A DNA stretch of 64,000 bases from Aeromicrobium senzhongii. Lineage in GTDB: Bacteria > Actinomycetota > Actinomycetes > Propionibacteriales > Nocardioidaceae. Made by a program: the position numbers and the translations under genes. Shown piece by piece: positions 1 through 64,000 of this stretch (within the stretch, counting starts at the first letter, position 1; each line of letters starts with the position of its first letter). The DNA lies in NCBI RefSeq assembly GCF_014334735.1, contig NZ_CP060587.1, forward strand, positions 2,170,001 to 2,234,000, in the 5' to 3' direction. The notes under the pieces are model-generated. The model was not told the origin of the DNA. It saw nothing but the letters and a program-made list of their open reading frames with translations, and ran no database searches.

Positions 1-413
1 CCCTTGCGCGCGACGTCGCCACCGCCGGCCACGTCGATCAGGAAGATCTGCGTGTCCACGAGCGCCGGCGAGAACGTGGCGGTCAGGTTGTCGCCACCGG
101 ACTCGACCAGCACGAGATCGAGGGGGGCGAAGTCCTCCTCGAGCTCCTCGACGGCCAGCAGGTTCGCCGTGATGTCGTCGCGGATCGCGGTGTGCGGGCA
201 GGCACCCGTCTCGACGGCGCGGATCCGCTCGGGATCGAGCACGCCGGCCGAGCGCAGGAAGCGCGCGTCCTCGTCGGTGTAGATGTCGTTCGTGATGACG
301 CCGATCCGCAGCAGGTCGGCCAGCCGCGAGCAGACCAGGGCGATCAGTGAGCTCTTGCCCGTGCCGACGGGTCCGCAGACCCCCACGCGCAGGGATCGGG
401 ACGACGGGCTCAT
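1..413 (-). CDS. ureG: Urease accessory GTPase UreG (3' end cut by window edge)
   Basis: UreG is the cytosolic SIMIBI-class GTPase that delivers nickel to apo-urease together with UreF and UreD/H. The visible N-terminal ~137 residues contain the P-loop GPVGTGKS at about residues 14-21, the DIYTDED segment, and the downstream ESGGDNL and [16 protein letters not shown] stretches that are near-invariant in UreG. The ATG lies 7 bases after the ureF stop, so the two are cotranscribed. The C-terminal third, and probably ureD/ureH, lie outside the window. No histidine-rich N-terminal extension is present. Identification is very secure; only completeness is unknown. Confidence 0.96.
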
Positions 414-420
414 GGGTGCT

Positions 421-1080
421 TCAGGCACTGAACAACCTCCTGGTGGTGGCGGCGTGGGCCTGGGCCCATGCCTCGATCCGTGGTGCCCCGGCGGCCGGGA
501 TGCCGGCCGGGGTGGTCAGCGGGGCGACGTCGGCGGCGAGCCGGTCGACCCGGGGCAGGGCGGCCAGGACCCAGGCGGCGACCTCGGCCGGGTCGAGCGG
601 CAGCAGCTTGAGCGCGGCGGCCGCGACCGTCTGGACGTCGTCGTAGCCCACGAGTCGGGCCAGCGCCCGGGCGTCGAGGCCGGCCGCATCGGCGGCGGCC
701 CCCAGCACCACGGCGCGCGAGGTCCCGCGCGGCAGCGAGGCGAGGCTGGCGTGTGCGGGCCACAGCCGCGAGACCAACCGCGTCAGGGCGCGACCCATGG
801 ACCGCGACGTCGCGCGCATCGCCGCGCTCGGCGTCCGCGCGGCCCAGGCCACCTCGACCGCGTCCAGCGGCAGTCCCGCCCGCACGTGGTGCAGGGCCAC
901 GACGGCCGTGGCCGCCTCGACCCGGGTGACGGTGTTGAGCCGCAGCGCCATGAAGGCGGGCACCTGCGCGGGCGTCAGCCCGGACTCGACGGCGGGCTCG
1001 AGCTGGGCCGACTGCGTGTGCCCGGCGGTGGGCAGGCGCGCGTCGGCCAGCAGCATGAGCATCAGATCGGGTGAGGTCAT
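421..1080 (-). CDS. ureF: Urease accessory protein UreF
   Basis: A 219-residue, alanine- and leucine-rich, all-helical protein starting [20 protein letters not shown], which matches the UreF opening where SDARLP/GG lies near the N terminus. UreF acts as the GTPase-regulating partner of UreG in the UreDFG maturation complex. It sits 5 bases downstream of ureC and immediately upstream of ureG, the usual actinobacterial order. Sequence conservation in UreF is low, so position in the operon contributes to the call. Start chosen at the ATG after the ureC stop; the long upstream extension of the same frame is antisense-like noise inside ureC. Confidence 0.92.
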
Positions 1081-1085
1081 GGCGC

Positions 1086-2786
1086 TCAGAACAGCGAGTA
1101 GAGCTGGGTCAGGGGCAGGGACTCGGCGGGCGCGGGCTGGACCAGCTCTCCGTCGACGTGGATCGCGAAGGTCTCGGGGTCGACGCGGATGTCGGGCAGC
1201 GCGTCGTTGTGGATCATGTCGGCCTTCCCGACGTCGCGCGTCGGCTTGAGACCGACCAGGCGGCGGCGCAGGCCCAGCTCGTCGGCCAGGCCGGCATCGA
1301 TCGCCGCGGGCGAGACGAACGTGACCGCGTGGTCCGCTCCCCCGCTGGCCGGATCGACGAGCGTCGGTCGCATCAGCTGGGGCTGCGGCGTCGGGATGGA
1401 GGCGTTCGGATCGCCCAGCGACCCCCACACCAGTGCGCCGGACTTCAGCACGACCTCGGGACGGAAGCCGAAGAACCGCGGGTCCCACAGCACGAGGTCG
1501 GCCAGTTTGCCCGGCTCGACCGATCCGATCTCGTCGTCCAGACCGTGCGCGATGGCCGGGTTGATCGTGTACTTCGCGACGTAGCGCTTGGCCCGGAGGT
1601 TGTCCGCGGGTCCGCCCCACGAGCCGAAGCGGTCCTTCATCACGTGGGCGACCTGCCAGGTGCGCGTGACGACCTCGCCGATCCGGCCCATCGCCTGGGC
1701 GTCCGACGACGTGATCGACAGGGCGCCGAGGTCGTGCAGCAGGTCCTCGGCGGCGATCGTGGTCGCCCGGATGCGCGACTCGGCGAACGCCAGGTCCTCG
1801 GGCACCCGCGGGTTGAGGTGGTGGCAGACCATCAGCATGTCGAGGTGCTCCGCGACCGTGTTGACCGTGTGCGGCAGGGTCGGGTTGGTCGAGCCCGGGA
1901 TGACGTGCGGCAAGGAGGCGATCGTCAGGATGTCGGGCGCGTGACCACCGCCCGCCCCCTCGGCGTGGAAGGCGTGGATCGAGCGCCCGGCGATCGCGCC
2001 GACGGTCGACTCCAGGTAGCCGGCCTCGTTCAGCGAGTCCGAGTGCAGGGCCACCTGCAGCCCGTGCTCGTCGGCGGCCCGCAGCGCGGCGTCGATGGCC
2101 GCGGGCGTGGCCCCCCAGTCCTCGTGGACCTTGTAGCTGCCGGCGCCGGCCAGCGCCTGCTCGGCCAGGGCCTCCGCCGACACCGTGTTGCCCTTGCCCA
2201 TCAGCAGCACGTTCAACGGCAGGGAGTCGAGCGCCCGGTGGATCGTGCGCAGGTGCCACGCGCCCGGCGTCACGGTCGTGGCCTTCGAGCCCTCGGACGG
2301 GCCGGTGCCACCGCCGCCGACCGTCGTGATGCCGGTCGAGAGGGCCTCGAGCAGCTGGGACCGCGAGAGGAAGTGCACGTGGATGTCGATCGCCCCGGCC
2401 GTCAGGATCCGACCCTCGCCCGAGATGACGTCCGTCGACGGACCGATCACCAGATCGGGGTGCACCCCGTCGGCGATGTCGGGGTTGCCCGCCCGGCCCA
2501 GTGCCACGATCCGCCCGTCGCGGATGCCCACGTCGGCGCGGACGATGCCCGCGTGGTCGAGCACGATCGCGTTCGTGATCACCGTGTCGAGCGCGCCCTG
2601 GGCCCTCGTCACGGTCGACTGGGCCATGGACTCGCGGATCGACTTGCCGCCGCCGAAGACGGCCTCCTCGCCACCGAAGGTCAGGTCCTGCTCGATCTCG
2701 ATCCACAGATCCGTGTCGCCGAGTCGCACCTGGTCGCCGGCCGTCGGGCCGAACAGGGTGGCGTACTCGGTGCGTGAGAGCCTCAT
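1086..2786 (-). CDS. ureC: Urease alpha (catalytic) subunit
   Basis: 566 residues, normal for UreC. It hydrolyses urea to ammonia and carbamate at a dinuclear nickel centre. Visible ligand motifs are HVHFLSR (first metal histidines, ~residue 135), the carbamylated-lysine segment [23 protein letters not shown], the flap MVCHHLNP with the conserved cysteine-histidine pair, and the [14 protein letters not shown] aspartate region. All catalytic residues appear intact. The ATG overlaps the ureB stop by 4 bases, giving translational coupling of the structural subunits. Confidence 0.98.
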
Positions 2787-3115
2787 CGGTCCTGCACCGC
2801 CGCTCGGACCTGGATGCCGGGGACGTGGCGACGCCCACCCAGGGTCACGAGATCGACCTCGCGCGAGGCACCCGGCTCGAAGCGCCGCGACGTGCCGGCC
2901 GGGATGTCGAGCCGGAATCCGCGTGCGGCCTCGCGGTCGAACTCCAACGCGGCGTTCGCGTCGGGCAGATGGATGTGCGAGCCGATCTGGATCGGCCGGT
3001 CGCCGGTGTTGAGGACGACCAGGGTGAGCCGCTGCTCGGGCGAGCGGTCGGCGTTGATCTCGAGCGTGCCCTCGGCGACGCGGACGGCCCCCGGGCCGCG
3101 TGACACTGAACCCAC
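2783..3115 (-). CDS. ureB: Urease beta subunit
   Basis: 110 residues with the beta-subunit signature: [19 protein letters not shown], an [28 protein letters not shown] core and a C-terminal [10 protein letters not shown] segment. It forms the structural part of the (alpha-beta-gamma)3 trimer. The GTG start at 3115 is preceded by GAGGAG at about 7 bases, which favours it over an internal GTG at 3106. It lies 10 bases after ureA and overlaps ureC by 4 bases. UreA and UreB are separate genes here, as in other bacteria but unlike the fused Helicobacter subunit. Confidence 0.96.
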
Positions 3116-3125
3116 TGTCGTCTCC

Positions 3126-3428
3126 TCAGGCGATCGGCTGGTGGATGGTGACGAGCTTGCGCCCGTCGGGGAAGGTCGCCTCGACCTGGACGTCGGACAG
3201 CATGTCGACGACCTCGGGCATGACCTGGTCGCGGCTGAGGACGGCTCGGCCGGCGACCATGAGCTCGGGCACGCCCACTCCTTCGCGGGCTCGCTCGATC
3301 ACCCAGGTCGTCAGCAGCGCGACCGTCTCGGGATGGTTCAGCCGCACGCCGCGCGCGAGCCGGTCGCGTGCCACCATCCCGGCGACGGACAACAGGAGCT
3401 TCTCGGTGTCGCCGGGGGTCAGGTGCAC
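3126..3428 (-). CDS. ureA: Urease gamma subunit
   Basis: 100 residues beginning [13 protein letters not shown], the canonical UreA opening, and containing [20 protein letters not shown] and the [21 protein letters not shown]-terminal block. The GTG at 3428 places the family start exactly and follows the urtE stop by one base. An in-frame ATG at 3449 would add seven basic residues and overlap urtE, and is less likely. The single-base gap ties the transporter genes to the enzyme genes in one transcription unit. Confidence 0.95.
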
Positions 3429-3429
3429 G

Positions 3430-4121
<692 letters not shown>

Positions 4122-4125
<4 letters not shown>

Positions 4126-4925
4126 GATGCCTCCTCCTCGTCCTCGACGGCCAGGCCCACGACCGCCAGCTCCTCCTGCGTGGCCACGGCCGCCGCATGC
4201 CCCAGGTAGACCTCCTGGACCCTCGGGTCGGCCTGGACCTCGGTGACCGTGCCCTCGGCCAGGACCTTCCCCGCGTGCATCACGGTGACGTGGTCGGCGT
4301 AGTTGCGGACGAAGTCCATGTCGTGCTCGATGACGACGATCGTGCGGTCGGCGCCGACCCGGCGCAGCAGGTCGCCGGTCGCGTCGCGCTCCTCGGCGCT
4401 CATGCCCGCGACGGGCTCGTCGAGCAGCATGACGCTGGCGTCCTGGACGAGCAGCATGCCGATCTCGAGCCACTGCTTCTGCCCGTGCGCGAGGTAGCCC
4501 GCGGGGGTGTCGGCCAGGTGGGTCAGGCCGATCGTGTCCAGGGCCGAGGCGACGTAGTCGGGCACGCCACGGCGCGGCAGGGCCAGGCGCCAGGCCTTGC
4601 GGTGGACGCCGCCGGCGATGTCGAGGTTCTGCAGGACCGAGAGCTCCTCGAACACCGTCGCGGTCTGGAAGGTGCGTCCCACTCCGTGCCGCACGATCTT
4701 GTGCGACTTCATCGTCAGCAGGTCGGCGCCTCGGAAGGTGGCGGTGCCCGTCCCGTCGACCAGTCCGGTGACCGCGTCGACGAGGGTCGTCTTGCCGGCG
4801 CCGTTGGGACCGATGAGGAAGTTGAGCACCCCCTGCGTCATGGTCAGGTCGACGCCGTCGACGGCCTTGAAGCCGTCGAAGTCCACCGTGACCCCGGACA
4901 GGACGAGCTGATCGACGGCGCTCAT
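4122..4925 (-). CDS. urtD: Urea ABC transporter ATP-binding protein UrtD
   Basis: 267 residues, LivG-like. The UrtD-typical opening LSGVTVDFDGFKAVDGVDLT is followed by Walker A GPNGAGKTT (~residue 41), a LAHGQKQWLEIGMLL signature (the H/GQKQWLEI form is characteristic of UrtD rather than LivG) and Walker B SVMLLDEPVAGMS. The ATG overlaps the urtC stop in ATGA. The last ~25 residues are unusually acidic and end in a DEEEAS tail. Confidence 0.95.
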
Positions 4926-6019
4926 GCCGCCACCTCCACCTGGGTCGGTCGCGCCGGGGACCGGCGTCGGCGGAGTCCGCCGATCTTCTGCGTGAGGGAG
5001 GCCAGTCCGCCGGGCAGCAGCAAGATGATGAACACGAACAGCGCACCTTGGAAGTAGGACCAGGCACCGGGGAACGTCTCCGAGAGCCGGCTCTGGGCGA
5101 ATCCGACGGCCACCGCGCCGACGGCCGGTCCGAACAGCGCCGCCCGGCCGCCGAGCGCCGCCCCCGCGATGAGGCCGATCGAGGCGACCGCGTCGACGTT
5201 CGAGGGCGAGACGATGCCCACGACGGGCACGAACATCGCGCCACCGAGACCGGCCAGGAAGGCGGCGACGACGAAGGCGACGAGCTTGACGTTGGCCGGG
5301 TCGGTGCCCAGGAACCGCACCCGCTCCTCGGCGTCGCGCGAGGCGATCAGCAGCTCGCCGAAGCGGCTCGTGTAGAGCAGCGCCATGAGCACCAGCGACA
5401 GCACCAGGATCGTCGAGCAGATCTGGAACAGCATGAGCCGGTTCTCGGGCAGGAACAGGTTGTAGCCGAAGAAGGTCGTGAAGTTGTTGAGGCCGTTGAA
5501 CCCGCCGGTGACCTTGATCTGGCCGATCAGCAAGATCGCGAAGGCGGCCGCGAGCGCCTGGGACAGGATCGCGAAGTACGCCCCCTTGACCCGACGCTTG
5601 AGCACCGCGTACCCGATGATCGCGGCGACCAGCGGCGGAACGACCGCGACGACGAACAGCGTGAACGGACCGCTGCGGAACGGCTCCCACCACGCGGGCA
5701 TCTGACCGCCCGCGTAGAGGCCCATGAAGTCCGGCACGCCGTCGGGACCGGCCTGCTCGAGCTTGAGGTGGAACGCCATCGCGTAGGCGCCGAGACCGAA
5801 GAAGACGCCTTGGCCCAGGACGAGCATCCCGCCGCGGCCCCAGGCCAACCCGATGCCGACCGCCACGATCGCCCAGCACAGGTACTTGGCCAGCAGGTCG
5901 AGCCGGAACGGGCTCAGGACCGCCGGGGCGACGGCGAACAGCAGGACGGCGATCAGGGCGATGCCGGCGGCGTTGCGCCACGCGGGGGTGCTGAGTCGAT
6001 TCACACCGGGTCGGTTCAC
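4922..6019 (-). CDS. urtC: Urea ABC transporter permease UrtC
   Basis: 365 residues with about ten hydrophobic segments, LivM/UrtC family. The stretch GGFNGLNNFTTFFGYNL and the EERVRFLGTDPANVKL cytoplasmic loop are UrtC hallmarks. The GTG at 6019 is chosen because it forms a 4-base GTGA overlap with urtB, as at the other junctions; a second GTG at 6004 could also serve. It pairs with UrtB to form the membrane channel. Confidence 0.94.
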   Translation of the reverse strand: MNRPGVNRLSTPAWRNAAGIALIAVLLFAVAPAVLSPFRLDLLAKYLCWAIVAVGIGLAWGRGGMLVLGQGVFFGLGAYAMAFHLKLEQAGPDGVPDFMGLYAGGQMPAWWEPFRSGPFTLFVVAVVPPLVAAIIGYAVLKRRVKGAYFAILSQALAAAFAILLIGQIKVTGGFNGLNNFTTFFGYNLFLPENRLMLFQICSTILVLSLVLMALLYTSRFGELLIASRDAEERVRFLGTDPANVKLVAFVVAAFLAGLGGAMFVPVVGIVSPSNVDAVASIGLIAGAALGGRAALFGPAVGAVAVGFAQSRLSETFPGAWSYFQGALFVFIILLLPGGLASLTQKIGGLRRRRSPARPTQVEVAA

Positions 6020-6897
6020 ACCAGGCTCCTTGTCCGGACCGCGAAGAGGCCCTGCGGTCGCACCTGCAGGAACAGGAAGATGAGGACGAAGATCAGCGCC
6101 TTGGCGACGCTGCCGTTGGTGGCCTGGACCAGGAACGACTGCACGATGCCCAGGCCGAAGGCGGCGATGACCGTGCCGCGGATCTGGCCGATGCCGCCCG
6201 CGACCACGACCAGGAAGACGTCGATGATGTACGAGGTGCCGAGGTTCGGGCCAGTCGAGCCGACCAGCGTCAGGACGACGCCGGCGATGCCCGCGAGCCC
6301 TGATCCGATGAAGAAGGTGGTGCGGTCGGCGCGCCGGGTCGAGACGCCCAGGGTCTCGGCCAGGTCGCGGTTCTGCACCGTGGCCCGGATCGAGCGGCCG
6401 AGCGAGGAGTACGTGAGCGCGGCGGTCAACACCCCCACCGCGACGAGTGCCAGCACCGTGATGAACAGGCGGGACACGGGCCACTGATAGCCCAGGATGT
6501 CGATCTGACCGGACAGCCATGCGGGCGAGCGGACCTGCTTGGCCGGCGCACCGAAGATGTCGCGGGCCAGCTGCTGCAGGATCAGTCCGACGCCGAAGGT
6601 GACCAGCAAGGTGTCGAGCGGCCGGTGGTACATCCAGCGGATGACCGTCGCCTCCAGCAGCAGGCCCATCAGTCCCCCGACGACGAAGCCGACGGGCAGG
6701 GCCACGAGCAGCGACAGGTCGTCGGGCACGATCACCTGCACCAGGAATGCGGTGTAGGCACCGGCCATGATGAACTCGCCGTGCGCCATGTTGATGACGC
6801 CCATCTGGCCGAAGGTGAGGGTCAGTCCCAGCGCCGCGAGCAGCAGCACCGAGCCGATCGAGATCCCCGTGAACAACGGGGTGAGGAAGACGTCCAT
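6016..6897 (-). CDS. urtB: Urea ABC transporter permease UrtB
   Basis: 293 residues, LivH/UrtB family, with GLTLTFGQMGVINMAHGEFIM near the N terminus and NRDLAETLGVSTRRADR plus GSTGPNLGTSYIIDVFLVVVAGG further on, both UrtB-typical. Strongly hydrophobic throughout. ATG 6897 is preferred to the adjoining GTG 6900 because an AGGAGA ribosome site lies at usable distance only for the ATG. It is separated from urtA by about 70 bases containing a strong hairpin. Confidence 0.94.
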   Translation of the reverse strand: MDVFLTPLFTGISIGSVLLLAALGLTLTFGQMGVINMAHGEFIMAGAYTAFLVQVIVPDDLSLLVALPVGFVVGGLMGLLLEATVIRWMYHRPLDTLLVTFGVGLILQQLARDIFGAPAKQVRSPAWLSGQIDILGYQWPVSRLFITVLALVAVGVLTAALTYSSLGRSIRATVQNRDLAETLGVSTRRADRTTFFIGSGLAGIAGVVLTLVGSTGPNLGTSYIIDVFLVVVAGGIGQIRGTVIAAFGLGIVQSFLVQATNGSVAKALIFVLIFLFLQVRPQGLFAVRTRSLV

Positions 6898-6930
6898 CAC
6901 TCTCCTGGAGGTCGCGCCGAAGGGTGGGCC

Positions 6931-6963
6931 GGTGGCCGCCGCGCCGGGGACGCGGCGGCCACC
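6931..6963 (-). terminator. Hairpin between urtA and urtB (attenuator or mRNA-stabilising)
   Basis: A perfect 13-bp stem (left arm 6931-6943, right arm 6951-6963) with a 7-base loop occupies the urtA-urtB gap. No U-tract follows. Such intercistronic hairpins commonly protect or partially terminate after the binding-protein message so that it outnumbers the membrane and ATPase subunits; that role is inferred here. Confidence 0.7.
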
Positions 6964-6970
6964 GCGGGGA

Positions 6971-8209
6971 TCAGGACGACTTCTCGTACCAGTCGTAGCC
7001 CTCGAGGAACGGATCCGGATCGATCGGTCCGTCGGACTCCCACACCGTGTCGATCAGGCCGTTCGGCTGGACCTCGCCGATGCGTCCGGTCTTCGTGATG
7101 TGGTGGTTGTCGCCGTCGACCGTCACGGTTCCCTCAGGGGCCTCGAAGGTGACGCCGTCGGCGGCCCCCTGGATGTCGGCCACCTCGAACGACTCGGCCT
7201 TCTCGACCATCGCCTTGTAGAGGTACAGCGAGGTGTAGGCGGCCTCCATGGGGTCGGAGGTCGGCTTGTCCTTGCCGTACTTGCCCTTGTACGCCGCGAC
7301 GAACGTCTTGTTGGCCGGGGTGTCGAGCGTCTGGTAGTAGTTCCAGGCCGTCAGCTGGCCCTCGAGCAGGTCGGCGCCCATCGCGGCGACCTCCTCCTCG
7401 GCGATCGAGACCGAGATGACCGGCGTCTTGGACAGGCCCTTGTCGAAGTAGGCCTTGAAGAACGCGACGTTCGAGTCGCCGTTGATCGTGTTGAACACGG
7501 CGTCGGGCTTGGCCTTGGTGATCTTGTCGATCGCCGGGCCCCACTCGGCCTCGCCGAGCGGCTGGTACTCCTCGCCGAGCACCTCGACGTCGTTGGCGGC
7601 GGCCCACTGCTTGATCTCGTCGTTCGCCGTACGCGGGAAGACGTAGTCCGACCCGACCAGGAAGAGCGTCTTGATCTTCTTCTGGTCCTTCAGGTACTCC
7701 AGGCCCGGCAGGATCTGCTGGTTCGTCGTGGCGCCGGTGTAGAAGATGTTGTCGGACGCCTCGAGGCCCTCGTACTGGACGGGGTAGAACAGCAGGTTGT
7801 CCAGGCTCTCGAAGACCGGCAGCATCGCCTTGCGCGACGACGACGTCCACCCGCCGAAGACCGCGGCGACGCAGTCGTCCTGGATGAGCTTCTTGGCCTT
7901 CTCGGCGAAGATGTCGGGCTCGGAGGCGCCGTCCTCCTGGACGATCTCGATCTGCTTGCCCAAGATGCCGCCGTCGGCGTTGATCTCCTCGGCCGCGAGC
8001 TTCAACGAGTTCGAGACGGTCACCTCGCTGATGGCCATCGTGCCCGAGAGGGAGTTGAGGAAGCCGAGCTTCACCGAGTCCCCCGAGGTGTCGACGCAGC
8101 CGGCCGAGGAGGCGGACTCTCCGTCCTCTGACTTGGTGCCGCATCCGGTCAGGACAAGCGCTGCGGCCATGACCGCCGCGGTGCTCGTGATGAGCTTGCG
8201 TGTTTTCAC
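6971..8209 (-). CDS. urtA: Urea-binding lipoprotein UrtA
   Basis: 412 residues. An N-terminal signal with two basic residues and a lipobox LTGC puts the lipidated cysteine at residue 23, so the mature protein is anchored outside the membrane. The remainder is a periplasmic-binding-protein type I fold (LGFLNSLSGTMAISE, AVFGGWTSSSRKAMLPVFE, LLFYPVQYEGLEASDNIFYTGAT), typical of UrtA/FmdD. Start chosen at GTG 8209 with GGGAG about 7 bases upstream; the preceding GTG 8212 is nearly equivalent. First gene of the urea transporter-urease unit. Confidence 0.95.
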   Translation of the reverse strand: MKTRKLITSTAAVMAAALVLTGCGTKSEDGESASSAGCVDTSGDSVKLGFLNSLSGTMAISEVTVSNSLKLAAEEINADGGILGKQIEIVQEDGASEPDIFAEKAKKLIQDDCVAAVFGGWTSSSRKAMLPVFESLDNLLFYPVQYEGLEASDNIFYTGATTNQQILPGLEYLKDQKKIKTLFLVGSDYVFPRTANDEIKQWAAANDVEVLGEEYQPLGEAEWGPAIDKITKAKPDAVFNTINGDSNVAFFKAYFDKGLSKTPVISVSIAEEEVAAMGADLLEGQLTAWNYYQTLDTPANKTFVAAYKGKYGKDKPTSDPMEAAYTSLYLYKAMVEKAESFEVADIQGAADGVTFEAPEGTVTVDGDNHHITKTGRIGEVQPNGLIDTVWESDGPIDPDPFLEGYDWYEKSS

Positions 8210-8271
8210 CACTGGACTCCCTTTCGCCTCTGTCGACCCGGCCACGCACCCTGCGCCGCCGAGTGGGCTCG

Positions 8272-8338
8272 ACGCTAGGCAGGGCAGATTGCCAATTACT
8301 TCCACGTGGTATTAACTGCGTGTAAACCGTCCCGTGAC
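8272..8338 (-). promoter_or_regulatory. urtA promoter region with phased GlnR-like half-sites
   Basis: A -10 like TAGCGT preceded by TG (plus-strand 8272-8277) lies ~60 bases before urtA. Upstream, plus-strand 8312-8338 reads TTAAC-N6-TAAAC-N6-GTGAC, matching the actinobacterial GlnR pattern GTNAC-N6-GAAAC-N6-GTNAC with 11-bp phasing. The half-sites overlap the last codons of the cbiN-like gene. Binding by GlnR is inferred from pattern; no glnR gene is in view. Confidence 0.55.
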
Positions 8339-8578
8339 CCTCGTCACACCCACGACGAGGACGAACACGAGCACGCACCCGGCGATGCCCGCCCAGCCGC
8401 CGGGATAGTCCGCCATGGGCGATCCGGCCGTCACACTGGTGCCCGCGGTGTGGGCGAAGCCGTGCGCCCGGGCGACGCGCTCCAGTCCGTCGGGGTGCCC
8501 CGACGCGTACGCGCTGACCACTCCGGCCAGCAGCAGGCTCAGCGCGAGCGCCGCGACCAGGAACCGCCGCGAGCTCAT
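8312..8578 (-). CDS. CbiN/NikN-like PDGLE-domain component of a nickel/cobalt ECF transporter
   Basis: 88 residues with an N-terminal membrane helix, the diagnostic PDGLE motif at residues 29-33 in the extracytoplasmic loop, and a second helix near the C terminus. This is the CbiN/NikN topology; the small subunit is needed for metal loading into CbiM/NikM. The ATG overlaps the cbiM-like stop (ATGA). Adjacent urease makes nickel the more likely substrate, but sequence alone does not separate nickel from cobalt. The usual CbiQ and CbiO genes do not follow. Confidence 0.85.
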   Translation of the reverse strand: MSSRRFLVAALALSLLLAGVVSAYASGHPDGLERVARAHGFAHTAGTSVTAGSPMADYPGGWAGIAGCVLVFVLVVGVTRVTGRFTRS

Positions 8579-9249
8579 GCGGACACCGTCCGGGCGCGCA
8601 GGTACCGGCGGGCGCCGAAGACGAGATCAGGACGCGCCCACATCACGGCGGTGACCGCCGCCAGCGTGATCGCGGCCTCGCCGACGCCGATCAGGGCGTG
8701 CCAGCCGACCATCGCGCCGGCCACGGCGCCGAGGTCGACCGCGGCCGTGCCGCCGGCGGCGAACAGGCCGGTGAAGACCAGCGCGGTCGCCGGGACCGAG
8801 ACGAGGGCCGCCAGCGCGGCCGACAGGGGAACGGCCGCGGGACGCGGCGGCGCGAGGCGTGTGGCCGCCCGGAAGACCGCCCAGCCGACGAGCACGCCGA
8901 CGACCGCCATGAGCGTGACGTTCGCGCCGAGCGCCGTGACTCCCCCATCGGCGAAGAACACCGCCTGGACCACGAGCACCGCGGTGAGGCACAGCACCGC
9001 GGTCGCCGGACCGACGAGCACGGCGGCCAACACCCCGCCCATCAGGTGTCCACTGGTCCCGTCCCCGACCGCGAAGTTGAGCATCTGGGCGGCGAAGACG
9101 AACGTCGCCACGAGGCCGGCCATCGGCACGCGATCATCGTCCGGCAGCTCGCGCCGTGCGTGCCAGGTCGCCACGACCACGGCGGTCAGGGCGACGGCAG
9201 CCGAGGCGATGCTGGTCTGCGGATCGAGGAAGTGGTCGGGTACGTGCAT
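8575..9249 (-). CDS. CbiM/NikM-like metal-binding S component of an ECF transporter
   Basis: 224 residues, about seven membrane segments. The N terminus MHVPDHFLDP is the metal-coordinating CbiM/NikM end (Met1 amine and His2 are ligands in the family), though position 6 is His instead of the usual Gly. GTSGHLMGG, the conserved loop of the family, follows near residue 65. GGAGG lies 4 bases before the ATG. In the family CbiM-CbiN pairs retain some transport activity alone; energising subunits would have to come from elsewhere in the genome. Confidence 0.88.
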   Translation of the reverse strand: MHVPDHFLDPQTSIASAAVALTAVVVATWHARRELPDDDRVPMAGLVATFVFAAQMLNFAVGDGTSGHLMGGVLAAVLVGPATAVLCLTAVLVVQAVFFADGGVTALGANVTLMAVVGVLVGWAVFRAATRLAPPRPAAVPLSAALAALVSVPATALVFTGLFAAGGTAAVDLGAVAGAMVGWHALIGVGEAAITLAAVTAVMWARPDLVFGARRYLRARTVSA

Positions 9250-9294
9250 GTCGCCTCCGGGTCACTCGCCCCCCGAGCGAGGACGATGCCGGCG

Positions 9295-9348
9295 ACGCTA
9301 GGCACGCGGGTTTTCGACGAGGGTCACTCCGCGTTACAGCAAGGTTTC
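9295..9348 (-). promoter_or_regulatory. cbiM promoter with GlnR-like half-site array
   Basis: Minus strand reads GAAAC-N6-GTAAC-N6-TGACC-N6-GAAAA (plus 9311-9348), then a TG-extended TAGCGT -10 (plus 9295-9300), ~45 bases before the cbiM-like ATG. The GAAAC/GTAAC pair is an exact match to GlnR half-sites at the correct 11-bp phase. The -10 block GCCTAGCGTCG is identical to that upstream of urtA, supporting co-regulation of nickel permease and urea operon. Confidence 0.55.
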
Positions 9349-9424
9349 ATCTGGAAGGATCCCGCGGCGGCGGGCGAGATCTGTAGCGCTACGCACGTTC
9401 TGAGGGCGAAAAAGGTACGGAACG

Positions 9425-11239
9425 CTACACATCTCGGTCGGCGCGGACGACCAGGGCGCCGGTCTGGACGTTCCAGAGAGCGGCGTAGGCGCCGCCCGCG
9501 CTCACCAGCTCGTCGTGCGTGCCGGACTCGACGATGCGCCCGGCGTCCAGCACCCAGATGCGGTGGGCGTGGCGCACGGTCGAGAGCCGGTGCGCCACCA
9601 CGATCGCGGTCCGGTCGCGCGTGGCGGTCTGCAACGAGACCTGGATCGCCGCCTCGGTCTCGTTGTCCACCGCGCTGGTGGCCTCGTCGAGGATCAGCAC
9701 AGCAGGGTCCCGCAGCAGGGCCCGGGCGAGCGCCAACCGCTGCCGCTGCCCGCCGGACAGCGTCACGCCACGCTCGCCGACCCACGTGTCGTACCCCAGC
9801 GGCAGGGCCTCGACGAAACCATCCGCGGCCGCCTGCTGAGCGGCTCGGCGGATCTCGTCGCGACTCGCCCCGGGGCGACCGTAGGCGATGTTCTCGGCGA
9901 TCGTGCCGGCGAACAGGAAGACGTCCTGCGAGACGTAGCCGATCGACCCGCGCAGCGACTCCCACTCCAGCTCGCGCAGGTCGCGCCCGTCCAGGCGCAC
10001 CTCGCCGGCGCGGGGATCGTCGAAGCGCAGCATGAGACGCAGCAGCGACGACTTGCCCGCGCCGGTCGGACCGACGATCGCGTGGGTCTGGCCGGCCGGG
10101 ACCACGAGGTCGATCCCGTGCAACACGTCCGGGCCGTCGGCATAGCCGGCACGCACGCCCGACAGTTCGAGCCGGCCCGTCACCGGCGTCGGCAGCGCCA
10201 CGGTGCCGGCGGGCACGTCGATCGGCTCGTCGAGCAGGGCCAGGATCCGCGCGGTCGAGGCGCGGCCGCGCTGGTAGAGGTCGAGCATCTCGGCGATCTC
10301 GGTCAGCGGCCACAGCAGGCGCTGGGTCATGAACACGAGGACCGAGTACAGCCCGACCTCGAGCTCGCCGTTCAGCGTCGCCCATCCGCCGAACAGCAGG
10401 GTGCAGGTGAACCCGACGAGGATCGCCAGGCGCACGAGCGGCACGAACGCGGCCGACGACGCGATCGCGGCGACGTTGGCCTCGCGGTACGCGGCGGACG
10501 CCGCCTCGACGCGATCGCGCTCGCGGTCCTCGGCGGTGAACGCCTTGATCGTCGTGATCCCGCCCAGATTCGCGCCGATCAGGGCGGACAGCTCGGAGAC
10601 GCGCTCGCGCACGGCCGCATAGAGCGGCTCGAGCCGGCGCTGGAACCACAGCGAGCCGAAGACGATCAGCGGGATGGGCAGGAACGCCAGCAGGAGCAGC
10701 TCCCAGGACGCCACCGCGAAGACGGCACCGACGAGCACGATGTTCAGTGCGGTCTGCAGCAGGGCCGGCGCCCCGATGTCGAGGAACCGCTCGAGCTGGT
10801 TCACGTCGTCGTTGACGGTGGCCAGCGTCGCACCCTGGGGGCGCGCCTCGTGCCAGTGGACGTCGAGACGCTGGGCGTGGTCGTACGCCTCGACCCGCAG
10901 GTCGTGCTCGACGGACTGGGCCAGGCCGCGCCACGTGACGGCCGCGAAGTACTGCGACGCCGACTCGACCACCCAGACCCCGGCGTTGATCGCAGCCAGC
11001 CAGCCCAGTTGCGCGAACCGCGACTCGACGCCGAGCACCTCGGCGACGAAGGACCCCTCGCCCCGGACCACGACGTCGACGGCAGCGCCGATGAGCAGCT
11101 CGGGGACGACGTCGGCGATCTTGTTGACGACCGAGAGCACCACGGCCAACACCAGTCGGGGCCGATAGCGGCCGTACCGGCGCCACAGCTCCTCCAGCGG
11201 CGCGCGCTCCACCCGCGCCGCCTCCCGTCCCGCCGTCAT
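9425..11239 (-). CDS. ABC exporter, fused permease and ATPase (half-transporter)
   Basis: 604 residues. An ABC type-I exporter membrane domain (six helices, residues ~25-320, with the coupling region [14 protein letters not shown] and [14 protein letters not shown]) is followed by an ATPase domain: Walker [10 protein letters not shown] (~residue 387), Q-loop YVSQDVFLF, signature [16 protein letters not shown], Walker [14 protein letters not shown] and H-loop VVAHRLST. It would act as a homodimer or with a partner. Substrate unknown (multidrug/lipid class by general resemblance). The ATG overlaps the stop of the TRIC-like gene by 4 bases. Confidence 0.88.
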
Positions 11240-11868
11240 CCCTCGGGCTCCTCGAACCGGGGCAGCCGCCAGTGCCAGCGGATCGCGGCCACCCGGATGA
11301 GCAGCACCAGGGCGACGGCGGTCGCCGCGGCGAAACCGCTGGGCACCTCGGTCTCGCGCAGCACGGTGTAGGCCACACCCCCGGCGATCGAGGCCAGGGC
11401 GTAGATCTCGCCGACGAGCACCAAGGGCTTGCGCCGCACCAGGACGTCACGGATCACGCCGCCACCGGCACCCGTGATGACACCGAACATCACGGCGATC
11501 CACGGCCGGACGTCATGGGCGAGGGCGATCGACGTGCCCGTGACGGTGAACGCCGCCAGTCCGATGGCGTCGGCGTAGAGGACGGTGCGCCGCGTGTCGA
11601 GCTTCGACTGGGGGTGCACGGTGGCGACCACCAGGACGACCACCGACGTCACGCACGCGACGATCAGCAGGTCGGGCTCGCGCACCCACCAGATCGGATG
11701 GATCCCCAGCAGGAGATCACGCAGGGTGCCACCGCCCACCGCGACCACGACCGCGAGCACGCCGACTCCGAGCCAGTCCATCCCGGCTCGCACCGCCGCG
11801 TACCCGCCCGAGACCGCGAAGGCCACGGTCCCGATCACCTCGGCGACGCGGAAGAGGTCATCGTTCAC
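11236..11868 (-). CDS. TRIC-type (UPF0126/YicG) cation channel family membrane protein
   Basis: About 210 residues with two tandem three-helix UPF0126 repeats. Each carries the glycine-rich kinked-helix signature: VAVGGGTLRDLLLG in the first and TGAGGGVIRDVLVRR in the second. These families include prokaryotic TRIC homologues, which form trimeric monovalent-cation channels. GTG 11868 is chosen because TACCGT lies 7 bases upstream, as expected for a leaderless start; GTG 11877 or the ATG at 11922 are alternatives. It is coupled to the following ABC exporter. Confidence 0.85.
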   Translation of the reverse strand: MNDDLFRVAEVIGTVAFAVSGGYAAVRAGMDWLGVGVLAVVVAVGGGTLRDLLLGIHPIWWVREPDLLIVACVTSVVVLVVATVHPQSKLDTRRTVLYADAIGLAAFTVTGTSIALAHDVRPWIAVMFGVITGAGGGVIRDVLVRRKPLVLVGEIYALASIAGGVAYTVLRETEVPSGFAAATAVALVLLIRVAAIRWHWRLPRFEEPEG

Positions 11869-11911
11869 GGGTTCCACGGTAGGGGGCGACTTGCGCAGTA
11901 GCGTGCGCAGC
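11869..11911. promoter_or_regulatory. Compact divergent promoters for the TRIC and MFS genes
   Basis: Only 43 bases separate two divergent starts. On the minus strand TACCGT (plus 11876-11881) ends 7 bases before GTG 11868; on the plus strand TAGCGT (11899-11904) ends 7 bases before ATG 11912. Neither side has a Shine-Dalgarno sequence, so both messages probably start at the first codon. No clear -35 hexamers were seen. Confidence 0.5.
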
Positions 11912-13114
11912 ATGGTCCGCATCCAGCGACGCGCCGATCACGAGGCCCGCGTCCTCGCCGCCCGGTGGCCGGCGCTGGCCGCCTTCAGCCTGCTGGTCCT
12001 GACCACGCAGGCCCTGTGGCTGACCTTCGCTGCCATCACCCCGCAGAGCGCTGAGCACCTCGGGGTGTCCGAGGGGGCCGTAGGCGACCTCGCGGTCGTC
12101 AACGCCGCGGCCTTCGTGCTGCTCGCGATCCCGGCCGGGCGCTGGATGGACCGCTCGTACGAGCGGGCGCTCGCGGCGGGAGCGCTGTTCACCGCGGCGG
12201 GCGCCATCGTCCGCGCCCTCGATCCCTCGTCCTACCCGACGATCCTCGCCGGCCAGGTGGTGATGTCGATCGGCCAGCCGCTGGTGCTCAACGCACTGAC
12301 GAAGATCGCCGCGCGGCACTTCCCGCCGCGTGAGCAGACGCTGGCCATCTCGGTCGCCGCCGGTTCCCAGTACGCCGGGATCCTCGTCGCGGTGCTGACG
12401 TCGTCGTGGCTCGTGGACGTCGGCGGATTCCGTGGCCTGCTCGTCGCCCACGCCGCCCTGGCCACGGTGGCAGCGGCCGCCGTGCTGGCGAGCCTGCGAC
12501 TGGCTTCGCACCCGACCGACGCGCTGGGCCCGCTCCGGCTCGGCCGGCTGCGCTCCGACCCCCTGATGTGGAAGCTGGCGGCGCTGCTGTTCCTCGGCTT
12601 CGGCATCTACAACGGGGTGGCGACGTGGCTCGACGCGATCCTCGTCGACCTCGGGCATCCGGGGCTCGCGGGTCCGGCCATCGCCACGATGACACTGGCC
12701 GGCGTGGCCGGAGCGGCGATCCTTCCCAGCCTCGCGGCCGCGCGGGACGCCCGGCGGGCCGTGGCCGTCCTGGCCACGGCAGCCCTGGCCGCGGTCATGC
12801 TCACGCTGGCGGCCACGCAGCCCGTGTGGCTCGTGTACGGCGCGCTCGCCCTGTTGGGATTCCTGTTGATGGGCACCCTGCCCGTGGTGCTCGACTGGTC
12901 CGAGCGGCACGCCGGGCCGACGCTCGCCGGCACGGTGACGGGACTGTTGCTGCTCGCGGGAAACCTCGGTGCCGTGTTCGTGGTCCTGACCGTGCAGGTC
13001 GCGATCGGCGACCCCGTCGCCGCTCTCGTGGTGATGGCGCTGTGGGCCGTCCCGGGACTGGCCGTGGCATGGTCCCTGCCGCGCACGGCCGGGCCGCACC
13101 TCACGACCGAGTGA
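11912..13114 (+). CDS. Major facilitator superfamily transporter
   Basis: 400 residues, twelve predicted hydrophobic segments. The N-terminal half has the MFS loop 2-3 form PAGRWMDRSYERAL. The overall pattern (VTLWLTF-like first helix, AAITPQSAEHLGVS) resembles the CynX/NNP-like or uncharacterised NarK-type permeases of actinobacteria; no substrate can be assigned. The start ATG follows TAGCGT by 7 bases with no ribosome site. Monocistronic, ended by a strong hairpin at 13133-13170. Confidence 0.82.
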   Translation: MVRIQRRADHEARVLAARWPALAAFSLLVLTTQALWLTFAAITPQSAEHLGVSEGAVGDLAVVNAAAFVLLAIPAGRWMDRSYERALAAGALFTAAGAIVRALDPSSYPTILAGQVVMSIGQPLVLNALTKIAARHFPPREQTLAISVAAGSQYAGILVAVLTSSWLVDVGGFRGLLVAHAALATVAAAAVLASLRLASHPTDALGPLRLGRLRSDPLMWKLAALLFLGFGIYNGVATWLDAILVDLGHPGLAGPAIATMTLAGVAGAAILPSLAAARDARRAVAVLATAALAAVMLTLAATQPVWLVYGALALLGFLLMGTLPVVLDWSERHAGPTLAGTVTGLLLLAGNLGAVFVVLTVQVAIGDPVAALVVMALWAVPGLAVAWSLPRTAGPHLTTE

Positions 13115-13132
13115 ACCAGGGGGCGGACAGTG

Positions 13133-13170
13133 CCGTGCCCCCGCGATCGGGGGGTGTGGCGGGGGCACGG
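13133..13170 (+). terminator. Hairpin downstream of MFS gene
   Basis: 12-bp complementary arms (13133-13144 and 13159-13170) of C/G-rich sequence enclose a 14-base loop, 18 bases after the MFS stop. No T-run follows. It also lies downstream of the convergent TetR gene, so it may serve both directions. Confidence 0.65.
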
Positions 13171-13187
13171 ACTCACTGACAGACACG

Positions 13188-13276
13188 GCTCGGCTGGGGG
13201 ACCGAGCGTTTCCCTCCCGGCTGGCTCGAGTGGTGTGAGCTCGAGGCGCCAGGACAAAACTACACGCGCAGTACAG
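13188..13276. promoter_or_regulatory. Second hairpin plus TACAC-N6-TACAG motif beyond the tetR 3' end
   Basis: A short 6-bp stem (13188-13193 with 13202-13207) is followed by AAAAC-TACAC-N6-TACAG at 13256-13276. The latter has 11-bp phased repeats and a TAC-N7-GTA dyad on the other strand. The same order (hairpin, hairpin, AAAA-TACAC-N6-TACAC) recurs beside the paralogous tetR at 22 kb. Function unknown. Confidence 0.4.
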
Positions 13277-13350
13277 CAGTGCGTCGCGTTTCCGCGGATT
13301 TCGTCAGAAGTCGGTGTCACCTGCGATTCCAGCGCGAATCGCGGGTCTTC

Positions 13351-14019
13351 TCACAGGGGGCGCAGGACCGCCGTGTGGATCGTCACGACCGGGTCCACGA
13401 GGCCGGCCAGGCGGAGCCGCCGGCGCGGGGGTGTGCGGCGGATCTGGCGGGCGAAGAGCTCCTCCGTCGCGCCGATCGCGCCGACGACCTCCCACTGCGT
13501 GGGGATCCGCACGGAGGCACCGGCGGCCGCGGCGAGCCCGGCGACCCGGGCCAGGCTGCGGGCATGGCGGTCGACGACCCGGTCGCGCTGCTGCCCCAGC
13601 CGCTCGCCGGCCCCGTGGACCTCGACCAGATAGCTGCGGGCGAACGTCGGGCGGGCCTCGAGACTGTGGGCCAGTGCCTGGACACCCAGGGCGATGCGGT
13701 CCTGCCACGCGGAGTCCGGCGTCGTCGCGGCTCGCTCCCGGATGACCTGCACGAGCTGCTCGCTGATCGCCTCGTGTGCCGCGGCGAACGACTCCTCCTT
13801 GCCGGCGAACCACTGGTAGAACGTCGTGCGCGAGATCCGCGCCCGCGCCGTGATGCCGGCGACGGTCGTACGGGCGTAGCCGACCTCGGCGACCTCGTCG
13901 GTGACGGCCTGCATGATGCGGGCCCGGTGGGCGGCGCCCACCTCGGCCTCCGACAGGGCCGCCCGGCCCCGCGGCAGGCCGGCCCGGTCGGGCAGCAGGC
14001 TCAACGTCGCGGCGGGCAC
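13351..14019 (-). CDS. TetR family transcriptional regulator (paralogue 1)
   Basis: 222 residues. A basic ~30-residue leader with the motif SLLPDRAGLPRGRAAL precedes the TetR helix-turn-helix (RIMQAVTDEVAEVGYARTTVAG...ARISRTTFYQWFAGKEESFAAAH). The C-terminal domain is alanine-rich and variable, as expected for ligand binding. It is a clear paralogue of the regulator at 22038-22739, sharing the unusual leader. GTG 14019 lies 6 bases after TACCCT (leaderless start); an upstream ATG is less likely. Targets unknown; the divergent ornithine cyclodeaminase gene is a candidate. Confidence 0.88.
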   Translation of the reverse strand: MPAATLSLLPDRAGLPRGRAALSEAEVGAAHRARIMQAVTDEVAEVGYARTTVAGITARARISRTTFYQWFAGKEESFAAAHEAISEQLVQVIRERAATTPDSAWQDRIALGVQALAHSLEARPTFARSYLVEVHGAGERLGQQRDRVVDRHARSLARVAGLAAAAGASVRIPTQWEVVGAIGATEELFARQIRRTPPRRRLRLAGLVDPVVTIHTAVLRPL

Positions 14020-14080
14020 CGGGACAGGGTAGCGGCGGCCGACCTCCGCCGTCCCCGCTTTCCCACCAGCCTCATACGAG

Positions 14081-14176
14081 CAACGATTCGTTGTCCTCGA
14101 GCAGCGATGGCGCAAGGTTCCACCGCTGAAGCCGCAAGGAATGTTCGTTGTTGCCACCGGGTTCGCTGCGTAGCGT
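14081..14176 (+). promoter_or_regulatory. Ornithine cyclodeaminase promoter and upstream dyad
   Basis: TTGTTG (14148-14153), a 17-base spacer and TAGCGT (14171-14176) form a good housekeeping promoter; ATG 14184 follows 7 bases after the -10, a leaderless arrangement. Upstream lies CAACGA-T-TCGTTG (14081-14093), an inverted repeat that could bind the divergent TetR or an Lrp-type regulator; which is not known. Confidence 0.55.
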
Positions 14177-14183
14177 GGGCGCC

Positions 14184-15230
14184 ATGAGCCTCGTCCCCTT
14201 CCTCGACGTCGCCGGCACCGCCCGATGGATCCGCCGCGACGGCGCCGAGACGATCATCGCCGCCCTGACGGATGCCGTCGAGAGCGACTTCCGGCGCTGG
14301 CCGGTCTTCGACAAGACGCCGCGCGTGGCCTCGCACTCCCGCGACGGCGTGATCGAGCTGATGCCCACGAGCGACGGCGAGTCCTACGGGTTCAAGTACG
14401 TCAACGGCCACCCCTCGAACCCCGCCCGCGGGATGCAGACCGTCACGGCCTTCGGCGTCCTGGCGCAGGTCGCCTCGGGCTACCCCACCTTCGTCGCCGA
14501 GATGACGCTGCTGACGGCCCTGCGCACGGCGGCGACCTCGGCGATGGCGGCGCGGCACCTCGCGCGCCCCGACGCCGCCGTCATGGCGATGATCGGCACC
14601 GGGTCCCAGGCGGAGTTCCAGGCGCTCGGCTTCCGCGCGGCCCTGGGTGTCCGGAGCCTGCGGATCTGGGACGTCGACGCGGCGGCCATGGCCAAGTTCG
14701 TGCGCAACGTCGAGCCGCTCGGCTTCACGGTGCACGTGGCCTCGAGCGCCGCGGACGCCGTCCGGGGCGCCGACGTGATCACGACCTGCACGGCCGACAA
14801 GCAGCGCGCCGCCGTGCTGACCGACGACATGGTGGCCCCCGGGGTCCACATCAACGCGATCGGCGGGGACTGCCCCGGCAAGACCGAGCTCGACCCGGCG
14901 ATCCTGCACCGGGCCGACGTGTTCGTCGAGTACGAGCCGCAGACCCGCGTCGAGGGTGAGATCCAGGCCGTCGCGCCCGACTTCCCCGTGACCGAGCTCT
15001 GGCAGGTGGTCGGCGGCGAGGCAGCGGGGCGCCGCGACGCCTCGCGCGTCACGGTGTTCGACTCGGTCGGGTTCGCCGTCGAGGACTTCGCCGCCCTGAC
15101 GTTCGCCCACCGGGCGGTCGCCGGCACCGACCTGGTCTCGTGGCTGGACCTGATCGCCGATCCGGCCGACCCCAAGGACCTGTTCGGTCTCGTCGCCGAG
15201 GCGGGCATCGCCCTCTCCCCCGCGAGCTGA
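14184..15230 (+). CDS. ocd: Ornithine cyclodeaminase
   Basis: 348 residues of the ornithine cyclodeaminase/mu-crystallin family. The block GESYGFKYVNGHPSNP in the catalytic domain is specific to true ornithine cyclodeaminases, and the Rossmann NAD site is MAMIGTGSQAEFQALGF (~residues 134-150). The catalytic aspartate region is CTADKQRAAV...INAIGGDCPGKTELD. It converts L-ornithine to L-proline and ammonia with catalytic NAD+. Ammonia release fits the nitrogen theme of the window. No arginine-catabolism partner genes are adjacent. Confidence 0.9.
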   Translation: MSLVPFLDVAGTARWIRRDGAETIIAALTDAVESDFRRWPVFDKTPRVASHSRDGVIELMPTSDGESYGFKYVNGHPSNPARGMQTVTAFGVLAQVASGYPTFVAEMTLLTALRTAATSAMAARHLARPDAAVMAMIGTGSQAEFQALGFRAALGVRSLRIWDVDAAAMAKFVRNVEPLGFTVHVASSAADAVRGADVITTCTADKQRAAVLTDDMVAPGVHINAIGGDCPGKTELDPAILHRADVFVEYEPQTRVEGEIQAVAPDFPVTELWQVVGGEAAGRRDASRVTVFDSVGFAVEDFAALTFAHRAVAGTDLVSWLDLIADPADPKDLFGLVAEAGIALSPAS

Positions 15231-15244
15231 TCCCCGCCCGGGGG

Positions 15245-15288
15245 TTGACCCCGGGCACCGGCGGGGCTAACGTGCAACCAAATGGTTG
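15245..15288 (+). promoter_or_regulatory. arsR promoter with operator over the start codon
   Basis: TTGACC (15245-15250), exact 17-base spacer, TAACGT (15268-15273), then ATG 8 bases later. An inverted repeat CAACC-AAAT-GGTTG (15275-15288) spans the start codon itself and is the kind of site autoregulated by ArsR/SRPBCC-pair regulators. Repression would block the start of a leaderless message. Confidence 0.65.
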
Positions 15289-15629
15289 TAGATACAGACA
15301 CCGAGCTGACCGACGACGAGATCGACCGGATCTTCCACGCTCTCGCCGACGCCACCCGACGCGACATCGTCCGACGCACGCTGGTCGGCGAGGCCTCCGT
15401 CTCGCGGCTGGCCGAGTCGTACGACATGTCGTTCGCCGCCGTGCAGAAGCACGTCGCGGTCCTGGAAGGAGCTGGTCTCGTGACCAAGCATCCGCAGGGC
15501 CGAGAACGTCTGGTTCGCGGCAATCCCGACACGATCGCCCGGGCCCAGCGCCTGCTCGACGACCTTGAGCTCCTCTGGCGCTCGCGCGTCGAGCGACTCG
15601 ACGCCCTCCTGGCCGAAGACCCCTCCTGA
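15282..15629 (+). CDS. ArsR family winged-helix regulator of an SRPBCC pair
   Basis: 115 residues with the ArsR winged helix: IFHALADATRRDIVRRTLVGEASVSRLAESYDMSFAAVQKHVAVLEGAGLV, then the wing TKHPQGRERLVRG and a C-terminal helix LLDDLELLWRSRVERLDALL. The metal-binding ELCVCDL motif of metal-sensing ArsR is absent. This is the subgroup always found beside AHSA1/SRPBCC genes, as here (11 bases downstream). Likely autorepressor of the two-gene operon; signal unknown. Confidence 0.9.
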   Translation: MVVDTDTELTDDEIDRIFHALADATRRDIVRRTLVGEASVSRLAESYDMSFAAVQKHVAVLEGAGLVTKHPQGRERLVRGNPDTIARAQRLLDDLELLWRSRVERLDALLAEDPS

Positions 15630-15640
15630 AAGGCACTCCG

Positions 15641-16618
15641 ATGCCCATCACCTCCGTGTCCAAGGACACCGACGACCTCACCTTGACCGTCGTCGCCGAG
15701 TTCCCCGTGCCGGTGCGCCGGCTCTGGGACGCCTACGCCGACCCCCGCCTGCTCGAGCGGTTCTGGGGACCGGTCGAGTACCCCGCCTCCTTCAGCCGCC
15801 ACGACATGTTCCCCGGCGGCGAGTCGCACTACGTCATGACCGGTCCCGAGGGCGACACGAGCCCCGGCTACTGGAGGTTCCTGTCCGTCGACGAGGGCAA
15901 GGGCTTCGAGGTCGAGGACGGCTTCTGCACCGAGCCGGGCGTACCCGACACCTCCATGCCCGCCATGCGGATGACGTTCGCCTTCGAGGAGGTCGGCGAC
16001 GGCTCCCGCGTCACCACGACGACGTGGTTCGCCTCGCTCGAGGACCTCGAGAAGCTCATCGGCCTGGGCATGGACGAGGGCCTGAAGTCCGCGATGGGCC
16101 AGATGGACGCGGTCCTGGCCGACCTCGCCTCCTACGCCGCCGGCTCCGGCACCACCGTCGAGCTGCTCGACGACACGCACGCGCGGGTCTCACGGGTCGT
16201 CCGCGGCACCGTGGACCAGGTGTGGCACGCCCACCACGATCCCGAGCTCATGCGTCGCTGGATGCTGGGCCCGGACGGCTGGGTCATGTCCACCTGTGAC
16301 GTCGCGACGGAGGTGGGCGACACCTACCGCTACGAGTGGGAGCAGGAGGACGGGTCCAACGGGTTCGGCTTCACCGGCGAGCTGCTCGAGGAGCAGCCGC
16401 CCCTGCGGTCCGTGACGACCGAGCGGATGATCGGCATGGACAACGAGGGCGTCCGCAACGAGCTGACCCTCAGGCCGGTCGAGGGCGGCACGCTCGTGTC
16501 GACCGTGATGACCTTCCCGAGCCGGGAGCTGCGCGACCAGATCCTCGGCACCGGCATGGCCGAGGGCATGGAGATCAGCTACGCCCGGCTCGAGCAGGAC
16601 GTGCTCGTCCCCGCCTGA
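15641..16618 (+). CDS. Tandem-domain SRPBCC (AHSA1-like) protein
   Basis: 325 residues made of two consecutive SRPBCC/AHSA1 folds (about 1-160 and 165-325). Each begins with the RxWDAYADPRLLERFWGP-type or VDQVWHAHHDPELMRRWMLGP motif and ends in the long C-terminal helix. The fold holds hydrophobic ligands; single-domain homologues occur widely next to this type of ArsR. The double-domain form suggests an internal dimer. AAAGG lies upstream of the ATG at good spacing. No enzymatic residues can be named. Confidence 0.88.
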   Translation: MPITSVSKDTDDLTLTVVAEFPVPVRRLWDAYADPRLLERFWGPVEYPASFSRHDMFPGGESHYVMTGPEGDTSPGYWRFLSVDEGKGFEVEDGFCTEPGVPDTSMPAMRMTFAFEEVGDGSRVTTTTWFASLEDLEKLIGLGMDEGLKSAMGQMDAVLADLASYAAGSGTTVELLDDTHARVSRVVRGTVDQVWHAHHDPELMRRWMLGPDGWVMSTCDVATEVGDTYRYEWEQEDGSNGFGFTGELLEEQPPLRSVTTERMIGMDNEGVRNELTLRPVEGGTLVSTVMTFPSRELRDQILGTGMAEGMEISYARLEQDVLVPA

Positions 16619-16628
16619 GCGACGCCCC

Positions 16629-17969
16629 TCACCGCAGCCGCAGCGGCACCGCTGCGGCTGCGACGAGGCCGGAGCCGAGGATCAGCAGGCTCGCCCCCAG
16701 CGCGGGCGACGACCCGACGAACCCGGCGAACACCACCGCTCCGAGGGCCATCGCGAAGGCGTCCGCGAGCGCGTCGTTGAGCTGCAGGTACGACGAGACC
16801 CGCCCCGCCTCGCCGCCCTCGGCGGTGGCGAGCGCGACCACCGAGAGCGTCGAGAACGCCATCCCGATACCGAATCCCGCACACGTCCACGCCACGACGG
16901 GGACGAAGAGCGGGACGCCCGAGATCCCGACGGTCGCCGTGCTCGCCACGGCCACCGCGACGACGGCGGTCCCGATCCGGATCCGGAGCAGCTCGTCCCT
17001 CAGCGCAGGCACGCGAGCGGCGGCCTGCGCGCCGAGGCACCAGGCGACCGCCGCGGCCGTCAGCACCAGGCCGGCGCGCGAGAGCGAGAGTCCCCGCTCG
17101 GTCGTCAACAGCAGCGGCAGGTAGACCTCGGCGCCGGCGAACGACGCGCCCAGCAGCCCTCGGGCCACGAGCACGGCCGGCAGCCCGGGGCGGGCCCGCC
17201 ACGTGCCGGGAGGCAGCAGTCGTCCCGCGGCCAGCAGGGCGACGGCCACGCCGGCCCCCACCGCCACGAGCCACGCGTCGAACTGACGTTGGCCGCCGAG
17301 AGCCAGGGACGCGACGCCGGCGGCCGCCAGGACGGCCCACCCCAACCGGCGCCGGTCGACTCCCGCCGAGGACTCCCCCGGCTCCGCCGTCGCCGATCGC
17401 ACGAGCCACCACGCGCCGAGTGCCACGACCGGGACCGCCAGGAAGACCCACCGCCACCCCAGGAGATCCGCGACGATCCCCGCGAGCAGGGGTCCCACCA
17501 GCGCGGGCAGGACCCAGGCGGCGGTGAGAATCGCGAACACGCGAGGGCGGAGCGCCACGGGGTACGACTCGGCGATCACGACGTAGAGCGCCACCCCCAT
17601 GACACCCCCGCCCAGGCCGTGGACGAGCCGCCCGACCAGGAAGACCTCCATCGACGGCGCGAGCCCGGCGATCACGACACCGGCGCAGAACACGACCACG
17701 CCGACGACCAGGGCCCGCGCCGAGCCGTGCCGATCGATCCAGTCGCCGGCGATCGACAGGGCCACGACCGAGGCGGCCACGGGAGCGGCGAACGCCAGCG
17801 CGTACAGCGAGAGGCCACCGAGGTCGCGGACCACCTCGGGCATCACCGTCGCGACGGCGAGGGCCTCGAAGGCGAACAGGAAGGCGAGCGAGAACACGCC
17901 GACGGTCGTCCGCCGATAGGGCCGGGCCCAGGGAGATCCGGACGGCGCCGTTCGCAGGGCGCTGCTCAC
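16629..17969 (-). CDS. MFS efflux transporter in a SoxR-controlled divergon
   Basis: 446 residues, 12-14 membrane segments. The start region VGVFSLAFLFAFEALAVATVMPEVVRDLGG and the loop 2-3 motif GDWIDRHGSARALVVG place it among drug:H+ antiporters. GTG 17969 overlaps the stop of a 46-codon ORF in GTGA, so translation is probably coupled. The transcription unit begins at a SoxR-type promoter at 18113-18143, suggesting export of redox-active compounds. Codon use is uniform with its neighbours. Confidence 0.87.
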   Translation of the reverse strand: MSSALRTAPSGSPWARPYRRTTVGVFSLAFLFAFEALAVATVMPEVVRDLGGLSLYALAFAAPVAASVVALSIAGDWIDRHGSARALVVGVVVFCAGVVIAGLAPSMEVFLVGRLVHGLGGGVMGVALYVVIAESYPVALRPRVFAILTAAWVLPALVGPLLAGIVADLLGWRWVFLAVPVVALGAWWLVRSATAEPGESSAGVDRRRLGWAVLAAAGVASLALGGQRQFDAWLVAVGAGVAVALLAAGRLLPPGTWRARPGLPAVLVARGLLGASFAGAEVYLPLLLTTERGLSLSRAGLVLTAAAVAWCLGAQAAARVPALRDELLRIRIGTAVVAVAVASTATVGISGVPLFVPVVAWTCAGFGIGMAFSTLSVVALATAEGGEAGRVSSYLQLNDALADAFAMALGAVVFAGFVGSSPALGASLLILGSGLVAAAAVPLRLR

Positions 17970-18106
17970 CGGAGCCGCAGGTTGATGACCGCGGCGGCGA
18001 TGAAGCGGTCCTTCTCCTCGGGCCGGACGCGACCGTCGATCAGGCGGGAACGGGTGGACGGCAGGGGGCGGACGCGGCGGGAGCGCGGCGGCTTGGGCTG
18101 GAGCAT
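17966..18106 (-). CDS. Small basic protein (46 aa) leading the SoxR-controlled MFS operon
   Basis: An unlisted small ORF of 46 codons: ATG at 18106, TGA at 17966-17968. It is arginine-rich (13 basic, 4 acidic residues), with a basic proline-rich first half and a C-terminal segment PEEKDRFIAAAVINLRLR that could form a helix. Third codon positions are almost all G or C, as in real genes here. The ATG lies 6 bases after the -10 of the SoxR-type promoter and its stop overlaps the MFS start by 4 bases, both strong signs of translation. It has no family I recognise; it may be a leader for coupled MFS translation or a transporter-associated peptide. Confidence 0.65.
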   Translation of the reverse strand: MLQPKPPRSRRVRPLPSTRSRLIDGRVRPEEKDRFIAAAVINLRLR

Positions 18107-18112
18107 GCACTC

Positions 18113-18143
18113 AGCCAACAACCTCAACTAAGGTTGAGGTCAA
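18113..18143 (-). promoter_or_regulatory. SoxR box in a 19-bp-spacer promoter
   Basis: CCTCAAC-TAAG-GTTGAGG (18122-18139) is an 18-bp dyad matching the SoxR consensus. On the minus strand TTGACC (18143-18138) overlaps its first CC, followed by a 19-base spacer and TTGGCT (18118-18113), the same geometry as the E. coli soxS promoter. The overlong spacer is the hallmark of MerR-family activation. The soxR gene itself may start from TAAGGT (18129-18134) inside the box. Confidence 0.85.
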
Positions 18144-18580
18144 TGCCTGATCTCCTCACCCCGTCGCAGGTCGCCGCCCGCGCCGGCGTCACCGTCTCGG
18201 CGCTGCACTTCTACGAGCGCGAAGGTCTCATCACGTCCACCCGCAGCGCGGGCAACCAGCGCCGGTACACCCGCGACGTCCTGCGCCGGATCGCCTTCGT
18301 CCGCACGTCGCAGCGGGTCGGGATCTCGCTCGCCGAGATCCGCGAGGCGCTCTCGACGCTGCCGGTCGACCGGGCGCCGTCCAAGGCCGACTGGTCGCGG
18401 CTGTCCCGGCGCTGGCGGACGTCGCTCGACGAGCGGATCGCCCGCCTCCAGCGCCTGCGCGACGACCTCGACGGCTGCATCGGCTGCGGTTGCCTGTCGC
18501 TCAAGAAGTGCCGGCTGCGCAATCCCGACGACGCCCTGGCCACCGAGGGTCCCGGCCCTCGCCTGCTCGACCCCTCCTGA
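18143..18580 (+). CDS. soxR: Redox-sensing MerR-family activator SoxR
   Basis: 145 residues. MerR helix-turn-helix LTPSQVAARAGVTVSALHFYEREGLI is followed by a long dimerisation helix and the [2Fe-2S] motif C112-x2-C115-x-C117-x5-C123, which defines SoxR. The cluster-adjacent residues IGCGCLSLKKC are SoxR-like. In actinomycetes SoxR responds to redox-active small molecules and controls a small regulon of efflux and modification genes. The start ATG 18143 follows TAAGGT by 8 bases; a TTG at 18134 would lie inside the operator. The divergent MFS operon is its obvious target. Confidence 0.95.
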   Translation: MPDLLTPSQVAARAGVTVSALHFYEREGLITSTRSAGNQRRYTRDVLRRIAFVRTSQRVGISLAEIREALSTLPVDRAPSKADWSRLSRRWRTSLDERIARLQRLRDDLDGCIGCGCLSLKKCRLRNPDDALATEGPGPRLLDPS

Positions 18581-18605
18581 GCCCACCGCCCAGACAGCCC
18601 TGCGC

Positions 18606-21600
18606 TCAGACGTTGCGGCGGTACTGTCCCCCGACCTCGAAGAACGCCTCGGTCACCTGCTGCAGCGTGCACACCCGAGCCGCGTCCATCAGGACGGCGA
18701 ACACGTTCTCCTGGCTCATGGCCGCCTGCTTGAGCCGGGCCAGGGCGGCCTCGGCCTCGCCGCGGTGGGCCTGGCGGAACTCGTGCACGCGACGGAGCTG
18801 GGACTGCTTCTCCTCGTCCGTGCCCCGCGCCAGCTCGAGCTTCACCGCCACCTCGTCACCCGCGGGATTGCGGAACGTGTTCACGCCGACGATGGGCAGG
18901 GAGCCGTCGTGCTTGCGATGTTCGTACAGCATCGACTCGTCCTGGATCCGGCCACGCTGGTAGCCCGTCTCCATCGCGCCGAGGACTCCTCCACGCTCGC
19001 TGATCGCCTCGAACTCGCGCAGCACGGCCTCCTCGACCAGCTCGGTCAGCTCGTCGATGACGAACGAGCCCTGCAGCGGGTTCTCGTTCATCGCCAGGCC
19101 CCACTCCCGGTTGATGATCAGCTGGATCGCCAACGCCCGGCGCACGGACTCCTGCGAGGGGGTCGTGACCGCCTCGTCGAACGCGTTGGTGTGGAGGCTG
19201 TTGGCGTTGTCGTAGATCGCGATGATCGCCTGCAGCGTCGTGCGGATGTCGTTGAAGTCCATCTCCTGCGCGTGCAGGGAGCGTCCCGACGTCTGCACGT
19301 GGTACTTCAGCTTCTGGCTGCGCTCGCCCGCGCCGTACCGCTCCTTCATGGCGATCGCCCAGATCCGCCGCGCGACCCGGCCGAGGACCGAGTACTCCGG
19401 GTCCATGCCGTTGCTGAAGAAGAACGACAGGTTGGGCGCGAAGTCGTCGATGTCCATGCCGCGGGCGAGGTACGACTCGACGTACGTGAACCCGTTCGCC
19501 AGCGTGAACGCCAACTGACTGATGGGGTTCGCCCCGGCCTCGGCGATGTGATAGCCCGAGATCGACACGGAGTAGAAGTTGCGGACCCCCTGGTCGATGA
19601 ACCACTGCTGGACGTCGCCCATCATCCGCAGGCTGAACTCGGTCGAGAACAGGCACGTGTTCTGCCCCTGGTCCTCCTTGAGGATGTCGGCCTGGACCGT
19701 GCCACGGACGTTCTGCAGCGCGAAGGTCCGCAGCTGGGCGTACTCGGCCTCGTCCGGCTCGCGGCCCTCGCGCTCGCGGAACGCGTCGACCTGCTGGTCG
19801 ATGACGGTGTTGAGGAAGAACGCCAGCACGGTCGGTGCCGGCCCGTTGATCGTCATCGAGACGCTCGTCGTGGGCGAGACGAGGTCGAACCCGTCGTACA
19901 GCGCCCGCATGTCCTCCACCGTCGCGACCGAGACGCCCGACGTGCCGACCTTGCCGTAGATGTCCGGCCGCGGATCGGGGTCACGCCCGTAGAGCGTGAC
20001 CGAGTCGAACGCCGTCGACAGCCGGGTGGCCGGCTGTCCCTCGCTGAGCAGCCGGAAGCGGCGGTTCGTGCGGAAGGGGTCGCCCTCGCCGGCGAACATC
20101 CGCGCCGGGTCCTCGTTGTCCCGCTTGAACGTGAAGACGCCCGCGGTGAACGGGAAGAACCCCGGCAGGTTCTCGCGCCGCCAGAACCGGACGAGATCGC
20201 CGTGGGAGCGATAGCGGGGCAGGCTGACGCGGCGGACCTGGTTGCCCGAGAGCGTCTCGCGCACCAGATCGAAGCGCAGTTCGCGGTCGCGCACCGTCAC
20301 GACCTGGGCGTCGCCGGAGTACGACTCCACGACCGACGGCCAGGCCTCGAGCGCCTCGCGGACCGCAGCCGGCAGCTCCTCGCGGGCCCGGCGGGCCGCC
20401 TCCGCGAGGCCCGGGACGTCCGGCAGCTCGGTGGCCGCCGCCGCGAGGTGCTGGGCCCGGTCGGCCAGGTCGGCCCACCGCTCGGTCTCGTCGTGGTGGT
20501 CGCGGATCGTCTCGGCGATCTCGGCGAGATACCGCACCCGCTGCGCAGGAACGACGTGGTTCTCGTCGCCGGTGTGGCGCACGTCCACCGCGGGCAGGAC
20601 GCCGGGTTCGAGCCCCAGCACGGTGCGCACCTCCTGGTAGAGCGCGGTGACACCCTCGTCGTCGAAGTGCGCCGCCGAGGTGCCGAAGACCGGCATGTCC
20701 TGCGGCTGCTTCCCGAAGGCCTCGCGGTTGCGGACCAACTGCCGGCCAACGTCGCGCAGGGCGTCCTTGGCACCGTGACGCTCGAACTTGTTGATGGCGA
20801 CGACGTCGGCGAAGTCGAGCATGTCGATCTTCTCCAGCTGGGTCGCGGCCCCGAACTCGGGCGTCATGACGTACAGGGACGCGTCGACGTACGGCAGGAT
20901 GCCCGCATCGCCCTGGCCGATCCCGGGCGTCTCGACGATCACGACGTCGTTCCCGGCGGCCTTGAACACCGCGATCACGTCCGCGAGATGCTCGGGCACC
21001 TCGTGACTGCCCCGGGTCGCGAGCGACCGGAACGAGACCGGACCCCCGATCGCGTTCATGCGGATCCGGTCACCGAGCAGGGCGCCGCCACCCTTGCGGC
21101 GCGTCGGGTCGATCGCGACCACCGCGACGCGCAGCTTGTCGCCGTGGTCGATCCGCAGCCGTCGCACCAGCTCGTCGGTGAGGGAGCTCTTGCCCGAGCC
21201 GCCGGTGCCCGTGATGCCCAGGACCCGCGCCGACGAGGCCTCCGCACCCCGGCGGACCCCCTCGTCCAGCTCGGGGCCGAGTCGCCCGCTCTCGGCCGCC
21301 GTCACGGCGCGCGCCACGGCCGAGGGGTCGCCCGCCAACACCGCCTCGGCACTCGGCAGGCCGTGGTCGAGCAGGTCCACGTCGCACGACTCGATGAGCG
21401 TGTTGACCATCCCCACCAGCCCGAGCCGCTGTCCGTCCTGCGGACTGAAGATCGTGACACCCGCGCTGCGCAGTCGCTCGATCTCGCCGGGGACGATGAC
21501 GCCGCCCCCGCCACCGAAGACCCGCACGTGCCCGGCGCCTCGCTCGGCCAGCAGCTGGACCAGGTACTCGAAGTACTCGACGTGCCCGCCCTGGTAGGAG

Positions 21601-21794
21601 CTGACGGCGACGCCCTGGACGTCCTCCTCGACGGCCGCGTCGACGATCTCGGCGACCGAGCGGTTGTGCCCCAGGTGGATCACCTCAGCGCCCTGGCTCT
21701 GCAGGATCCGCCGCATGATGTTGATGCTGGCGTCGTGCCCGTCGAACAGGCTGGAAGCCGTGACGAAGCGGACCGGATGGACGGGTACGTGCAT
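18606..21794 (-). CDS. icmF: Fused isobutyryl-CoA mutase-type acyl-CoA mutase (IcmF)
   Basis: 1062 residues in IcmF order. The N-terminal cobalamin domain has SLFDGHDASINIMRR and VAVSSYQGGHVEYF; the middle G-protein chaperone domain has P-loop GTGGSGKSS at about residue 200 and the MeaB-like ETPGIGQGD; the C-terminal mutase TIM barrel contains STAFDSVTLYGRDPDPRPDIYGKVGTSGVSVATVEDM. It interconverts isobutyryl-CoA and n-butyryl-CoA (some homologues act on pivalyl-CoA) using adenosylcobalamin, with the internal GTPase guarding cofactor loading. ATG 21794 has GAGG 5 bases upstream. Preceded by a strong promoter and a perfect operator. Confidence 0.93.
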   Translation of the reverse strand: MHVPVHPVRFVTASSLFDGHDASINIMRRILQSQGAEVIHLGHNRSVAEIVDAAVEEDVQGVAVSSYQGGHVEYFEYLVQLLAERGAGHVRVFGGGGGVIVPGEIERLRSAGVTIFSPQDGQRLGLVGMVNTLIESCDVDLLDHGLPSAEAVLAGDPSAVARAVTAAESGRLGPELDEGVRRGAEASSARVLGITGTGGSGKSSLTDELVRRLRIDHGDKLRVAVVAIDPTRRKGGGALLGDRIRMNAIGGPVSFRSLATRGSHEVPEHLADVIAVFKAAGNDVVIVETPGIGQGDAGILPYVDASLYVMTPEFGAATQLEKIDMLDFADVVAINKFERHGAKDALRDVGRQLVRNREAFGKQPQDMPVFGTSAAHFDDEGVTALYQEVRTVLGLEPGVLPAVDVRHTGDENHVVPAQRVRYLAEIAETIRDHHDETERWADLADRAQHLAAAATELPDVPGLAEAARRAREELPAAVREALEAWPSVVESYSGDAQVVTVRDRELRFDLVRETLSGNQVRRVSLPRYRSHGDLVRFWRRENLPGFFPFTAGVFTFKRDNEDPARMFAGEGDPFRTNRRFRLLSEGQPATRLSTAFDSVTLYGRDPDPRPDIYGKVGTSGVSVATVEDMRALYDGFDLVSPTTSVSMTINGPAPTVLAFFLNTVIDQQVDAFREREGREPDEAEYAQLRTFALQNVRGTVQADILKEDQGQNTCLFSTEFSLRMMGDVQQWFIDQGVRNFYSVSISGYHIAEAGANPISQLAFTLANGFTYVESYLARGMDIDDFAPNLSFFFSNGMDPEYSVLGRVARRIWAIAMKERYGAGERSQKLKYHVQTSGRSLHAQEMDFNDIRTTLQAIIAIYDNANSLHTNAFDEAVTTPSQESVRRALAIQLIINREWGLAMNENPLQGSFVIDELTELVEEAVLREFEAISERGGVLGAMETGYQRGRIQDESMLYEHRKHDGSLPIVGVNTFRNPAGDEVAVKLELARGTDEEKQSQLRRVHEFRQAHRGEAEAALARLKQAAMSQENVFAVLMDAARVCTLQQVTEAFFEVGGQYRRNV

Positions 21795-21806
21795 GGCGAC
21801 CTCAGC

Positions 21807-21854
21807 ATTACTAGGATGTCCTAGTAATATAGCCGGAGTGAGCCACGTCACCAA
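21807..21854 (-). promoter_or_regulatory. icmF promoter with perfect 22-bp operator
   Basis: Minus strand TTGGTG (21854-21849), 17-base spacer and TATATT (21831-21826). Overlapping the -10 and continuing through the start site is ATTACTAGGA-TG-TCCTAGTAAT (21807-21828), two exact 10-base inverted arms. The AT-rich arms stand out in 70 percent GC DNA. A TetR- or GntR-type repressor sensing an acyl-CoA is plausible, possibly the TetR gene immediately upstream. Confidence 0.75.
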
Positions 21855-21895
21855 GGCATGACGAGATGGCGTTCCGTGCTCATCGGTGGAACGGT

Positions 21896-21998
21896 CGGCG
21901 CCCCTGTCCGAGGGGGGAGGCAGGGGCGCCGACCCGACGGGGCCCGAATCGGGGGTTTCGGGCCGCACCGTCCCCGCAAAAGTACACCGTCGGTACAC
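21896..21998. promoter_or_regulatory. Two hairpins and TACAC-N6-TACAC motif downstream of tetR paralogue 2
   Basis: Hairpin A has 11-bp arms (21896-21906, 21921-21931); hairpin B has 8-bp arms (21941-21948, 21957-21964). Next to the tetR 3' end is AAAAG-TACAC-N6-TACAC (21978-21998). The layout copies that beside tetR paralogue 1 at 13.1-13.3 kb. The hairpins may terminate tetR transcription; the motif could be an operator. Confidence 0.45.
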
Positions 21999-22037
21999 AT
22001 GGGCCGCGTGAGGCGCGAGCAAGCGCGCAGGCCGGGA

Positions 22038-22739
22038 TCAATCGGCGCGGACGACGCCCAGGAGCAGTTCGGTGAACGGCTCGACGGCGCTGGACAGATC
22101 GAGGCCCTCCTCGCGCCCGCGCTGGCGGCGGACCGCTCGCGACACGAGCTCGTCGAACGCTCCGACCAGACCGCGCAGGACGTCACGCGACGGCACGCGC
22201 AGCGAGCCGTCGCGCGCCGAGACCTTCGCCAGCTCGTGCATGATCTCGACGTGCCGGTCGAGCATCTGCTCGCGCTGGGTGGCCAGCCGCTCGCCCGCGG
22301 TCTTGATCTCGACGAAGAAGCAGATGGCGAAGGTCGGCTCGGCCTCGAGGACCTCGACGTAGCCGCGCACGAGTCGACGGATCCGGTCGTGGAAGTGCAG
22401 GTCGCGCAGGCGCAGGGTCGGCTTCCAGATCCGGGTCAGCGACAGGTCGGTGGCGTTCCAGTGGGCCGCGGCGAACGCGTCCTCCTTGTCCGTGAACGTC
22501 TCGTAGAAGGAGGTGCGGGAGACGTGGGCGCGGCGGGTGATCCGGGCGACGGTCGTACCGGCGTAACCGCAATCGGCCACCTCGTCGAGAGTGGCCTGCA
22601 TGATCCGCCCGCGGCGCGACTCCTCGACCACCGACTTCGGCAGCGCCGATCTCCCGCGCGGGAGCGCCATCCGCTCGGGCAGCAGGCTCAGCAGGCCGTC
22701 GTCACGCGACGGCGCGTCCCCCCGTTCGGAGCCGGCCAC
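22038..22739 (-). CDS. TetR family transcriptional regulator (paralogue 2)
   Basis: 233 residues. Leader SLLPERMALPRGRSALP then the helix-turn-helix RIMQATLDEVADCGYAGTTVAR...AHVSRTSFYETFTDKEDAFAAAH, closely matching paralogue 1 at 13351-14019; the C-terminal domains have diverged. GTG 22739 lies two bases after the sbcC stop, so it is probably cotranscribed with sbcDC. It also sits directly upstream of icmF and could repress it through the 22-bp operator. Ligand unknown. Confidence 0.88.
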   Translation of the reverse strand: MAGSERGDAPSRDDGLLSLLPERMALPRGRSALPKSVVEESRRGRIMQATLDEVADCGYAGTTVARITRRAHVSRTSFYETFTDKEDAFAAAHWNATDLSLTRIWKPTLRLRDLHFHDRIRRLVRGYVEVLEAEPTFAICFFVEIKTAGERLATQREQMLDRHVEIMHELAKVSARDGSLRVPSRDVLRGLVGAFDELVSRAVRRQRGREEGLDLSSAVEPFTELLLGVVRAD

Positions 22740-22741
22740 GA

Positions 22742-25630
22742 TCAGGCCCGCACCCGGACGCGGCTACAGCCCTGCGCCGTCTTCTCGACCGCCAGCTGGG
22801 CGGGGATGCGTTCCTTCATCGTCTCGACGTGGCTGATCAGACCGATCGTCCGGCCGTTCTGGCGCAAGGAGTCGAGGGTCTCCATCGCCACGTCCAGGGT
22901 CTCGGCGTCCAGGGAGCCGAACCCCTCGTCGATGAACAGCGTGTCGAGGGTGATGCCCCCGGCTCGGTTCGTCACGACCTCGGCCAGGCCCAGCGCCAAC
23001 GCCAGGGACGCGAGGAACTTCTCGCCGCCGGAGAGGGACTCGGGCGTGCGGGAGACGCTGGTGTACTGGTCGCGGACGCGCACCTCGAGGCCGCCGTTCG
23101 ACCCCCGCGTGGCGATCGCGTCGCTGCGCTCGAGGGCGTAACGACCCGACGACATGGCGTGGAGGCGGACGTTGGCCGCGGCCACGATCTGTTCCAGCTC
23201 GACGCCCAGGACGTAGCTCTCGAGCCGCATCCGGCGTGTGTTCGGTGACTCGCCGTGCAGCGATCGGGCCAAGCGGTCGACGACCTGGAAGTCGGCGCGT
23301 GCCTGAGCGTTCCGACCCCAGGCACCGCGGATCGCCGCGGCCAGGTCGTGCGACGTCCTGGCGCAGCTCTCGGCCGCGCCGCAGCGCTTGGAGGCCGCCT
23401 CGCAGGCCGCCTTGGCCTCGGCATGGGCCGCCCGGGGACCGTCGACGTCGACGGGCTCCGCGGGCAGGTCCTGCAGTTCGGGGGCCGCGAGCGTCTCCTC
23501 GGCCCCGGCCAGCGCGCGGTCGTGGGCCTGGATCCGCCGGGTGAGCTCGGTGATCGTGCGCTCGTCGGTCCGTGCCGCCAGGAAGGACGGTGCGTCGTCG
23601 AACTCGTGGTGCCGCAGCGAGCTCTCGAAGGCCTCGCGGCACTCGGCGAGCCGCTGGCGGGCGGCGGCGTCGGCGGCGCGCGCGTCGATGAGCGCGGTCG
23701 CGGCCTCGACGTGACGGGTCAGCACGGCGATCCGCTCGACGACCGACCCGGCGTCGGCGCGGGCCTCCTCGACCCGGCTGGCGAGCCGGTCGATCCGCTG
23801 TCCCACGTGCTCGGAACGCTGCTCGAGCTTGGCGCGGCGCACGCCGAGCGTCGTGATCTCGGTGTCGATGCGCTGCCTGGCGGTGCGCGACGCCTCGCGC
23901 TCCTGCTCGGCCCGCTCCACCTCGGACACCGTCGCACGAGCGTCGGTGACGAGCACCGTCAGCTCGTCGGCCCCGCGGACCTGCGCCCAACCCTCGAGGG
24001 TGGTGCGCAGTGCCACGACCCGTTCGGCGGCCTCCCGGGCCCGGCGTTCCGCCTCGTCCAGCACCTCTTGGGCGCTCTCGAGCATCGCCTCGGTGACCGG
24101 CTCGCCCGGAGCCCGGGCCGGCTCTGGGTGGTCGGCCGAGCCGCACACGGCACAGGCCTGGCCGTCGACGAGCTCGGCCGCCAACGTCCCGGCGTACTCG
24201 GCCAGCCGGCGCTCGCGGAGCCGGTCGAGATCGGTGGACGCGGCGGTGCGGGCCCGGCCCCGACGCAACTGCTCGACCTCGGCCTCGGCGAGAGCCGCAC
24301 GGGTCCGGTCGCGCTGGGCGGCCAGGTCGAGCTCCTCCAGGAGCCGGTCGAGCACGCTCTGGGCCTGGTCGACCGTGATCTCGACCGGTGCGGTCAGGAC
24401 CGCGTCGTGCGCGAGAGCCTCCTCGGCCAGCTCGTCGGCGCGACGGGCAACGACCTCGAGCTGGTGCCCGAGCGTCTCGGCCTCGTCACGCAGGCGCTCG
24501 AGCTCCTGCTCGTCGGCCAATCGGTCGCGCAGGACCGCGAGCTGCGACGTCGCCTCGTCACGGTGGGTGACCAGATCGGCCGGCACCGGACCGGGCACCG
24601 CCTCGGCGAAGCGGGCCGCCGCCTGGTCGAGCGCGACCGCGGCCGCATCGGCCCGCTGGGTCGAGGAGAGCACGCCGGCGTGCACGAGGTCGACGGACTG
24701 GGCAGCCAGGGCGAGGTCGCGTCGGCGCCGGTCCGCCTCGATCACCGGGCGCTCGGCCATCAACCGGGCGAGCTGCTGATCGGCCTCGGCCCGGCGCCGC
24801 TGCTTGTCGGCGAGGCCGGTCGCCTCGTGCAGGAGCTCGTGAGCGGCCTGCACCTCCTTGTCGGCCTGCTTCAGGTCGGCGCGAGCGATCTCGAGGTCGG
24901 CGTCGTGGGCGTCGAGGACCTCGCCGAGCCAGTCCTCGTCCGGCTCCTGCGGCACCTCGCGCCCGGCATGCTCGGCCAGCGCCGCGACCGTGGCCGCGAT
25001 CCCCGACTCGACCAGCGACAGCTGCTGGCGCAAGGCACCGGCGCGCTGCTGCAGGTGCGTGTCGTAGTCACGGAACCGATCGCTGCGGAAGAGGGTCCGC
25101 AACAACTGCTGGCGCTCGTCGCTGGAGGCGACCAGGAACCGCTGGAACTGGCCCTGCGCCAACAGGACGACCTGCAGGAACTGATCGCAGCTGAGCGGCA
25201 CGATGTGGTGCAGCTCCTCGCCCACGGTGCGCAGCTGGGACGCGATGCCGACCCACTGGTCGCCCTCACGACGTGCCAGCTCGGCCGTGGCCTTCTCGGT
25301 CGTGAAGCCGGTGCCGCGCGCCTTGGGCCGCAGGTACTCGGGCGTGCGGATGATCCGGTAGGTCTGGTCGCCGGCGCTGAACACGAGCTCGACCCGGCTG
25401 GGCTCGTCGGGGGCGCAGTGGGTGCTGCGCACCTGCTTCCCGCCGGCGGTGGCATAGCGCGGTGCGGCGTCGTACAGGGCGTAGACGATCGCGTCCAGGA
25501 TGCTGGACTTGCCGGCACCGGTGCGGCCGGTGATCAGGAAGATGCCGTGGTCGGCGAACCGGTCGAGATCGACCGTCTGGGTCTGGCGGAACGGACCGAA
25601 GCCCGTCATCGACACCTGGTGGATCCTCAT
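22742..25630 (-). CDS. sbcC: Exonuclease subunit SbcC (Rad50-like ATPase)
   Basis: 962 residues of the SMC/Rad50 type. The N-terminal ATPase half has Walker A GRTGAGKSS (~residue 36) and the Q-loop region; long coiled coils flank a zinc hook CAVC in the centre (~residue 490); the C-terminal half carries the LSGGEKFLASLALALGLAEV signature and Walker B TLFIDEGFGSLD. With SbcD it forms the nuclease that opens DNA hairpins and processes ends. The ATG overlaps the sbcD stop (ATGA). All functional motifs are intact. Confidence 0.95.
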   Translation of the reverse strand: MRIHQVSMTGFGPFRQTQTVDLDRFADHGIFLITGRTGAGKSSILDAIVYALYDAAPRYATAGGKQVRSTHCAPDEPSRVELVFSAGDQTYRIIRTPEYLRPKARGTGFTTEKATAELARREGDQWVGIASQLRTVGEELHHIVPLSCDQFLQVVLLAQGQFQRFLVASSDERQQLLRTLFRSDRFRDYDTHLQQRAGALRQQLSLVESGIAATVAALAEHAGREVPQEPDEDWLGEVLDAHDADLEIARADLKQADKEVQAAHELLHEATGLADKQRRRAEADQQLARLMAERPVIEADRRRRDLALAAQSVDLVHAGVLSSTQRADAAAVALDQAAARFAEAVPGPVPADLVTHRDEATSQLAVLRDRLADEQELERLRDEAETLGHQLEVVARRADELAEEALAHDAVLTAPVEITVDQAQSVLDRLLEELDLAAQRDRTRAALAEAEVEQLRRGRARTAASTDLDRLRERRLAEYAGTLAAELVDGQACAVCGSADHPEPARAPGEPVTEAMLESAQEVLDEAERRAREAAERVVALRTTLEGWAQVRGADELTVLVTDARATVSEVERAEQEREASRTARQRIDTEITTLGVRRAKLEQRSEHVGQRIDRLASRVEEARADAGSVVERIAVLTRHVEAATALIDARAADAAARQRLAECREAFESSLRHHEFDDAPSFLAARTDERTITELTRRIQAHDRALAGAEETLAAPELQDLPAEPVDVDGPRAAHAEAKAACEAASKRCGAAESCARTSHDLAAAIRGAWGRNAQARADFQVVDRLARSLHGESPNTRRMRLESYVLGVELEQIVAAANVRLHAMSSGRYALERSDAIATRGSNGGLEVRVRDQYTSVSRTPESLSGGEKFLASLALALGLAEVVTNRAGGITLDTLFIDEGFGSLDAETLDVAMETLDSLRQNGRTIGLISHVETMKERIPAQLAVEKTAQGCSRVRVRA

Positions 25631-26784
25631 CGCGACACCTCCCGCCCGGCAAGCTGTCCGACCAACTCGTCGAGCAGCCGCGCCTCGGCCTCGTCGGGTC
25701 CCTCGCCGTTGCGGGCGAACGCCAGGAACTCGGCCATGACCTGCTGGTCGGTGAGCGAGCCCAGCCGCTCGGGATCGGTCGGGGCCTGCGCGTCGTCGAC
25801 CCGGCTGGGCCGGAAGTCCAGGACGGCACAGTGCGGGAAGCGACGCTGCAGCCGGCGCATCGGATCGTCGGGACGCGACACATCGGTGAGGATCGCGCGG
25901 ACCCAGTGCTCGGCATGGACCTCGAGAGCGGGATCGGCGAGCAGCTCGTCCAGCGTGCCGGTGAGGGTGACCAGCCGCCGCGGGACGGGCAGGTCGAGCC
26001 AGTCCACCGCGCCGAGACCCTCGGCGTCGAGCGTCACGAGCCAGGCGCCACGCGGCTTGTCCTGCTCGGAGAACGACAGGTGCAGGGGCGCGCCGCTGTA
26101 GCGCACGTGCGGCGCCAGGGTGCTGCGGCCGTGGATGTGACCGAGGGCCGCGTAGGTGACGCCGTCGAACACGGGAACCGGGACGCGATCCACGCCACCG
26201 GTGGTGATGCCCCGCTCGGACTCGCAGGAGTCGCCGTCGGCGCCGGACACGAACGTGTGCGCCAGCACGACCGAACGGCCGCCGCGGGCCGCCAGGTCGG
26301 CGCGGATGTTGTCCAGTGCGAACCCGACGGCGTCCTTCTGGTGGCGGAGCTGCTGGTCGGGCCACCGGTGCCGGATGAGCGCCGGCTCGAGGTACGCGAT
26401 GCCGTAGAAGTGCACGGGGCCGTGCTCGTCGTGGATCGTGACGGGCGTGGCGTGCTCCTCGGGCGAGGTGATGACGTGGATCCCGGCCTCGCGGGCGAAC
26501 GCGGCCTTGGCGCCCAGCCGGGCGGGCGAGTCGTGGTTGCCGCTGGTGACGATCACCCGCGCGCCGGTGCGCTGCAGTGCCAGCAGGATCCGGTCGAGCT
26601 CCTCGACCGCGGCCGCCGACGGAGTCGAGGAGTCGAAGACGTCACCGGCCACCACGACGACGTCGACCGCGTGCTCGCGGACGAGGCCGACGAGCGCGTC
26701 GAGCACCGAGGCGAGGGCCTCGGCGGTCGAGTGCTGGTGGAACGTGCGACCGATGTGCCAGTCGGACGTGTGGAGGATCTTCAC
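25627..26784 (-). CDS. sbcD: Exonuclease subunit SbcD (Mre11-like)
   Basis: 385 residues with the five metallophosphoesterase blocks: HTSDWHIGR at residue 5, VAGDVFDSSTPS, SGNHDSPARLG, an AHTFV histidine and ALGHIHGRS. It is the manganese-dependent nuclease subunit partnered by SbcC. GTG 26784 gives the family start VKILHTSDWH and lies 6 bases after TACCGT, so the mRNA may be leaderless. First gene of an sbcD-sbcC-tetR run. Confidence 0.95.
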   Translation of the reverse strand: MKILHTSDWHIGRTFHQHSTAEALASVLDALVGLVREHAVDVVVVAGDVFDSSTPSAAAVEELDRILLALQRTGARVIVTSGNHDSPARLGAKAAFAREAGIHVITSPEEHATPVTIHDEHGPVHFYGIAYLEPALIRHRWPDQQLRHQKDAVGFALDNIRADLAARGGRSVVLAHTFVSGADGDSCESERGITTGGVDRVPVPVFDGVTYAALGHIHGRSTLAPHVRYSGAPLHLSFSEQDKPRGAWLVTLDAEGLGAVDWLDLPVPRRLVTLTGTLDELLADPALEVHAEHWVRAILTDVSRPDDPMRRLQRRFPHCAVLDFRPSRVDDAQAPTDPERLGSLTDQQVMAEFLAFARNGEGPDEAEARLLDELVGQLAGREVSR

Positions 26785-26898
26785 GTTTCGACGGTAATCA
26801 GCCACGCCGACAATTCGGCGCAACGTGGCCGCGCGGGTCGCGACCGGCCCGCAGCGCGGTGCGGAATACGTCACACCGCGGCTGGCTAGGGTCGTGTC

Positions 26899-27579
26899 AT
26901 GGCTATCGTCCTGCTCGTCCGACACGGTCGGTCCACCGCGAACACCTCGGGCACGCTGGCCGGCCGGCTGCCGGGCGTCCACCTCGACGACACGGGCCGC
27001 GAGCAGGTCGCCCGCACGGGCCTGCGGCTGGCCGATGCGCCCGTCGTCGAGGTCGTCACCAGTCCCCTCGAGCGCTGCCGTGAGACGGCGGCCGCGATCA
27101 CCGCCCACCACGACCTCGAGCCCGTGGTCGACGAGGCACTGACCGAGTGCGGCTACGGCCAGTGGCAGGGTCGCGCCCTCAAGGAGCTCGCGGACGAGGA
27201 GCTGTGGAAGACCGTCCAGCAGCACCCCTCGGCGGCCGTCTTCCCCGGGGGCGAGGGCCTGGCGGCGATGCAGGCGCGCGGCGTCGCGGCGATCCGCGGT
27301 CACGACGCGCGCATCGAGGCGGCCCACGGTCCCCAGGCGGTGTGGGTGGCGGTGTCGCACGGCGACGTCATCAAGGCCGTGCTGGCGGACGCGCTGGGGA
27401 TGCACCTGGATCTGTTCCAGCGTCTGCACGTGGACCCCGCCTCGGTCTCGATCGTGCGGTACGGCACCCGCCGGCCGGACGTCGTGGCGGTCAACACCGC
27501 GGCCGGCGACCTGGCCTGGCTGCAGGGTCCGGCTCCCGCCGCCGACGCCGCGGTGGGCGGCGGCGCAGGACCGGCCTGA
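26899..27579 (+). CDS. Histidine phosphatase family protein, MSMEG_4193-type putative phosphomutase
   Basis: 226 residues. The catalytic RHG is in LLVRHGRSTANTSG at residue 7; the second histidine is in WVAVSHGDVIKAVLAD, and TSPLERCRETAAAI is the conserved arginine region. The insert ECGYGQWQGRALKELADEELWKTVQQHPSAAVFPGGEG is that of the MSMEG_4193 subfamily, which is annotated as a putative phosphomutase but is biochemically undefined. TAGGGT ends 6 bases before the ATG. It heads a run with DUF3090 and SCO1664-like genes, the arrangement conserved in many actinomycetes. Confidence 0.9.
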   Translation: MAIVLLVRHGRSTANTSGTLAGRLPGVHLDDTGREQVARTGLRLADAPVVEVVTSPLERCRETAAAITAHHDLEPVVDEALTECGYGQWQGRALKELADEELWKTVQQHPSAAVFPGGEGLAAMQARGVAAIRGHDARIEAAHGPQAVWVAVSHGDVIKAVLADALGMHLDLFQRLHVDPASVSIVRYGTRRPDVVAVNTAAGDLAWLQGPAPAADAAVGGGAGPA

Positions 27580-27666
27580 GCCGATCCTTCCTCACACGCG
27601 GACCGTCCACCCCGATCGCGCCGGGCGTGGTCTGCAGCGTTGCGGATCCGCTCCTAGCATGGACCC

Positions 27667-28221
27667 ATGGCGCAACGGGTTCATGAATTCGACTGGCCCG
27701 ACCGGCTCGTGATCGGCACGGTGGGCCGCCCTGGCGAACGGTCCTTCTACCTGCAGGCGCGGACCGGCGAGCAGCTCGTCAGCGCCCTCATGGAGAAGGA
27801 GCAGTCGGCTGCGCTCGCGGAGAAGCTCGACGAGGTCCTGGACGAGTTGATGGTCCAGGACGGCAACCCCTTCAGCGTGCCGGCCGAGGCTCCGCCGGCA
27901 CTCGACGACCGGGCTCCGCTGGACCAGCCGGTCGTCGAGCAGTTCCGGGTGGGCATCCTCTCGCTGGGCTTCGACCCGTCGACCGCCCAGGTGGTGATCG
28001 AGGCCTTCCCGCTGGTCGAGGACTCCCCGGAGTCCCTGCTGGAGCCGGAGTCCGACGAGCCCGCCGAGGTCTTGCACGTCCGGATCCCCGTCGGTGCCGC
28101 GCGCTCGTTCTGCAAGCGCACCCGGGAGGTCGTCGACGCCGGTCGCCCGACCTGTCCGCTGTGCTTCGGTCCGATGGATCCGGAGGGTCACGTCTGCGAC
28201 CTGCCCGACGGCCTGTCGTGA
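27667..28221 (+). CDS. DUF3090 family protein
   Basis: 184 residues starting MAQRVHEFDWPDRLVIGTVGRPGERSFYLQA, diagnostic of DUF3090. Near the C terminus are a CKRTREVVDAGRPTCPLCFGPMDPEGHVC cysteine pattern (CPLC and a distal Cys) that looks like a zinc ribbon, preceded by an ARSFCKRT helix. Function unknown. TAGCAT lies 6 bases before the ATG, so it can also be transcribed independently of the phosphatase gene. Its stop overlaps the next GTG. Confidence 0.9.
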   Translation: MAQRVHEFDWPDRLVIGTVGRPGERSFYLQARTGEQLVSALMEKEQSAALAEKLDEVLDELMVQDGNPFSVPAEAPPALDDRAPLDQPVVEQFRVGILSLGFDPSTAQVVIEAFPLVEDSPESLLEPESDEPAEVLHVRIPVGAARSFCKRTREVVDAGRPTCPLCFGPMDPEGHVCDLPDGLS

Positions 28222-28970
28222 CGCTCGAGGGCGACCTCGAGCTCGAGGGCCGGGTCCTCCCCGCGTCCAATGCCACCTTCGTCGGCCGGATCGACGGCGT
28301 CCGCGTCGTCTACAAGCCGGTCGCGGGCGAGCGACCACTCTGGGACTTCCCCGGTGTCGTCCTGGCCCACCGCGAGATCGCCGCGCACCTCGTGTCGGAG
28401 GCGACGGGATGGGACGTCGTCCCGCCGACGTGGTGGGGCGAGGGACCGCACGGGCCGGGGATGCTGCAGGTGTGGCAGGAGTCCGACCCCGAGACCGAGG
28501 CCGTGACGCTCGTGCCCGCGCAGGAGCGGCCCGCGGGCTGGTGCCACGTGCTCGACGGGCTGGACGCCGAGGACCGCGTGGTCTCGCTCGTGCACGAGGA
28601 CTCCCCCGGGCTGCGCCAGATGGCCGTGTTCGACGTGCTCACCAACAACGCCGACCGCAAGGGCGGTCACGTCCTGGCGATGCCCGACGGCCACCGCTTC
28701 GGCGTCGACCACGGGCTGACGTTCCACGTCGAGCCCAAGCTGCGCACCGTCCTGTGGGGGTGGATCGGCCAGGAGCTGACCGAGGAGGAGGCAGCCGGCG
28801 TGCAGCGGGTCCGGGCCGCGCTCGACGGGTCGCTCGGTCAGTCCCTGACGAAGCTGCTGGGTGAGCCCGAGCTCGACGCGCTGGTCCAGCGGTGCGACCG
28901 GCTCACCGCCGAGGCCGCCTTCCCGGCTCCGTTCGGGGACATGCCTGCCGTGCCCTGGCCACCGTTCTGA
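28218..28970 (+). CDS. SCO1664-family protein (PI3/4-kinase-like fold)
   Basis: 250 residues. Contains VVYKPVAGERPLWDFP near the N terminus (the lysine of a kinase-like ATP site), the catalytic-loop-like MAVFDVLTNNADRKGGHVL and the FGVDHGLTFH aspartate motif, resembling the HipA/PI-kinase-like superfamily. Actinobacterial homologues follow DUF3090 genes. GTG 28218 forms a GTGA overlap with DUF3090, choosing the start. A kinase activity is inferred from motifs only. Followed by a strong hairpin. Confidence 0.88.
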   Translation: MTLEGDLELEGRVLPASNATFVGRIDGVRVVYKPVAGERPLWDFPGVVLAHREIAAHLVSEATGWDVVPPTWWGEGPHGPGMLQVWQESDPETEAVTLVPAQERPAGWCHVLDGLDAEDRVVSLVHEDSPGLRQMAVFDVLTNNADRKGGHVLAMPDGHRFGVDHGLTFHVEPKLRTVLWGWIGQELTEEEAAGVQRVRAALDGSLGQSLTKLLGEPELDALVQRCDRLTAEAAFPAPFGDMPAVPWPPF

Positions 28971-28990
28971 GACGGAGGCCGGACACGGCG

Positions 28991-29019
28991 ACGGCCGCCC
29001 GGGGAGCCCGGGCGGCCGT
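28991..29019. terminator. Bidirectional hairpin between converging genes
   Basis: Perfect 13-bp arms (28991-29003 and 29007-29019) with a 3-base loop between two convergent genes that end at 28970 and 29036. No U-tract, as is usual for high-GC actinomycete terminators. Confidence 0.8.
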
Positions 29020-29035
29020 TCGGTGTGGAGCTGGT

Positions 29036-29608
29036 TCAGATGGTGGCCAGCTCGGCTTCCTTGGTGCTGGCGTGGCGCAGGCCCAGCAGGGCGAGCACGG
29101 CCAGGAGGGCGGCTCCGACGAAGGAGGCGATCGCGGCCAGGCCGGCGATGGTGCCCATGGTGCCGAAGGCGTAGGCGTTCAGCAGCATGCCGCGCAGGGT
29201 GTTGCCCATGAAGAGCGACTGGCGCAGCGCGGCGACCTGCTGGCCGGCCTCGGAGGCCTTCTCCTCGTCACTGAGGGCCATGAACTCGCCGCTGACCTCT
29301 TCGTAGGTGCGGTTGCCGCTGGAGGCGTTCATGTGGGCGAGGATGTAGTTGTCGGCGAAGGCCCTGGCCTCGTCACCACTGTCCAGCTTGCTGCCGGCGA
29401 AGGGCTCGAGGGCCTCGCGGTCCTTGTCGGACAGGCTCTTGAGCGCCTCACCCTCGGGCATCACGATCTTCTGCGAGACCAGCTGCGACTCGACCTGGTC
29501 TCCGATGAAGGAGCTGGCCCACGTGGCCAATCCACCGGCGACGACCAGCAGTGCGGCCAAGGCCAGTCCGGTCCACGAGATGAGCTTGTCGAATGCCGAG
29601 CGGCGCAT
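29036..29608 (-). CDS. Conserved membrane protein with large extracytoplasmic loop
   Basis: 190 residues: a helix at ~12-33, a ~100-residue polar loop (EALKSLSDKDREALEPFAGSKLDSGDEARAFADNYILAHM) and two C-terminal helices (~140-180). The architecture resembles actinobacterial proteins often mislabelled aromatic ring-opening dioxygenase LigA; I see no catalytic residues and assign no function. The ATG has AGGAGGA at 7 bases. An 18-bp dyad upstream suggests regulated expression. Confidence 0.75.
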   Translation of the reverse strand: MRRSAFDKLISWTGLALAALLVVAGGLATWASSFIGDQVESQLVSQKIVMPEGEALKSLSDKDREALEPFAGSKLDSGDEARAFADNYILAHMNASSGNRTYEEVSGEFMALSDEEKASEAGQQVAALRQSLFMGNTLRGMLLNAYAFGTMGTIAGLAAIASFVGAALLAVLALLGLRHASTKEAELATI

Positions 29609-29650
29609 GATTCTTCCTCCTGAGCGATGACTTCGCGGCGTTGCGTCGTC

Positions 29651-29668
29651 ATCACTGAACTTAGTGAT
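29651..29668 (-). promoter_or_regulatory. Dyad upstream of the membrane protein gene
   Basis: ATCACT-GAACTT-AGTGAT, exact 6-base arms with a 6-base centre, 43 bases before the ATG at 29608. Position and AT content fit an operator near the promoter; the binding protein is unknown. Confidence 0.5.
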
Positions 29669-29739
29669 CGCGCTGCGGCACCGGATGAGGCGAAGGGACC
29701 CAGTTGGCCGGGCCCTTGGTCCCGGCGCACCCGTGACAC

Positions 29740-29777
29740 GACGACGCCCGGCCCCCTCGCGGGGACCGGGCGTCGTC
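29740..29777 (-). terminator. Terminator of the acyl-CoA synthetase gene
   Basis: 12-bp arms (29740-29751 and 29766-29777) around a 14-base loop that itself can pair CCCC/GGGG, giving a long stem 23 bases beyond the fadD-like stop. Confidence 0.75.
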
Positions 29778-29800
29778 GGGCGATACGGCGGGAATCGCAG

Positions 29801-31402
29801 TCAGGACAGCGTCTCGAACGCCGGCAGGTTGCGCTTCATGACCTTGCCCGTGGGGTTGCGGGGCAACTCGTCGAGGAACATGACCGCACGCGGCACGGCG
29901 AACCGGGCGACGTGCGCCTTGGCGTACTCGACGACCTCGTCCTTGGTCAGGGTCTCGCCCTCACGCGGGACGACGTACGCGGCGAGGCTCTGGCCCCACT
30001 GCGGGTCGGCGATGCCGGTCACGACGACGTCCTGGACCTTCGGGTGCTCGATGAGGGCGTCCTCCAGCTCGCGCGGGAAGACGTTCTCGCCACCGGAGAT
30101 GACCATGTCGTCGTCACGGCCGGCCACGAACAGGCGGCCGTTCTCGTCGAAGTAGCCCAGGTCGCCCGAGTGCATGAGGCCGTCGCGGAAGTCCTTGGTC
30201 CGGCCGTCGGTGTAGCCGGCGAACATCATGGAGTTGCCCACGTAGATCACGCCGGTCTCGCCCGGGGGCAGCTCGTGGCCGTTCTCGTCGAGGACCTTGA
30301 CGACCGTGTGCCACGGCACCGTCCCGGCCGTGCCGGGCGCGGCCCGCAGGTCGGCCGGCGTGGCGATCGTGACCCAGCCGGTCTCGGTCGCGCCGTAGAA
30401 GTTGTAGACCGAGTCGGTGAACGTGTCCATGAAGTGCGTGGCCAGCTCGCCGGCCAGGGCCGAGCCGCTGGACGCCGTGATCTTCAGGCTGGAGACGTCG
30501 TTGTTCTTGATGACCTCGGGGTCGGCGTCGACCAGGCGCTGCATCATCAGCGGCACCACGACGAGGACCTTGGCCTTGTACTCGGCGACGTCGCGGATGA
30601 CCTGCTCGGGCACGAAGCGCCGGCGCAGGACGTAGGTCGGCACCGTGGAGAGTCCGAAGCCGAAGTTCAGCAGACCCCAGGAGTGGAACAGCGGCGCCGC
30701 CACGACGACGGTGGAGTTGCCCTCGTAGGGGATGGAGCCGAAGAACGTGAGCAGCGGCTCGAGGTTCTCGGGCTCCTTGCGCTTGGCGCCCTTGGGCAGG
30801 CCGGTGGTGCCGGAGGTGAAGATGACGATGCCGCCGGGCTTCTCGGGCTTGTCGTGGTCGGCGGCGGACTTGCCGGCGGCGAGGCCGGTGAGGGTCGGCA
30901 GGCCGTGCGTGTCGTCGTCCTCCCAGGCCACGACGAGCAGGTCGCGGTCGAGGTCGGAGGCGACCGCCAGGAACTCCTGGTCGAGGATGACCATCTTGGC
31001 GTTCTCGCGCTTGACCAGCTCGGTGAGCTGACCGCCGCTGGCCATCGTGTTGAGCAGCAGCATGCGGCCGCCCATCTGGCTGATCGCGACCATGGCGATG
31101 ACCATGTGGCGATGGTTGCGGCACAGGACCGCGATGGGGTCACCGGGCACGAAGCCCTTGTCCTTGAGCGCCTGCGTCACGCGGTTGATCGCGTTGCTGG
31201 TCTGGCGCCACGTCAGCTGACCCTTGTCGTCGATGATCGCGAGCTGGTCGGGACGGCGCGCGGCCGCGGCGGCGACGGCGGACGGGAATCCCGGACCCCA
31301 CGATGCGAGCTTGCGTCCGGCCTTCACCAGCCGTACGGGGTTCTGGGCCTTCAGCAGCCCGATCCTCCGCAGCACCTTCAACTTGTATCCGAGGTCGCCC
31401 AT
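29801..31402 (-). CDS. Acyl-CoA synthetase (FadD-like AMP-binding enzyme)
   Basis: 533 residues, ANL superfamily. The AMP/ATP motif is VIFTSGTTGLPKGAKR (~residue 195), the adenylate motif YNFYGATETG, and the C-terminal hinge and A8 region SGGENVFPRELEDALIEHP with the catalytic lysine in RNPTGKVMKRNL. It activates a carboxylic acid to an acyl-CoA through an acyl-adenylate; chain length is not evident. ATG 31402 is 5 bases after GGAGAG; ATG 31405 is too close. It sits beside acyl-CoA dehydrogenase and SDR genes of beta-oxidation type. Confidence 0.9.
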   Translation of the reverse strand: MGDLGYKLKVLRRIGLLKAQNPVRLVKAGRKLASWGPGFPSAVAAAAARRPDQLAIIDDKGQLTWRQTSNAINRVTQALKDKGFVPGDPIAVLCRNHRHMVIAMVAISQMGGRMLLLNTMASGGQLTELVKRENAKMVILDQEFLAVASDLDRDLLVVAWEDDDTHGLPTLTGLAAGKSAADHDKPEKPGGIVIFTSGTTGLPKGAKRKEPENLEPLLTFFGSIPYEGNSTVVVAAPLFHSWGLLNFGFGLSTVPTYVLRRRFVPEQVIRDVAEYKAKVLVVVPLMMQRLVDADPEVIKNNDVSSLKITASSGSALAGELATHFMDTFTDSVYNFYGATETGWVTIATPADLRAAPGTAGTVPWHTVVKVLDENGHELPPGETGVIYVGNSMMFAGYTDGRTKDFRDGLMHSGDLGYFDENGRLFVAGRDDDMVISGGENVFPRELEDALIEHPKVQDVVVTGIADPQWGQSLAAYVVPREGETLTKDEVVEYAKAHVARFAVPRAVMFLDELPRNPTGKVMKRNLPAFETLS

Positions 31403-31405
31403 CAT

Positions 31406-31688
31406 CTCTCCAGATCCTGTGTGTCCCACGAGTAGTGTGACGTAGGTTACCAGCGGGTCACTTGCCCGCGGGAGTCCACGGTCCAACATGCGGTGTGGCG
31501 CACACCACATTAGCCACGGGCTGTCACCCCGTGTGTAACCGTCAGTGACAGTTCGAGCGGGGAAACAGCCTCGGATTCCGGGCATTTCAGATACCTGCGG
31601 AATGTCGCCGAAAGTCTCGTCATCTCGGCCGACTGCGCGCAGGATGGACCTCTGGACGGGCGGTCCGTCCGCGACGGGAGTGGTCCAC
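31406..31688. promoter_or_regulatory. Divergent intergenic region with a 15-bp dyad
   Basis: The 283 bases between fadD and the divergent SDR-like gene contain no ORF I trust. GGTGTG-GCG-CACACC (31492-31506) is a clean inverted repeat and candidate operator. The region is locally lower in GC than the genes. No convincing -35/-10 pair was found for either side. Confidence 0.4.
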
Positions 31689-32369
31689 GTGACGAACACG
31701 GTGGCGGTCGTGACCGGCGGCTCCGGCGGCGTGGGACTGGCCATGGCCAAGCTCCTCGCCCGCGACCACCACGTCGTCCTCAGCGACTGCAGCGGCGAGC
31801 GGCTGCACCGTGCCCTGGACGAGCTGGACTCGGCAGGCGTCTCGGCCGAGTCGATCGTCGCGGACGTCACGGACCGGCGCAGCGTCGAGACGCTCATGCG
31901 CGCCGCCCGCGAGGCCGGGCCCATCGCCTCGGTCGTGCACGCGCCCTCGGCGACGGCCCGACGCTCCTGCACCGAGTCCATCGTGCGCTCGCGGGTGCTG
32001 GGCACGATCCACGTCACGGCGGCGACCCTGGCCGTGGCCGGTCTCGGCACGACCCTGGTCCACGCCTCGGCTCACACCGCCGCCGCGGTGCCGGTGTCGG
32101 TGCCGCGCTGGGTCTTCCGGCTCGCGCCGGCCGACCCGGAAGGCGTCGTGACCGCGTTGACCCGCCTGGCCGATCTGGGACCGAGCCGGTGGGGCCCGGC
32201 CGCGGCCCACGCGCTCAGCGGCACCTTCATCGACTGGTACACCGCCCGCATGGCCGAGGTCTACATCGCCTGCGGTGCCCGGCTGCGCTCGGTGACCACC
32301 GAGTCCGTCCTCGAGCTGTGCCGGGACGGGCTGAGCCCGACGACCGAGCCCGAGGAGCCGGCCGCCTGA
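31689..32369 (+). CDS. Degenerate SDR-fold protein lacking the YxxxK catalytic motif
   Basis: 226 residues. The Rossmann start VAVVTGGSGGVGLAMAKLLA and an ADVTDRRSVETLMRAAREAG segment are SDR-like, but the middle reads VHASAHTAAAVPVSVPRWVFRL, with no catalytic tyrosine-lysine pair, and the length is short. It may be a non-catalytic NAD(P)-binding protein or a decaying gene; the frame is open throughout. GTG 31689 has GGGAG at 8 bases. It lies between fadD and an acyl-CoA dehydrogenase convergent to it. Confidence 0.65.
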   Translation: MTNTVAVVTGGSGGVGLAMAKLLARDHHVVLSDCSGERLHRALDELDSAGVSAESIVADVTDRRSVETLMRAAREAGPIASVVHAPSATARRSCTESIVRSRVLGTIHVTAATLAVAGLGTTLVHASAHTAAAVPVSVPRWVFRLAPADPEGVVTALTRLADLGPSRWGPAAAHALSGTFIDWYTARMAEVYIACGARLRSVTTESVLELCRDGLSPTTEPEEPAA

Positions 32370-32375
32370 GGGTGG

Positions 32376-33512
32376 TCAGCCGCGCTTCTTCAGGTCGCGC
32401 CCGATGACCAGGCGCTGGATCTGGTTGGTGCCCTCGAAGATCTGCATCACCTTCGTCTCGCGCATGTACCGCTCGACGGGGAAGTCCTTGGTGTACCCGG
32501 CGCCGCCGAGCACCTGGACGGCGTCGGTGGTGACCTTCATGGCGTTGTCGGTGGCGACCAGCTTGGCGATCGAGGCCTGCCGCGAGAACGGGCGGCCCAG
32601 GTCGCGCAGCCGGGCGGCAGCCAGGTAGGTGGCCCGGGCGCTCTCGACCGCCGCGGCCATGTCGGCCAGCACGAAGGTGAGGCCCTGGTGGTCGATGATC
32701 GGCACGCCGAACGCCTCGCGCTCCTTGGCGTACCGGACGGCCGTGTCGAGCGCCCCCTGGGCGACACCCGTCGCCACGGCGGCGATGCCGAGCCGACCGG
32801 AGTCGAGCCCCGCCAGCGCGATCGCGAGCCCTTGGCCCTCCTCGCCCAGACGGCGCTCCACCGGGACCCGCACGTCGTCGAACAGCATCGTCGCCGTGGT
32901 CGAGCTCATCAGGCCCATCTTGTCCTCGGGCACGTCGGCACTGAGGCCCTCGGCGTCGGCGGGCACGAGGAAGCACGTGATGCCGGCCTCGGCGCGCGCC
33001 ATGACCTTGTAGTAGTCGGCCTGACCGCCGTGGGTGGTCCAGGCCTTCGCGCCGCGGATGACGTACTCGTCGCCGTCACGGCGGGCCGTCGTCCGCATCG
33101 CACCGGGATCGGAGCCGGCGTGCGCCTCCGACAGGCAGTAGGCGCCGAGCAGCTCGCCGCCGAGCATGTCGGGCAGCCACCGCTGCTTCTGCTCGGGCGT
33201 CCCGGCGTGGTCCAGGCCGAAGCAGCTCAGCGCGTGCACGCTGGTCCCGACGCCGACGGCGGCCCATGCCATCGCGATCTCCTCGACGACCTGCAGGTAG
33301 ACCTCGTACGGCTGCCCGCCACCCCCGAGCTCCTCGGCGTACGGCAGACCGAGCAGGCCCGCCCGGCCGAGGGTCCTGAAGACGTCGCGGGGGAACGTCG
33401 CCGTGCGCTCGGCCTGGTCGACGCGCGGACGCAGCTGGTCGTCGACGATCTGGCGGGTGAGGGCGATCAGGTCGCTCGCCTCGTCGCTGGGCATCAGGCG
33501 ATCCACGGCCAC
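32376..33512 (-). CDS. Acyl-CoA dehydrogenase
   Basis: 378 residues. FAD-binding loops AYCLSEAHAGSDPGAMRTTA and KAWTTHGGQADYY, the GVAQGALDTAVRYAKEREAFG helix and the catalytic glutamate in MQIFEGTNQIQRLVIGRDL are all present. It oxidises an acyl-CoA to the trans-2-enoyl-CoA, passing electrons to ETF. GTG 33512 is chosen because AGGAGG lies 6 bases upstream. It diverges from an HSD10-like dehydrogenase across 66 bases, suggesting a shared beta-oxidation or branched-chain pathway. Confidence 0.93.
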   Translation of the reverse strand: MAVDRLMPSDEASDLIALTRQIVDDQLRPRVDQAERTATFPRDVFRTLGRAGLLGLPYAEELGGGGQPYEVYLQVVEEIAMAWAAVGVGTSVHALSCFGLDHAGTPEQKQRWLPDMLGGELLGAYCLSEAHAGSDPGAMRTTARRDGDEYVIRGAKAWTTHGGQADYYKVMARAEAGITCFLVPADAEGLSADVPEDKMGLMSSTTATMLFDDVRVPVERRLGEEGQGLAIALAGLDSGRLGIAAVATGVAQGALDTAVRYAKEREAFGVPIIDHQGLTFVLADMAAAVESARATYLAAARLRDLGRPFSRQASIAKLVATDNAMKVTTDAVQVLGGAGYTKDFPVERYMRETKVMQIFEGTNQIQRLVIGRDLKKRG

Positions 33513-33578
33513 GGCTGTCCTCCTGGGGTGTGTCGGCCCCACCAGCATGGACCACCGATCGGATGGTTGGATCGGGGC

Positions 33579-34355
33579 ATGGACATCAGTGGAGCATCAG
33601 CCATCGTCACCGGCGGCGCCTCGGGCATCGGCGCCGCAGTCGTCCGCCGCCTCGCCGCCGCCGGCGCCCGCGTCGTCGTCGCCGACCTCAACGACGACGC
33701 CGGACAGGCCCTCGCCGCCGAGGTGGGCGGCGTCTTCATCCACGTCGACGTCACCGACACCGAGCAGATCGCCACCGCGGTCGGCGCCGCCGAGGAGCTC
33801 GCCCCGCTGCGCGTGCTGGTGAACTCGGCCGGCATCGGCTGGGCACAGCGCACGGTCGGCCGCGACGGCAGCTTCGAGTCGGCGCACGACCTCGACGCGT
33901 ACAAGAAGGTCATCGCGATCAACCTCATCGGCACCTTCGACGCGATCCGGCTGGCCGCCACGGCGATGAGCCGCACCGAGCCGCTGGAGTCCGGCGAGCG
34001 CGGAGCGATCTGCAACCTCGCCTCCGTGGCCGCGTTCGACGGCCAGATCGGCCAGGCCGCGTACTCCTCGTCGAAGGGTGGCGTCGTGGGCATGACGCTT
34101 CCCGTCGCCCGCGACCTCGCCGCCGTCGGCGTGCGGGTCAACACGGTCGCCCCCGGCCTCATCGACACGCCCATCTACGGCGAGGGCGAGGCCGCCGAGC
34201 AGTTCAAGGCCAAGCTGGGTGAGTCGGTCAACTTCCCGAAGCGTCTCGGGCAGCCCGACGAGCTGGCCAGCATGGTCCTGGAGTGCGTGACGAACTCGTA
34301 CATGAACGGCGAGACGATCCGCGTCGACGGCGCCATCCGGATGCCTCCGCGCTGA
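33579..34355 (+). CDS. SDR 3-hydroxyacyl-CoA dehydrogenase (HSD10-like)
   Basis: 258 residues, classical SDR: cofactor motif TGGASGIG at residue 12, NSAGIG, catalytic Ser region NLASVAAFDGQIGQAAYSSSKGG with YxxxK, and VRVNTVAPGLIDTPIYG. The pattern AYKKVIAINLIGTFDAIRLAATAM and FPKRLGQPDELASMV strongly resembles type-2 3-hydroxyacyl-CoA dehydrogenase/17beta-HSD10. NAD+-dependent oxidation of 3-hydroxyacyl-CoA fits the divergent acyl-CoA dehydrogenase. ATG follows TTGGAT by 6 bases. Confidence 0.88.
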   Translation: MDISGASAIVTGGASGIGAAVVRRLAAAGARVVVADLNDDAGQALAAEVGGVFIHVDVTDTEQIATAVGAAEELAPLRVLVNSAGIGWAQRTVGRDGSFESAHDLDAYKKVIAINLIGTFDAIRLAATAMSRTEPLESGERGAICNLASVAAFDGQIGQAAYSSSKGGVVGMTLPVARDLAAVGVRVNTVAPGLIDTPIYGEGEAAEQFKAKLGESVNFPKRLGQPDELASMVLECVTNSYMNGETIRVDGAIRMPPR

Positions 34356-34401
34356 CCCGAGTCGGCTCGCAGGGGTGGGTGCGGTTCGGCAAGATGGACC
34401 C

Positions 34402-34959
34402 GTGCGTGCTCTCATCGTGATCGACCTGCAGGAAGACTTCCTCAACCCGCCGCCGCTGCGCGAACAACGCTCCGCGATCGTCCGCGCCACGCAGGAGTGG
34501 ACCGACTGGGCCAGACGCCACGACGTGCCCGTCGTCGAGGTCCGTACCGTCCTGCCGCAGGACAAGCTGACGTGGGCCAGGAACATGCGCGAGGACGACC
34601 AGCCGGTCGTCCTCGAGGGCACGCACGGTGCCGAGCTGCTGGCCGAGCTCGACCTGCGTCCCGACGTGACGGTCATCAAGCGCCGCGACGACGCGTTCCA
34701 CCGCACCGACCTGCTCGAGCGGCTGCACGAGCTGGAGGTCGACGAGCTGGTCATCGCCGGCGTCGTCACCGAGGCCTGCATCGCCATGACGGCGGCGTCG
34801 GCCTACGCCCACGACTTCACGGTGTGGATCGCCGAGGGCGCCGTGACGTCGGGCGACGACCAGGCCCACGAGGCGGCACTGCGGTGGCTCAAGGAGCAGT
34901 ACCGCCAGGAGGTCGTGTCGCCCGAGGAGCTCGAGTCCCGCCCGGGCGACTCGGCCTGA
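34402..34959 (+). CDS. Isochorismatase-family cysteine hydrolase
   Basis: 185 residues. Catalytic triad positions are visible: Asp in VIDLQEDFL, Lys in VIKRRDDAFHRTDL and Cys in VIAGVVTEACIAMTAASAYA. Members include nicotinamidase, N-carbamoylsarcosine amidase and related amidohydrolases; the substrate is not evident from sequence. GTG 34402 is preceded by CAAGAT at 6 bases, again leaderless-like. Convergent with the small acidic protein gene with no gap. Confidence 0.87.
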   Translation: MRALIVIDLQEDFLNPPPLREQRSAIVRATQEWTDWARRHDVPVVEVRTVLPQDKLTWARNMREDDQPVVLEGTHGAELLAELDLRPDVTVIKRRDDAFHRTDLLERLHELEVDELVIAGVVTEACIAMTAASAYAHDFTVWIAEGAVTSGDDQAHEAALRWLKEQYRQEVVSPEELESRPGDSA

Positions 34960-35172
34960 TCAGTCGTCGGCCTCGTCCTCACCCGGGCCACCGGTCCCCG
35001 GGTCGTCGGTGACGGGCAGGTCGGGCACGCCGTCGGCACCGACACCGGGCACGGTCGACGCGCCGCCGTCGGGATCGCCGCCACCTGGCTCGCCGACCTG
35101 CTCGTGCTGGGGGTCGACGGTCAGGTCGTCGGCGTCCGGTGTCTTCTTCTCAAGGTCCGGCTTGGCTTCCAT
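34960..35172 (-). CDS. Small acidic disordered protein (70 aa)
   Basis: 70 residues with no hydrophobic core: MEAKPDLEKKTPDADD, glycine-rich middle and a DPGTGGPGEDEADD tail. Composition (Asp, Glu, Gly, Pro) predicts a fully disordered, hydrophilin-like protein. ATG 35172 has GGAAGG at 8 bases and lies inside the end of the upstream methyltransferase gene. It is the last gene of the 37.9-35.0 kb operon. Similar small proteins occur at 38003 and 54834. Function unknown. Confidence 0.65.
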   Translation of the reverse strand: MEAKPDLEKKTPDADDLTVDPQHEQVGEPGGGDPDGGASTVPGVGADGVPDLPVTDDPGTGGPGEDEADD

Positions 35173-35812
35173 CTGCTCTTCCTTCCGTCGTGCGGCGCAG
35201 CAGCAGGACTGCTCCGCCGTCGAACTGCCGACTCTCGGCGATCGTGAGACCGCGCTGTGCCGCGTCGGACACCAACTCACGGCCCTGCTCGACATCGCGC
35301 AACTGCAGCAGCGCGGCACCATCGGTGACGAGGTGCCGCACGATGACGTCGAGGCACTCACGGGCGAGGTCCAGGCCGTCGCCACCGCCGTCGATCGCCG
35401 TGAGGGGGTCCTCCGGGAACCGGGTCACGTCGCCGGACGGCAGGTACGGCGGATCGGCGAGGATCAGCGCGAAGCGCTCGTCCACCATGACCGCCTCGGA
35501 CATCGTGCCGTGGCGGATGTCGCTGTCGACACCCCACGCGCGGGCGTTGCGGGACGCCCAGACGCAGGCGTGCAGGTCCGCGTCGACCTGCACGAGCGGC
35601 CGGTTCGTCCCGCTGACGGCCAGCAGCCCGATGTGCCCCGCGCCGGAGCAGACCTCGAGCACGGGACCGTCGGGCAGCTCGTCGAGCAGCTCGCGCGCCC
35701 ACAGCGACTGGGCCTCGGTCCACGGCCGGGGCGTCAGGACCCGCTCGTCGTAGCCGATCCCCCGGCCCCCGAACGTCGCCAGCTGCGCCTGCGGCTCCGA
35801 TGTCTGCAGCAT
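35150..35812 (-). CDS. Class I SAM-dependent methyltransferase (PrmC/RsmC-like)
   Basis: 220 residues. Motif I is VLEVCSGAGHIGLLA (~residue 52) and motif IV ILADPPYLPSGDVTRFPEDP, the DPPY form typical of N-methyltransferases acting on a planar nitrogen (PrmC, RsmC/D class). The substrate (protein glutamine, rRNA base or small molecule) is not determined. The ATG shares one base with the upstream SDR stop. Part of a stress-type operon. Confidence 0.85.
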   Translation of the reverse strand: MLQTSEPQAQLATFGGRGIGYDERVLTPRPWTEAQSLWARELLDELPDGPVLEVCSGAGHIGLLAVSGTNRPLVQVDADLHACVWASRNARAWGVDSDIRHGTMSEAVMVDERFALILADPPYLPSGDVTRFPEDPLTAIDGGGDGLDLARECLDVIVRHLVTDGAALLQLRDVEQGRELVSDAAQRGLTIAESRQFDGGAVLLLRRTTEGRADGSQAGP

Positions 35813-36672
35813 CAGAAGACGGGCTTTCCGCCGGTGACGCCCAGCACGGTGCCCGAGACGTACCCGGCCTCGCGCTCACTGGCCAGGAACACGAACGCCC
35901 CGGCCAGCTCCGCCGGCTGCCCGGCACGACCCAGCGGGGTGTCGGAGCCGAACTGCTCGATCTTCTCCTCGGGCTGGGTGGCGGGCTGCAGCGGCGTCCA
36001 GATGGGCCCCGGAGCCACCGCGTTGACGCGGATCCCGCGCGGTCCCAGCTCGGCGGCCAGGTTGACCGTGAGGTTGTTGATCGCGGCCTTCGTGGAGGCG
36101 TAGTCCAACAGGCTCGTCGAGGGCTCGTAGGCCTGGATCGACGAGTTGTTGATGATGGACGAGCCGCGGCCCAGGTGCGGCAGTGCCGCGCGGACGAGCC
36201 ACAGCAGGGCGAACACGTTCGTCGCGTAGGTCCGCTCGATGCGCTCGTCGCTCATCTGCTCGAGGCCCTCGTCGCGCGCCATCTGGAAGCCGGCGTTGTT
36301 GACCAGGATGTCGAGCCCGCCGAGCCCGTCATGGGCCTGGCCGACGACCCGCTCGCAGGTCGCGCTGTCCCGCAGGTCGGCCTCGATCGGCAGACTCGTG
36401 CGGCCCGCCTCCTCGATCAGCCGGGACGTCTCGCGGGCGTCCTCGGCCTCCTCCGGCAGGTAGGTGAAGGCCACGTCGGCACCCTCGCGGGCGTACGCGA
36501 TGGCGACGGCACGGCCGATGCCCGAGTCGCCACCGGTGATGAGCGCCTTGCGCCCCTCGAGGCGGCCCGAGCCGACGTAGCTCTCCTCACCGTGATCGGG
36601 TCGGGGCACCATGGGCTCGGTCAGACCCGGGGGCTCCTGCTGCTGGGCGGGGAATCCTGCGTCCTCACTCAT
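35812..36672 (-). CDS. YghA-like short-chain dehydrogenase
   Basis: 286 residues with a ~40-residue polar N-terminal extension before the SDR cofactor site ALITGGDSGIGRAVAIAYAREGADV; NNAGFQ, the catalytic DYASTKAA block and VNAVAPGPIWTPLQPATQPEEKI follow. The extension and PEEKIEQFGSDTPLGRAGQPAEL pattern match the YghA/YhxC general-stress SDR group. Substrate unknown. GGAAGG lies 8 bases before the ATG; it overlaps the CDGSH gene by 8 bases. Confidence 0.88.
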   Translation of the reverse strand: MSEDAGFPAQQQEPPGLTEPMVPRPDHGEESYVGSGRLEGRKALITGGDSGIGRAVAIAYAREGADVAFTYLPEEAEDARETSRLIEEAGRTSLPIEADLRDSATCERVVGQAHDGLGGLDILVNNAGFQMARDEGLEQMSDERIERTYATNVFALLWLVRAALPHLGRGSSIINNSSIQAYEPSTSLLDYASTKAAINNLTVNLAAELGPRGIRVNAVAPGPIWTPLQPATQPEEKIEQFGSDTPLGRAGQPAELAGAFVFLASEREAGYVSGTVLGVTGGKPVF

Positions 36673-36880
36673 CTGCGCTTCCTTCCTCGTCGATCTTGGT
36701 CTTGAGCGCCTGGTGCGTCGCGTCGCACCACGGCAGCGAGGCCGACTTGCCGCAGCGGCACACGGCGCTGACCGGACGCTCGGTGCGGTGCACCTCACCG
36801 TCGGGGGTGCGCACGCCCAGGTCGCCACGGATGAGCAGCGGCCCGTTGGGGCACACCGTCAGGTCCACGCCCCGGCTCAC
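36665..36880 (-). CDS. CDGSH iron-sulfur domain protein
   Basis: 71 residues. The 3Cys-1His [2Fe-2S] site is C41-x-C43-x8-C52-D-A-T-H56, with the second Gly of CDGSH replaced (CDATH). The protein consists of little more than this domain. Such proteins transfer electrons or clusters. GTG 36880 overlaps the stop of the haem-oxygenase-like gene (GTGA), and homologues of that fold often accompany CDGSH genes. Confidence 0.9.
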   Translation of the reverse strand: MSRGVDLTVCPNGPLLIRGDLGVRTPDGEVHRTERPVSAVCRCGKSASLPWCDATHQALKTKIDEEGSADE

Positions 36881-37860
36881 GCCTCGACTCCCCAGCGGCG
36901 GAGCATCGCCGCGGCGAAGCGGTCCTCGAGGTCCAGACAGGTGAAGACGCCGAAGGCGACGTCCTCGGCCAGCTCGGGCTCGGCCTCGACCAGCGCCCCG
37001 GCGATGAACCGGGCCGCCGTCTGCTCGTGCACGGCGTCGGCCTCGACGTGCTCGTCGTAGTAGGCGGCCATCTCCTCGGGGAAGCCCAGCCGGCGCAGGC
37101 CGCGGGACATGCGGCGCGAGGGACCCGAGCTGGACGCCTCGAAGGCGACCAGGTGGCCCACCGCGGCACCGCGCAGCCGGCGCTGCAGGCCGAACATCGT
37201 CAGCGTCACGTTCATCTCGAGCACCTCGAGCGGGACGTCGTCGATCGCCGCGTTCTCACGCGTGTCGAGACCACAGGCCCGCATGCCCTCGGCGAACAGG
37301 CCGGCGTGCAGGCGCTCGGGGCGGCCGGCGCCGTACTCGTCGTACTGCAGCTCGGCCAGAGCGGCCCGCGACGGCCCGGGCAGTCGCGGCAGGGTCCACG
37401 CGGTCGGATCGGCTTCCTTGAGGTGGTAGATCGACCGGTACCAGAGCAGCTCGCGGACCTGTTCGGCCGTGGCCTGCCGCTGGACGTACGCGGCCAGCGA
37501 GCGGCCCTCGTCCTCGCGCACGAAGTCCAGCAGCACGTCGGGGTCGGCGGAGGCGGGAAGGCGACCCTCGGCGCGCTCGCGCAGCCGGGCCTCGAGCTCG
37601 CGCTCGATCTGCATCCGCACCGCGATCAGCTCGGGCGTCCACTCGGCATCCTGCAGGTCGGGGAAGCCCCGGTGGTGCAGCTCGTGGGCGATCCAGGCCG
37701 TCAACAGGGAGTCCTCGAGACTCGAGGCCTCGACCCGGGGGACGCGGTCCCAGGGCAGGGCCCCAGACAACGCGGCGACGGTCGCTGAGCTCAGGTCACC
37801 GCGAGGTCGCGGCAGACTGGGCACGGCGGTCCCGGCTCCCACCAGAACGGCTGTTCGCAT
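36877..37860 (-). CDS. Iron-containing redox enzyme (haem-oxygenase-like fold, PF14518-like)
   Basis: 327 residues, all-helical. The core has AWIAHELHHRGFPDLQDAEW, a DEYGAGRPERLHAGLFAEGM helix and a C-terminal AAYYDEHVEADAVHEQTAA, whose E/H/D residues form the di-iron ligand pattern of haem-oxygenase-like diiron oxidases. An exact reaction cannot be assigned. ATG 37860 has GAGG at 7 bases. It is the first gene of the operon with CDGSH, SDR, methyltransferase and small acidic protein, driven by a GGGTAC promoter. Confidence 0.82.
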   Translation of the reverse strand: MRTAVLVGAGTAVPSLPRPRGDLSSATVAALSGALPWDRVPRVEASSLEDSLLTAWIAHELHHRGFPDLQDAEWTPELIAVRMQIERELEARLRERAEGRLPASADPDVLLDFVREDEGRSLAAYVQRQATAEQVRELLWYRSIYHLKEADPTAWTLPRLPGPSRAALAELQYDEYGAGRPERLHAGLFAEGMRACGLDTRENAAIDDVPLEVLEMNVTLTMFGLQRRLRGAAVGHLVAFEASSSGPSRRMSRGLRRLGFPEEMAAYYDEHVEADAVHEQTAARFIAGALVEAEPELAEDVAFGVFTCLDLEDRFAAAMLRRWGVEA

Positions 37861-37894
37861 CCATGTTCCTCTCCTCAAGACGACATCCGGGGGT

Positions 37895-37969
37895 GTACCC
37901 CGGCGGGCTCGTCTCATGCGGCCCTTGCGCCATGGTCTCCCGATGCATGAGGTGGCGCGAGTTGGGTAC
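37895..37969. promoter_or_regulatory. Divergent SigB/F-type promoters
   Basis: Minus strand: GCAT (37919-37916), 15 bases, GGGTAC (37900-37895), 35 bases before ATG 37860. Plus strand: GCAT (37945-37948), 15 bases, GGGTAC (37964-37969), 33 bases before ATG 38003. Both match the -10 GGGTAC and the spacing of stress sigma factors; the -35 is GCAT instead of GTTT. Confidence 0.7.
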
Positions 37970-38002
37970 GCCCCGGGTGTCCGACACCACAGGAGGATCA
38001 CC

Positions 38003-38176
38003 ATGACCACGCCGCACCCCGAATCGCCCGCCGAGGGCCCCGATCCCGACGACCCGTCGACGAAGCCCGATCAGCCCATCGATCCCGACGAGCCCACGGT
38101 CCCCGGTCCCGAGGGCCAGCCCCAGGGAGTCCCGAACATCCCGGACAACCCGACCGACCCCGTCTTCCCGAGCTGA
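38003..38176 (+). CDS. Small proline/aspartate-rich disordered protein (57 aa)
   Basis: 57 residues, mostly Pro, Asp, Glu, Thr, such as DPDDPSTKPDQPIDPDEP; predicted fully disordered and acidic. AGGAGG lies 6 bases before the ATG, an ideal ribosome site, and a GGGTAC promoter sits 33 bases upstream, so it is almost certainly expressed. First gene in an operon with the FAD-Rieske enzyme and DUF72 protein. No recognised family. Confidence 0.75.
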   Translation: MTTPHPESPAEGPDPDDPSTKPDQPIDPDEPTVPGPEGQPQGVPNIPDNPTDPVFPS

Positions 38177-38183
38177 GGTGTCG

Positions 38184-39686
38184 ATGATCGACGACAACCG
38201 CCCCGTGTGGGAGGTCCCCGCCGCTGTCGGACCCAGCGACGAGTTGCCCGACGCCTGCGAGGACCTCGTCATCGGGGCGGGGGTCGTCGGCCTGACCACC
38301 GCCCTGCTGCTCGCGCGGGCCGGACGGCGCGTCTGCGTGGTGGAGGCCCGCTACGTGGGCGCGGGATCGACCGGACACAGCAGCGCCAAGGTCAGCCTGT
38401 TGCAGGGCACGCGACTGTCGAGCCTGCTGAAGGACCACGACCGCGAGACCGTGCGCACCTACGTCGAGGCGAACCGCGTCGGCTTCGACTGGCTGACCGA
38501 GTTCGCCGACGAGCACGGCGTGCGGATCGATCGCCGGCCCGCCGCGACCTTCGCTGCCAGCCCCACCCAGGTCTCCTCCGCCCGGTCCGAGTACGTCGCC
38601 GCGAAGGCGCTGGGGTTGCCCGTCGAGTGGACCGAGGACGACCTGGACGTCCCCTTCCCCACCCACGGCGCCGTCGTCCTGCCCGGCCAGGCCCAGGTCG
38701 ACCCGGGTTCGCTGCTGCAGGCGCTCGCCGCCGAGTACCGCGAGAACGGCGGCACCCTCGTCGAGGGCGCCCGGGTCGAGCACGTGAGCAAGGTCGGTCA
38801 TCCACGCGCGAAGCTGACGGACGGCCGCGAGATCACCGCCGAGTCGATCGTGGTGGCCACGGGCGCCCCGATCCTCGACCGCAGTCTGGCCTTCAGCGAC
38901 CTCGAGCCCCAGCGCTCCTACGTCGTCGCCTACGAGATGGGCAACCCGCCGCGCCTCATGGCCCTGTCGGCCGGCAGCCCGTCGGTGTCCATCCGCGACG
39001 CGTTCACCGACGACGGCCGGTCCGTCCTGCTGGTCGGCGGGTTCGGCCACGGCGTCGGCCGCACCGCCTCCGAGCGCGAGCACGTCGAGGCGATCCGCAC
39101 CTGGACCACCGAGCACTTCTCCGGCGTCCAGGAGACGGCTGTCTGGTCGGCCCAGGACTACACGACCGGCAACGGTCTGCCGCGCTACGGCCGAATGCCC
39201 CGCGGAGGCGGCCGCATGTGGTTCGCCACGGGCTTCGCCAAGTGGGGCTTCACCAACGGCACCGCCGCGGCGATCGCGATCGCCCAGGACATCCTCGGCT
39301 CCCCCGTCGCGTGGATGAAGGACGTCGCCGACCACTCGTCGCCCCTCGTGTCGGTCCGTGGCCGCGCCCACATCAACGCCGGGGTCGCCCGCGAGACCGT
39401 CACCGGGGTGGCGCGGGCCGTCACCGCGGAGCGCAGGCAGCTCGAGCCCGGCCAGGGCGCGGTGCACCGCGAGGGTGCGCGGATCGTGGCCGAGTCCCGC
39501 ACCGAGTCGGGAGTCTGCCGGGTCAAGGGCCTGTGCACCCATCTCGGCGGCGTGCTGCGGTGGAACGACGTCGAGCAGTCCTGGGACTGCCCGCTGCACG
39601 GCTCGCGGTTCTCGGCCGAGGGCGAGGTGTTGAACGGGCCCGCCACCCGGCCGTTGGCCCGCCTGGCCGACGAGTCGGACGACTGA
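38184..39686 (+). CDS. FAD-dependent oxidoreductase with C-terminal Rieske domain
   Basis: 500 residues. A DAO-type FAD domain opens DLVIGAGVVGLTTALLLARAGRRVCVVEA (~residue 28); the C-terminal ~90 residues form a Rieske [2Fe-2S] domain with CTHLGG and CPLHGSRF ligands. This fusion is found in proposed glycine/amino-acid-like oxidases and related stress-type flavoenzymes; the substrate is unknown. GAGG at 5 bases supports ATG 38184 over GTG 38178. Cotranscribed with the preceding small protein. Confidence 0.88.
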   Translation: MIDDNRPVWEVPAAVGPSDELPDACEDLVIGAGVVGLTTALLLARAGRRVCVVEARYVGAGSTGHSSAKVSLLQGTRLSSLLKDHDRETVRTYVEANRVGFDWLTEFADEHGVRIDRRPAATFAASPTQVSSARSEYVAAKALGLPVEWTEDDLDVPFPTHGAVVLPGQAQVDPGSLLQALAAEYRENGGTLVEGARVEHVSKVGHPRAKLTDGREITAESIVVATGAPILDRSLAFSDLEPQRSYVVAYEMGNPPRLMALSAGSPSVSIRDAFTDDGRSVLLVGGFGHGVGRTASEREHVEAIRTWTTEHFSGVQETAVWSAQDYTTGNGLPRYGRMPRGGGRMWFATGFAKWGFTNGTAAAIAIAQDILGSPVAWMKDVADHSSPLVSVRGRAHINAGVARETVTGVARAVTAERRQLEPGQGAVHREGARIVAESRTESGVCRVKGLCTHLGGVLRWNDVEQSWDCPLHGSRFSAEGEVLNGPATRPLARLADESDD

Positions 39687-39694
39687 GGCCGACG

Positions 39695-40522
39695 GTGGCC
39701 GATGCCCGGTACCTGATCGGCGTGAGCGGCTGGAGCTACCCGTCCTGGCGCGGCGACTTCTACCCGAAGGGACTCGTCCAGCGGCGCGAGCTCGAGCACG
39801 TGGCGAGTCGGCTGACCTCCGTCGAGGTCAACGGCACCTTCTACTCGCTGCAGCGGCCGACCACGTTCGCCCGCTGGGCCGAGCAGACGCCACCGGGGTT
39901 CTCCTTCGCCCTCAAGGGCAGCCGGTACGTCACCCACCTGCTGAAGCTGGTCCGCGTCGAGACCGCGCTGGCCAACTTCTTCGCCTCGGGGGTGCTGGAG
40001 CTGGGCGAGCAACTCGGCCCGATCGTGTGGCAGCTGCCGGCGACCTCGGTGTACGACCCCGACGTCCTCGGGGCGTTCCTGCGGCTGCTGCCCCGCACCA
40101 TGGCCGAAGCGGCGGAGCTCGCCGAGCGGCACGACGACCGACTGGGTCCCGGCCGGGCCGTCACGCAGGCGCGCGCCGACGGTCCGATCCACCACGCACT
40201 CGAGGTGCGCCACCCCTCGTTCGCGACGCCCGAGTACGCCGCCCAACTGCGCGACCTCGACGTGGCCGGCGTGTGGACCGACGCGCCCCGCCCCTGGCCG
40301 GTGCTCGACCTGCCGTCCTCGACGATCGCCTACGCACGCCTGCACGGACACACCCGCCTGTACGCGAGTCGCTACTCGGACCGGTCCCTGGACGAGTGGG
40401 GCCACTGGTGCCGACGCCGCCGCGACGAGGGCCTCGACGTCCACGTCTATTTCGACAACGACTCCGAGGGACATGCGCCCCACGATGCCGAGCGATTGCT
40501 GGATCGCCTGCGCGCCGACTGA
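39695..40522 (+). CDS. DUF72 domain protein (TIM-barrel, YecE-like)
   Basis: 275 residues. LIGVSGWSYPSWRGDFYPKGL at the N terminus, SVEVNGTFYSLQRPTTFARWAEQTPPGFSFALKGSRYVTH and FDNDSEGHAPHDAERL near the end are diagnostic of DUF72. The fold resembles endonuclease IV-type TIM barrels; activity unknown. GTG 39695 begins 8 bases after the flavoenzyme stop and gives the family N terminus. Confidence 0.9.
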   Translation: MADARYLIGVSGWSYPSWRGDFYPKGLVQRRELEHVASRLTSVEVNGTFYSLQRPTTFARWAEQTPPGFSFALKGSRYVTHLLKLVRVETALANFFASGVLELGEQLGPIVWQLPATSVYDPDVLGAFLRLLPRTMAEAAELAERHDDRLGPGRAVTQARADGPIHHALEVRHPSFATPEYAAQLRDLDVAGVWTDAPRPWPVLDLPSSTIAYARLHGHTRLYASRYSDRSLDEWGHWCRRRRDEGLDVHVYFDNDSEGHAPHDAERLLDRLRAD

Positions 40523-40570
40523 GCACCGCTCCTGTTGCCGACCCCCGTGGGCCGTGTGAGGCTGGAAAAC

Positions 40571-40595
40571 GGTTGAAGCCACAGCCACTCGGTAC
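40571..40595 (+). promoter_or_regulatory. Candidate stress-type promoter of the sigma factor gene
   Basis: GGTT (40571-40574), 15 bases, CGGTAC (40590-40595), 21 bases before ATG 40617. It differs from the other GGGTAC promoters at one base and implies autoregulation by the encoded sigma factor. Confidence 0.5.
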
Positions 40596-40616
40596 CTCCA
40601 GCGATGCGGAGTATCC

Positions 40617-41297
40617 ATGACTGCGTTGTACGACCACCCCCCGCTCTCGGCTGCCGACGACCTCGTGCTCGGACACCTCAGCCTCGCCACCGCCCTGGCT
40701 CGACGCTTCACCGGGCGCGGTGTCGACCTGGAGGATCTCGAGCAGGTCGCGCGCCTGGCCCTGGTCAAGGCCGCCCGCCGTTACGACTCCGATCAGGGGC
40801 CGTTCCCGCCCTTCGCCTCGGCCACGATCCAAGGTGAGCTGAAGCGTCACTTCCGCGACCGCGCCTGGATGGTGCGCCCGCCGCGCCGGGTCCAGGAGAT
40901 CCAGGCGCTGATCGTGAGCGAGCAGCTCCCCGAGGTCACGTCATCGAACCTCGACCAGCTGGCCGCGCGCATCGGTGTCGAGCCCGAGGACCTGCGCGAC
41001 GCGGTGGTGGCGCGCGGGTGCTTCCAGCCCGACTCCGTCGACGACATCAGCCACGGCCGTCGCGAGTTCGCGCACGCCGACGACAACCTCGACTTCCTCG
41101 TCGAGTGGATGTCCGTGGCCCGTCCGCTGCGCGAGCTCGGTGAGGACGAGCGTCGACTGCTGCACTGGAGGTTCGTCGACGGCCTCACGCAGCAGGTCAT
41201 CGCCGATCGCCTCGGGATCAGCCAGATGCAGGTCTCGCGTCGGCTCTCGAAGGTGCTGTCGACCCTGCGCCACCATCCCGACCTCGCGGCGGCCTGA
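40617..41297 (+). CDS. SigB/SigF-family RNA polymerase sigma factor
   Basis: 226 residues. Region 2 reads VDLEDLEQVARLALVKAARRYDSDQGPFPPFASATIQGELKRHFRD, typical of SigB/F/G group 3 factors; region 3 has LDQLAARIGVEPEDLRDAVVARG; region 4 helix-turn-helix is LTQQVIADRLGISQMQVSRRLSKVL. No anti-sigma (RsbW) or anti-anti-sigma gene is adjacent, unlike the classical partner-switch arrangement. Surrounding GGGTAC promoters make the local genes its likely regulon. Confidence 0.9.
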   Translation: MTALYDHPPLSAADDLVLGHLSLATALARRFTGRGVDLEDLEQVARLALVKAARRYDSDQGPFPPFASATIQGELKRHFRDRAWMVRPPRRVQEIQALIVSEQLPEVTSSNLDQLAARIGVEPEDLRDAVVARGCFQPDSVDDISHGRREFAHADDNLDFLVEWMSVARPLRELGEDERRLLHWRFVDGLTQQVIADRLGISQMQVSRRLSKVLSTLRHHPDLAAA

Positions 41298-41322
41298 CGG
41301 CCCCACGTCGCAGCACGCGTCC

Positions 41323-41350
41323 CGCCCTCTCCCACGCCAGGGAGGGGGCG
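41323..41350 (+). terminator. Hairpin after the sigma factor gene
   Basis: 11-bp arms with one G-U pair (41323-41333 and 41340-41350) and a 6-base loop, 26 bases after the stop; no T-run. Confidence 0.65.
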
Positions 41351-41366
41351 TCGTCGCGCACGGTGC

Positions 41367-41408
41367 TTGTGGCGGCTCTCACGCCGCTCTACTATGCAAC
41401 GAGTTGCA
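41367..41408 (+). promoter_or_regulatory. Nitronate monooxygenase promoter and operator
   Basis: TTGTGG (41367-41372), 17-base spacer, TACTAT (41390-41395). Overlapping the -10 end and start site is TGCAAC-GA-GTTGCA (41395-41408), a perfect 14-bp inverted repeat that should bind a repressor such as a MarR or TetR type. Confidence 0.7.
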
Positions 41409-41441
41409 GTTGCCGTTTCCCATCGCCCTCGGAGGTCGACC

Positions 41442-42395
41442 ATGTCCCTGCCCGCCGTCCTGCAGAACCGCCTGTCGCTCCCCGTGGTGGCCTCACCCAT
41501 GTTCATCGCCTCGGGACCGGATCTGGTGATCGCGCAGTGCAAGGCCGGCATCGTCGGCTCCTTCCCCGCGCTGAACGCCCGGCCGGCGTCGCTGCTGGGC
41601 GAGTGGCTCGACCGGATCGAGGACGAGTTGGCGGGCACCGACGCCGCACCGTTCGCGGTGAACCAGATCGTGCACCGGTCCAACAACAGGCTCGAGGAGG
41701 ACATGGCCACGATCGTCGAGCACCGGGTGCCGATCGTGATCACGTCGCTGGGCGCGCGTCCGGAGATCAACGACGCGGTCCACTCCTACGGCGGCATCGT
41801 GCTGCACGACATCATCAACGACCGGTTCGCCCGCAAGGCGATCGAGAAGGGCGCCGACGGCCTGATCGCCGTGGCGGCCGGCGCCGGTGGCCACGCGGGG
41901 ACCCTCTCCCCCTTCGCGCTGCTCCAGGAGATCCGTCAGTGGTTCGACGGCCCCCTGCTGCTCTCGGGCTCCATCGCGCACGGCCGGTCGGTGCTCGCCG
42001 CCCAGGCCGCCGGCGCGGACCTGGCCTACGTCGGCTCGGCGTTCCTGGCCACCGACGAGGCGAACGTCGTCGACGACTACAAGCAGATGATCGTCGACAG
42101 CTCAGCCGACGACATCGTCTACTCCAGCCTCTTCACCGGCGTGCACGGCAACTACCTGCGCGGCAGCATCGAGGCCGCCGGGCTCGATCCCCGGAACCTC
42201 CCGCAGGGCGATCCGACGACGATGGACTTCGGCTCGGGCAGCACGAGCGACGCCAAGGCCTGGAAGGACATCTGGGGCGCCGGCCAGGGCCTGGGCGTGA
42301 TCGACGCGACCGTCCCCGCCGCCGATCTGGTGGCCCGGCTGCGTCGCGAGTACGAGGAAGCGCGGCGGGAGCTGCTGGCCGCCGTCCCGGTCTGA
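41442..42395 (+). CDS. Nitronate monooxygenase (2-nitropropane dioxygenase family)
   Basis: 317 residues, FMN-dependent TIM barrel. LSLPVVASPMFIASGPDLVIAQCKAGIVGSFPALNAR at the N terminus, the phosphate loop AVAAGAGGHAGTLSPFALL and SIAHGRSVLAAQAAGADLAYVGSAFLATDEA are class-typical, the last being near-invariant. It oxidises alkyl nitronates such as propionate-3-nitronate. GGAGG lies 6 bases before the ATG. Expression is likely repressed through the dyad at the promoter. Confidence 0.9.
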   Translation: MSLPAVLQNRLSLPVVASPMFIASGPDLVIAQCKAGIVGSFPALNARPASLLGEWLDRIEDELAGTDAAPFAVNQIVHRSNNRLEEDMATIVEHRVPIVITSLGARPEINDAVHSYGGIVLHDIINDRFARKAIEKGADGLIAVAAGAGGHAGTLSPFALLQEIRQWFDGPLLLSGSIAHGRSVLAAQAAGADLAYVGSAFLATDEANVVDDYKQMIVDSSADDIVYSSLFTGVHGNYLRGSIEAAGLDPRNLPQGDPTTMDFGSGSTSDAKAWKDIWGAGQGLGVIDATVPAADLVARLRREYEEARRELLAAVPV

Positions 42396-42509
42396 ACCCC
42401 GGCCGCCGCCCGGGGCGGGAGTCCTCGCCTCGAGGCGGTAGGGCAGGCTTGATCTGCAAGGACGATATCTGAGCGTAACAATTGAACGTACCGAAGCAGA
42501 CAGGAATGA

Positions 42510-43859
<1,350 letters not shown>

Positions 43860-43880
43860 CCCCTCCTCGCGAGACGACAA

Positions 43881-43908
43881 CGCCCCGGATCCTCACGGAT
43901 CCGGGGCG
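43881..43908 (+). terminator. gdhA terminator
   Basis: Perfect 12-bp arms (43881-43892 and 43897-43908) with a TCAC loop, 22 bases after gdhA, followed by TTCTC. It also lies after the convergent DUF5302 gene. Confidence 0.88.
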
Positions 43909-43926
43909 TTCTCGGTGTGCGCCGGG

Positions 43927-44091
43927 TCAGACCGACTTGCGGCGGAACTCCGGCTGGTCGATCGGCTTGGCGGCGCCGTGCGACTTCTCACTGCCGTCGT
44001 GCTCGGCCCCTTCGGCCGTGGCGTGGTGGCGCTCCTTCTTCTTGTCGAGCGCCTCGCGGAACTTGGCCTTCACATCTTCTGCGTCAGTCAT
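43927..44091 (-). CDS. DUF5302 family protein
   Basis: 54 residues: MTDAEDVKAKFREALDKKKERHHATAEG followed by a Gly/His-rich tail. The opening is that of DUF5302, small actinobacterial proteins of unknown role. ATG 44091 has GAGGAGG at 5 bases. Highly charged, with an N-terminal helix and disordered C terminus. Monocistronic. Confidence 0.85.
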   Translation of the reverse strand: MTDAEDVKAKFREALDKKKERHHATAEGAEHDGSEKSHGAAKPIDQPEFRRKSV

Positions 44092-44154
44092 TGCGGCCTC
44101 CTCAGGTTGTCTCCAACGTAGCCCCAGCACCGGCCGGAGCGACAGCCGTGTCCC

Positions 44155-46638
44155 TCAGTGCTGCCACCACGCGTGGTGCCTGCCAGCGGGTTTCCCTGCA
44201 TCGGGCCTGCGGTAGTCGCAGACACCGCCGGGGAAGACCTGCTGCAACCGGGCGAGCTCCTCGCGGGTCGGCTTCCACGAGCCGTACAGTCCCGATCGCG
44301 CCGCCTTCGAGACCGGTTGCAGGGCGCACTTCCAGATGCCGCCCTCGAAGGGCGCGCCGGCGACGCGACGCGAACTCGAGTAGATCGGGAAGCGCTGCGT
44401 GCACTCCCCCGCGGACCGCGTGTCGATGATCCCGCTCCACACCCTCGACCCGGCCGCGATGACGTCGCCGGTGGTCGTGAAGCAGGTGTCGACGGCACGG
44501 CGCGGCTTGTTGCCCGACACCCCGCGGCGCGGATGCCTCGCGATGTTCGCCATCCACTCGTCGATCACCTCGAACGCGCGCAGGGTGGGGTCGTAGTCCT
44601 GCGCGGGACGGGCGTCGGTGAACCAGATCACCTGGTTCGACGCGTCGCCGTCGACGTTGAGCATCCGCTGACGGGTGGCGAACGACTGCTGGGTGTTGTG
44701 CATGTCCAGCTCGTCCTCCAGGTACGGACGCAGGTCGATGATCGGGATGTCGATGTCGCCCTGGAACTGCATGCCCGAGGTGTAGGCCGCACGCATCGCC
44801 CGCAGGTCCCCCTCGCGGCGAGGAGCCGGCGCGTCGCCGCCGGGACTGAGCTTCATGTTGCGCGAGCTCCACGGATCGAAGTTCTGCGGTGTCGTCGGGC
44901 CCGCGAACGGTGCCCCCTCGGTCACCATGTCCCGGGACTCCTTCCAGCTGCCGACCTTCGCGTTGAGGTCGAGGAACTCCGCCGGGGTGATGACACCGTC
45001 CTTCAGCGCCTGCAGGCCGTACTGCACGCCCACGTTGTCCCACGGCACGCGGGCGTATCCGTCGGGCCCGGTGCCGTAGACGTTCACGAGGTCGGCGAAG
45101 TGCGTCCACTCCACGCCGTCGGTGCCCTGGGCGAGCTGGTCGAGGTCGTCCACGTCGGTGAACGTCGGGTTGAGCGCCAGCGGTGTGAGCCCGAACCAGC
45201 CGGGCTTGCACTCCGACAGCGGAGGCGCCGCGGAGCCGGGCGCCCGGTCCATCACCTGGTAGCCGAGCGCCTGCATCGCACCGTACAGCTGGTTCCACTG
45301 CGCGATCTCGCCCGCGGAGAGGTTCTTGGGCTCCTTCGTGCCGTTGAGGCCGATGATCGCCTGGCGGACCTCCGGGTCCTTCCACTTCGCGTTGGTCCGG
45401 TCGGTCGCGTCGAAGTAGTGCTCCAGCAGCTCGCAGTCGCCCACGTGGATCACCTGCGTGACCATGTCGGGATAGGAGTACTGCGGGATCGCCGCGTCGA
45501 TGATGCCCGGATGGTTCTGGGCGTAGACGTACTGCTGGATCGCCCCGCCCGACCCGCCCACGGCCACCGTGTAGTCGGGCACCCCGTAGGTCTCGACGGC
45601 CCGCTCCTTCAGCATGAGCGCCGTCTCGCCGCCCAACTGGAGGTTGTAGTGCGTGCTGGTCCTGGTGCCGCTGGACCACATCACGCCGTACCCCTGGCCG
45701 AGCAGCTCCGCCGGCAGCATCGCATCGTCGCTCGTGGTGCCCTGCGTGTGCCCGATCGCGACGCCGCCCTGGAAGCTGAACACCAGCCGGCGGTTCCACA
45801 GCGCCCCGTCGGGGCGCTCCGGATCGGCATCGCCGACCGGCGCCAGCACCGCGATGCTGTAGATGAAGCGGTTGATCGTGCCGCGTTCCCAGCGCACGAC
45901 GAACGGCACCTGCCGCCCGTCGTCGGTGGTCGTGGTCGCGGTGTCGGCCGGCGCGTTCGCCGGGTCGTCGAGCCAGTGGAACCGATCGTCGGTCGTCGAG
46001 CGGTAGACGTACCCGATCCGGCGCTCGGCGGCACAGTTCGCGCTCCAGCCCACCGTCTGGGCCGCGGCGGTGGGATAGCCGCGCGCATCCTGCGGGTAGT
46101 CGCCGTTCGCGTCCTGCCGCGCCACCGCGATGCCCTGACGGTCCTGGTTGTCCACGATCGGCTGGCCGAGGATCTTGCGCCCGTCGAATCGACCTCGCGC
46201 CGTGGTGCAGACGAAGGGCTGCTGGTGCGGTCCCGAGAAGATGGGCCCGGCGGCCGGGTGGTTCGTGACCCGCACCGAGGCGGGGCGGGCCCCCACCCTG
46301 GCACCTCGACGCACGTCGGCACGCAGCGTGGTCCTGCCCTCGCGCAGGCCGCTCACCAGACCGACCAGCGTGCGGTCGGCGGTGAGGTCGAAGGCATCGG
46401 TGACGTCGGCCGCGCCGGCTCGGACCACCACGTCCGCGGGCCTGACCCGCCGCGGGACACGCACCTCGACGAGGGCGTCGCCGGCCGACACCTGGTGCGC
46501 CGCGCTGGACAGCACCTCGATGCGCAGGGCTTCACCGGGCCGGGCCGCTCCTTCGGCGGCGACACCGGCTCCCGCGACGAGCGCGGTCCCCGCGACCGCG
46601 ACGAGGACGGGACGGACGAGACGGTGAAGAGCACGCAT
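44155..46638 (-). CDS. Secreted DUF6351-type protein (alpha/beta-hydrolase-like)
   Basis: 827 residues. An N-terminal signal (basic MRALHRLVRP then a hydrophobic core and an alanine-rich cleavage region near residue 35) indicates secretion. The mature part has a ~100-residue beta domain followed by a large domain with VAVGGSGGAIQQYVYAQNHPGIIDAAIPQYSYPD, a G-x-S-x-G nucleophile elbow like tannase and ester hydrolases. Substrate unknown. GGGAG lies 6 bases before the ATG. Confidence 0.78.
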   Translation of the reverse strand: MRALHRLVRPVLVAVAGTALVAGAGVAAEGAARPGEALRIEVLSSAAHQVSAGDALVEVRVPRRVRPADVVVRAGAADVTDAFDLTADRTLVGLVSGLREGRTTLRADVRRGARVGARPASVRVTNHPAAGPIFSGPHQQPFVCTTARGRFDGRKILGQPIVDNQDRQGIAVARQDANGDYPQDARGYPTAAAQTVGWSANCAAERRIGYVYRSTTDDRFHWLDDPANAPADTATTTTDDGRQVPFVVRWERGTINRFIYSIAVLAPVGDADPERPDGALWNRRLVFSFQGGVAIGHTQGTTSDDAMLPAELLGQGYGVMWSSGTRTSTHYNLQLGGETALMLKERAVETYGVPDYTVAVGGSGGAIQQYVYAQNHPGIIDAAIPQYSYPDMVTQVIHVGDCELLEHYFDATDRTNAKWKDPEVRQAIIGLNGTKEPKNLSAGEIAQWNQLYGAMQALGYQVMDRAPGSAAPPLSECKPGWFGLTPLALNPTFTDVDDLDQLAQGTDGVEWTHFADLVNVYGTGPDGYARVPWDNVGVQYGLQALKDGVITPAEFLDLNAKVGSWKESRDMVTEGAPFAGPTTPQNFDPWSSRNMKLSPGGDAPAPRREGDLRAMRAAYTSGMQFQGDIDIPIIDLRPYLEDELDMHNTQQSFATRQRMLNVDGDASNQVIWFTDARPAQDYDPTLRAFEVIDEWMANIARHPRRGVSGNKPRRAVDTCFTTTGDVIAAGSRVWSGIIDTRSAGECTQRFPIYSSSRRVAGAPFEGGIWKCALQPVSKAARSGLYGSWKPTREELARLQQVFPGGVCDYRRPDAGKPAGRHHAWWQH

Positions 46639-46689
46639 GCCTGACTCCCAAGGACGGCCCGAGACCACTTCCGGGCACCCTACGGTGAC

Positions 46690-47370
46690 CTACATCACCT
46701 TGTCACCCGGGGGGGTCTCCGCCTCGCCCCGCGCGCGGCGAGCCACGCGGTACGCCGGGGCGCGCAGCCGCGTCACCCAGGAGTAGTTCCGCAGCCCGGG
46801 CAGCGGACGGCGGATCGGGTCGTACGACGGCTCCTCGTCGATCTCGTGCAGCAGCCGCAGGTGCGCGAAGCCGATCCACTCGCCCGTCCCCTCGGCACGC
46901 AGCAGCACGTACTCCTCGGGCTGCGTCTGCACGGCCGCCAGCAGGATCGGTCCGGCCGGACCGCGGTACGGCATCAGGGTCGAGGTCAGGTGCCGGCTGG
47001 ACGGTCGGACGGGACGCAGCAGGAAGCGGCTGAGTCGGCCCGCGCCCGTGCTGCCCAGCAGCAGGTCGGCCCCCTGCTGATCGGGCAGCCGGATCGCCAC
47101 ACCCTGCAGGTCCGGCCAGCCGTGCGGCAGGCCGATCGCCGCAGACACCCGCACGAGGGCGGAATCGCGGCCCGGCTCGTCCAGCCACGGCACACCGGTG
47201 GGCAGCAGGGTGCCGACGCGGACGACCTCGCCCTGCCACACCGACCCGCGCGGGTGCAGCGGCTTCGGCGCCCGGCGCAGCGCCGACCCGACCCGCGTGG
47301 CGGCGCCCAGCACCTGACCGGCCGCCGAGGCGGCGACTCCCGTCGCGGACTCCATGACGCGGCCGTTCAC
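46690..47370 (-). CDS. Uncharacterised protein downstream of epimerase (catalase-like motif)
   Basis: 226 residues. The middle PHGWPDLQGVAIRLPDQQGADLLLGSTGAGRLSRFLLRP resembles the haem-free end of catalase-related proteins annotated as phosphodiesterases in actinomycetes, but no active-site residue can be named. GTG 47370 overlaps the epimerase stop (GTGA), choosing the start; ATG 47355 is possible. Last gene of the catalase-glycosyltransferase run. Function unknown. Confidence 0.7.
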   Translation of the reverse strand: MNGRVMESATGVAASAAGQVLGAATRVGSALRRAPKPLHPRGSVWQGEVVRVGTLLPTGVPWLDEPGRDSALVRVSAAIGLPHGWPDLQGVAIRLPDQQGADLLLGSTGAGRLSRFLLRPVRPSSRHLTSTLMPYRGPAGPILLAAVQTQPEEYVLLRAEGTGEWIGFAHLRLLHEIDEEPSYDPIRRPLPGLRNYSWVTRLRAPAYRVARRARGEAETPPGDKVM

Positions 47371-48365
47371 GGGTGCAGCGGGGGCATCGTGCTGCCGGCG
47401 CGCTGCGGCATGCCTTCCAGCAGGGCGTTGACCGCGTCGCGGCCGGAGTGACGCGGAGACCAGCCCAGTTCGGTCCGGGCGCGGTCGGTGGACATCAGCG
47501 GGACGTGCATCAGCGCGTTGAACAGGCTGCCGGGGACCGGCAGGGCGTGCACTCGCCACGCGGCGTCGAGTCCTCGCTGGACCACCGCCGGGGGTACCTC
47601 GACGGTCTTCGCGCCCATCAGGTCGCCGATCTCGTCCCGGCGCAGCACGCCCTCCCCCGCCAGGTTGAAGGCGCCCGAGACGGGTCGCTCGACGGCGGCC
47701 GCGATGGCCCGCGCGACGTCCCCGGCGTGGACGGCCTGCAGCCTCAGTCCCGAAGGCACCGGGACGATCGGGATCCGCCGGCGATCGAGCAGGCCGGGGC
47801 GCGCCAGGGCTCCGCCGAAGATGCGGCGCTGCTCGCTGGCCGCGGAGCGCTGGAACGTGAACGCGGGCCGCAGGCGCACGACGCGGGCGTCCGCGTGCGC
47901 GGCCTCGAACGCGTCGAGCGTGCGCTCGACGTAGGCCTTCTCGCGGCAGTACGTCGCCTCGGACGCCCCGTCGGTCAGCCAGGTCTCGTCCACCGGGGTG
48001 TCGTGGTCGACCGGTGAGTACGCCGCCACCGAGGAGGCGCACACCACCGCCGGGACGCCCACCTCGGCGACGGCGTCGAGCACGCGGCGCGTACCGACCG
48101 CGTTGGTGCGCCACGTGACGTCCTGACGGTGCGTCGGCTGGAACTTCCACGCCAGGTGCACCACGGCATCGGCGCCGGTGAAGATCGTCGAGAGGTCGTC
48201 GCGCGAGACGTCGGCGGCGTGCCAGCGCACCGAGGCGGCTCCGGCGTTCTCGACCTCCGGGCGCCGTCGCGCCAGGGCGATCACCTCGTGACGCCCGTCC
48301 GCGGACAGCTCGCGCAGGGCTGCGGACCCCATGTTCCCGGACGCGCCGGTGATGACGATCTTCAT
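47367..48365 (-). CDS. NAD-dependent sugar epimerase/dehydratase
   Basis: 332 residues, extended SDR: ITGASGNMG at residue 5, ADVSRDDL, SSVAAYSP with the catalytic YCREK Tyr/Lys pair, and a C-terminal VHAGDVARAIAAAVERPVSGAFNLAGE. It acts on a nucleotide-sugar or related substrate not identifiable here. Its own GTGT-N15-GGGTAC promoter lies in the end of the upstream glycosyltransferase gene, so it can be expressed separately. Confidence 0.88.
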   Translation of the reverse strand: MKIVITGASGNMGSAALRELSADGRHEVIALARRRPEVENAGAASVRWHAADVSRDDLSTIFTGADAVVHLAWKFQPTHRQDVTWRTNAVGTRRVLDAVAEVGVPAVVCASSVAAYSPVDHDTPVDETWLTDGASEATYCREKAYVERTLDAFEAAHADARVVRLRPAFTFQRSAASEQRRIFGGALARPGLLDRRRIPIVPVPSGLRLQAVHAGDVARAIAAAVERPVSGAFNLAGEGVLRRDEIGDLMGAKTVEVPPAVVQRGLDAAWRVHALPVPGSLFNALMHVPLMSTDRARTELGWSPRHSGRDAVNALLEGMPQRAGSTMPPLHP

Positions 48366-48374
48366 GCGGGGGAC

Positions 48375-48399
48375 GTACCCGCTCCGGGGCCCCTCACAC
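48375..48399 (-). promoter_or_regulatory. Stress-type promoter for the epimerase gene
   Basis: GTGT (48399-48396), 15 bases, GGGTAC (48380-48375), ending 9 bases before ATG 48365. It overlaps the last codons of the neighbouring glycosyltransferase gene. Confidence 0.65.
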
Positions 48400-49221
48400 G
48401 CCGGTCGTCCTGACCCAGTCGTCCCCGTGTCGCTCGACGAGGCCGCGCTCGGCGAACGCGTCCAGCCAGCCCTGCATCGGCCACCGGCCCCAGCGGCGCC
48501 GGAAGATCGCGCCGTTGCGGAGGATGTCGTCCAGGTGGCGGATCGGCGGACGCTCGACCGGGTGGTGCTGGTGGAAGGCACGGGCCGCCCCGGTCCAGCC
48601 GAGCTCGAGGCCCGCGGCGACGGCACACTGGGCGAAGTCGGTGTCCTCGCCGCCGTACCCGACGTACTGCTCGCAGAAGCCGCCGATGCGCGCCCACGTG
48701 TCGCGGTGCAGGGCGAAGGACAGCGACCAGAACAGGTCGGGATCGCCGCCGCGGATCCGCTCGCCGGCCGCGGGTGCCGGGCGAGCCGGATGGGGGTCGT
48801 CCCAGGACTCGAGGTCGGCCAGCGGGTAGCCGCCGGCCGGCGCCGGCGGCAGGTAGGTCACCGGTCCGCACCACAGCCGCTGCGGCTCGGCCGTGACGGC
48901 CTCGGCGTAGTCGGCGACGAGCGTCGGCGCGGCGAGGCAGTCGACGTCGAGGAAGACGAGTACGTCGGCCCCCCGGTCGATCGCCGTCTGCGCACCGAGG
49001 TTCCGCGCCGCTGCGAGCGGCAGCCCCTGAGGGCCGACGTCGATCGGCAGGACGCGCGGCGCCGGTGCCCCCGTGGGAGCCCAGTCGTGCAACCGGGGGT
49101 CGCCCATCGCCACCACGACCCGGTCGTCGGGGCACCGGGTGCTCGCCGACAGCGACCGGTGCTGGGCCGTCAGGTGCTCGTGACGGCCGTGGACCACCGT
49201 GATGACAGCGACGGAGGTCAT
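48394..49221 (-). CDS. GT2-family glycosyltransferase (galactosyltransferase-type)
   Basis: 275 residues, GT-A fold. VITVVHGRHEHLTAQHRSL opens the nucleotide-binding domain, VFLDVDCLAAP supplies the DxD metal site, and GYGGEDTDFAQCAVAAG is the acceptor-side motif of the galactosyltransferase C-terminal group. It overlaps the previous glycosyltransferase by 4 bases at ATG 49221. Donor and acceptor unknown. First four genes of the cluster form a coupled run. Confidence 0.87.
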   Translation of the reverse strand: MTSVAVITVVHGRHEHLTAQHRSLSASTRCPDDRVVVAMGDPRLHDWAPTGAPAPRVLPIDVGPQGLPLAAARNLGAQTAIDRGADVLVFLDVDCLAAPTLVADYAEAVTAEPQRLWCGPVTYLPPAPAGGYPLADLESWDDPHPARPAPAAGERIRGGDPDLFWSLSFALHRDTWARIGGFCEQYVGYGGEDTDFAQCAVAAGLELGWTGAARAFHQHHPVERPPIRHLDDILRNGAIFRRRWGRWPMQGWLDAFAERGLVERHGDDWVRTTGV

Positions 49222-50210
49222 CGGACCGAGGCCACCTGCGTGACCCGTGCGACGACCTCGGCGAAGCGCTCCGCCGCCCGTCCGTCGCACCAGGGCGCCC
49301 AGTCCCGGCCGTCCAGTCCGACGGCCCGGTCGAGCCGCTCGGCCCAGCCGGTCGACGGGAACTCGCGCTCGACCACGACGGGCCACGGGCCTGAGGCCAG
49401 GACGCCGGCCGTGGTGCGCTGCTCGTCGTGGGGCCGGGCGCCCGGGACCACGATGGCCGGGCGCCGGGCGGCGGCGACCTCGGCGATCGCGTTCTGGCCC
49501 GCGTGGGTCAGCACGACGTCGGCGTCACGGATCGAGGGGAACGGGTCGGCGAGCCACGGGCCGTCGGACCCGCCGAGGATCTCCCACTGCCACCCCGGCG
49601 TCTGGCGGCGCGCCTCGTCCAGCTGCGCCGCCGTGGGGCCTCCCCCACCGCGGCCGTTGAGCACGACCACCCGCCGGCTGGACGACGAACGCTGCGGCAC
49701 CTCGTCAGGCGCGGTGAACCGCGAGAGCGCCCCCAGCGGCCGCAGTCGCTCACCGGCTCCGATCGCCATGCCCTCGGCGCTCGGCGGCCAGAACGAGACC
49801 AGCTCGGTGGAGGCGGCGTAACCCAGCTGGTGCGCCCGGTCCGACCGGTCCCCGGGCAGGACCACCGAGATCACGGGCACCCCGTGCAGTCGCGCCAGCA
49901 ACGCGATCTCGACCGAGACGTCACTGACCACCAGGTCGGGGGCAGCCGCACCGATCCACGACGACACGGCGGCCATCCGGCTGCGCAGCCCGGGCTCGCC
50001 GAACGGCGCCCAGTGCAAGAAGCCCTCCGCGGTGTCACCGGCCGTCCGCGCGGTCAGGTCGTCACGGTCGAGCTCGATCCAGTCACCGGTCCACGCCGCG
50101 GGACGCGGCAGGGACGACAGCCCCGTGACAGGGACGTCGAGCGCAGCGGCCAGTGCCGTGGCCCGGTGCAGGTGACCGCTGCCGACGTGATGGACGTAGT
50201 AGCCGATCAT
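49218..50210 (-). CDS. GT28-like glycosyltransferase
   Basis: 330 residues, GT-B fold. MIGYYVHHVGSGHLHRATALAAAL opens with the MurG/MGDG-synthase-type HVGSGH motif; the C-terminal donor domain has VVLNGRGGGG, DADVVLTHAGQNAIAEVAAARRPAIVVP, a classical GT1/GT28 UDP-sugar site. Overlaps both neighbours by 4 bases. Product unknown. Confidence 0.85.
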   Translation of the reverse strand: MIGYYVHHVGSGHLHRATALAAALDVPVTGLSSLPRPAAWTGDWIELDRDDLTARTAGDTAEGFLHWAPFGEPGLRSRMAAVSSWIGAAAPDLVVSDVSVEIALLARLHGVPVISVVLPGDRSDRAHQLGYAASTELVSFWPPSAEGMAIGAGERLRPLGALSRFTAPDEVPQRSSSSRRVVVLNGRGGGGPTAAQLDEARRQTPGWQWEILGGSDGPWLADPFPSIRDADVVLTHAGQNAIAEVAAARRPAIVVPGARPHDEQRTTAGVLASGPWPVVVEREFPSTGWAERLDRAVGLDGRDWAPWCDGRAAERFAEVVARVTQVASVR

Positions 50211-51280
50211 GCCGCCGCTCGCGGGGCCAGTTGGTCGTAGAGCTCCTCGTAGCGGTCGACCATCACCGAGATCGAGCACCGCTCGACCGCGACACGCCGC
50301 ACGTGCGACCGGTCGAGGCCGGCGGCGTGCTCCATCGCCCGCGCGAGGTCGGCCACGTCGTCCGGCACCGCCAGCGCGCCGACGGTCTCGTCGACGATCT
50401 CGGGCAACGCACCACGAGCGAACGCGGCGACGGGCGTGCCGCAGGCCAGCGCCTCCGCGGCGACGAGGCCGTACGGCTCGTCCCACGTCGGGGTGACGAC
50501 GGCGACCCGGGCGGCGGCCACCTCCGTGCGCAGGTGGTCGTGGTCGAGGTGGCCCAGGTACGTGACGTCCCCGCCGAGCCGCGGGGCGATCTCGGCGTCG
50601 AAGTACGCGCGGTCCAGGCTCGGCCCCGCGAGCACGAGCGGCATCCCGGCCAGCCGCGCCGCGTCGATGGCCAGGTGCGGCCCCTTCTCGGGGACGATCC
50701 GGCCCGACCAGATCGCCGGTCCTCCGCCCGGGCCCTGCTGCCACCGGTCGACGTCGACACCGTTGAGGATCGTCGTGCTCGTGACGGCATGCGCCCAGGC
50801 CAGCGCCGTGAAGCGGCTGACCGAGACGAACGCGCTGTTCGCCGACGCGTAGTGCAGCGCCGACTCGAGCCAGGGCACGGGCGGCGTGTGCAGGGTCGTG
50901 ACCATGGGCACGGCGAGCGTCGAGGCCATCGCGACCGGCAGGTGGTGCAGGCTGTTGTTGTGGACGACGTCGAACCGCTGTCGTCCCGACGCCGCGAGCT
51001 CCAGCATCAGCCCCAGGTAGGCGTGGTGCTCGGCCATCCAGTTCTCGGGCGTGACCGAGATGTCGGGTCGCCCGACGAAGCCCGGCGGGAACGCCTGCAC
51101 GGGCAGCTGCCGCGTGCCCAGCCGCGGGTCGGAGCCCGGCGCGGCGAAGAGCGTGACCTCGTGCCCGCGCGCCGTCAGCTCATGGGCCAGCGCGTGGGTG
51201 TGGGACTCCAGCCCGCCGGCGAACGGCTCGCGGATCGGGAAGCGGCTGGAGGCGATCAGGCAGATCCTCAGGCTGCTCAT
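50207..51280 (-). CDS. GT4-family glycosyltransferase
   Basis: 357 residues, GT-B. ICLIASSRFPIREPFAGGLESHTHALAHEL at the N terminus is the GT4 acceptor region; the donor domain has SGRIVPEKGPHLAIDAARL and the EX7E motif in PTWDEPYGLVAAEALACGTPVAAF. Retaining transferase; donor unknown. Start ATG 51280 overlaps the upstream gene in ATGA. Confidence 0.88.
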   Translation of the reverse strand: MSSLRICLIASSRFPIREPFAGGLESHTHALAHELTARGHEVTLFAAPGSDPRLGTRQLPVQAFPPGFVGRPDISVTPENWMAEHHAYLGLMLELAASGRQRFDVVHNNSLHHLPVAMASTLAVPMVTTLHTPPVPWLESALHYASANSAFVSVSRFTALAWAHAVTSTTILNGVDVDRWQQGPGGGPAIWSGRIVPEKGPHLAIDAARLAGMPLVLAGPSLDRAYFDAEIAPRLGGDVTYLGHLDHDHLRTEVAAARVAVVTPTWDEPYGLVAAEALACGTPVAAFARGALPEIVDETVGALAVPDDVADLARAMEHAAGLDRSHVRRVAVERCSISVMVDRYEELYDQLAPRAAA

Positions 51281-52422
51281 GCCAGCAGCTCGCGGTACAG
51301 CCGGTCGTGGGCCCGAGCCACCTCGATCCGTTGGTCACGTCGCTCGTCCACCGATGCACCGTGAGCGGGCCGGGTCCGGTACGCGTGCCGGACGGCGTCG
51401 GCCAGCGAAGCGGCGTCGAACCGCGCCTCGTCGAACCCGAAGGACAACACGGGACCCTGGTCCGCGTAGTACCCGCAGGTCGGGGCGAGGACTGTCGTAC
51501 CCAGGTCGCGGCAGGCCTCGAGCCAGCCCGAATGGCTGCCGAAACGGTACGGCAGGACCGCCAGGTCCAAACCGGCCAGGTAGTCCCACAGGTCGCGGTC
51601 GGGGAGGAAGTCGTGCACCCGCAGGTCGACGCGTCCCTCGGCGCTCGCCTGCTCCAGCCACTGCGCGATGACCGGCTCGCGGCGGGCGCCGTCGGGATCG
51701 AGCACGTCGTGGTGCCCGTTCACCTGCAGGACGGCACCGGGCAGGTCCCGGATCGTCTCGTCGAGGACCCGCAGCACCGGAAGGGGGTCCATGCTCTGGC
51801 GCAGGCTCTTGATGTGCAGGCCGATGCGGAACTCGCCCGACGTCGACGCCTCGCGCCGGCGGCGCAGGCGCGCCATCGTGTCGAGTTCGACGACGTGCGG
51901 ATGCGGCAGCACCAGCGCCTCGCGCCCCCACCGGCGGGCGATCTCGGCGGCGGCACCGTCGGTCAGGGTGATGACCGCATCGGCCGCCGCCACCAGGACG
52001 CCAAGCTGCTCGTCGTGCAGTTCGCGCGTGGGGTGGTGCGGATTGCGCAGGTCGTGGGCCGTCAGGACGAGCGGCTTGCCCCGCTCACGCAGGACGCCGA
52101 CGAGCCGGGACAGGTCCTCGGGCGAGCACGCGTCGAAACCGAACTGCACGTGGAACACGTCGAAGTCGGCGGTCGCCGCCCACTCCGGTCGCAGCATGAC
52201 GGGCGGCCACCACTTCGTGGTGGCGCTGCGCGACGGGTGGTCCGGATCGGGATCGGGCAGGTGCACGAACGGACTCGGCCCCGACGGGGGCCGCAGGTGA
52301 CGCACGTAGACGTGCGTCGAAGGGACGGAGGCGACACGCACGGTCGCACCGCCCGGCGGGGGGACCGAGCCGGGCCACGGACGATCGTCCGTGGCCCGGC
52401 TCTCGAGGGCTGACCTCGTCAC
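51277..52422 (-). CDS. GT-B glycosyltransferase (GT1-like)
   Basis: 381 residues. DVFHVQFGFDACSPEDLSRLVGVLRERGKPLVLTAHD resembles the GT4-type acceptor domain with a SHVLP-free form; the second half contains RIGLHIKSLRQSMDPLPVLRVLDE and LAVLPYRFGSHSGWLEACRDLGTTVLAP, a weak donor-site match. First glycosyltransferase of the run, starting 11 bases after the catalase stop. GGAG lies 5 bases before GTG 52422. Confidence 0.8.
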   Translation of the reverse strand: MTRSALESRATDDRPWPGSVPPPGGATVRVASVPSTHVYVRHLRPPSGPSPFVHLPDPDPDHPSRSATTKWWPPVMLRPEWAATADFDVFHVQFGFDACSPEDLSRLVGVLRERGKPLVLTAHDLRNPHHPTRELHDEQLGVLVAAADAVITLTDGAAAEIARRWGREALVLPHPHVVELDTMARLRRRREASTSGEFRIGLHIKSLRQSMDPLPVLRVLDETIRDLPGAVLQVNGHHDVLDPDGARREPVIAQWLEQASAEGRVDLRVHDFLPDRDLWDYLAGLDLAVLPYRFGSHSGWLEACRDLGTTVLAPTCGYYADQGPVLSFGFDEARFDAASLADAVRHAYRTRPAHGASVDERRDQRIEVARAHDRLYRELLA

Positions 52423-52433
52423 GAAGTCTCCAT

Positions 52434-54710
<2,277 letters not shown>

Positions 54711-54749
54711 GGACCGATTGCTCCTCAAGATTGGTTGAACCAACCTCAG

Positions 54750-54809
54750 GTACCCGTTCGGCGGCTATTCATGCGCCCTCGCCCGAATCATCGATCCGTG
54801 GCCGGGTAC
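54750..54809. promoter_or_regulatory. Divergent stress-type promoters of katE and a small protein
   Basis: Minus: GCAT (54774-54771), 15 bases, GGGTAC (54755-54750), 40 bases before katE. Plus: GAAT (54785-54788), 15 bases, GGGTAC (54804-54809), 24 bases before ATG 54834. The pair mirrors the layout at 37.9 kb, and both small acidic proteins lie on the plus side. Confidence 0.68.
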
Positions 54810-54833
54810 CTCCCTCACAGAAGGAGGGATCAC

Positions 54834-55007
54834 ATGACCCACGACCCGAACGATTCCCAGGACAAGGACAAGGACGAGAACGAGGAGTCCGGCACCGTCA
54901 GCGAGAGCTCGGCGGATCCCACTCCCCCCGCGACCGATGCCACGACGTCCGAGGACGTCCACGACACCCCGCAGTCGCCGACGCGACCCGACGTCGCCGA
55001 CCAGTAG
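54834..55007 (+). CDS. Small acidic disordered protein (57 aa)
   Basis: 57 residues: DPNDSQDKDKDENEESGTVSE and a Ser/Thr/Pro/Asp-rich remainder; no hydrophobic cluster, so disorder is expected. GAAGGAGGG precedes the ATG by 7 bases. Divergent from katE under a GGGTAC promoter, it belongs with the similar proteins at 34960 and 38003. Hydrophilin-like; function unknown. Confidence 0.72.
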   Translation: MTHDPNDSQDKDKDENEESGTVSESSADPTPPATDATTSEDVHDTPQSPTRPDVADQ

Positions 55008-55028
55008 GCGGCCGGCGGGCCGGGCGGC

Positions 55029-55289
55029 TCACGCCAGGGCGAGGAAGAGCTTCTCCATCTTCTTGGCGTCGACGCTGTCCGGTCCGCCCTCGACGAGGCA
55101 CTTCTGCAGGCCCGTCGCCACGAGCGCGTAGCCGCCACGGCCGATCGCCTTGTTGACCGCCGCCAGCTGGGTCAGGGCGTCCTCGCAATCCGCGCCCTCC
55201 TCGAGCATCCGGATCACCGACGCCAGGTGCCCGTTCGCCCGCTTGAGTCGCAGGGTGATGGCCTTGACCTCGTCGGGTTCCAGTTGCAT
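55029..55289 (-). CDS. CsoR-family regulator with Cys/Gly/Cys sensor site (CstR-like)
   Basis: 86 residues, four-helix DUF156 fold: VKAITLRLKRANGHLASVIRMLEEGADCEDALTQLAAVNKAIGRGGYALVATGLQKCL. CsoR copper ligands are Cys-His-Cys; here they are C35, G60 and C64, so the histidine is absent. A two-cysteine site is the persulfide-sensing CstR type. Two C6/G-run operators lie in the divergent promoter region. No sulfide-detoxification gene is adjacent, so the true signal is open. Confidence 0.85.
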   Translation of the reverse strand: MQLEPDEVKAITLRLKRANGHLASVIRMLEEGADCEDALTQLAAVNKAIGRGGYALVATGLQKCLVEGGPDSVDAKKMEKLFLALA

Positions 55290-55315
55290 CGGTCGTTCCT
55301 TCGTCGCTCGGTTTT

Positions 55316-55368
55316 GTATCCCCCCGGGGGGTTCTGTTATCGTACAGCACGTATCCCCCCTGGGGGTT
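55316..55368. promoter_or_regulatory. Tandem CsoR-family operators
   Basis: GTATCCCCCC-GGGGGGTTC (55316-55334) and GTATCCCCCC-TGGGGGTTG (55351-55369), G/C-run inverted repeats flanked by AT pairs as in CsoR/CstR operators. A TATCGT -10 (55338-55343) sits between them; blocking both would shut the AhpD-like operon. Confidence 0.75.
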
Positions 55369-55391
55369 GTTTGACACGAATCGAGAGAACC

Positions 55392-55781
55392 ATGACCGAC
55401 TCACCCACGACGGGCTCCTCCCACGGCAAGGCCGTGCTGCGCGAGCTCTCGCCCCAGCACCGTGCCCTGCGCAAGGCGATCCCCGACGTCTACAAGGGCT
55501 TCGCCGAGCTGTCGGGCGCCGCGTTCGCCGACGGCGAGCTGGACCGCAAGACCAAGGAGCTCATCGCGCTGGCCATCGGCGTCGTCGAGGGCTGCGACGG
55601 GTGCATCGCCTCGCACGGCCAGTCCGCCGCGCGCGCCGGCGCCACCCGCCAGGAGGCTGCCGAGGCCATCGGGGTCACCTTCCTCATGCACGGAGGTCCC
55701 GCGACGGTCCACGGCGCTCGGGCCTACGAGGCGTTCTGCGAGTTCGCGGACGCCATCGACGCGAACGAGGCGACCGTCTGA
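55392..55781 (+). CDS. AhpD-like carboxymuconolactone decarboxylase-family peroxidase
   Basis: 129 residues. The redox site E-G-C68-D-G-C71-I-A-S-H75 is intact, as in AhpD, which reduces peroxide through a CxxC/His centre; GVTFLMHGGPATVHGARAYEAF is the family C terminus. It is controlled by the adjacent CsoR-like repressor and overlaps the next small gene in TGATG. Peroxide reduction is family inference. Confidence 0.88.
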   Translation: MTDSPTTGSSHGKAVLRELSPQHRALRKAIPDVYKGFAELSGAAFADGELDRKTKELIALAIGVVEGCDGCIASHGQSAARAGATRQEAAEAIGVTFLMHGGPATVHGARAYEAFCEFADAIDANEATV

Positions 55782-55942
55782 TGTGCCGAGCCACCCCCTG
55801 CAAGACGTGCGGCAAGACCACCTGGGCCGGCTGCGGCAACCACGTCGCCGCCGTCAAGGCCACGGTTCCGGCCGCCCAGTGGTGCGGCGGCCACGAGGAC
55901 CCGAACAACGACTCCTGGCTGCGGCGGCTGTTGGGGCGCTGA
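55781..55942 (+). CDS. Small cysteine-rich protein (53 aa)
   Basis: 53 residues with C2, C7, C10, C18, C35 and H21, H38: CKTCGKTTWAGCGNHV then WCGGH, a pattern suited to a metal or [Fe-S] site. Similar unnamed ORFs are common in bacterial genomes. It begins at the overlapping stop of the AhpD-like gene and so is coupled to it. Likely role in thiol or metal stress; not demonstrated. Confidence 0.8.
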   Translation: MCRATPCKTCGKTTWAGCGNHVAAVKATVPAAQWCGGHEDPNNDSWLRRLLGR

Positions 55943-55982
55943 TCGCAGTGCCGGCCGGGCCGCGCGCGGGTACCTTGGGCCA

Positions 55983-57062
55983 GTGCAACGCGTAGGTATC
56001 GAGGAAGAGCTGTTCGTCGTCGACGCCGAGGGCCGGCTGGTCCCGGAGTCCGACGCAGTGGTGCGAGCGCACCGCCGGCTCGATCCCGGCGAGGAGATGG
56101 ACCACGAGCTGTTCCTGCAACAGGTCGAGATCCAGACCGACGCCCACGACGATCCCGGCACCCTGCGCGACGACCTGCTCATGCAGCGTTCCTCGGCCGC
56201 TGCGGCGGCACGTGCCGCGGGCTTCGGCCTCGCGGCCGTGCCGGTCGACGTGCTCGGCGGCAGTGAACCCCAGCCCACACCCGGCTCCCGGTACGCACGC
56301 ATGATCGCCCGCTACGGCGAGATCGCGCGCAACGGCATGACGTGCGGCATGCACGTCCACGTCGAGGTGCCCGACCGCGACGCCGTGCGCGTCATCGACA
56401 GTCTGCGGCCGTGGACTCCGCTGCTGACGGCCCTGTCCGCGAACGCTCCGTTCTTCCACGGCCGGGACACGTCGCATGCCAGTTGGCGCGGGCACCTGTG
56501 GGACACCTGGCCGACCGCGGGCCCGGTCGAGGCGTTCGGCGACCACGAGACGTACCGCGCGATGGTGGACGGCTGGATCGCCTCCGGTGCCGCGATCGAC
56601 GAGCACATGGTCTACCTGGACGCCCGGCCGGCCGAGAACTTCCCGACGGTCGAGGTGCGCGTGGCCGACGTCTGCACCGAGGTCGAGGACGCGCTCCTGG
56701 TCGCGGAGGTGACCCGCGCGCTCGTCACCACGGTCCTGTCGGAGCGCCACGAGCCCGGGACGTGGCGGCTCGAGACGCTCAAGGCGGCTCGCTGGCGGGC
56801 CCGCCACGACGGGCTGGGCGGAGCGCTGCTCGATCCCGCCACCGGCACGTTCGTGGCGGCCGAACAGGCGCTCGAGTCGCTGCTCAAGACCCTGGGCGGC
56901 GCTCTCGACGAGGCCGGCACGACCGCGGTCGTGACCGACGGCGTCCACCGCCTCCTCACCGAGGGGAACGGGGCCGTCCGCCAGCGCTCCGTCGCCGGTG
57001 AGCAACTCGACCTGGTCGCCGTCATGGCCGACCTGGTCCAGCGCACCGACCCGCAGCACTGA
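55983..57062 (+). CDS. Glutamate-cysteine ligase family protein (GCS2/YbdK)
   Basis: 359 residues. RVGIEEELFVVDAEG at the N terminus, HELFLQQVEIQTD, MTCGMHVHVEVPDRDA with the metal/ATP histidines and FPTVEVRVADVCTEVEDALL are YbdK/GCS2 signatures. Family members ligate glutamate and cysteine or related acids to amines; the exact substrate is not known. The GTG start follows TACCTT by 6 bases and a GGGTAC (55968-55973) sits close by. Ends 16 bases before the alcohol dehydrogenase stop. Confidence 0.88.
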   Translation: MQRVGIEEELFVVDAEGRLVPESDAVVRAHRRLDPGEEMDHELFLQQVEIQTDAHDDPGTLRDDLLMQRSSAAAAARAAGFGLAAVPVDVLGGSEPQPTPGSRYARMIARYGEIARNGMTCGMHVHVEVPDRDAVRVIDSLRPWTPLLTALSANAPFFHGRDTSHASWRGHLWDTWPTAGPVEAFGDHETYRAMVDGWIASGAAIDEHMVYLDARPAENFPTVEVRVADVCTEVEDALLVAEVTRALVTTVLSERHEPGTWRLETLKAARWRARHDGLGGALLDPATGTFVAAEQALESLLKTLGGALDEAGTTAVVTDGVHRLLTEGNGAVRQRSVAGEQLDLVAVMADLVQRTDPQH

Positions 57063-57077
57063 CGGACGGACGAATCG

Positions 57078-58256
57078 TCAGGGCTTGAACAGCACCTTGA
57101 CCGTGTTGTCGGTCTTGGCCTGGAAGTTCTTGTAGACCTCGGGCGCCTGGTCCAGCGGCACGCGATGGGTCGCGAAGTCGCCCAGGCCCAGCGGGTCGGA
57201 CGAATCCTCGGCGATCGGCTTCACGTCGTCGACCCAGCGCTTCACATTGGCCTGGCCCATCTTCAGCGTCACCTGCTTGTCGAACAGGACCTGCAGCGGG
57301 ACGGGGTCGACCGTGCCGGCGTAGACGCCGATCAGCGAGATCGTGCCGCCGCGACGGACCGCGTCGACCGCCAGGTTGAAGGCGCTCATCCGGTCGATGC
57401 TCGCGGTCGTCATCGCCTTGCGGGCCAGGAAGTCCGGCAGCAGGCCGACGGCGTTCTGCGCGATCGTGGCGACGGGCGAGCCGTGCGCCTCCATGCCGAC
57501 CGCCTCGATGACGCCGTCGGCGCCCCGGCCGCCGGTGGCCTCGCGCACGACCTGGGCGACGTCGACCTTCGTGACGTCGTAGACCTCGGCCCCGCGGGCG
57601 GCGGCGCGCGCCATCCGCTCAGGAACGAGATCCACGGCGATGACGCGGATGCCCTCGAGCAGCGCCAACCGCACGGCCATGTCGCCGATCGGACCGAGGC
57701 CGATCACCAGGAGCGTGTCGCCCTCGCCGACCTGGGCGTACCGCAACGACTGGTACGCCGTGGGCAGCACGTCGGACAGGTACACGAAGTGCTCGTCGGT
57801 GAGGTCGGACTCGATCTTGATGGGCCCGTAGTCGGCGTGCGGCACGCGCAGGAGCTCGGCCTGGCCGCCCGGGACGGCGCCGTACAGGCTGCTGAAGCCG
57901 AACAGGGCCGCGCCCATGCCCTGGTCGCGCACCTGCGTCGTCTCGCACTGCGTCTGCAGGTCGTGGTCACACATCCAGCACGAGCCGCAGGCGATCTGGA
58001 AGGGGACGACGACGCGGTCGCCGACCTGCAGGTCGCTCACGCCCTTGCCGACCTCGACGACCCGCCCCATGGGCTCGTGGCCCAGGATGTCGCCCGGTGT
58101 CATGAACGGTCCGAGCACCTCGTACAGGTGCAGGTCCGACCCGCACAGCCCCGACGTCGTCACCTCGATGATCGCGTCGGTGTCCTGTTGGATCGTCGGA
58201 TCCGGCACCTCCTCGACTCGTACGTCGCGCTTGCCCTGCCAGGTCACGGCCTTCAT
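57078..58256 (-). CDS. Zinc-dependent alcohol dehydrogenase
   Basis: 392 residues, MDR family. Catalytic zinc ligands lie in TTSGLCGSDLHLY and ILGHEPMG; the structural zinc site is CGSCWMCDHDLQTQC. Rossmann LLVIGLGPIGDMAVRLALLEG follows. The long insert (AALFGFSSLYGAVPGGQAELLRVP) is that of the formaldehyde dehydrogenase-like, glutathione-independent group. It starts 40 bases after a GTGT-N15-GGGTAC promoter and so likely belongs to the stress regulon. Confidence 0.9.
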   Translation of the reverse strand: MKAVTWQGKRDVRVEEVPDPTIQQDTDAIIEVTTSGLCGSDLHLYEVLGPFMTPGDILGHEPMGRVVEVGKGVSDLQVGDRVVVPFQIACGSCWMCDHDLQTQCETTQVRDQGMGAALFGFSSLYGAVPGGQAELLRVPHADYGPIKIESDLTDEHFVYLSDVLPTAYQSLRYAQVGEGDTLLVIGLGPIGDMAVRLALLEGIRVIAVDLVPERMARAAARGAEVYDVTKVDVAQVVREATGGRGADGVIEAVGMEAHGSPVATIAQNAVGLLPDFLARKAMTTASIDRMSAFNLAVDAVRRGGTISLIGVYAGTVDPVPLQVLFDKQVTLKMGQANVKRWVDDVKPIAEDSSDPLGLGDFATHRVPLDQAPEVYKNFQAKTDNTVKVLFKP

Positions 58257-58295
58257 CTATGCACCTTTTTCGTCGAGAACGTCGGTCTCCCGGAG

Positions 58296-58320
58296 GTACC
58301 CATCACCGGCGGGCCTACAC
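58296..58320 (-). promoter_or_regulatory. Stress-type promoter of the alcohol dehydrogenase
   Basis: GTGT (58320-58317), 15 bases, GGGTAC (58301-58296), 39 bases before ATG 58256. It overlaps the final codons of the adjacent FtsX-type gene by a few bases. Confidence 0.68.
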
Positions 58321-60186
58321 GGCGGCTCCCGCCGTGAGGCGTCGGCCCGAGGCGATCGGCAGCAGGCTCACGAGGAGCACTGCACCGATGAGGCCGAGAC
58401 TGATCGGCCAGTTCACGGCCGGCACGACGGTGCCCAGCAGGCCGTAGGCCGCGCCGACGAGCGACGGCAGGACACAGGCCACCCCGATGACGATCGCGGT
58501 GAGCGCCACGACCATCGACTCCGTCGCGATCATCGCCAGCAGCTGCGATCGGGTGGCCCCGGTGCGTCGCAGCAGCCGGAACTCGGCCGCGCGACCGGCG
58601 GTGAGCATGACCAACGTGTTCGCCGCGACGAGCCCGCTGAACGCGAGCAGCACCAGCAGCAGCACGTCGGACAGTCGCTGGCCGTCCGCACCGGCCTCCG
58701 TGGCGCCCTGGACGTGGTCGTCGACGCTCGTGGCCACGAGGCCCTGCCGTTCCAGCGCGGCGGTGACGTCGCTCCCGGCTCCGTCGACGGACAGCACCGT
58801 CACGGGTGAGGCGGCGAGGCCCTCGATCGCGGCCGGGGCCACGATGAAGTCGCCGAAGCCCAGGCCACGGTCGTAGACGGCGACGATCGTCGCCCGCACC
58901 TCGTCGCCGGCCATCCGCAGGTCGACGGTGTCCCCCACACCCTTGAGCCCGCCGATCAGCGCGTCGCGGCTGACGGCGATCGTGGCGGCACCCGTCAGGT
59001 CGTCCAACGAGCCCTCGCGCACCACCGGGTCGACGAGCTCGGTGTCCCCGCTCAACGCGAGGACGCTCGAGGACTCCCACGCGAGGAATCCCGGCGTGCC
59101 CTCGTCGTCGTCGGTCTTCACGTCCACGGGCACGCGCGTCATCGTCGCGACCGCGTCCACGCCCGGAGTCCGGGCGACGGCAGCCGAGTCCTCGGGGCCC
59201 GACTGCTCGATCACGAGATCGGCCGAGAGCCCGTCGCGAAGCTGCTCGCCCGCGGCCTGCGTGGCCGTCATCGCGAAGCCGGTCTGCACGCCGCCGAGGG
59301 CCACGAGCAGCGCCAGCGGCACGACCGCGGTCGTCAGCCGACGCGAGAAGCCGCGCGCGTTGAGCAGCGCGAGGGTCGGCGCCGCTCCGGCCCGTCCGCC
59401 GACGAGGCTCAGGGTGCGGCTCGCGACGGTGTGCACGAGACGCGATCCGGCGACGGCCACCGCGGCGAGGAGCAGCAGTGCCGACGTGGAACCCAGGGCG
59501 CTGGCGAGGGTGCCCGCGACCACGAACGGCACGCCGGCCACCACCAGTCCCGAGATGAGCAGGACACCGGCGACGATCCGCCGGGTCCGGCCGAGGCCGG
59601 GTGCCTCGACACCGGCCTGACGCACGGCGCTCGCGGCCCCGTCCGCCACCTGACGCGACGCCAGCAGTCCGGCGGCCAACGCCGCGGGAACCAGCAGCAG
59701 GACCGTCGCGACGGGTGCCGCCAGGGAGAAGCCCAACTCGAACCCGGCGGGCACGATGCCGCTGGAGACCACCAGGTCGGTCAGCCTCGGAGCGGCCAGC
59801 AGGCCGGGAACAGCGCCGACCGGGACCGCGACGGCGGTCACGAGCAACACCTCCGCCACGACCATCGACCGCACCTGACCGGGCGTCGCGCCGATCGTGC
59901 GCAGGAGGGCGAACTGGCGGCGCCGTTGCCGCAGCGACTGCCCGAACGTCGACGCCACGAGGAACAGCGCGATCAGGACGGTCGTCCCGGCGAAGGACGT
60001 CGCGAGGGCGAGCAGCTCGCCCGCGCCCGGCTCCACCGCGCCCTGACTGCGACGGATCCCCGCCTCCACCCAGGCACCGGTGGCCGTGAGCAACGCTGAG
60101 GCCAGCACGACCACGGCGAAGCTGCCGGCGATGCTGGCCCGGTGGACGCGCGCCGCGGCGCGGGCCGAGGACCACACGATGCTCAT
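58315..60186 (-). CDS. FtsX-family ABC transporter permease
   Basis: 623 residues, two FtsX-like halves, each with a multi-helix block and a LAAFGTTPRQLRR-like RRRQFALLRTIGATPGQVRSM or EFRLLRRTGATRSQLLAMIA motif. The central ~200 residues form a MacB-type extracytoplasmic domain. It pairs with the ATPase upstream (ATGA overlap) to export a lipid, peptide or lipoprotein-type substrate not identifiable here. ATG 60186 is chosen by that overlap. Confidence 0.86.
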   Translation of the reverse strand: MSIVWSSARAAARVHRASIAGSFAVVVLASALLTATGAWVEAGIRRSQGAVEPGAGELLALATSFAGTTVLIALFLVASTFGQSLRQRRRQFALLRTIGATPGQVRSMVVAEVLLVTAVAVPVGAVPGLLAAPRLTDLVVSSGIVPAGFELGFSLAAPVATVLLLVPAALAAGLLASRQVADGAASAVRQAGVEAPGLGRTRRIVAGVLLISGLVVAGVPFVVAGTLASALGSTSALLLLAAVAVAGSRLVHTVASRTLSLVGGRAGAAPTLALLNARGFSRRLTTAVVPLALLVALGGVQTGFAMTATQAAGEQLRDGLSADLVIEQSGPEDSAAVARTPGVDAVATMTRVPVDVKTDDDEGTPGFLAWESSSVLALSGDTELVDPVVREGSLDDLTGAATIAVSRDALIGGLKGVGDTVDLRMAGDEVRATIVAVYDRGLGFGDFIVAPAAIEGLAASPVTVLSVDGAGSDVTAALERQGLVATSVDDHVQGATEAGADGQRLSDVLLLVLLAFSGLVAANTLVMLTAGRAAEFRLLRRTGATRSQLLAMIATESMVVALTAIVIGVACVLPSLVGAAYGLLGTVVPAVNWPISLGLIGAVLLVSLLPIASGRRLTAGAAV

Positions 60187-60935
60187 CGGGCCAGCTCCAG
60201 CATGCGAGCCGCGACCTGCTCGGCCGTCGGGGCCACGAGCCGGTCGGTGAACCGCCCGTCGGCCAGGAACAGCACCTGGTCGGCGACCGCCGCGACCTTC
60301 GGGTCGTGGGTCACCAGCAGCACCGTCTGGGCCAGCTCGCGCGCCGACGTCACCAGCACGTCCAGCACCTGCTCCGCCGTCCGCGAGTCGAGGGCTCCGG
60401 TCGGCTCGTCCGCGCACACGATCGTCGGTCGCGTCACCAGCGCCCGGGCGATGGCCACGCGCTGCGCCTGACCTCCGGACAGCTCACCGGGAAGCCGCCG
60501 CTCCATGCCCTCGAGACCGACGGAGGCGATCAGCTCGGCCCGCCACGCAGGGTCGGGTCGACGACCGGCCAGCAGCAGCGGCAGGTCGATGTTCTCGGCG
60601 ACGGTGAGGTGCTCGATGAGGTTGTACGCCTGGGCGACGAAGCCGATGCGGTCACGGCGCAGACGGGTGACCGCGTCCCTCGACAGCGTTCCCAGGTCGA
60701 CGCCGCCGACGAGGACGTGGCCGCTGGTGGGCGTGTCCAGTCCGGCAGCGGTGTGCAGGAAGGTCGACTTGCCCGAGCCCGAGGGGCCCATGACCGCGGT
60801 GAACGAGCCCGGCGCCAGGGCCACCGAGACCCCCTGCAGGGCCGAGACGGTCGAGTTGCCGTCGGGATAGGTCTTGTCGACGTGGACGAACCGCACGGCG
60901 GTGTCCGATGGTGTGGTGAGCGGCGCGGTGGTCAT
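60183..60935 (-). CDS. MacB/LolD-type ABC transporter ATPase
   Basis: 250 residues. Walker A GPSGSGKSTF (~residue 49), LSGGQAQRVAIARALV signature, Walker B IVCADEPTGALDS and HDPKVAAVADQVLFLADGR. The PSGSGKSTFLHTAAGLDTPTSG form is the MacB/LolD group. A perfect dyad and -10 lie upstream, and the two-component system next upstream is the obvious regulator of this exporter. Confidence 0.9.
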   Translation of the reverse strand: MTTAPLTTPSDTAVRFVHVDKTYPDGNSTVSALQGVSVALAPGSFTAVMGPSGSGKSTFLHTAAGLDTPTSGHVLVGGVDLGTLSRDAVTRLRRDRIGFVAQAYNLIEHLTVAENIDLPLLLAGRRPDPAWRAELIASVGLEGMERRLPGELSGGQAQRVAIARALVTRPTIVCADEPTGALDSRTAEQVLDVLVTSARELAQTVLLVTHDPKVAAVADQVLFLADGRFTDRLVAPTAEQVAARMLELAR

Positions 60936-60983
60936 CGCGGTCCCCTTGCGTGTCGCCGGACCCGGGTGGTCCGTGCACGTCTC

Positions 60984-61055
60984 ACGCTAGGAACTCCGGC
61001 GCTGCCGATCGAGCCGCTTCGGGAGGTGATCGCGAGGTTGCATCCTTCGATGCAA
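60984..61055 (-). promoter_or_regulatory. Exporter promoter with LuxR-type dyad
   Basis: TTGCATC-N4-GATGCAA (61038-61055), an exact 18-bp dyad ~26 bases upstream of a candidate -35, then TAGCGT (plus 60984-60989) before the ABC gene. The adjacent NarL-type regulator is the likely binder. Confidence 0.65.
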
Positions 61056-61063
61056 GCCGGGTC

Positions 61064-61747
61064 TCAGCCGCCGCGCGGGCCGGACGGATCGACCCTCACG
61101 ATGCGGTTCTGATAGGCCCAGACCACCGCCTGCAGCCGCGATCGGACCCCGAGCTTGGGCATCATCCGCGCCAGGTGCGACTTCACCGTCGAGACCTCGA
61201 GCACGAGCTCGCGGGCGATCTCCTCGTTCGACATCCCCTCGGCCAGCAGCATGAGGATCTCGAGCTCGCGCGGGGTCAGCAGGTCGTCGGCGCGATCGGC
61301 CGTCACCGGCTGCAGTCGTCGACGGCTGTTGAACTCGGCGATGATGCGGACCGTGAGCGTCTCGTCGATGGTGCCGTGCCCCTCGGCGACCCGGCGCACC
61401 GCGCGCACGATGATCTCGGGCTCGGCGTCCTTGAGCAGGAAGCCGGCTGCGCCCGCCTCGAGCGCCCCGAACACGTAGTCGTCGAGGTCGAAGGTCGTGA
61501 GGATGACGACCGGGACCTCCGGGTCGGCGTCGGGACCGGAGAGCTCGCGGGTGACGCTGACGCCGTCGAGGCCGGGCATCCGGATGTCCAGGCAGGCCAC
61601 GTCGGGACGCAGCGACCGAGCCAGGTCGAGCGCTTCGCGGCCGTCGGACGCGACACCCACGACCTCGATGTCGGGCTCGGCCCCGAGCAGGGCCGACAGT
61701 CCCGCCCGCACGAGCGGCTGGTCGTCGGCGATGAGGACCCGGATCAT
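61064..61747 (-). CDS. NarL/LuxR-type response regulator
   Basis: 227 residues. Receiver domain with acidic pocket DD at residues 8-9 and phospho-acceptor D54 in CLDIRMPG; T/K conserved in LTTFDLDDY and GFLLKD. The C-terminal LuxR helix-turn-helix is LTPRELEILMLLAEGMSNEEIARELVLEVSTVKSHLARMMPKLG. It shares a 4-base overlap with the kinase stop. Likely target: the dyad before the downstream exporter. Confidence 0.92.
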   Translation of the reverse strand: MIRVLIADDQPLVRAGLSALLGAEPDIEVVGVASDGREALDLARSLRPDVACLDIRMPGLDGVSVTRELSGPDADPEVPVVILTTFDLDDYVFGALEAGAAGFLLKDAEPEIIVRAVRRVAEGHGTIDETLTVRIIAEFNSRRRLQPVTADRADDLLTPRELEILMLLAEGMSNEEIARELVLEVSTVKSHLARMMPKLGVRSRLQAVVWAYQNRIVRVDPSGPRGG

Positions 61748-62991
61748 GCGTGCTCCCCTCCGGTCGATGCCGTGCCCGGTTCGCGCGACAACGTCATGCG
61801 TACCCGCCAGCCGCCGTCGACGGACGGGCCGTACTCCAACTGCGCCCCGACGAGATCGGCGCGCTCCTGCATCCCGCGCAGGCCGAAGCCACCGCTGGAT
61901 CCACTCGGGGCCACGGTCGAGGGCGCGTTGTCGACGGTCACGACGAGACGGTCGGCGGCTCGGTCGTCGACCTCGACCCGGCACCGCGCCCCGGGCGCGT
62001 GGGACCGTGCGTTCGCGAGCGCCTCCTGCACCATCCGGTAGGCGGCCAACTGGGCCAGAGGGCCGACCCCGGCGGCCGTCGGCAGCTGGTCCGAGCCGCG
62101 GAGCGTGACGAACTCGACCCCTCCGGGCGCCGCGCCGGCCTGCTCGACCAACCCGGTGACGCTCTCGATGCACTCGACCGAGGTGCGGGCGACGTCGTCG
62201 TCGCGCAGCAGGCCCACGAGGCGACGCAGGTCGTCGAGGACCTCACGGCTCTGTCCGCGGACCTCGCGCACGGCGGCCCGGGCCGCCTGCGGATCGGTCT
62301 CGATCTGCCGGTCGACCGCGGCCAGCATCACGGCGATCCCCGAGAGGTGGTGGGCGGCGATGTCGTGCAGCTCGCGGGCCATCCCCGTGCGCTCCCGGGC
62401 GATCGCGGCCTCCAGTCGGGCCTCGTGCTCGCGGACGATCGCCTCAGCCTCGTTGCGCTGGGCACGGGCGGCGGCTCGGCGTGAGGACAGGAAGGACGCC
62501 ACGGCAACGGGCGCACCGACGACGAGGGCAGCCTGCGCGAGACCCTCGACGACCAGGGCCACGGGCGCATCGGCGCCGGCACCTGCGCCGATCACCGCCA
62601 CCGCCACGAGGGCCGCCGACCCGAGCAGCGGCCACCGCAGCCGGGCCACGGAGCCCACCGAGACGGCGCGGTAGACCGCCACGACGACGGCGAGCGACGT
62701 CAGTCCCGGGGCGGTCTCCCCGGCGACCAGGGAGACGCCGCAGCCGATCGCCGCCACCAGCGGCGCCGTGAGGGCCGGCCGTTCCCGCGCCATGAGCAGC
62801 GCGGCGGCCTGGGCCGAGAGACCGAGCAGCAGCACCCACCAGCGCGCGTCGTCCGGGCCGGGGACGTCGCCCAGGCCCTCGCTGTCGACGGCCGCCACGA
62901 CGGGCAGCGCCACCAGACCGGCGACCGCGACCAGCCAGGTGACGCCGGCGACGGCGGCATCGACGGCGCGCGGCGTCAGGCTCTGGTTCAC
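61744..62991 (-). CDS. Membrane sensor histidine kinase (HisKA_3 type)
   Basis: 415 residues. Five to six N-terminal membrane segments lead to the dimerisation helix ARERTGMARELHDIAAHHLSGIAV with the phospho-histidine. The ATPase N-box reads MVQEALANARSHAPG and the G-box GFGLRGMQERADLVGA, both functional-looking. The signal is unknown. GTG 62991 is preceded by GACGAT at 6 bases, matching the leaderless pattern. Confidence 0.9.
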   Translation of the reverse strand: MNQSLTPRAVDAAVAGVTWLVAVAGLVALPVVAAVDSEGLGDVPGPDDARWWVLLLGLSAQAAALLMARERPALTAPLVAAIGCGVSLVAGETAPGLTSLAVVVAVYRAVSVGSVARLRWPLLGSAALVAVAVIGAGAGADAPVALVVEGLAQAALVVGAPVAVASFLSSRRAAARAQRNEAEAIVREHEARLEAAIARERTGMARELHDIAAHHLSGIAVMLAAVDRQIETDPQAARAAVREVRGQSREVLDDLRRLVGLLRDDDVARTSVECIESVTGLVEQAGAAPGGVEFVTLRGSDQLPTAAGVGPLAQLAAYRMVQEALANARSHAPGARCRVEVDDRAADRLVVTVDNAPSTVAPSGSSGGFGLRGMQERADLVGAQLEYGPSVDGGWRVRMTLSREPGTASTGGEHA

Positions 62992-63011
62992 GGGGACATC
63001 GTCCCATCGAC

Positions 63012-63581
63012 CTAGCCGTCAAGCCCCGCCGCCGGGTAGGTCAGCCCCTCCCCCGCGATGCGCGCCCCGGCCGAGGGCTCGTGCCGCTGGCGGCGGCCGT
63101 CGGGCATCACGTGCTCGACGGGCAGGTCGTGGACCAGCATCGCCACGTCCGAGACGAGTCGCCGGTGGCACCGCCACCAGACGAACTCCGAGCACATGAC
63201 GGCGACGCGTGATCGTCCGGCGAGATCGACGAGCTCGGTCATCGCGCCCTGGAACTCCGTCGTCCGGGTGTGCGCGGCGTAGGCCCGGAACGCCTCGACC
63301 CGCCACCAGGCGTCGCGGTCGTCCCCGCCCGCCGGAACGCGGCGTCGCCCGCCCAGTCGTTCCTGCCAGAGGTAGGCGATCCCCTCGAGGGGCAGGAAGA
63401 CCTCGAGGGGCAGGAAGACCTCGAGGGACTCGCGCGAGAGCTCGGGGTTGCGCCGACTGCCGGGGAACCGGCGGACGTCGACCAGCGTCTGCACGCCCGC
63501 ATCGCGCAGTCGATCGGCCAGTTCGGCACGCGTGGACGTGCCATGCCCGATCGTGAGCAACGGGCCCGCAGCGCTGGTCAC
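63012..63581 (-). CDS. DUF488 family protein
   Basis: 189 residues: LTIGHGTSTRAELADRLRDAGVQTLVDVRRFPGSRRNPELSRESL and VAVMCSEFVWWRCHRRLVSDVAMLVHD, the CxExxxxCHR hallmark of DUF488. Residues LEVFLP occur twice in a row, encoded by an exact 18-bp duplication at 63384-63419. Function unknown. Ends in TAG; starts at GTG. Confidence 0.9.
   Translation of the reverse strand: MTSAAGPLLTIGHGTSTRAELADRLRDAGVQTLVDVRRFPGSRRNPELSRESLEVFLPLEVFLPLEGIAYLWQERLGGRRRVPAGGDDRDAWWRVEAFRAYAAHTRTTEFQGAMTELVDLAGRSRVAVMCSEFVWWRCHRRLVSDVAMLVHDLPVEHVMPDGRRQRHEPSAGARIAGEGLTYPAAGLDG
63384..63419 (-). repeat. Exact 18-bp in-frame tandem duplication within DUF488
   Basis: Two adjacent identical 18-base units (63384-63401 and 63402-63419), with a third partial copy following. 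The unit adds six residues (LEVFLP) to the loop before EGIAYLWQERLGG, keeping frame. Confidence 0.92.
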
Positions 63582-63618
63582 GCCGCGGGCCCGTCACCGG
63601 GGGGAAGATCCACCGAGC

Positions 63619-64000
63619 TCAGCGACGCGCGGTGCGACCGGGGGTGCGACCGAGCTCACGCGCCTCACGGCTGAGCAGCACGCCCAGGCCGACCATCGCG
63701 ACGGCCAGCACGAAGTGCAGCCAGTCGTCCGCCGTGTTCAGCGGGACGAAGTTGGCCTCATGGTGCTTGTCGATGAACAGGCCGTAGAGCCACAGCAGCG
63801 CGTAGACGACGCCGCCGCCGATGAGGTACGCCCGAGCGGTGCTCCACGCACGTGCCAGAGCCAGTCCGGCGATGCCGAACAGCAGGTGGACGATGTTGTG
63901 CAGGATCGACACCTGGAAGATCCCGAGCAGCTTGGCCTCGGACTCGTGGCCTGCGAACTTCATCGTGTCGTAGTCGCTGGTGATGCCCGGGATGAAGCCC
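63619..64000 (-). CDS. DUF4383 membrane protein (5' end cut by window edge)
   Basis: At least 127 residues. LLGIFQVSILHNIVHLLFGIAGLALARAWSTARAYLIGGGVVYALLWLYGLF and the preceding GFIPGITSDYDTMKFAGHESEAK are the DUF4383 signature, with four membrane helices. The frame stays open upstream of ATG 63963 to the window edge, so that ATG is internal. A final basic RTPGRTARR tail follows. Role unknown. Confidence 0.88.
   Translation of the reverse strand, partial: GFIPGITSDYDTMKFAGHESEAKLLGIFQVSILHNIVHLLFGIAGLALARAWSTARAYLIGGGVVYALLWLYGLFIDKHHEANFVPLNTADDWLHFVLAVAMVGLGVLLSREARELGRTPGRTARR

Follow-up and report, generated by a model that had tools for sequence, protein, structure and literature searches.

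A conserved cluster of SigB/SigF-type promoter motifs around the only SigB-type sigma factor gene of Aeromicrobium senzhongii

In Bacillus subtilis the gene for the sigma factor SigB is part of the rsb operon, where it is accompanied by the genes for RsbV and RsbW. In Mycobacterium smegmatis the promoters read by SigF take the form GTTT-N14-19-GGGTA, often with a spacer of 15 bases, and GTGT forms are included among the SigF-dependent genes; about 30 of these genes are clustered at MSMEG_1758-1804 beside sigF itself (MSMEG_1804), which adjoins and is cotranscribed with rsbW (MSMEG_1803), and the SigF consensus for sigF lies around 1000 nt upstream (PMC4694148). The promoters of SigB, SigL and SigM in Streptomyces coelicolor, a species with nine paralogues of this family, have a -10 element beginning GGG and a less conserved -35 element, GNNT, and both GCATAA and GTGTAG are among the mapped -35 hexamers (PMC8346170). 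A literature search on the sigma factors of Aeromicrobium found nothing relevant.

The DNA considered here, which we refer to as the window, is a stretch of 64 kb (C1:2170001-2234000) from the 3.13 Mb, single-contig genome of A. senzhongii (G000 among the 49 genomes of our genus set). It contains six exact GNNT-N15-GGGTAC sites against 0.67 expected, a number reached by none of 100 shuffles, and all six had been placed correctly by an earlier sequence-only reading of the letters. Three more sites of the same type lie just past the end of the window (Table 1). The two intergenic regions with back-to-back promoters described in that reading were found, and a third such pair is formed by the sites at window-equivalent 64119 and 64192. 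As in the SigF regulon of M. smegmatis, this motif is accompanied by genes for catalase, hemerythrin, a carboxylate-amine ligase and dehydrogenases; the differences are that rsbW is unlinked to the sigma gene in A. senzhongii, that the -35 elements are GCAT or GTGT where those of SigF are mostly GTTT, and that the -10 element ends in C at every clustered site (PMC4694148). The GNNT -35 and GGG-initial -10 elements are those of the S. coelicolor family, although here a single SigB/F/G-type sigma factor takes the place of nine paralogues and many of its putative targets are clustered (PMC8346170). Likeness to B. subtilis SigB extends to the sigma factor family and to the promoter layout, since 15 bases counted from GNNT correspond to 13 counted from the hexamer (consensus quoted in PMC8346170), whereas the A. 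senzhongii sigma gene is not in an rsb operon. We consider the sites to be promoters of the SigB/SigF-type general-stress sigma factor encoded among them, a reading of the sequence to which we give a probability of about 0.9, and we regard the system as a further case of a general-stress switch that is already well studied, not as a switch of a new kind.

Table 1. Putative SigB-type promoters and associated genes in the window and just past its end (window coordinates unless marked).
Feature	Position	Strand	Remarks
GCAT-N15-GGGTAC	37895-37919	-	redox operon (37860 down to 34960); present in G005, G014, G045, G003
GCAT-N15-GGGTAC	37945-37969	+	operon whose last gene is the sigma gene; 5/5 species
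GTGT-N15-GGGTAC	48375-48399	-	epimerase; 5/5 species
GCAT-N15-GGGTAC	54750-54774	-	catalase and glycosyltransferases; 5/5 species (GATT in 3)
GAAT-N15-GGGTAC	54785-54809	+	small acidic protein 54834-55007; 5/5 species
GTGT-N15-GGGTAC	58296-58320	-	zinc alcohol dehydrogenase; GTGTAG in 5/5 species
SigB-type site	C1:2234119 (window-equivalent 64119-64143)	-	DUF4383 gene; just past window end
SigB-type site	C1:2234192 (window-equivalent 64192-64216)	+	DUF2243/CtaG; just past window end
SigB-type site	C1:2235513 (window-equivalent 65513-65537)	+	hemerythrin; just past window end
Small acidic protein	34960-35172	-	last gene of redox operon
HemK-like methyltransferase	35150-35812	-	redox operon
SDR oxidoreductase, PRK06128/PRK06701 type	35812-36672	-	redox operon
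CDGSH protein	36665-36880	-	redox operon
Iron-containing redox enzyme PF14518	36877-37860	-	redox operon; gene calling and family search
Small acidic protein	38003-38176	+	first gene after 37945 promoter
FAD-DAO/Rieske oxidoreductase	38184-39686	+	Pfam
DUF72 protein	39695-40522	+	Pfam
SigB/F/G-type sigma factor, 226 aa	40617-41297	+	
226-aa protein without Pfam match	46690-47370	-	behind epimerase
NAD-dependent epimerase	47367-48365	-	
Four glycosyltransferase-like genes and catalase	48394..54710	-	family matches for 2/4; order kept in relatives
HPII-type catalase	52434-54710	-	family search
Small acidic 57-aa protein	54834-55007	+	no family match
Zinc-dependent alcohol dehydrogenase family protein	57078-58256	-	
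DUF4383 gene	63619..64000 in window; start at window-equivalent 64068	-	
Dispersed G000/G005 site pairs			L011/L124, L022/L127, L030/L129, L109/L134, L111/L135, L112/L136, L115/L138

The strength of the signal depends on the scale at which it is assessed. The sequence-only reading had proposed comparing the frequency of the motif with random expectation, and over the whole genome there is no overall excess, a pattern search giving 41 matches where the reversed pattern, used as control, gave 42; the signal therefore resides in clustering and conservation. Nine of the 41 matches fall within 27.6 kb, where 0.36 would be expected, a 25-fold excess for which a conservative scan bound gives P = 9e-8, and the promoter set that the earlier reading had placed around the sigma gene is well supported. 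The same clustering is found in two relatives, with ten of 35 matches within 25.3 kb in G005 (P = 2e-10) and six of 22 within 22.5 kb in G003 (P = 5e-6). All nine clustered sites lie 5-60 nt 5' of a gene start on the same strand, a zone covering 3% of positions (binomial P 2e-14), with starts taken from our own codon-usage caller, so that individual distances may shift where an alternative start codon is used. At the 48375 promoter, which overlaps the 3' end of a glycosyltransferase gene, an ATG follows the -10 element by about 10 nt and the epimerase transcript is predicted to be nearly leaderless. A further site at 42488-42512 (-) was rejected as a promoter because no minus-strand gene follows it.

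For comparison the region was aligned with that of four relatives, G005, G014, G045 and G003, in which the sigma factor is 77-89% identical. Gene order around the sigma gene is largely kept, that of the redox operon is the same in all four, and promoters of matching type and orientation precede the orthologous genes. A GAF-ANTAR protein (domain assigned in G045) adjoins the sigma gene in G014, G003 and G045, and does not in G000 and G005. The boxes are fixed in the orthologous promoters of three to five species (two for one gene), while between species the spacers of nine orthologous promoters differ at 50% of positions and their flanks at 44-55%. As the boxes were chosen by the search pattern, only the orthologous recurrence, the two free bases of GNNT (differing at 18%) and the base after its T (6%) count as independent evidence of conservation. 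The spacer has 16 bases in some relatives, and a rule of exactly 15 was accordingly rejected.

Wider sampling of the genus was possible through the PF14518 redox gene, which is present in 40 of the 49 genomes. GNNT-N14-16-GGGTAC/T occurs within 260 nt upstream at 27 of the 30 redox loci read, and at none of 30 mirror regions at the other end of the gene. In G002, for example, the motif precedes the redox gene (C1:428165) even though about 260 kb separate that gene from the sigma gene (C1:167877). None of the five genomes that lack a SigB/F/G sigma factor has the redox gene, against 40 of the 44 in which such a sigma factor occurs (Fisher P 7e-5, a value inflated by relatedness and by incomplete genomes), and the strongest single case of co-absence is G009, a genome of 99% completeness whose other proteins are close to those of G000.

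Two alternatives would deprive the sites of any connection with a sigma factor of this type. The matches could be chance occurrences in GC-rich DNA, as the agreement between the genome-wide count and its control would by itself allow; this is refuted by the local excess and its repetition in two relatives, by the position of all nine clustered sites upstream of starts, by boxes that are conserved while spacers have diverged, and by the recurrence of the motif at redox orthologues and not at their mirror regions. Alternatively GGGTAC might not be a -10 box and might instead be bound by a transcription factor that regulates promoters of the ordinary kind, a proposal to which the near-palindromic, GGTACC-like core lends some appeal and which we nevertheless regard as very improbable, given that the orientation of the motif to the gene is fixed, that GNNT stands at a constant 15 (or 16) bases from it, that the distance to the gene start suits a promoter and that the base following GNNT is conserved though it was never selected for.

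The sigma factor itself is the only SigB/F/G-type protein in the genome, the other match being a principal-type sigma factor (28%). Its best family model is TIGR02980 (SigBFG; E 3e-46, residues 4-224 of 227), with 157.8 bits against a curated cut-off of 234, and in the NCBIfam ranking SigBFG and SigF come ahead of FliA/WhiG and RpoD. Pfam Sigma70_r2 and Sigma70_r4 are above cut-off, and region 3 has no Pfam match. Among solved structures the top matches are 8x6g chain H (a sigma factor of 256 aa) and 1l0o chain C, both ranking higher than chains of SigA and FliA. The nearest named relatives are from an Aeromicrobium choanae MAG (68% identity), Kribbella and Nocardioides, and in a tree of 55 sigma factors the protein falls in a well supported clade with those of G005, G014, G003, G045, G004 and the A. 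choanae MAG.

Drift in the -35 element had led the sequence-only reading to suggest a divergent sigma factor with its own consensus, in which case the clade would have moved to G[CT][AG]T and would no longer prefer the canonical GTTT. The drift is structured by clade: GNTT is found at none of the nine G000 promoters, non-GNTT forms at 35 of 38 orthologous sites of the clade, most of them G[CT][AG]T, and GNTT at all 17 counted redox-gene promoters of other Aeromicrobium clades, with the caveat that sites within one clade are not independent. The score of the sigma factor below the curated SigBFG cut-off points the same way. Against this, most SigBFG proteins of the genus have almost the same region 4.2 recognition helix, GISQMQVSRRL, both GCAT and GTGT have been described as -35 elements of SigB promoters (PMC8346170; GTGT also PMC4694148), and a conserved dispersed site with GTTT exists (L115/L138). 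Sister clades, moreover, mix GTTT, GTGT and GCAT promoters, so that part of the difference is gene-specific. Most promoters keep their own -35 element across species, namely GTGTAG for alcohol dehydrogenase in five species, GCAT for the redox operon and GTGTGA for the epimerase, with the catalase promoter varying between GCAT and GATT, and what was reported as drift thus appears to be largely a matter of stable promoter-specific variants rather than random change. We therefore think a consensus peculiar to this sigma factor unlikely; its -35 elements seem to fall among those already described, possibly with a bias particular to the lineage.

Under the preferred reading, in which the sites are promoters of the encoded sigma factor, RNA polymerase carrying this protein would read GNNT-N15-GGGTAC and, presumably under stress, would switch on the redox, catalase, hemerythrin, alcohol dehydrogenase, glycosyltransferase and acidic-protein genes, with about half of the recognised promoters packed into some 28 kb. 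The sigma gene comes last in a run of genes on one strand that is headed by the conserved 37945 promoter, and read-through from there would give positive feedback, a layout comparable with the upstream position of the SigF consensus for sigF in M. smegmatis (PMC4694148); the gap before the gene is 62-116 nt, or 642 nt in G045, where the DUF72 gene is uncalled. A site with the -10 form CGGTAC, taken by the sequence-only reading for the sigma gene's own promoter, is present at 40571-40595 (+) but is not conserved, the aligned -10 sequences of the five species being CGGTAC (N15), CGGTAC (N16), AGGACT, CGGTTC and AGGAGT, and it is probably not a SigB-type promoter. Upstream of the gene, at approximately 40530..40575 (+), there is also a conserved TTGCCG-N17-GANNNT stretch with an extended TGn, whose spacing is identical in 5/5 species in an alignment read by eye. 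This resembles a sigma-A promoter, and we infer that sigma A would provide transcription of the sigma gene in addition to the read-through.

The regulon is concentrated around the sigma gene and is not confined there. No fewer than seven dispersed sites have a counterpart, with a diverged spacer, ahead of the orthologous gene in G005, and on this ground a regulon restricted to the cluster was rejected. Outside the cluster there are 32 matches, and several of them fall inside long reading frames. The dispersed targets, named from their translated starts and not from family searches, are MBL-fold-like hydrolase, thioredoxin-reductase-like, YtxH-like, TPP-enzyme-like and thioesterase-like proteins and two others.

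Searches for HATPase_c_2, STAS and SpoIIE gave no match closer than about 66 kb to the sigma gene, the first matches reached being a histidine kinase (HATPase_c_2, 66 kb away) and a long STAS protein, and no dedicated anti-sigma factor was recognised genome-wide; the earlier statement that no anti-sigma gene is nearby, which for RsbW- and RsbV-type proteins extends to some 66 kb, therefore holds. The genome has a single recognised stand-alone RsbW-like ATPase (C1:76997), a single short, BldG-like STAS protein (C1:186453) and a single SpoIIE-like phosphatase (C1:720179). As the only stand-alone members of their families, these three may control the sigma factor, and it is conceivable, if doubtful, that they hold it as a dispersed partner switch, an arrangement compatible with the promoter assignment made above. 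Each is nevertheless present in 47-48 of the 49 genomes, including G009 and G043, which have no SigB/F/G sigma factor, so that they would at least not be dedicated to it; the case for the genus-wide RsbW-like ATPase as a dedicated anti-sigma factor is weakened in the same way.

A real regulon can evidently hide in a genome-wide motif count and be exposed by clustering and orthologous recurrence, and in this instance a sequence-supported SigB-type regulon is provided for Aeromicrobium. More speculatively, and with the odds rather against it, the SigB-type sigma factor of this clade may no longer be under a dedicated partner switch and may have come to prefer G[CT][AG]T as its -35 element, so that transcription of its own gene would be the main control on a compact, autoregulated regulon. 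A clade with one SigB-type sigma factor and no dedicated anti-sigma factor would be well suited to the question of how such a protein is held off in the absence of a dedicated partner.

The carboxylate-amine ligase gene is preceded in relatives by a GTTT-N15/16-GGGTAC promoter, whereas in A. senzhongii the -35 box has been lost and the GGGTAC kept; in M. smegmatis the carboxylate-amine ligase MSMEG_5590 is SigF-dependent (PMC4694148). Three genes encode small proteins that are strongly acidic and rich in proline or serine; two of these genes come first after a SigB-type promoter (GNNT-N15-GGGTAC). Family searches with two of the proteins gave no match, and all three are likely disordered. An 827-aa secreted-type protein, provisionally labelled DUF6351-like here, is encoded in A. 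senzhongii and in its relatives G014, G045 and G003, and its gene is absent at the corresponding place in G005, the closest relative.

Features discussed (window positions unless stated)
Feature	Position	Strand
Carboxylate-amine ligase gene	55983-57062	
Small acidic proteins	34960-35172, 38003-38176, 54834-55007	
827-aa protein gene	44155-46638	
GCTTC...CGGTAC	42488-42512	-
Epimerase	48365	
Hemerythrin	65547 (numbering continued past the window end)	
GAF-ANTAR protein gene, G045	L086:12570-13268	

Immediately 3' of the sigma gene lies a GAF-ANTAR protein gene in G003 (locus L089), G014 (L085) and G045, in contrast to A. senzhongii and G005, where none is directly downstream; a GAF-like protein adjoins a SigB/F/G-type (SigBFG) gene in other Aeromicrobium too. 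Four genomes (G018, G007, G039 and G026; L095, L096, L097 and L146) carry paired SigBFG paralogues in opposite orientation, ~1 kb apart with a methyltransferase between them, which fall into different clades of the sigma tree. G009, a close relative (30 contigs, 99% complete), has no SigB/F/G sigma and no redox gene (PF14518), and despite this retains the RsbW-like, BldG-like and SpoIIE-like genes.

The minus-strand GCTTC...CGGTAC, identical in G005, lies within the leader of an opposite-strand gene, that for glutamate dehydrogenase, and the conservation of this sequence has a cause other than a minus-strand gene. In every species read, the start codons of the epimerase and hemerythrin genes lie ~10 nt after the -10 box, which suggests that these mRNAs are nearly leaderless.
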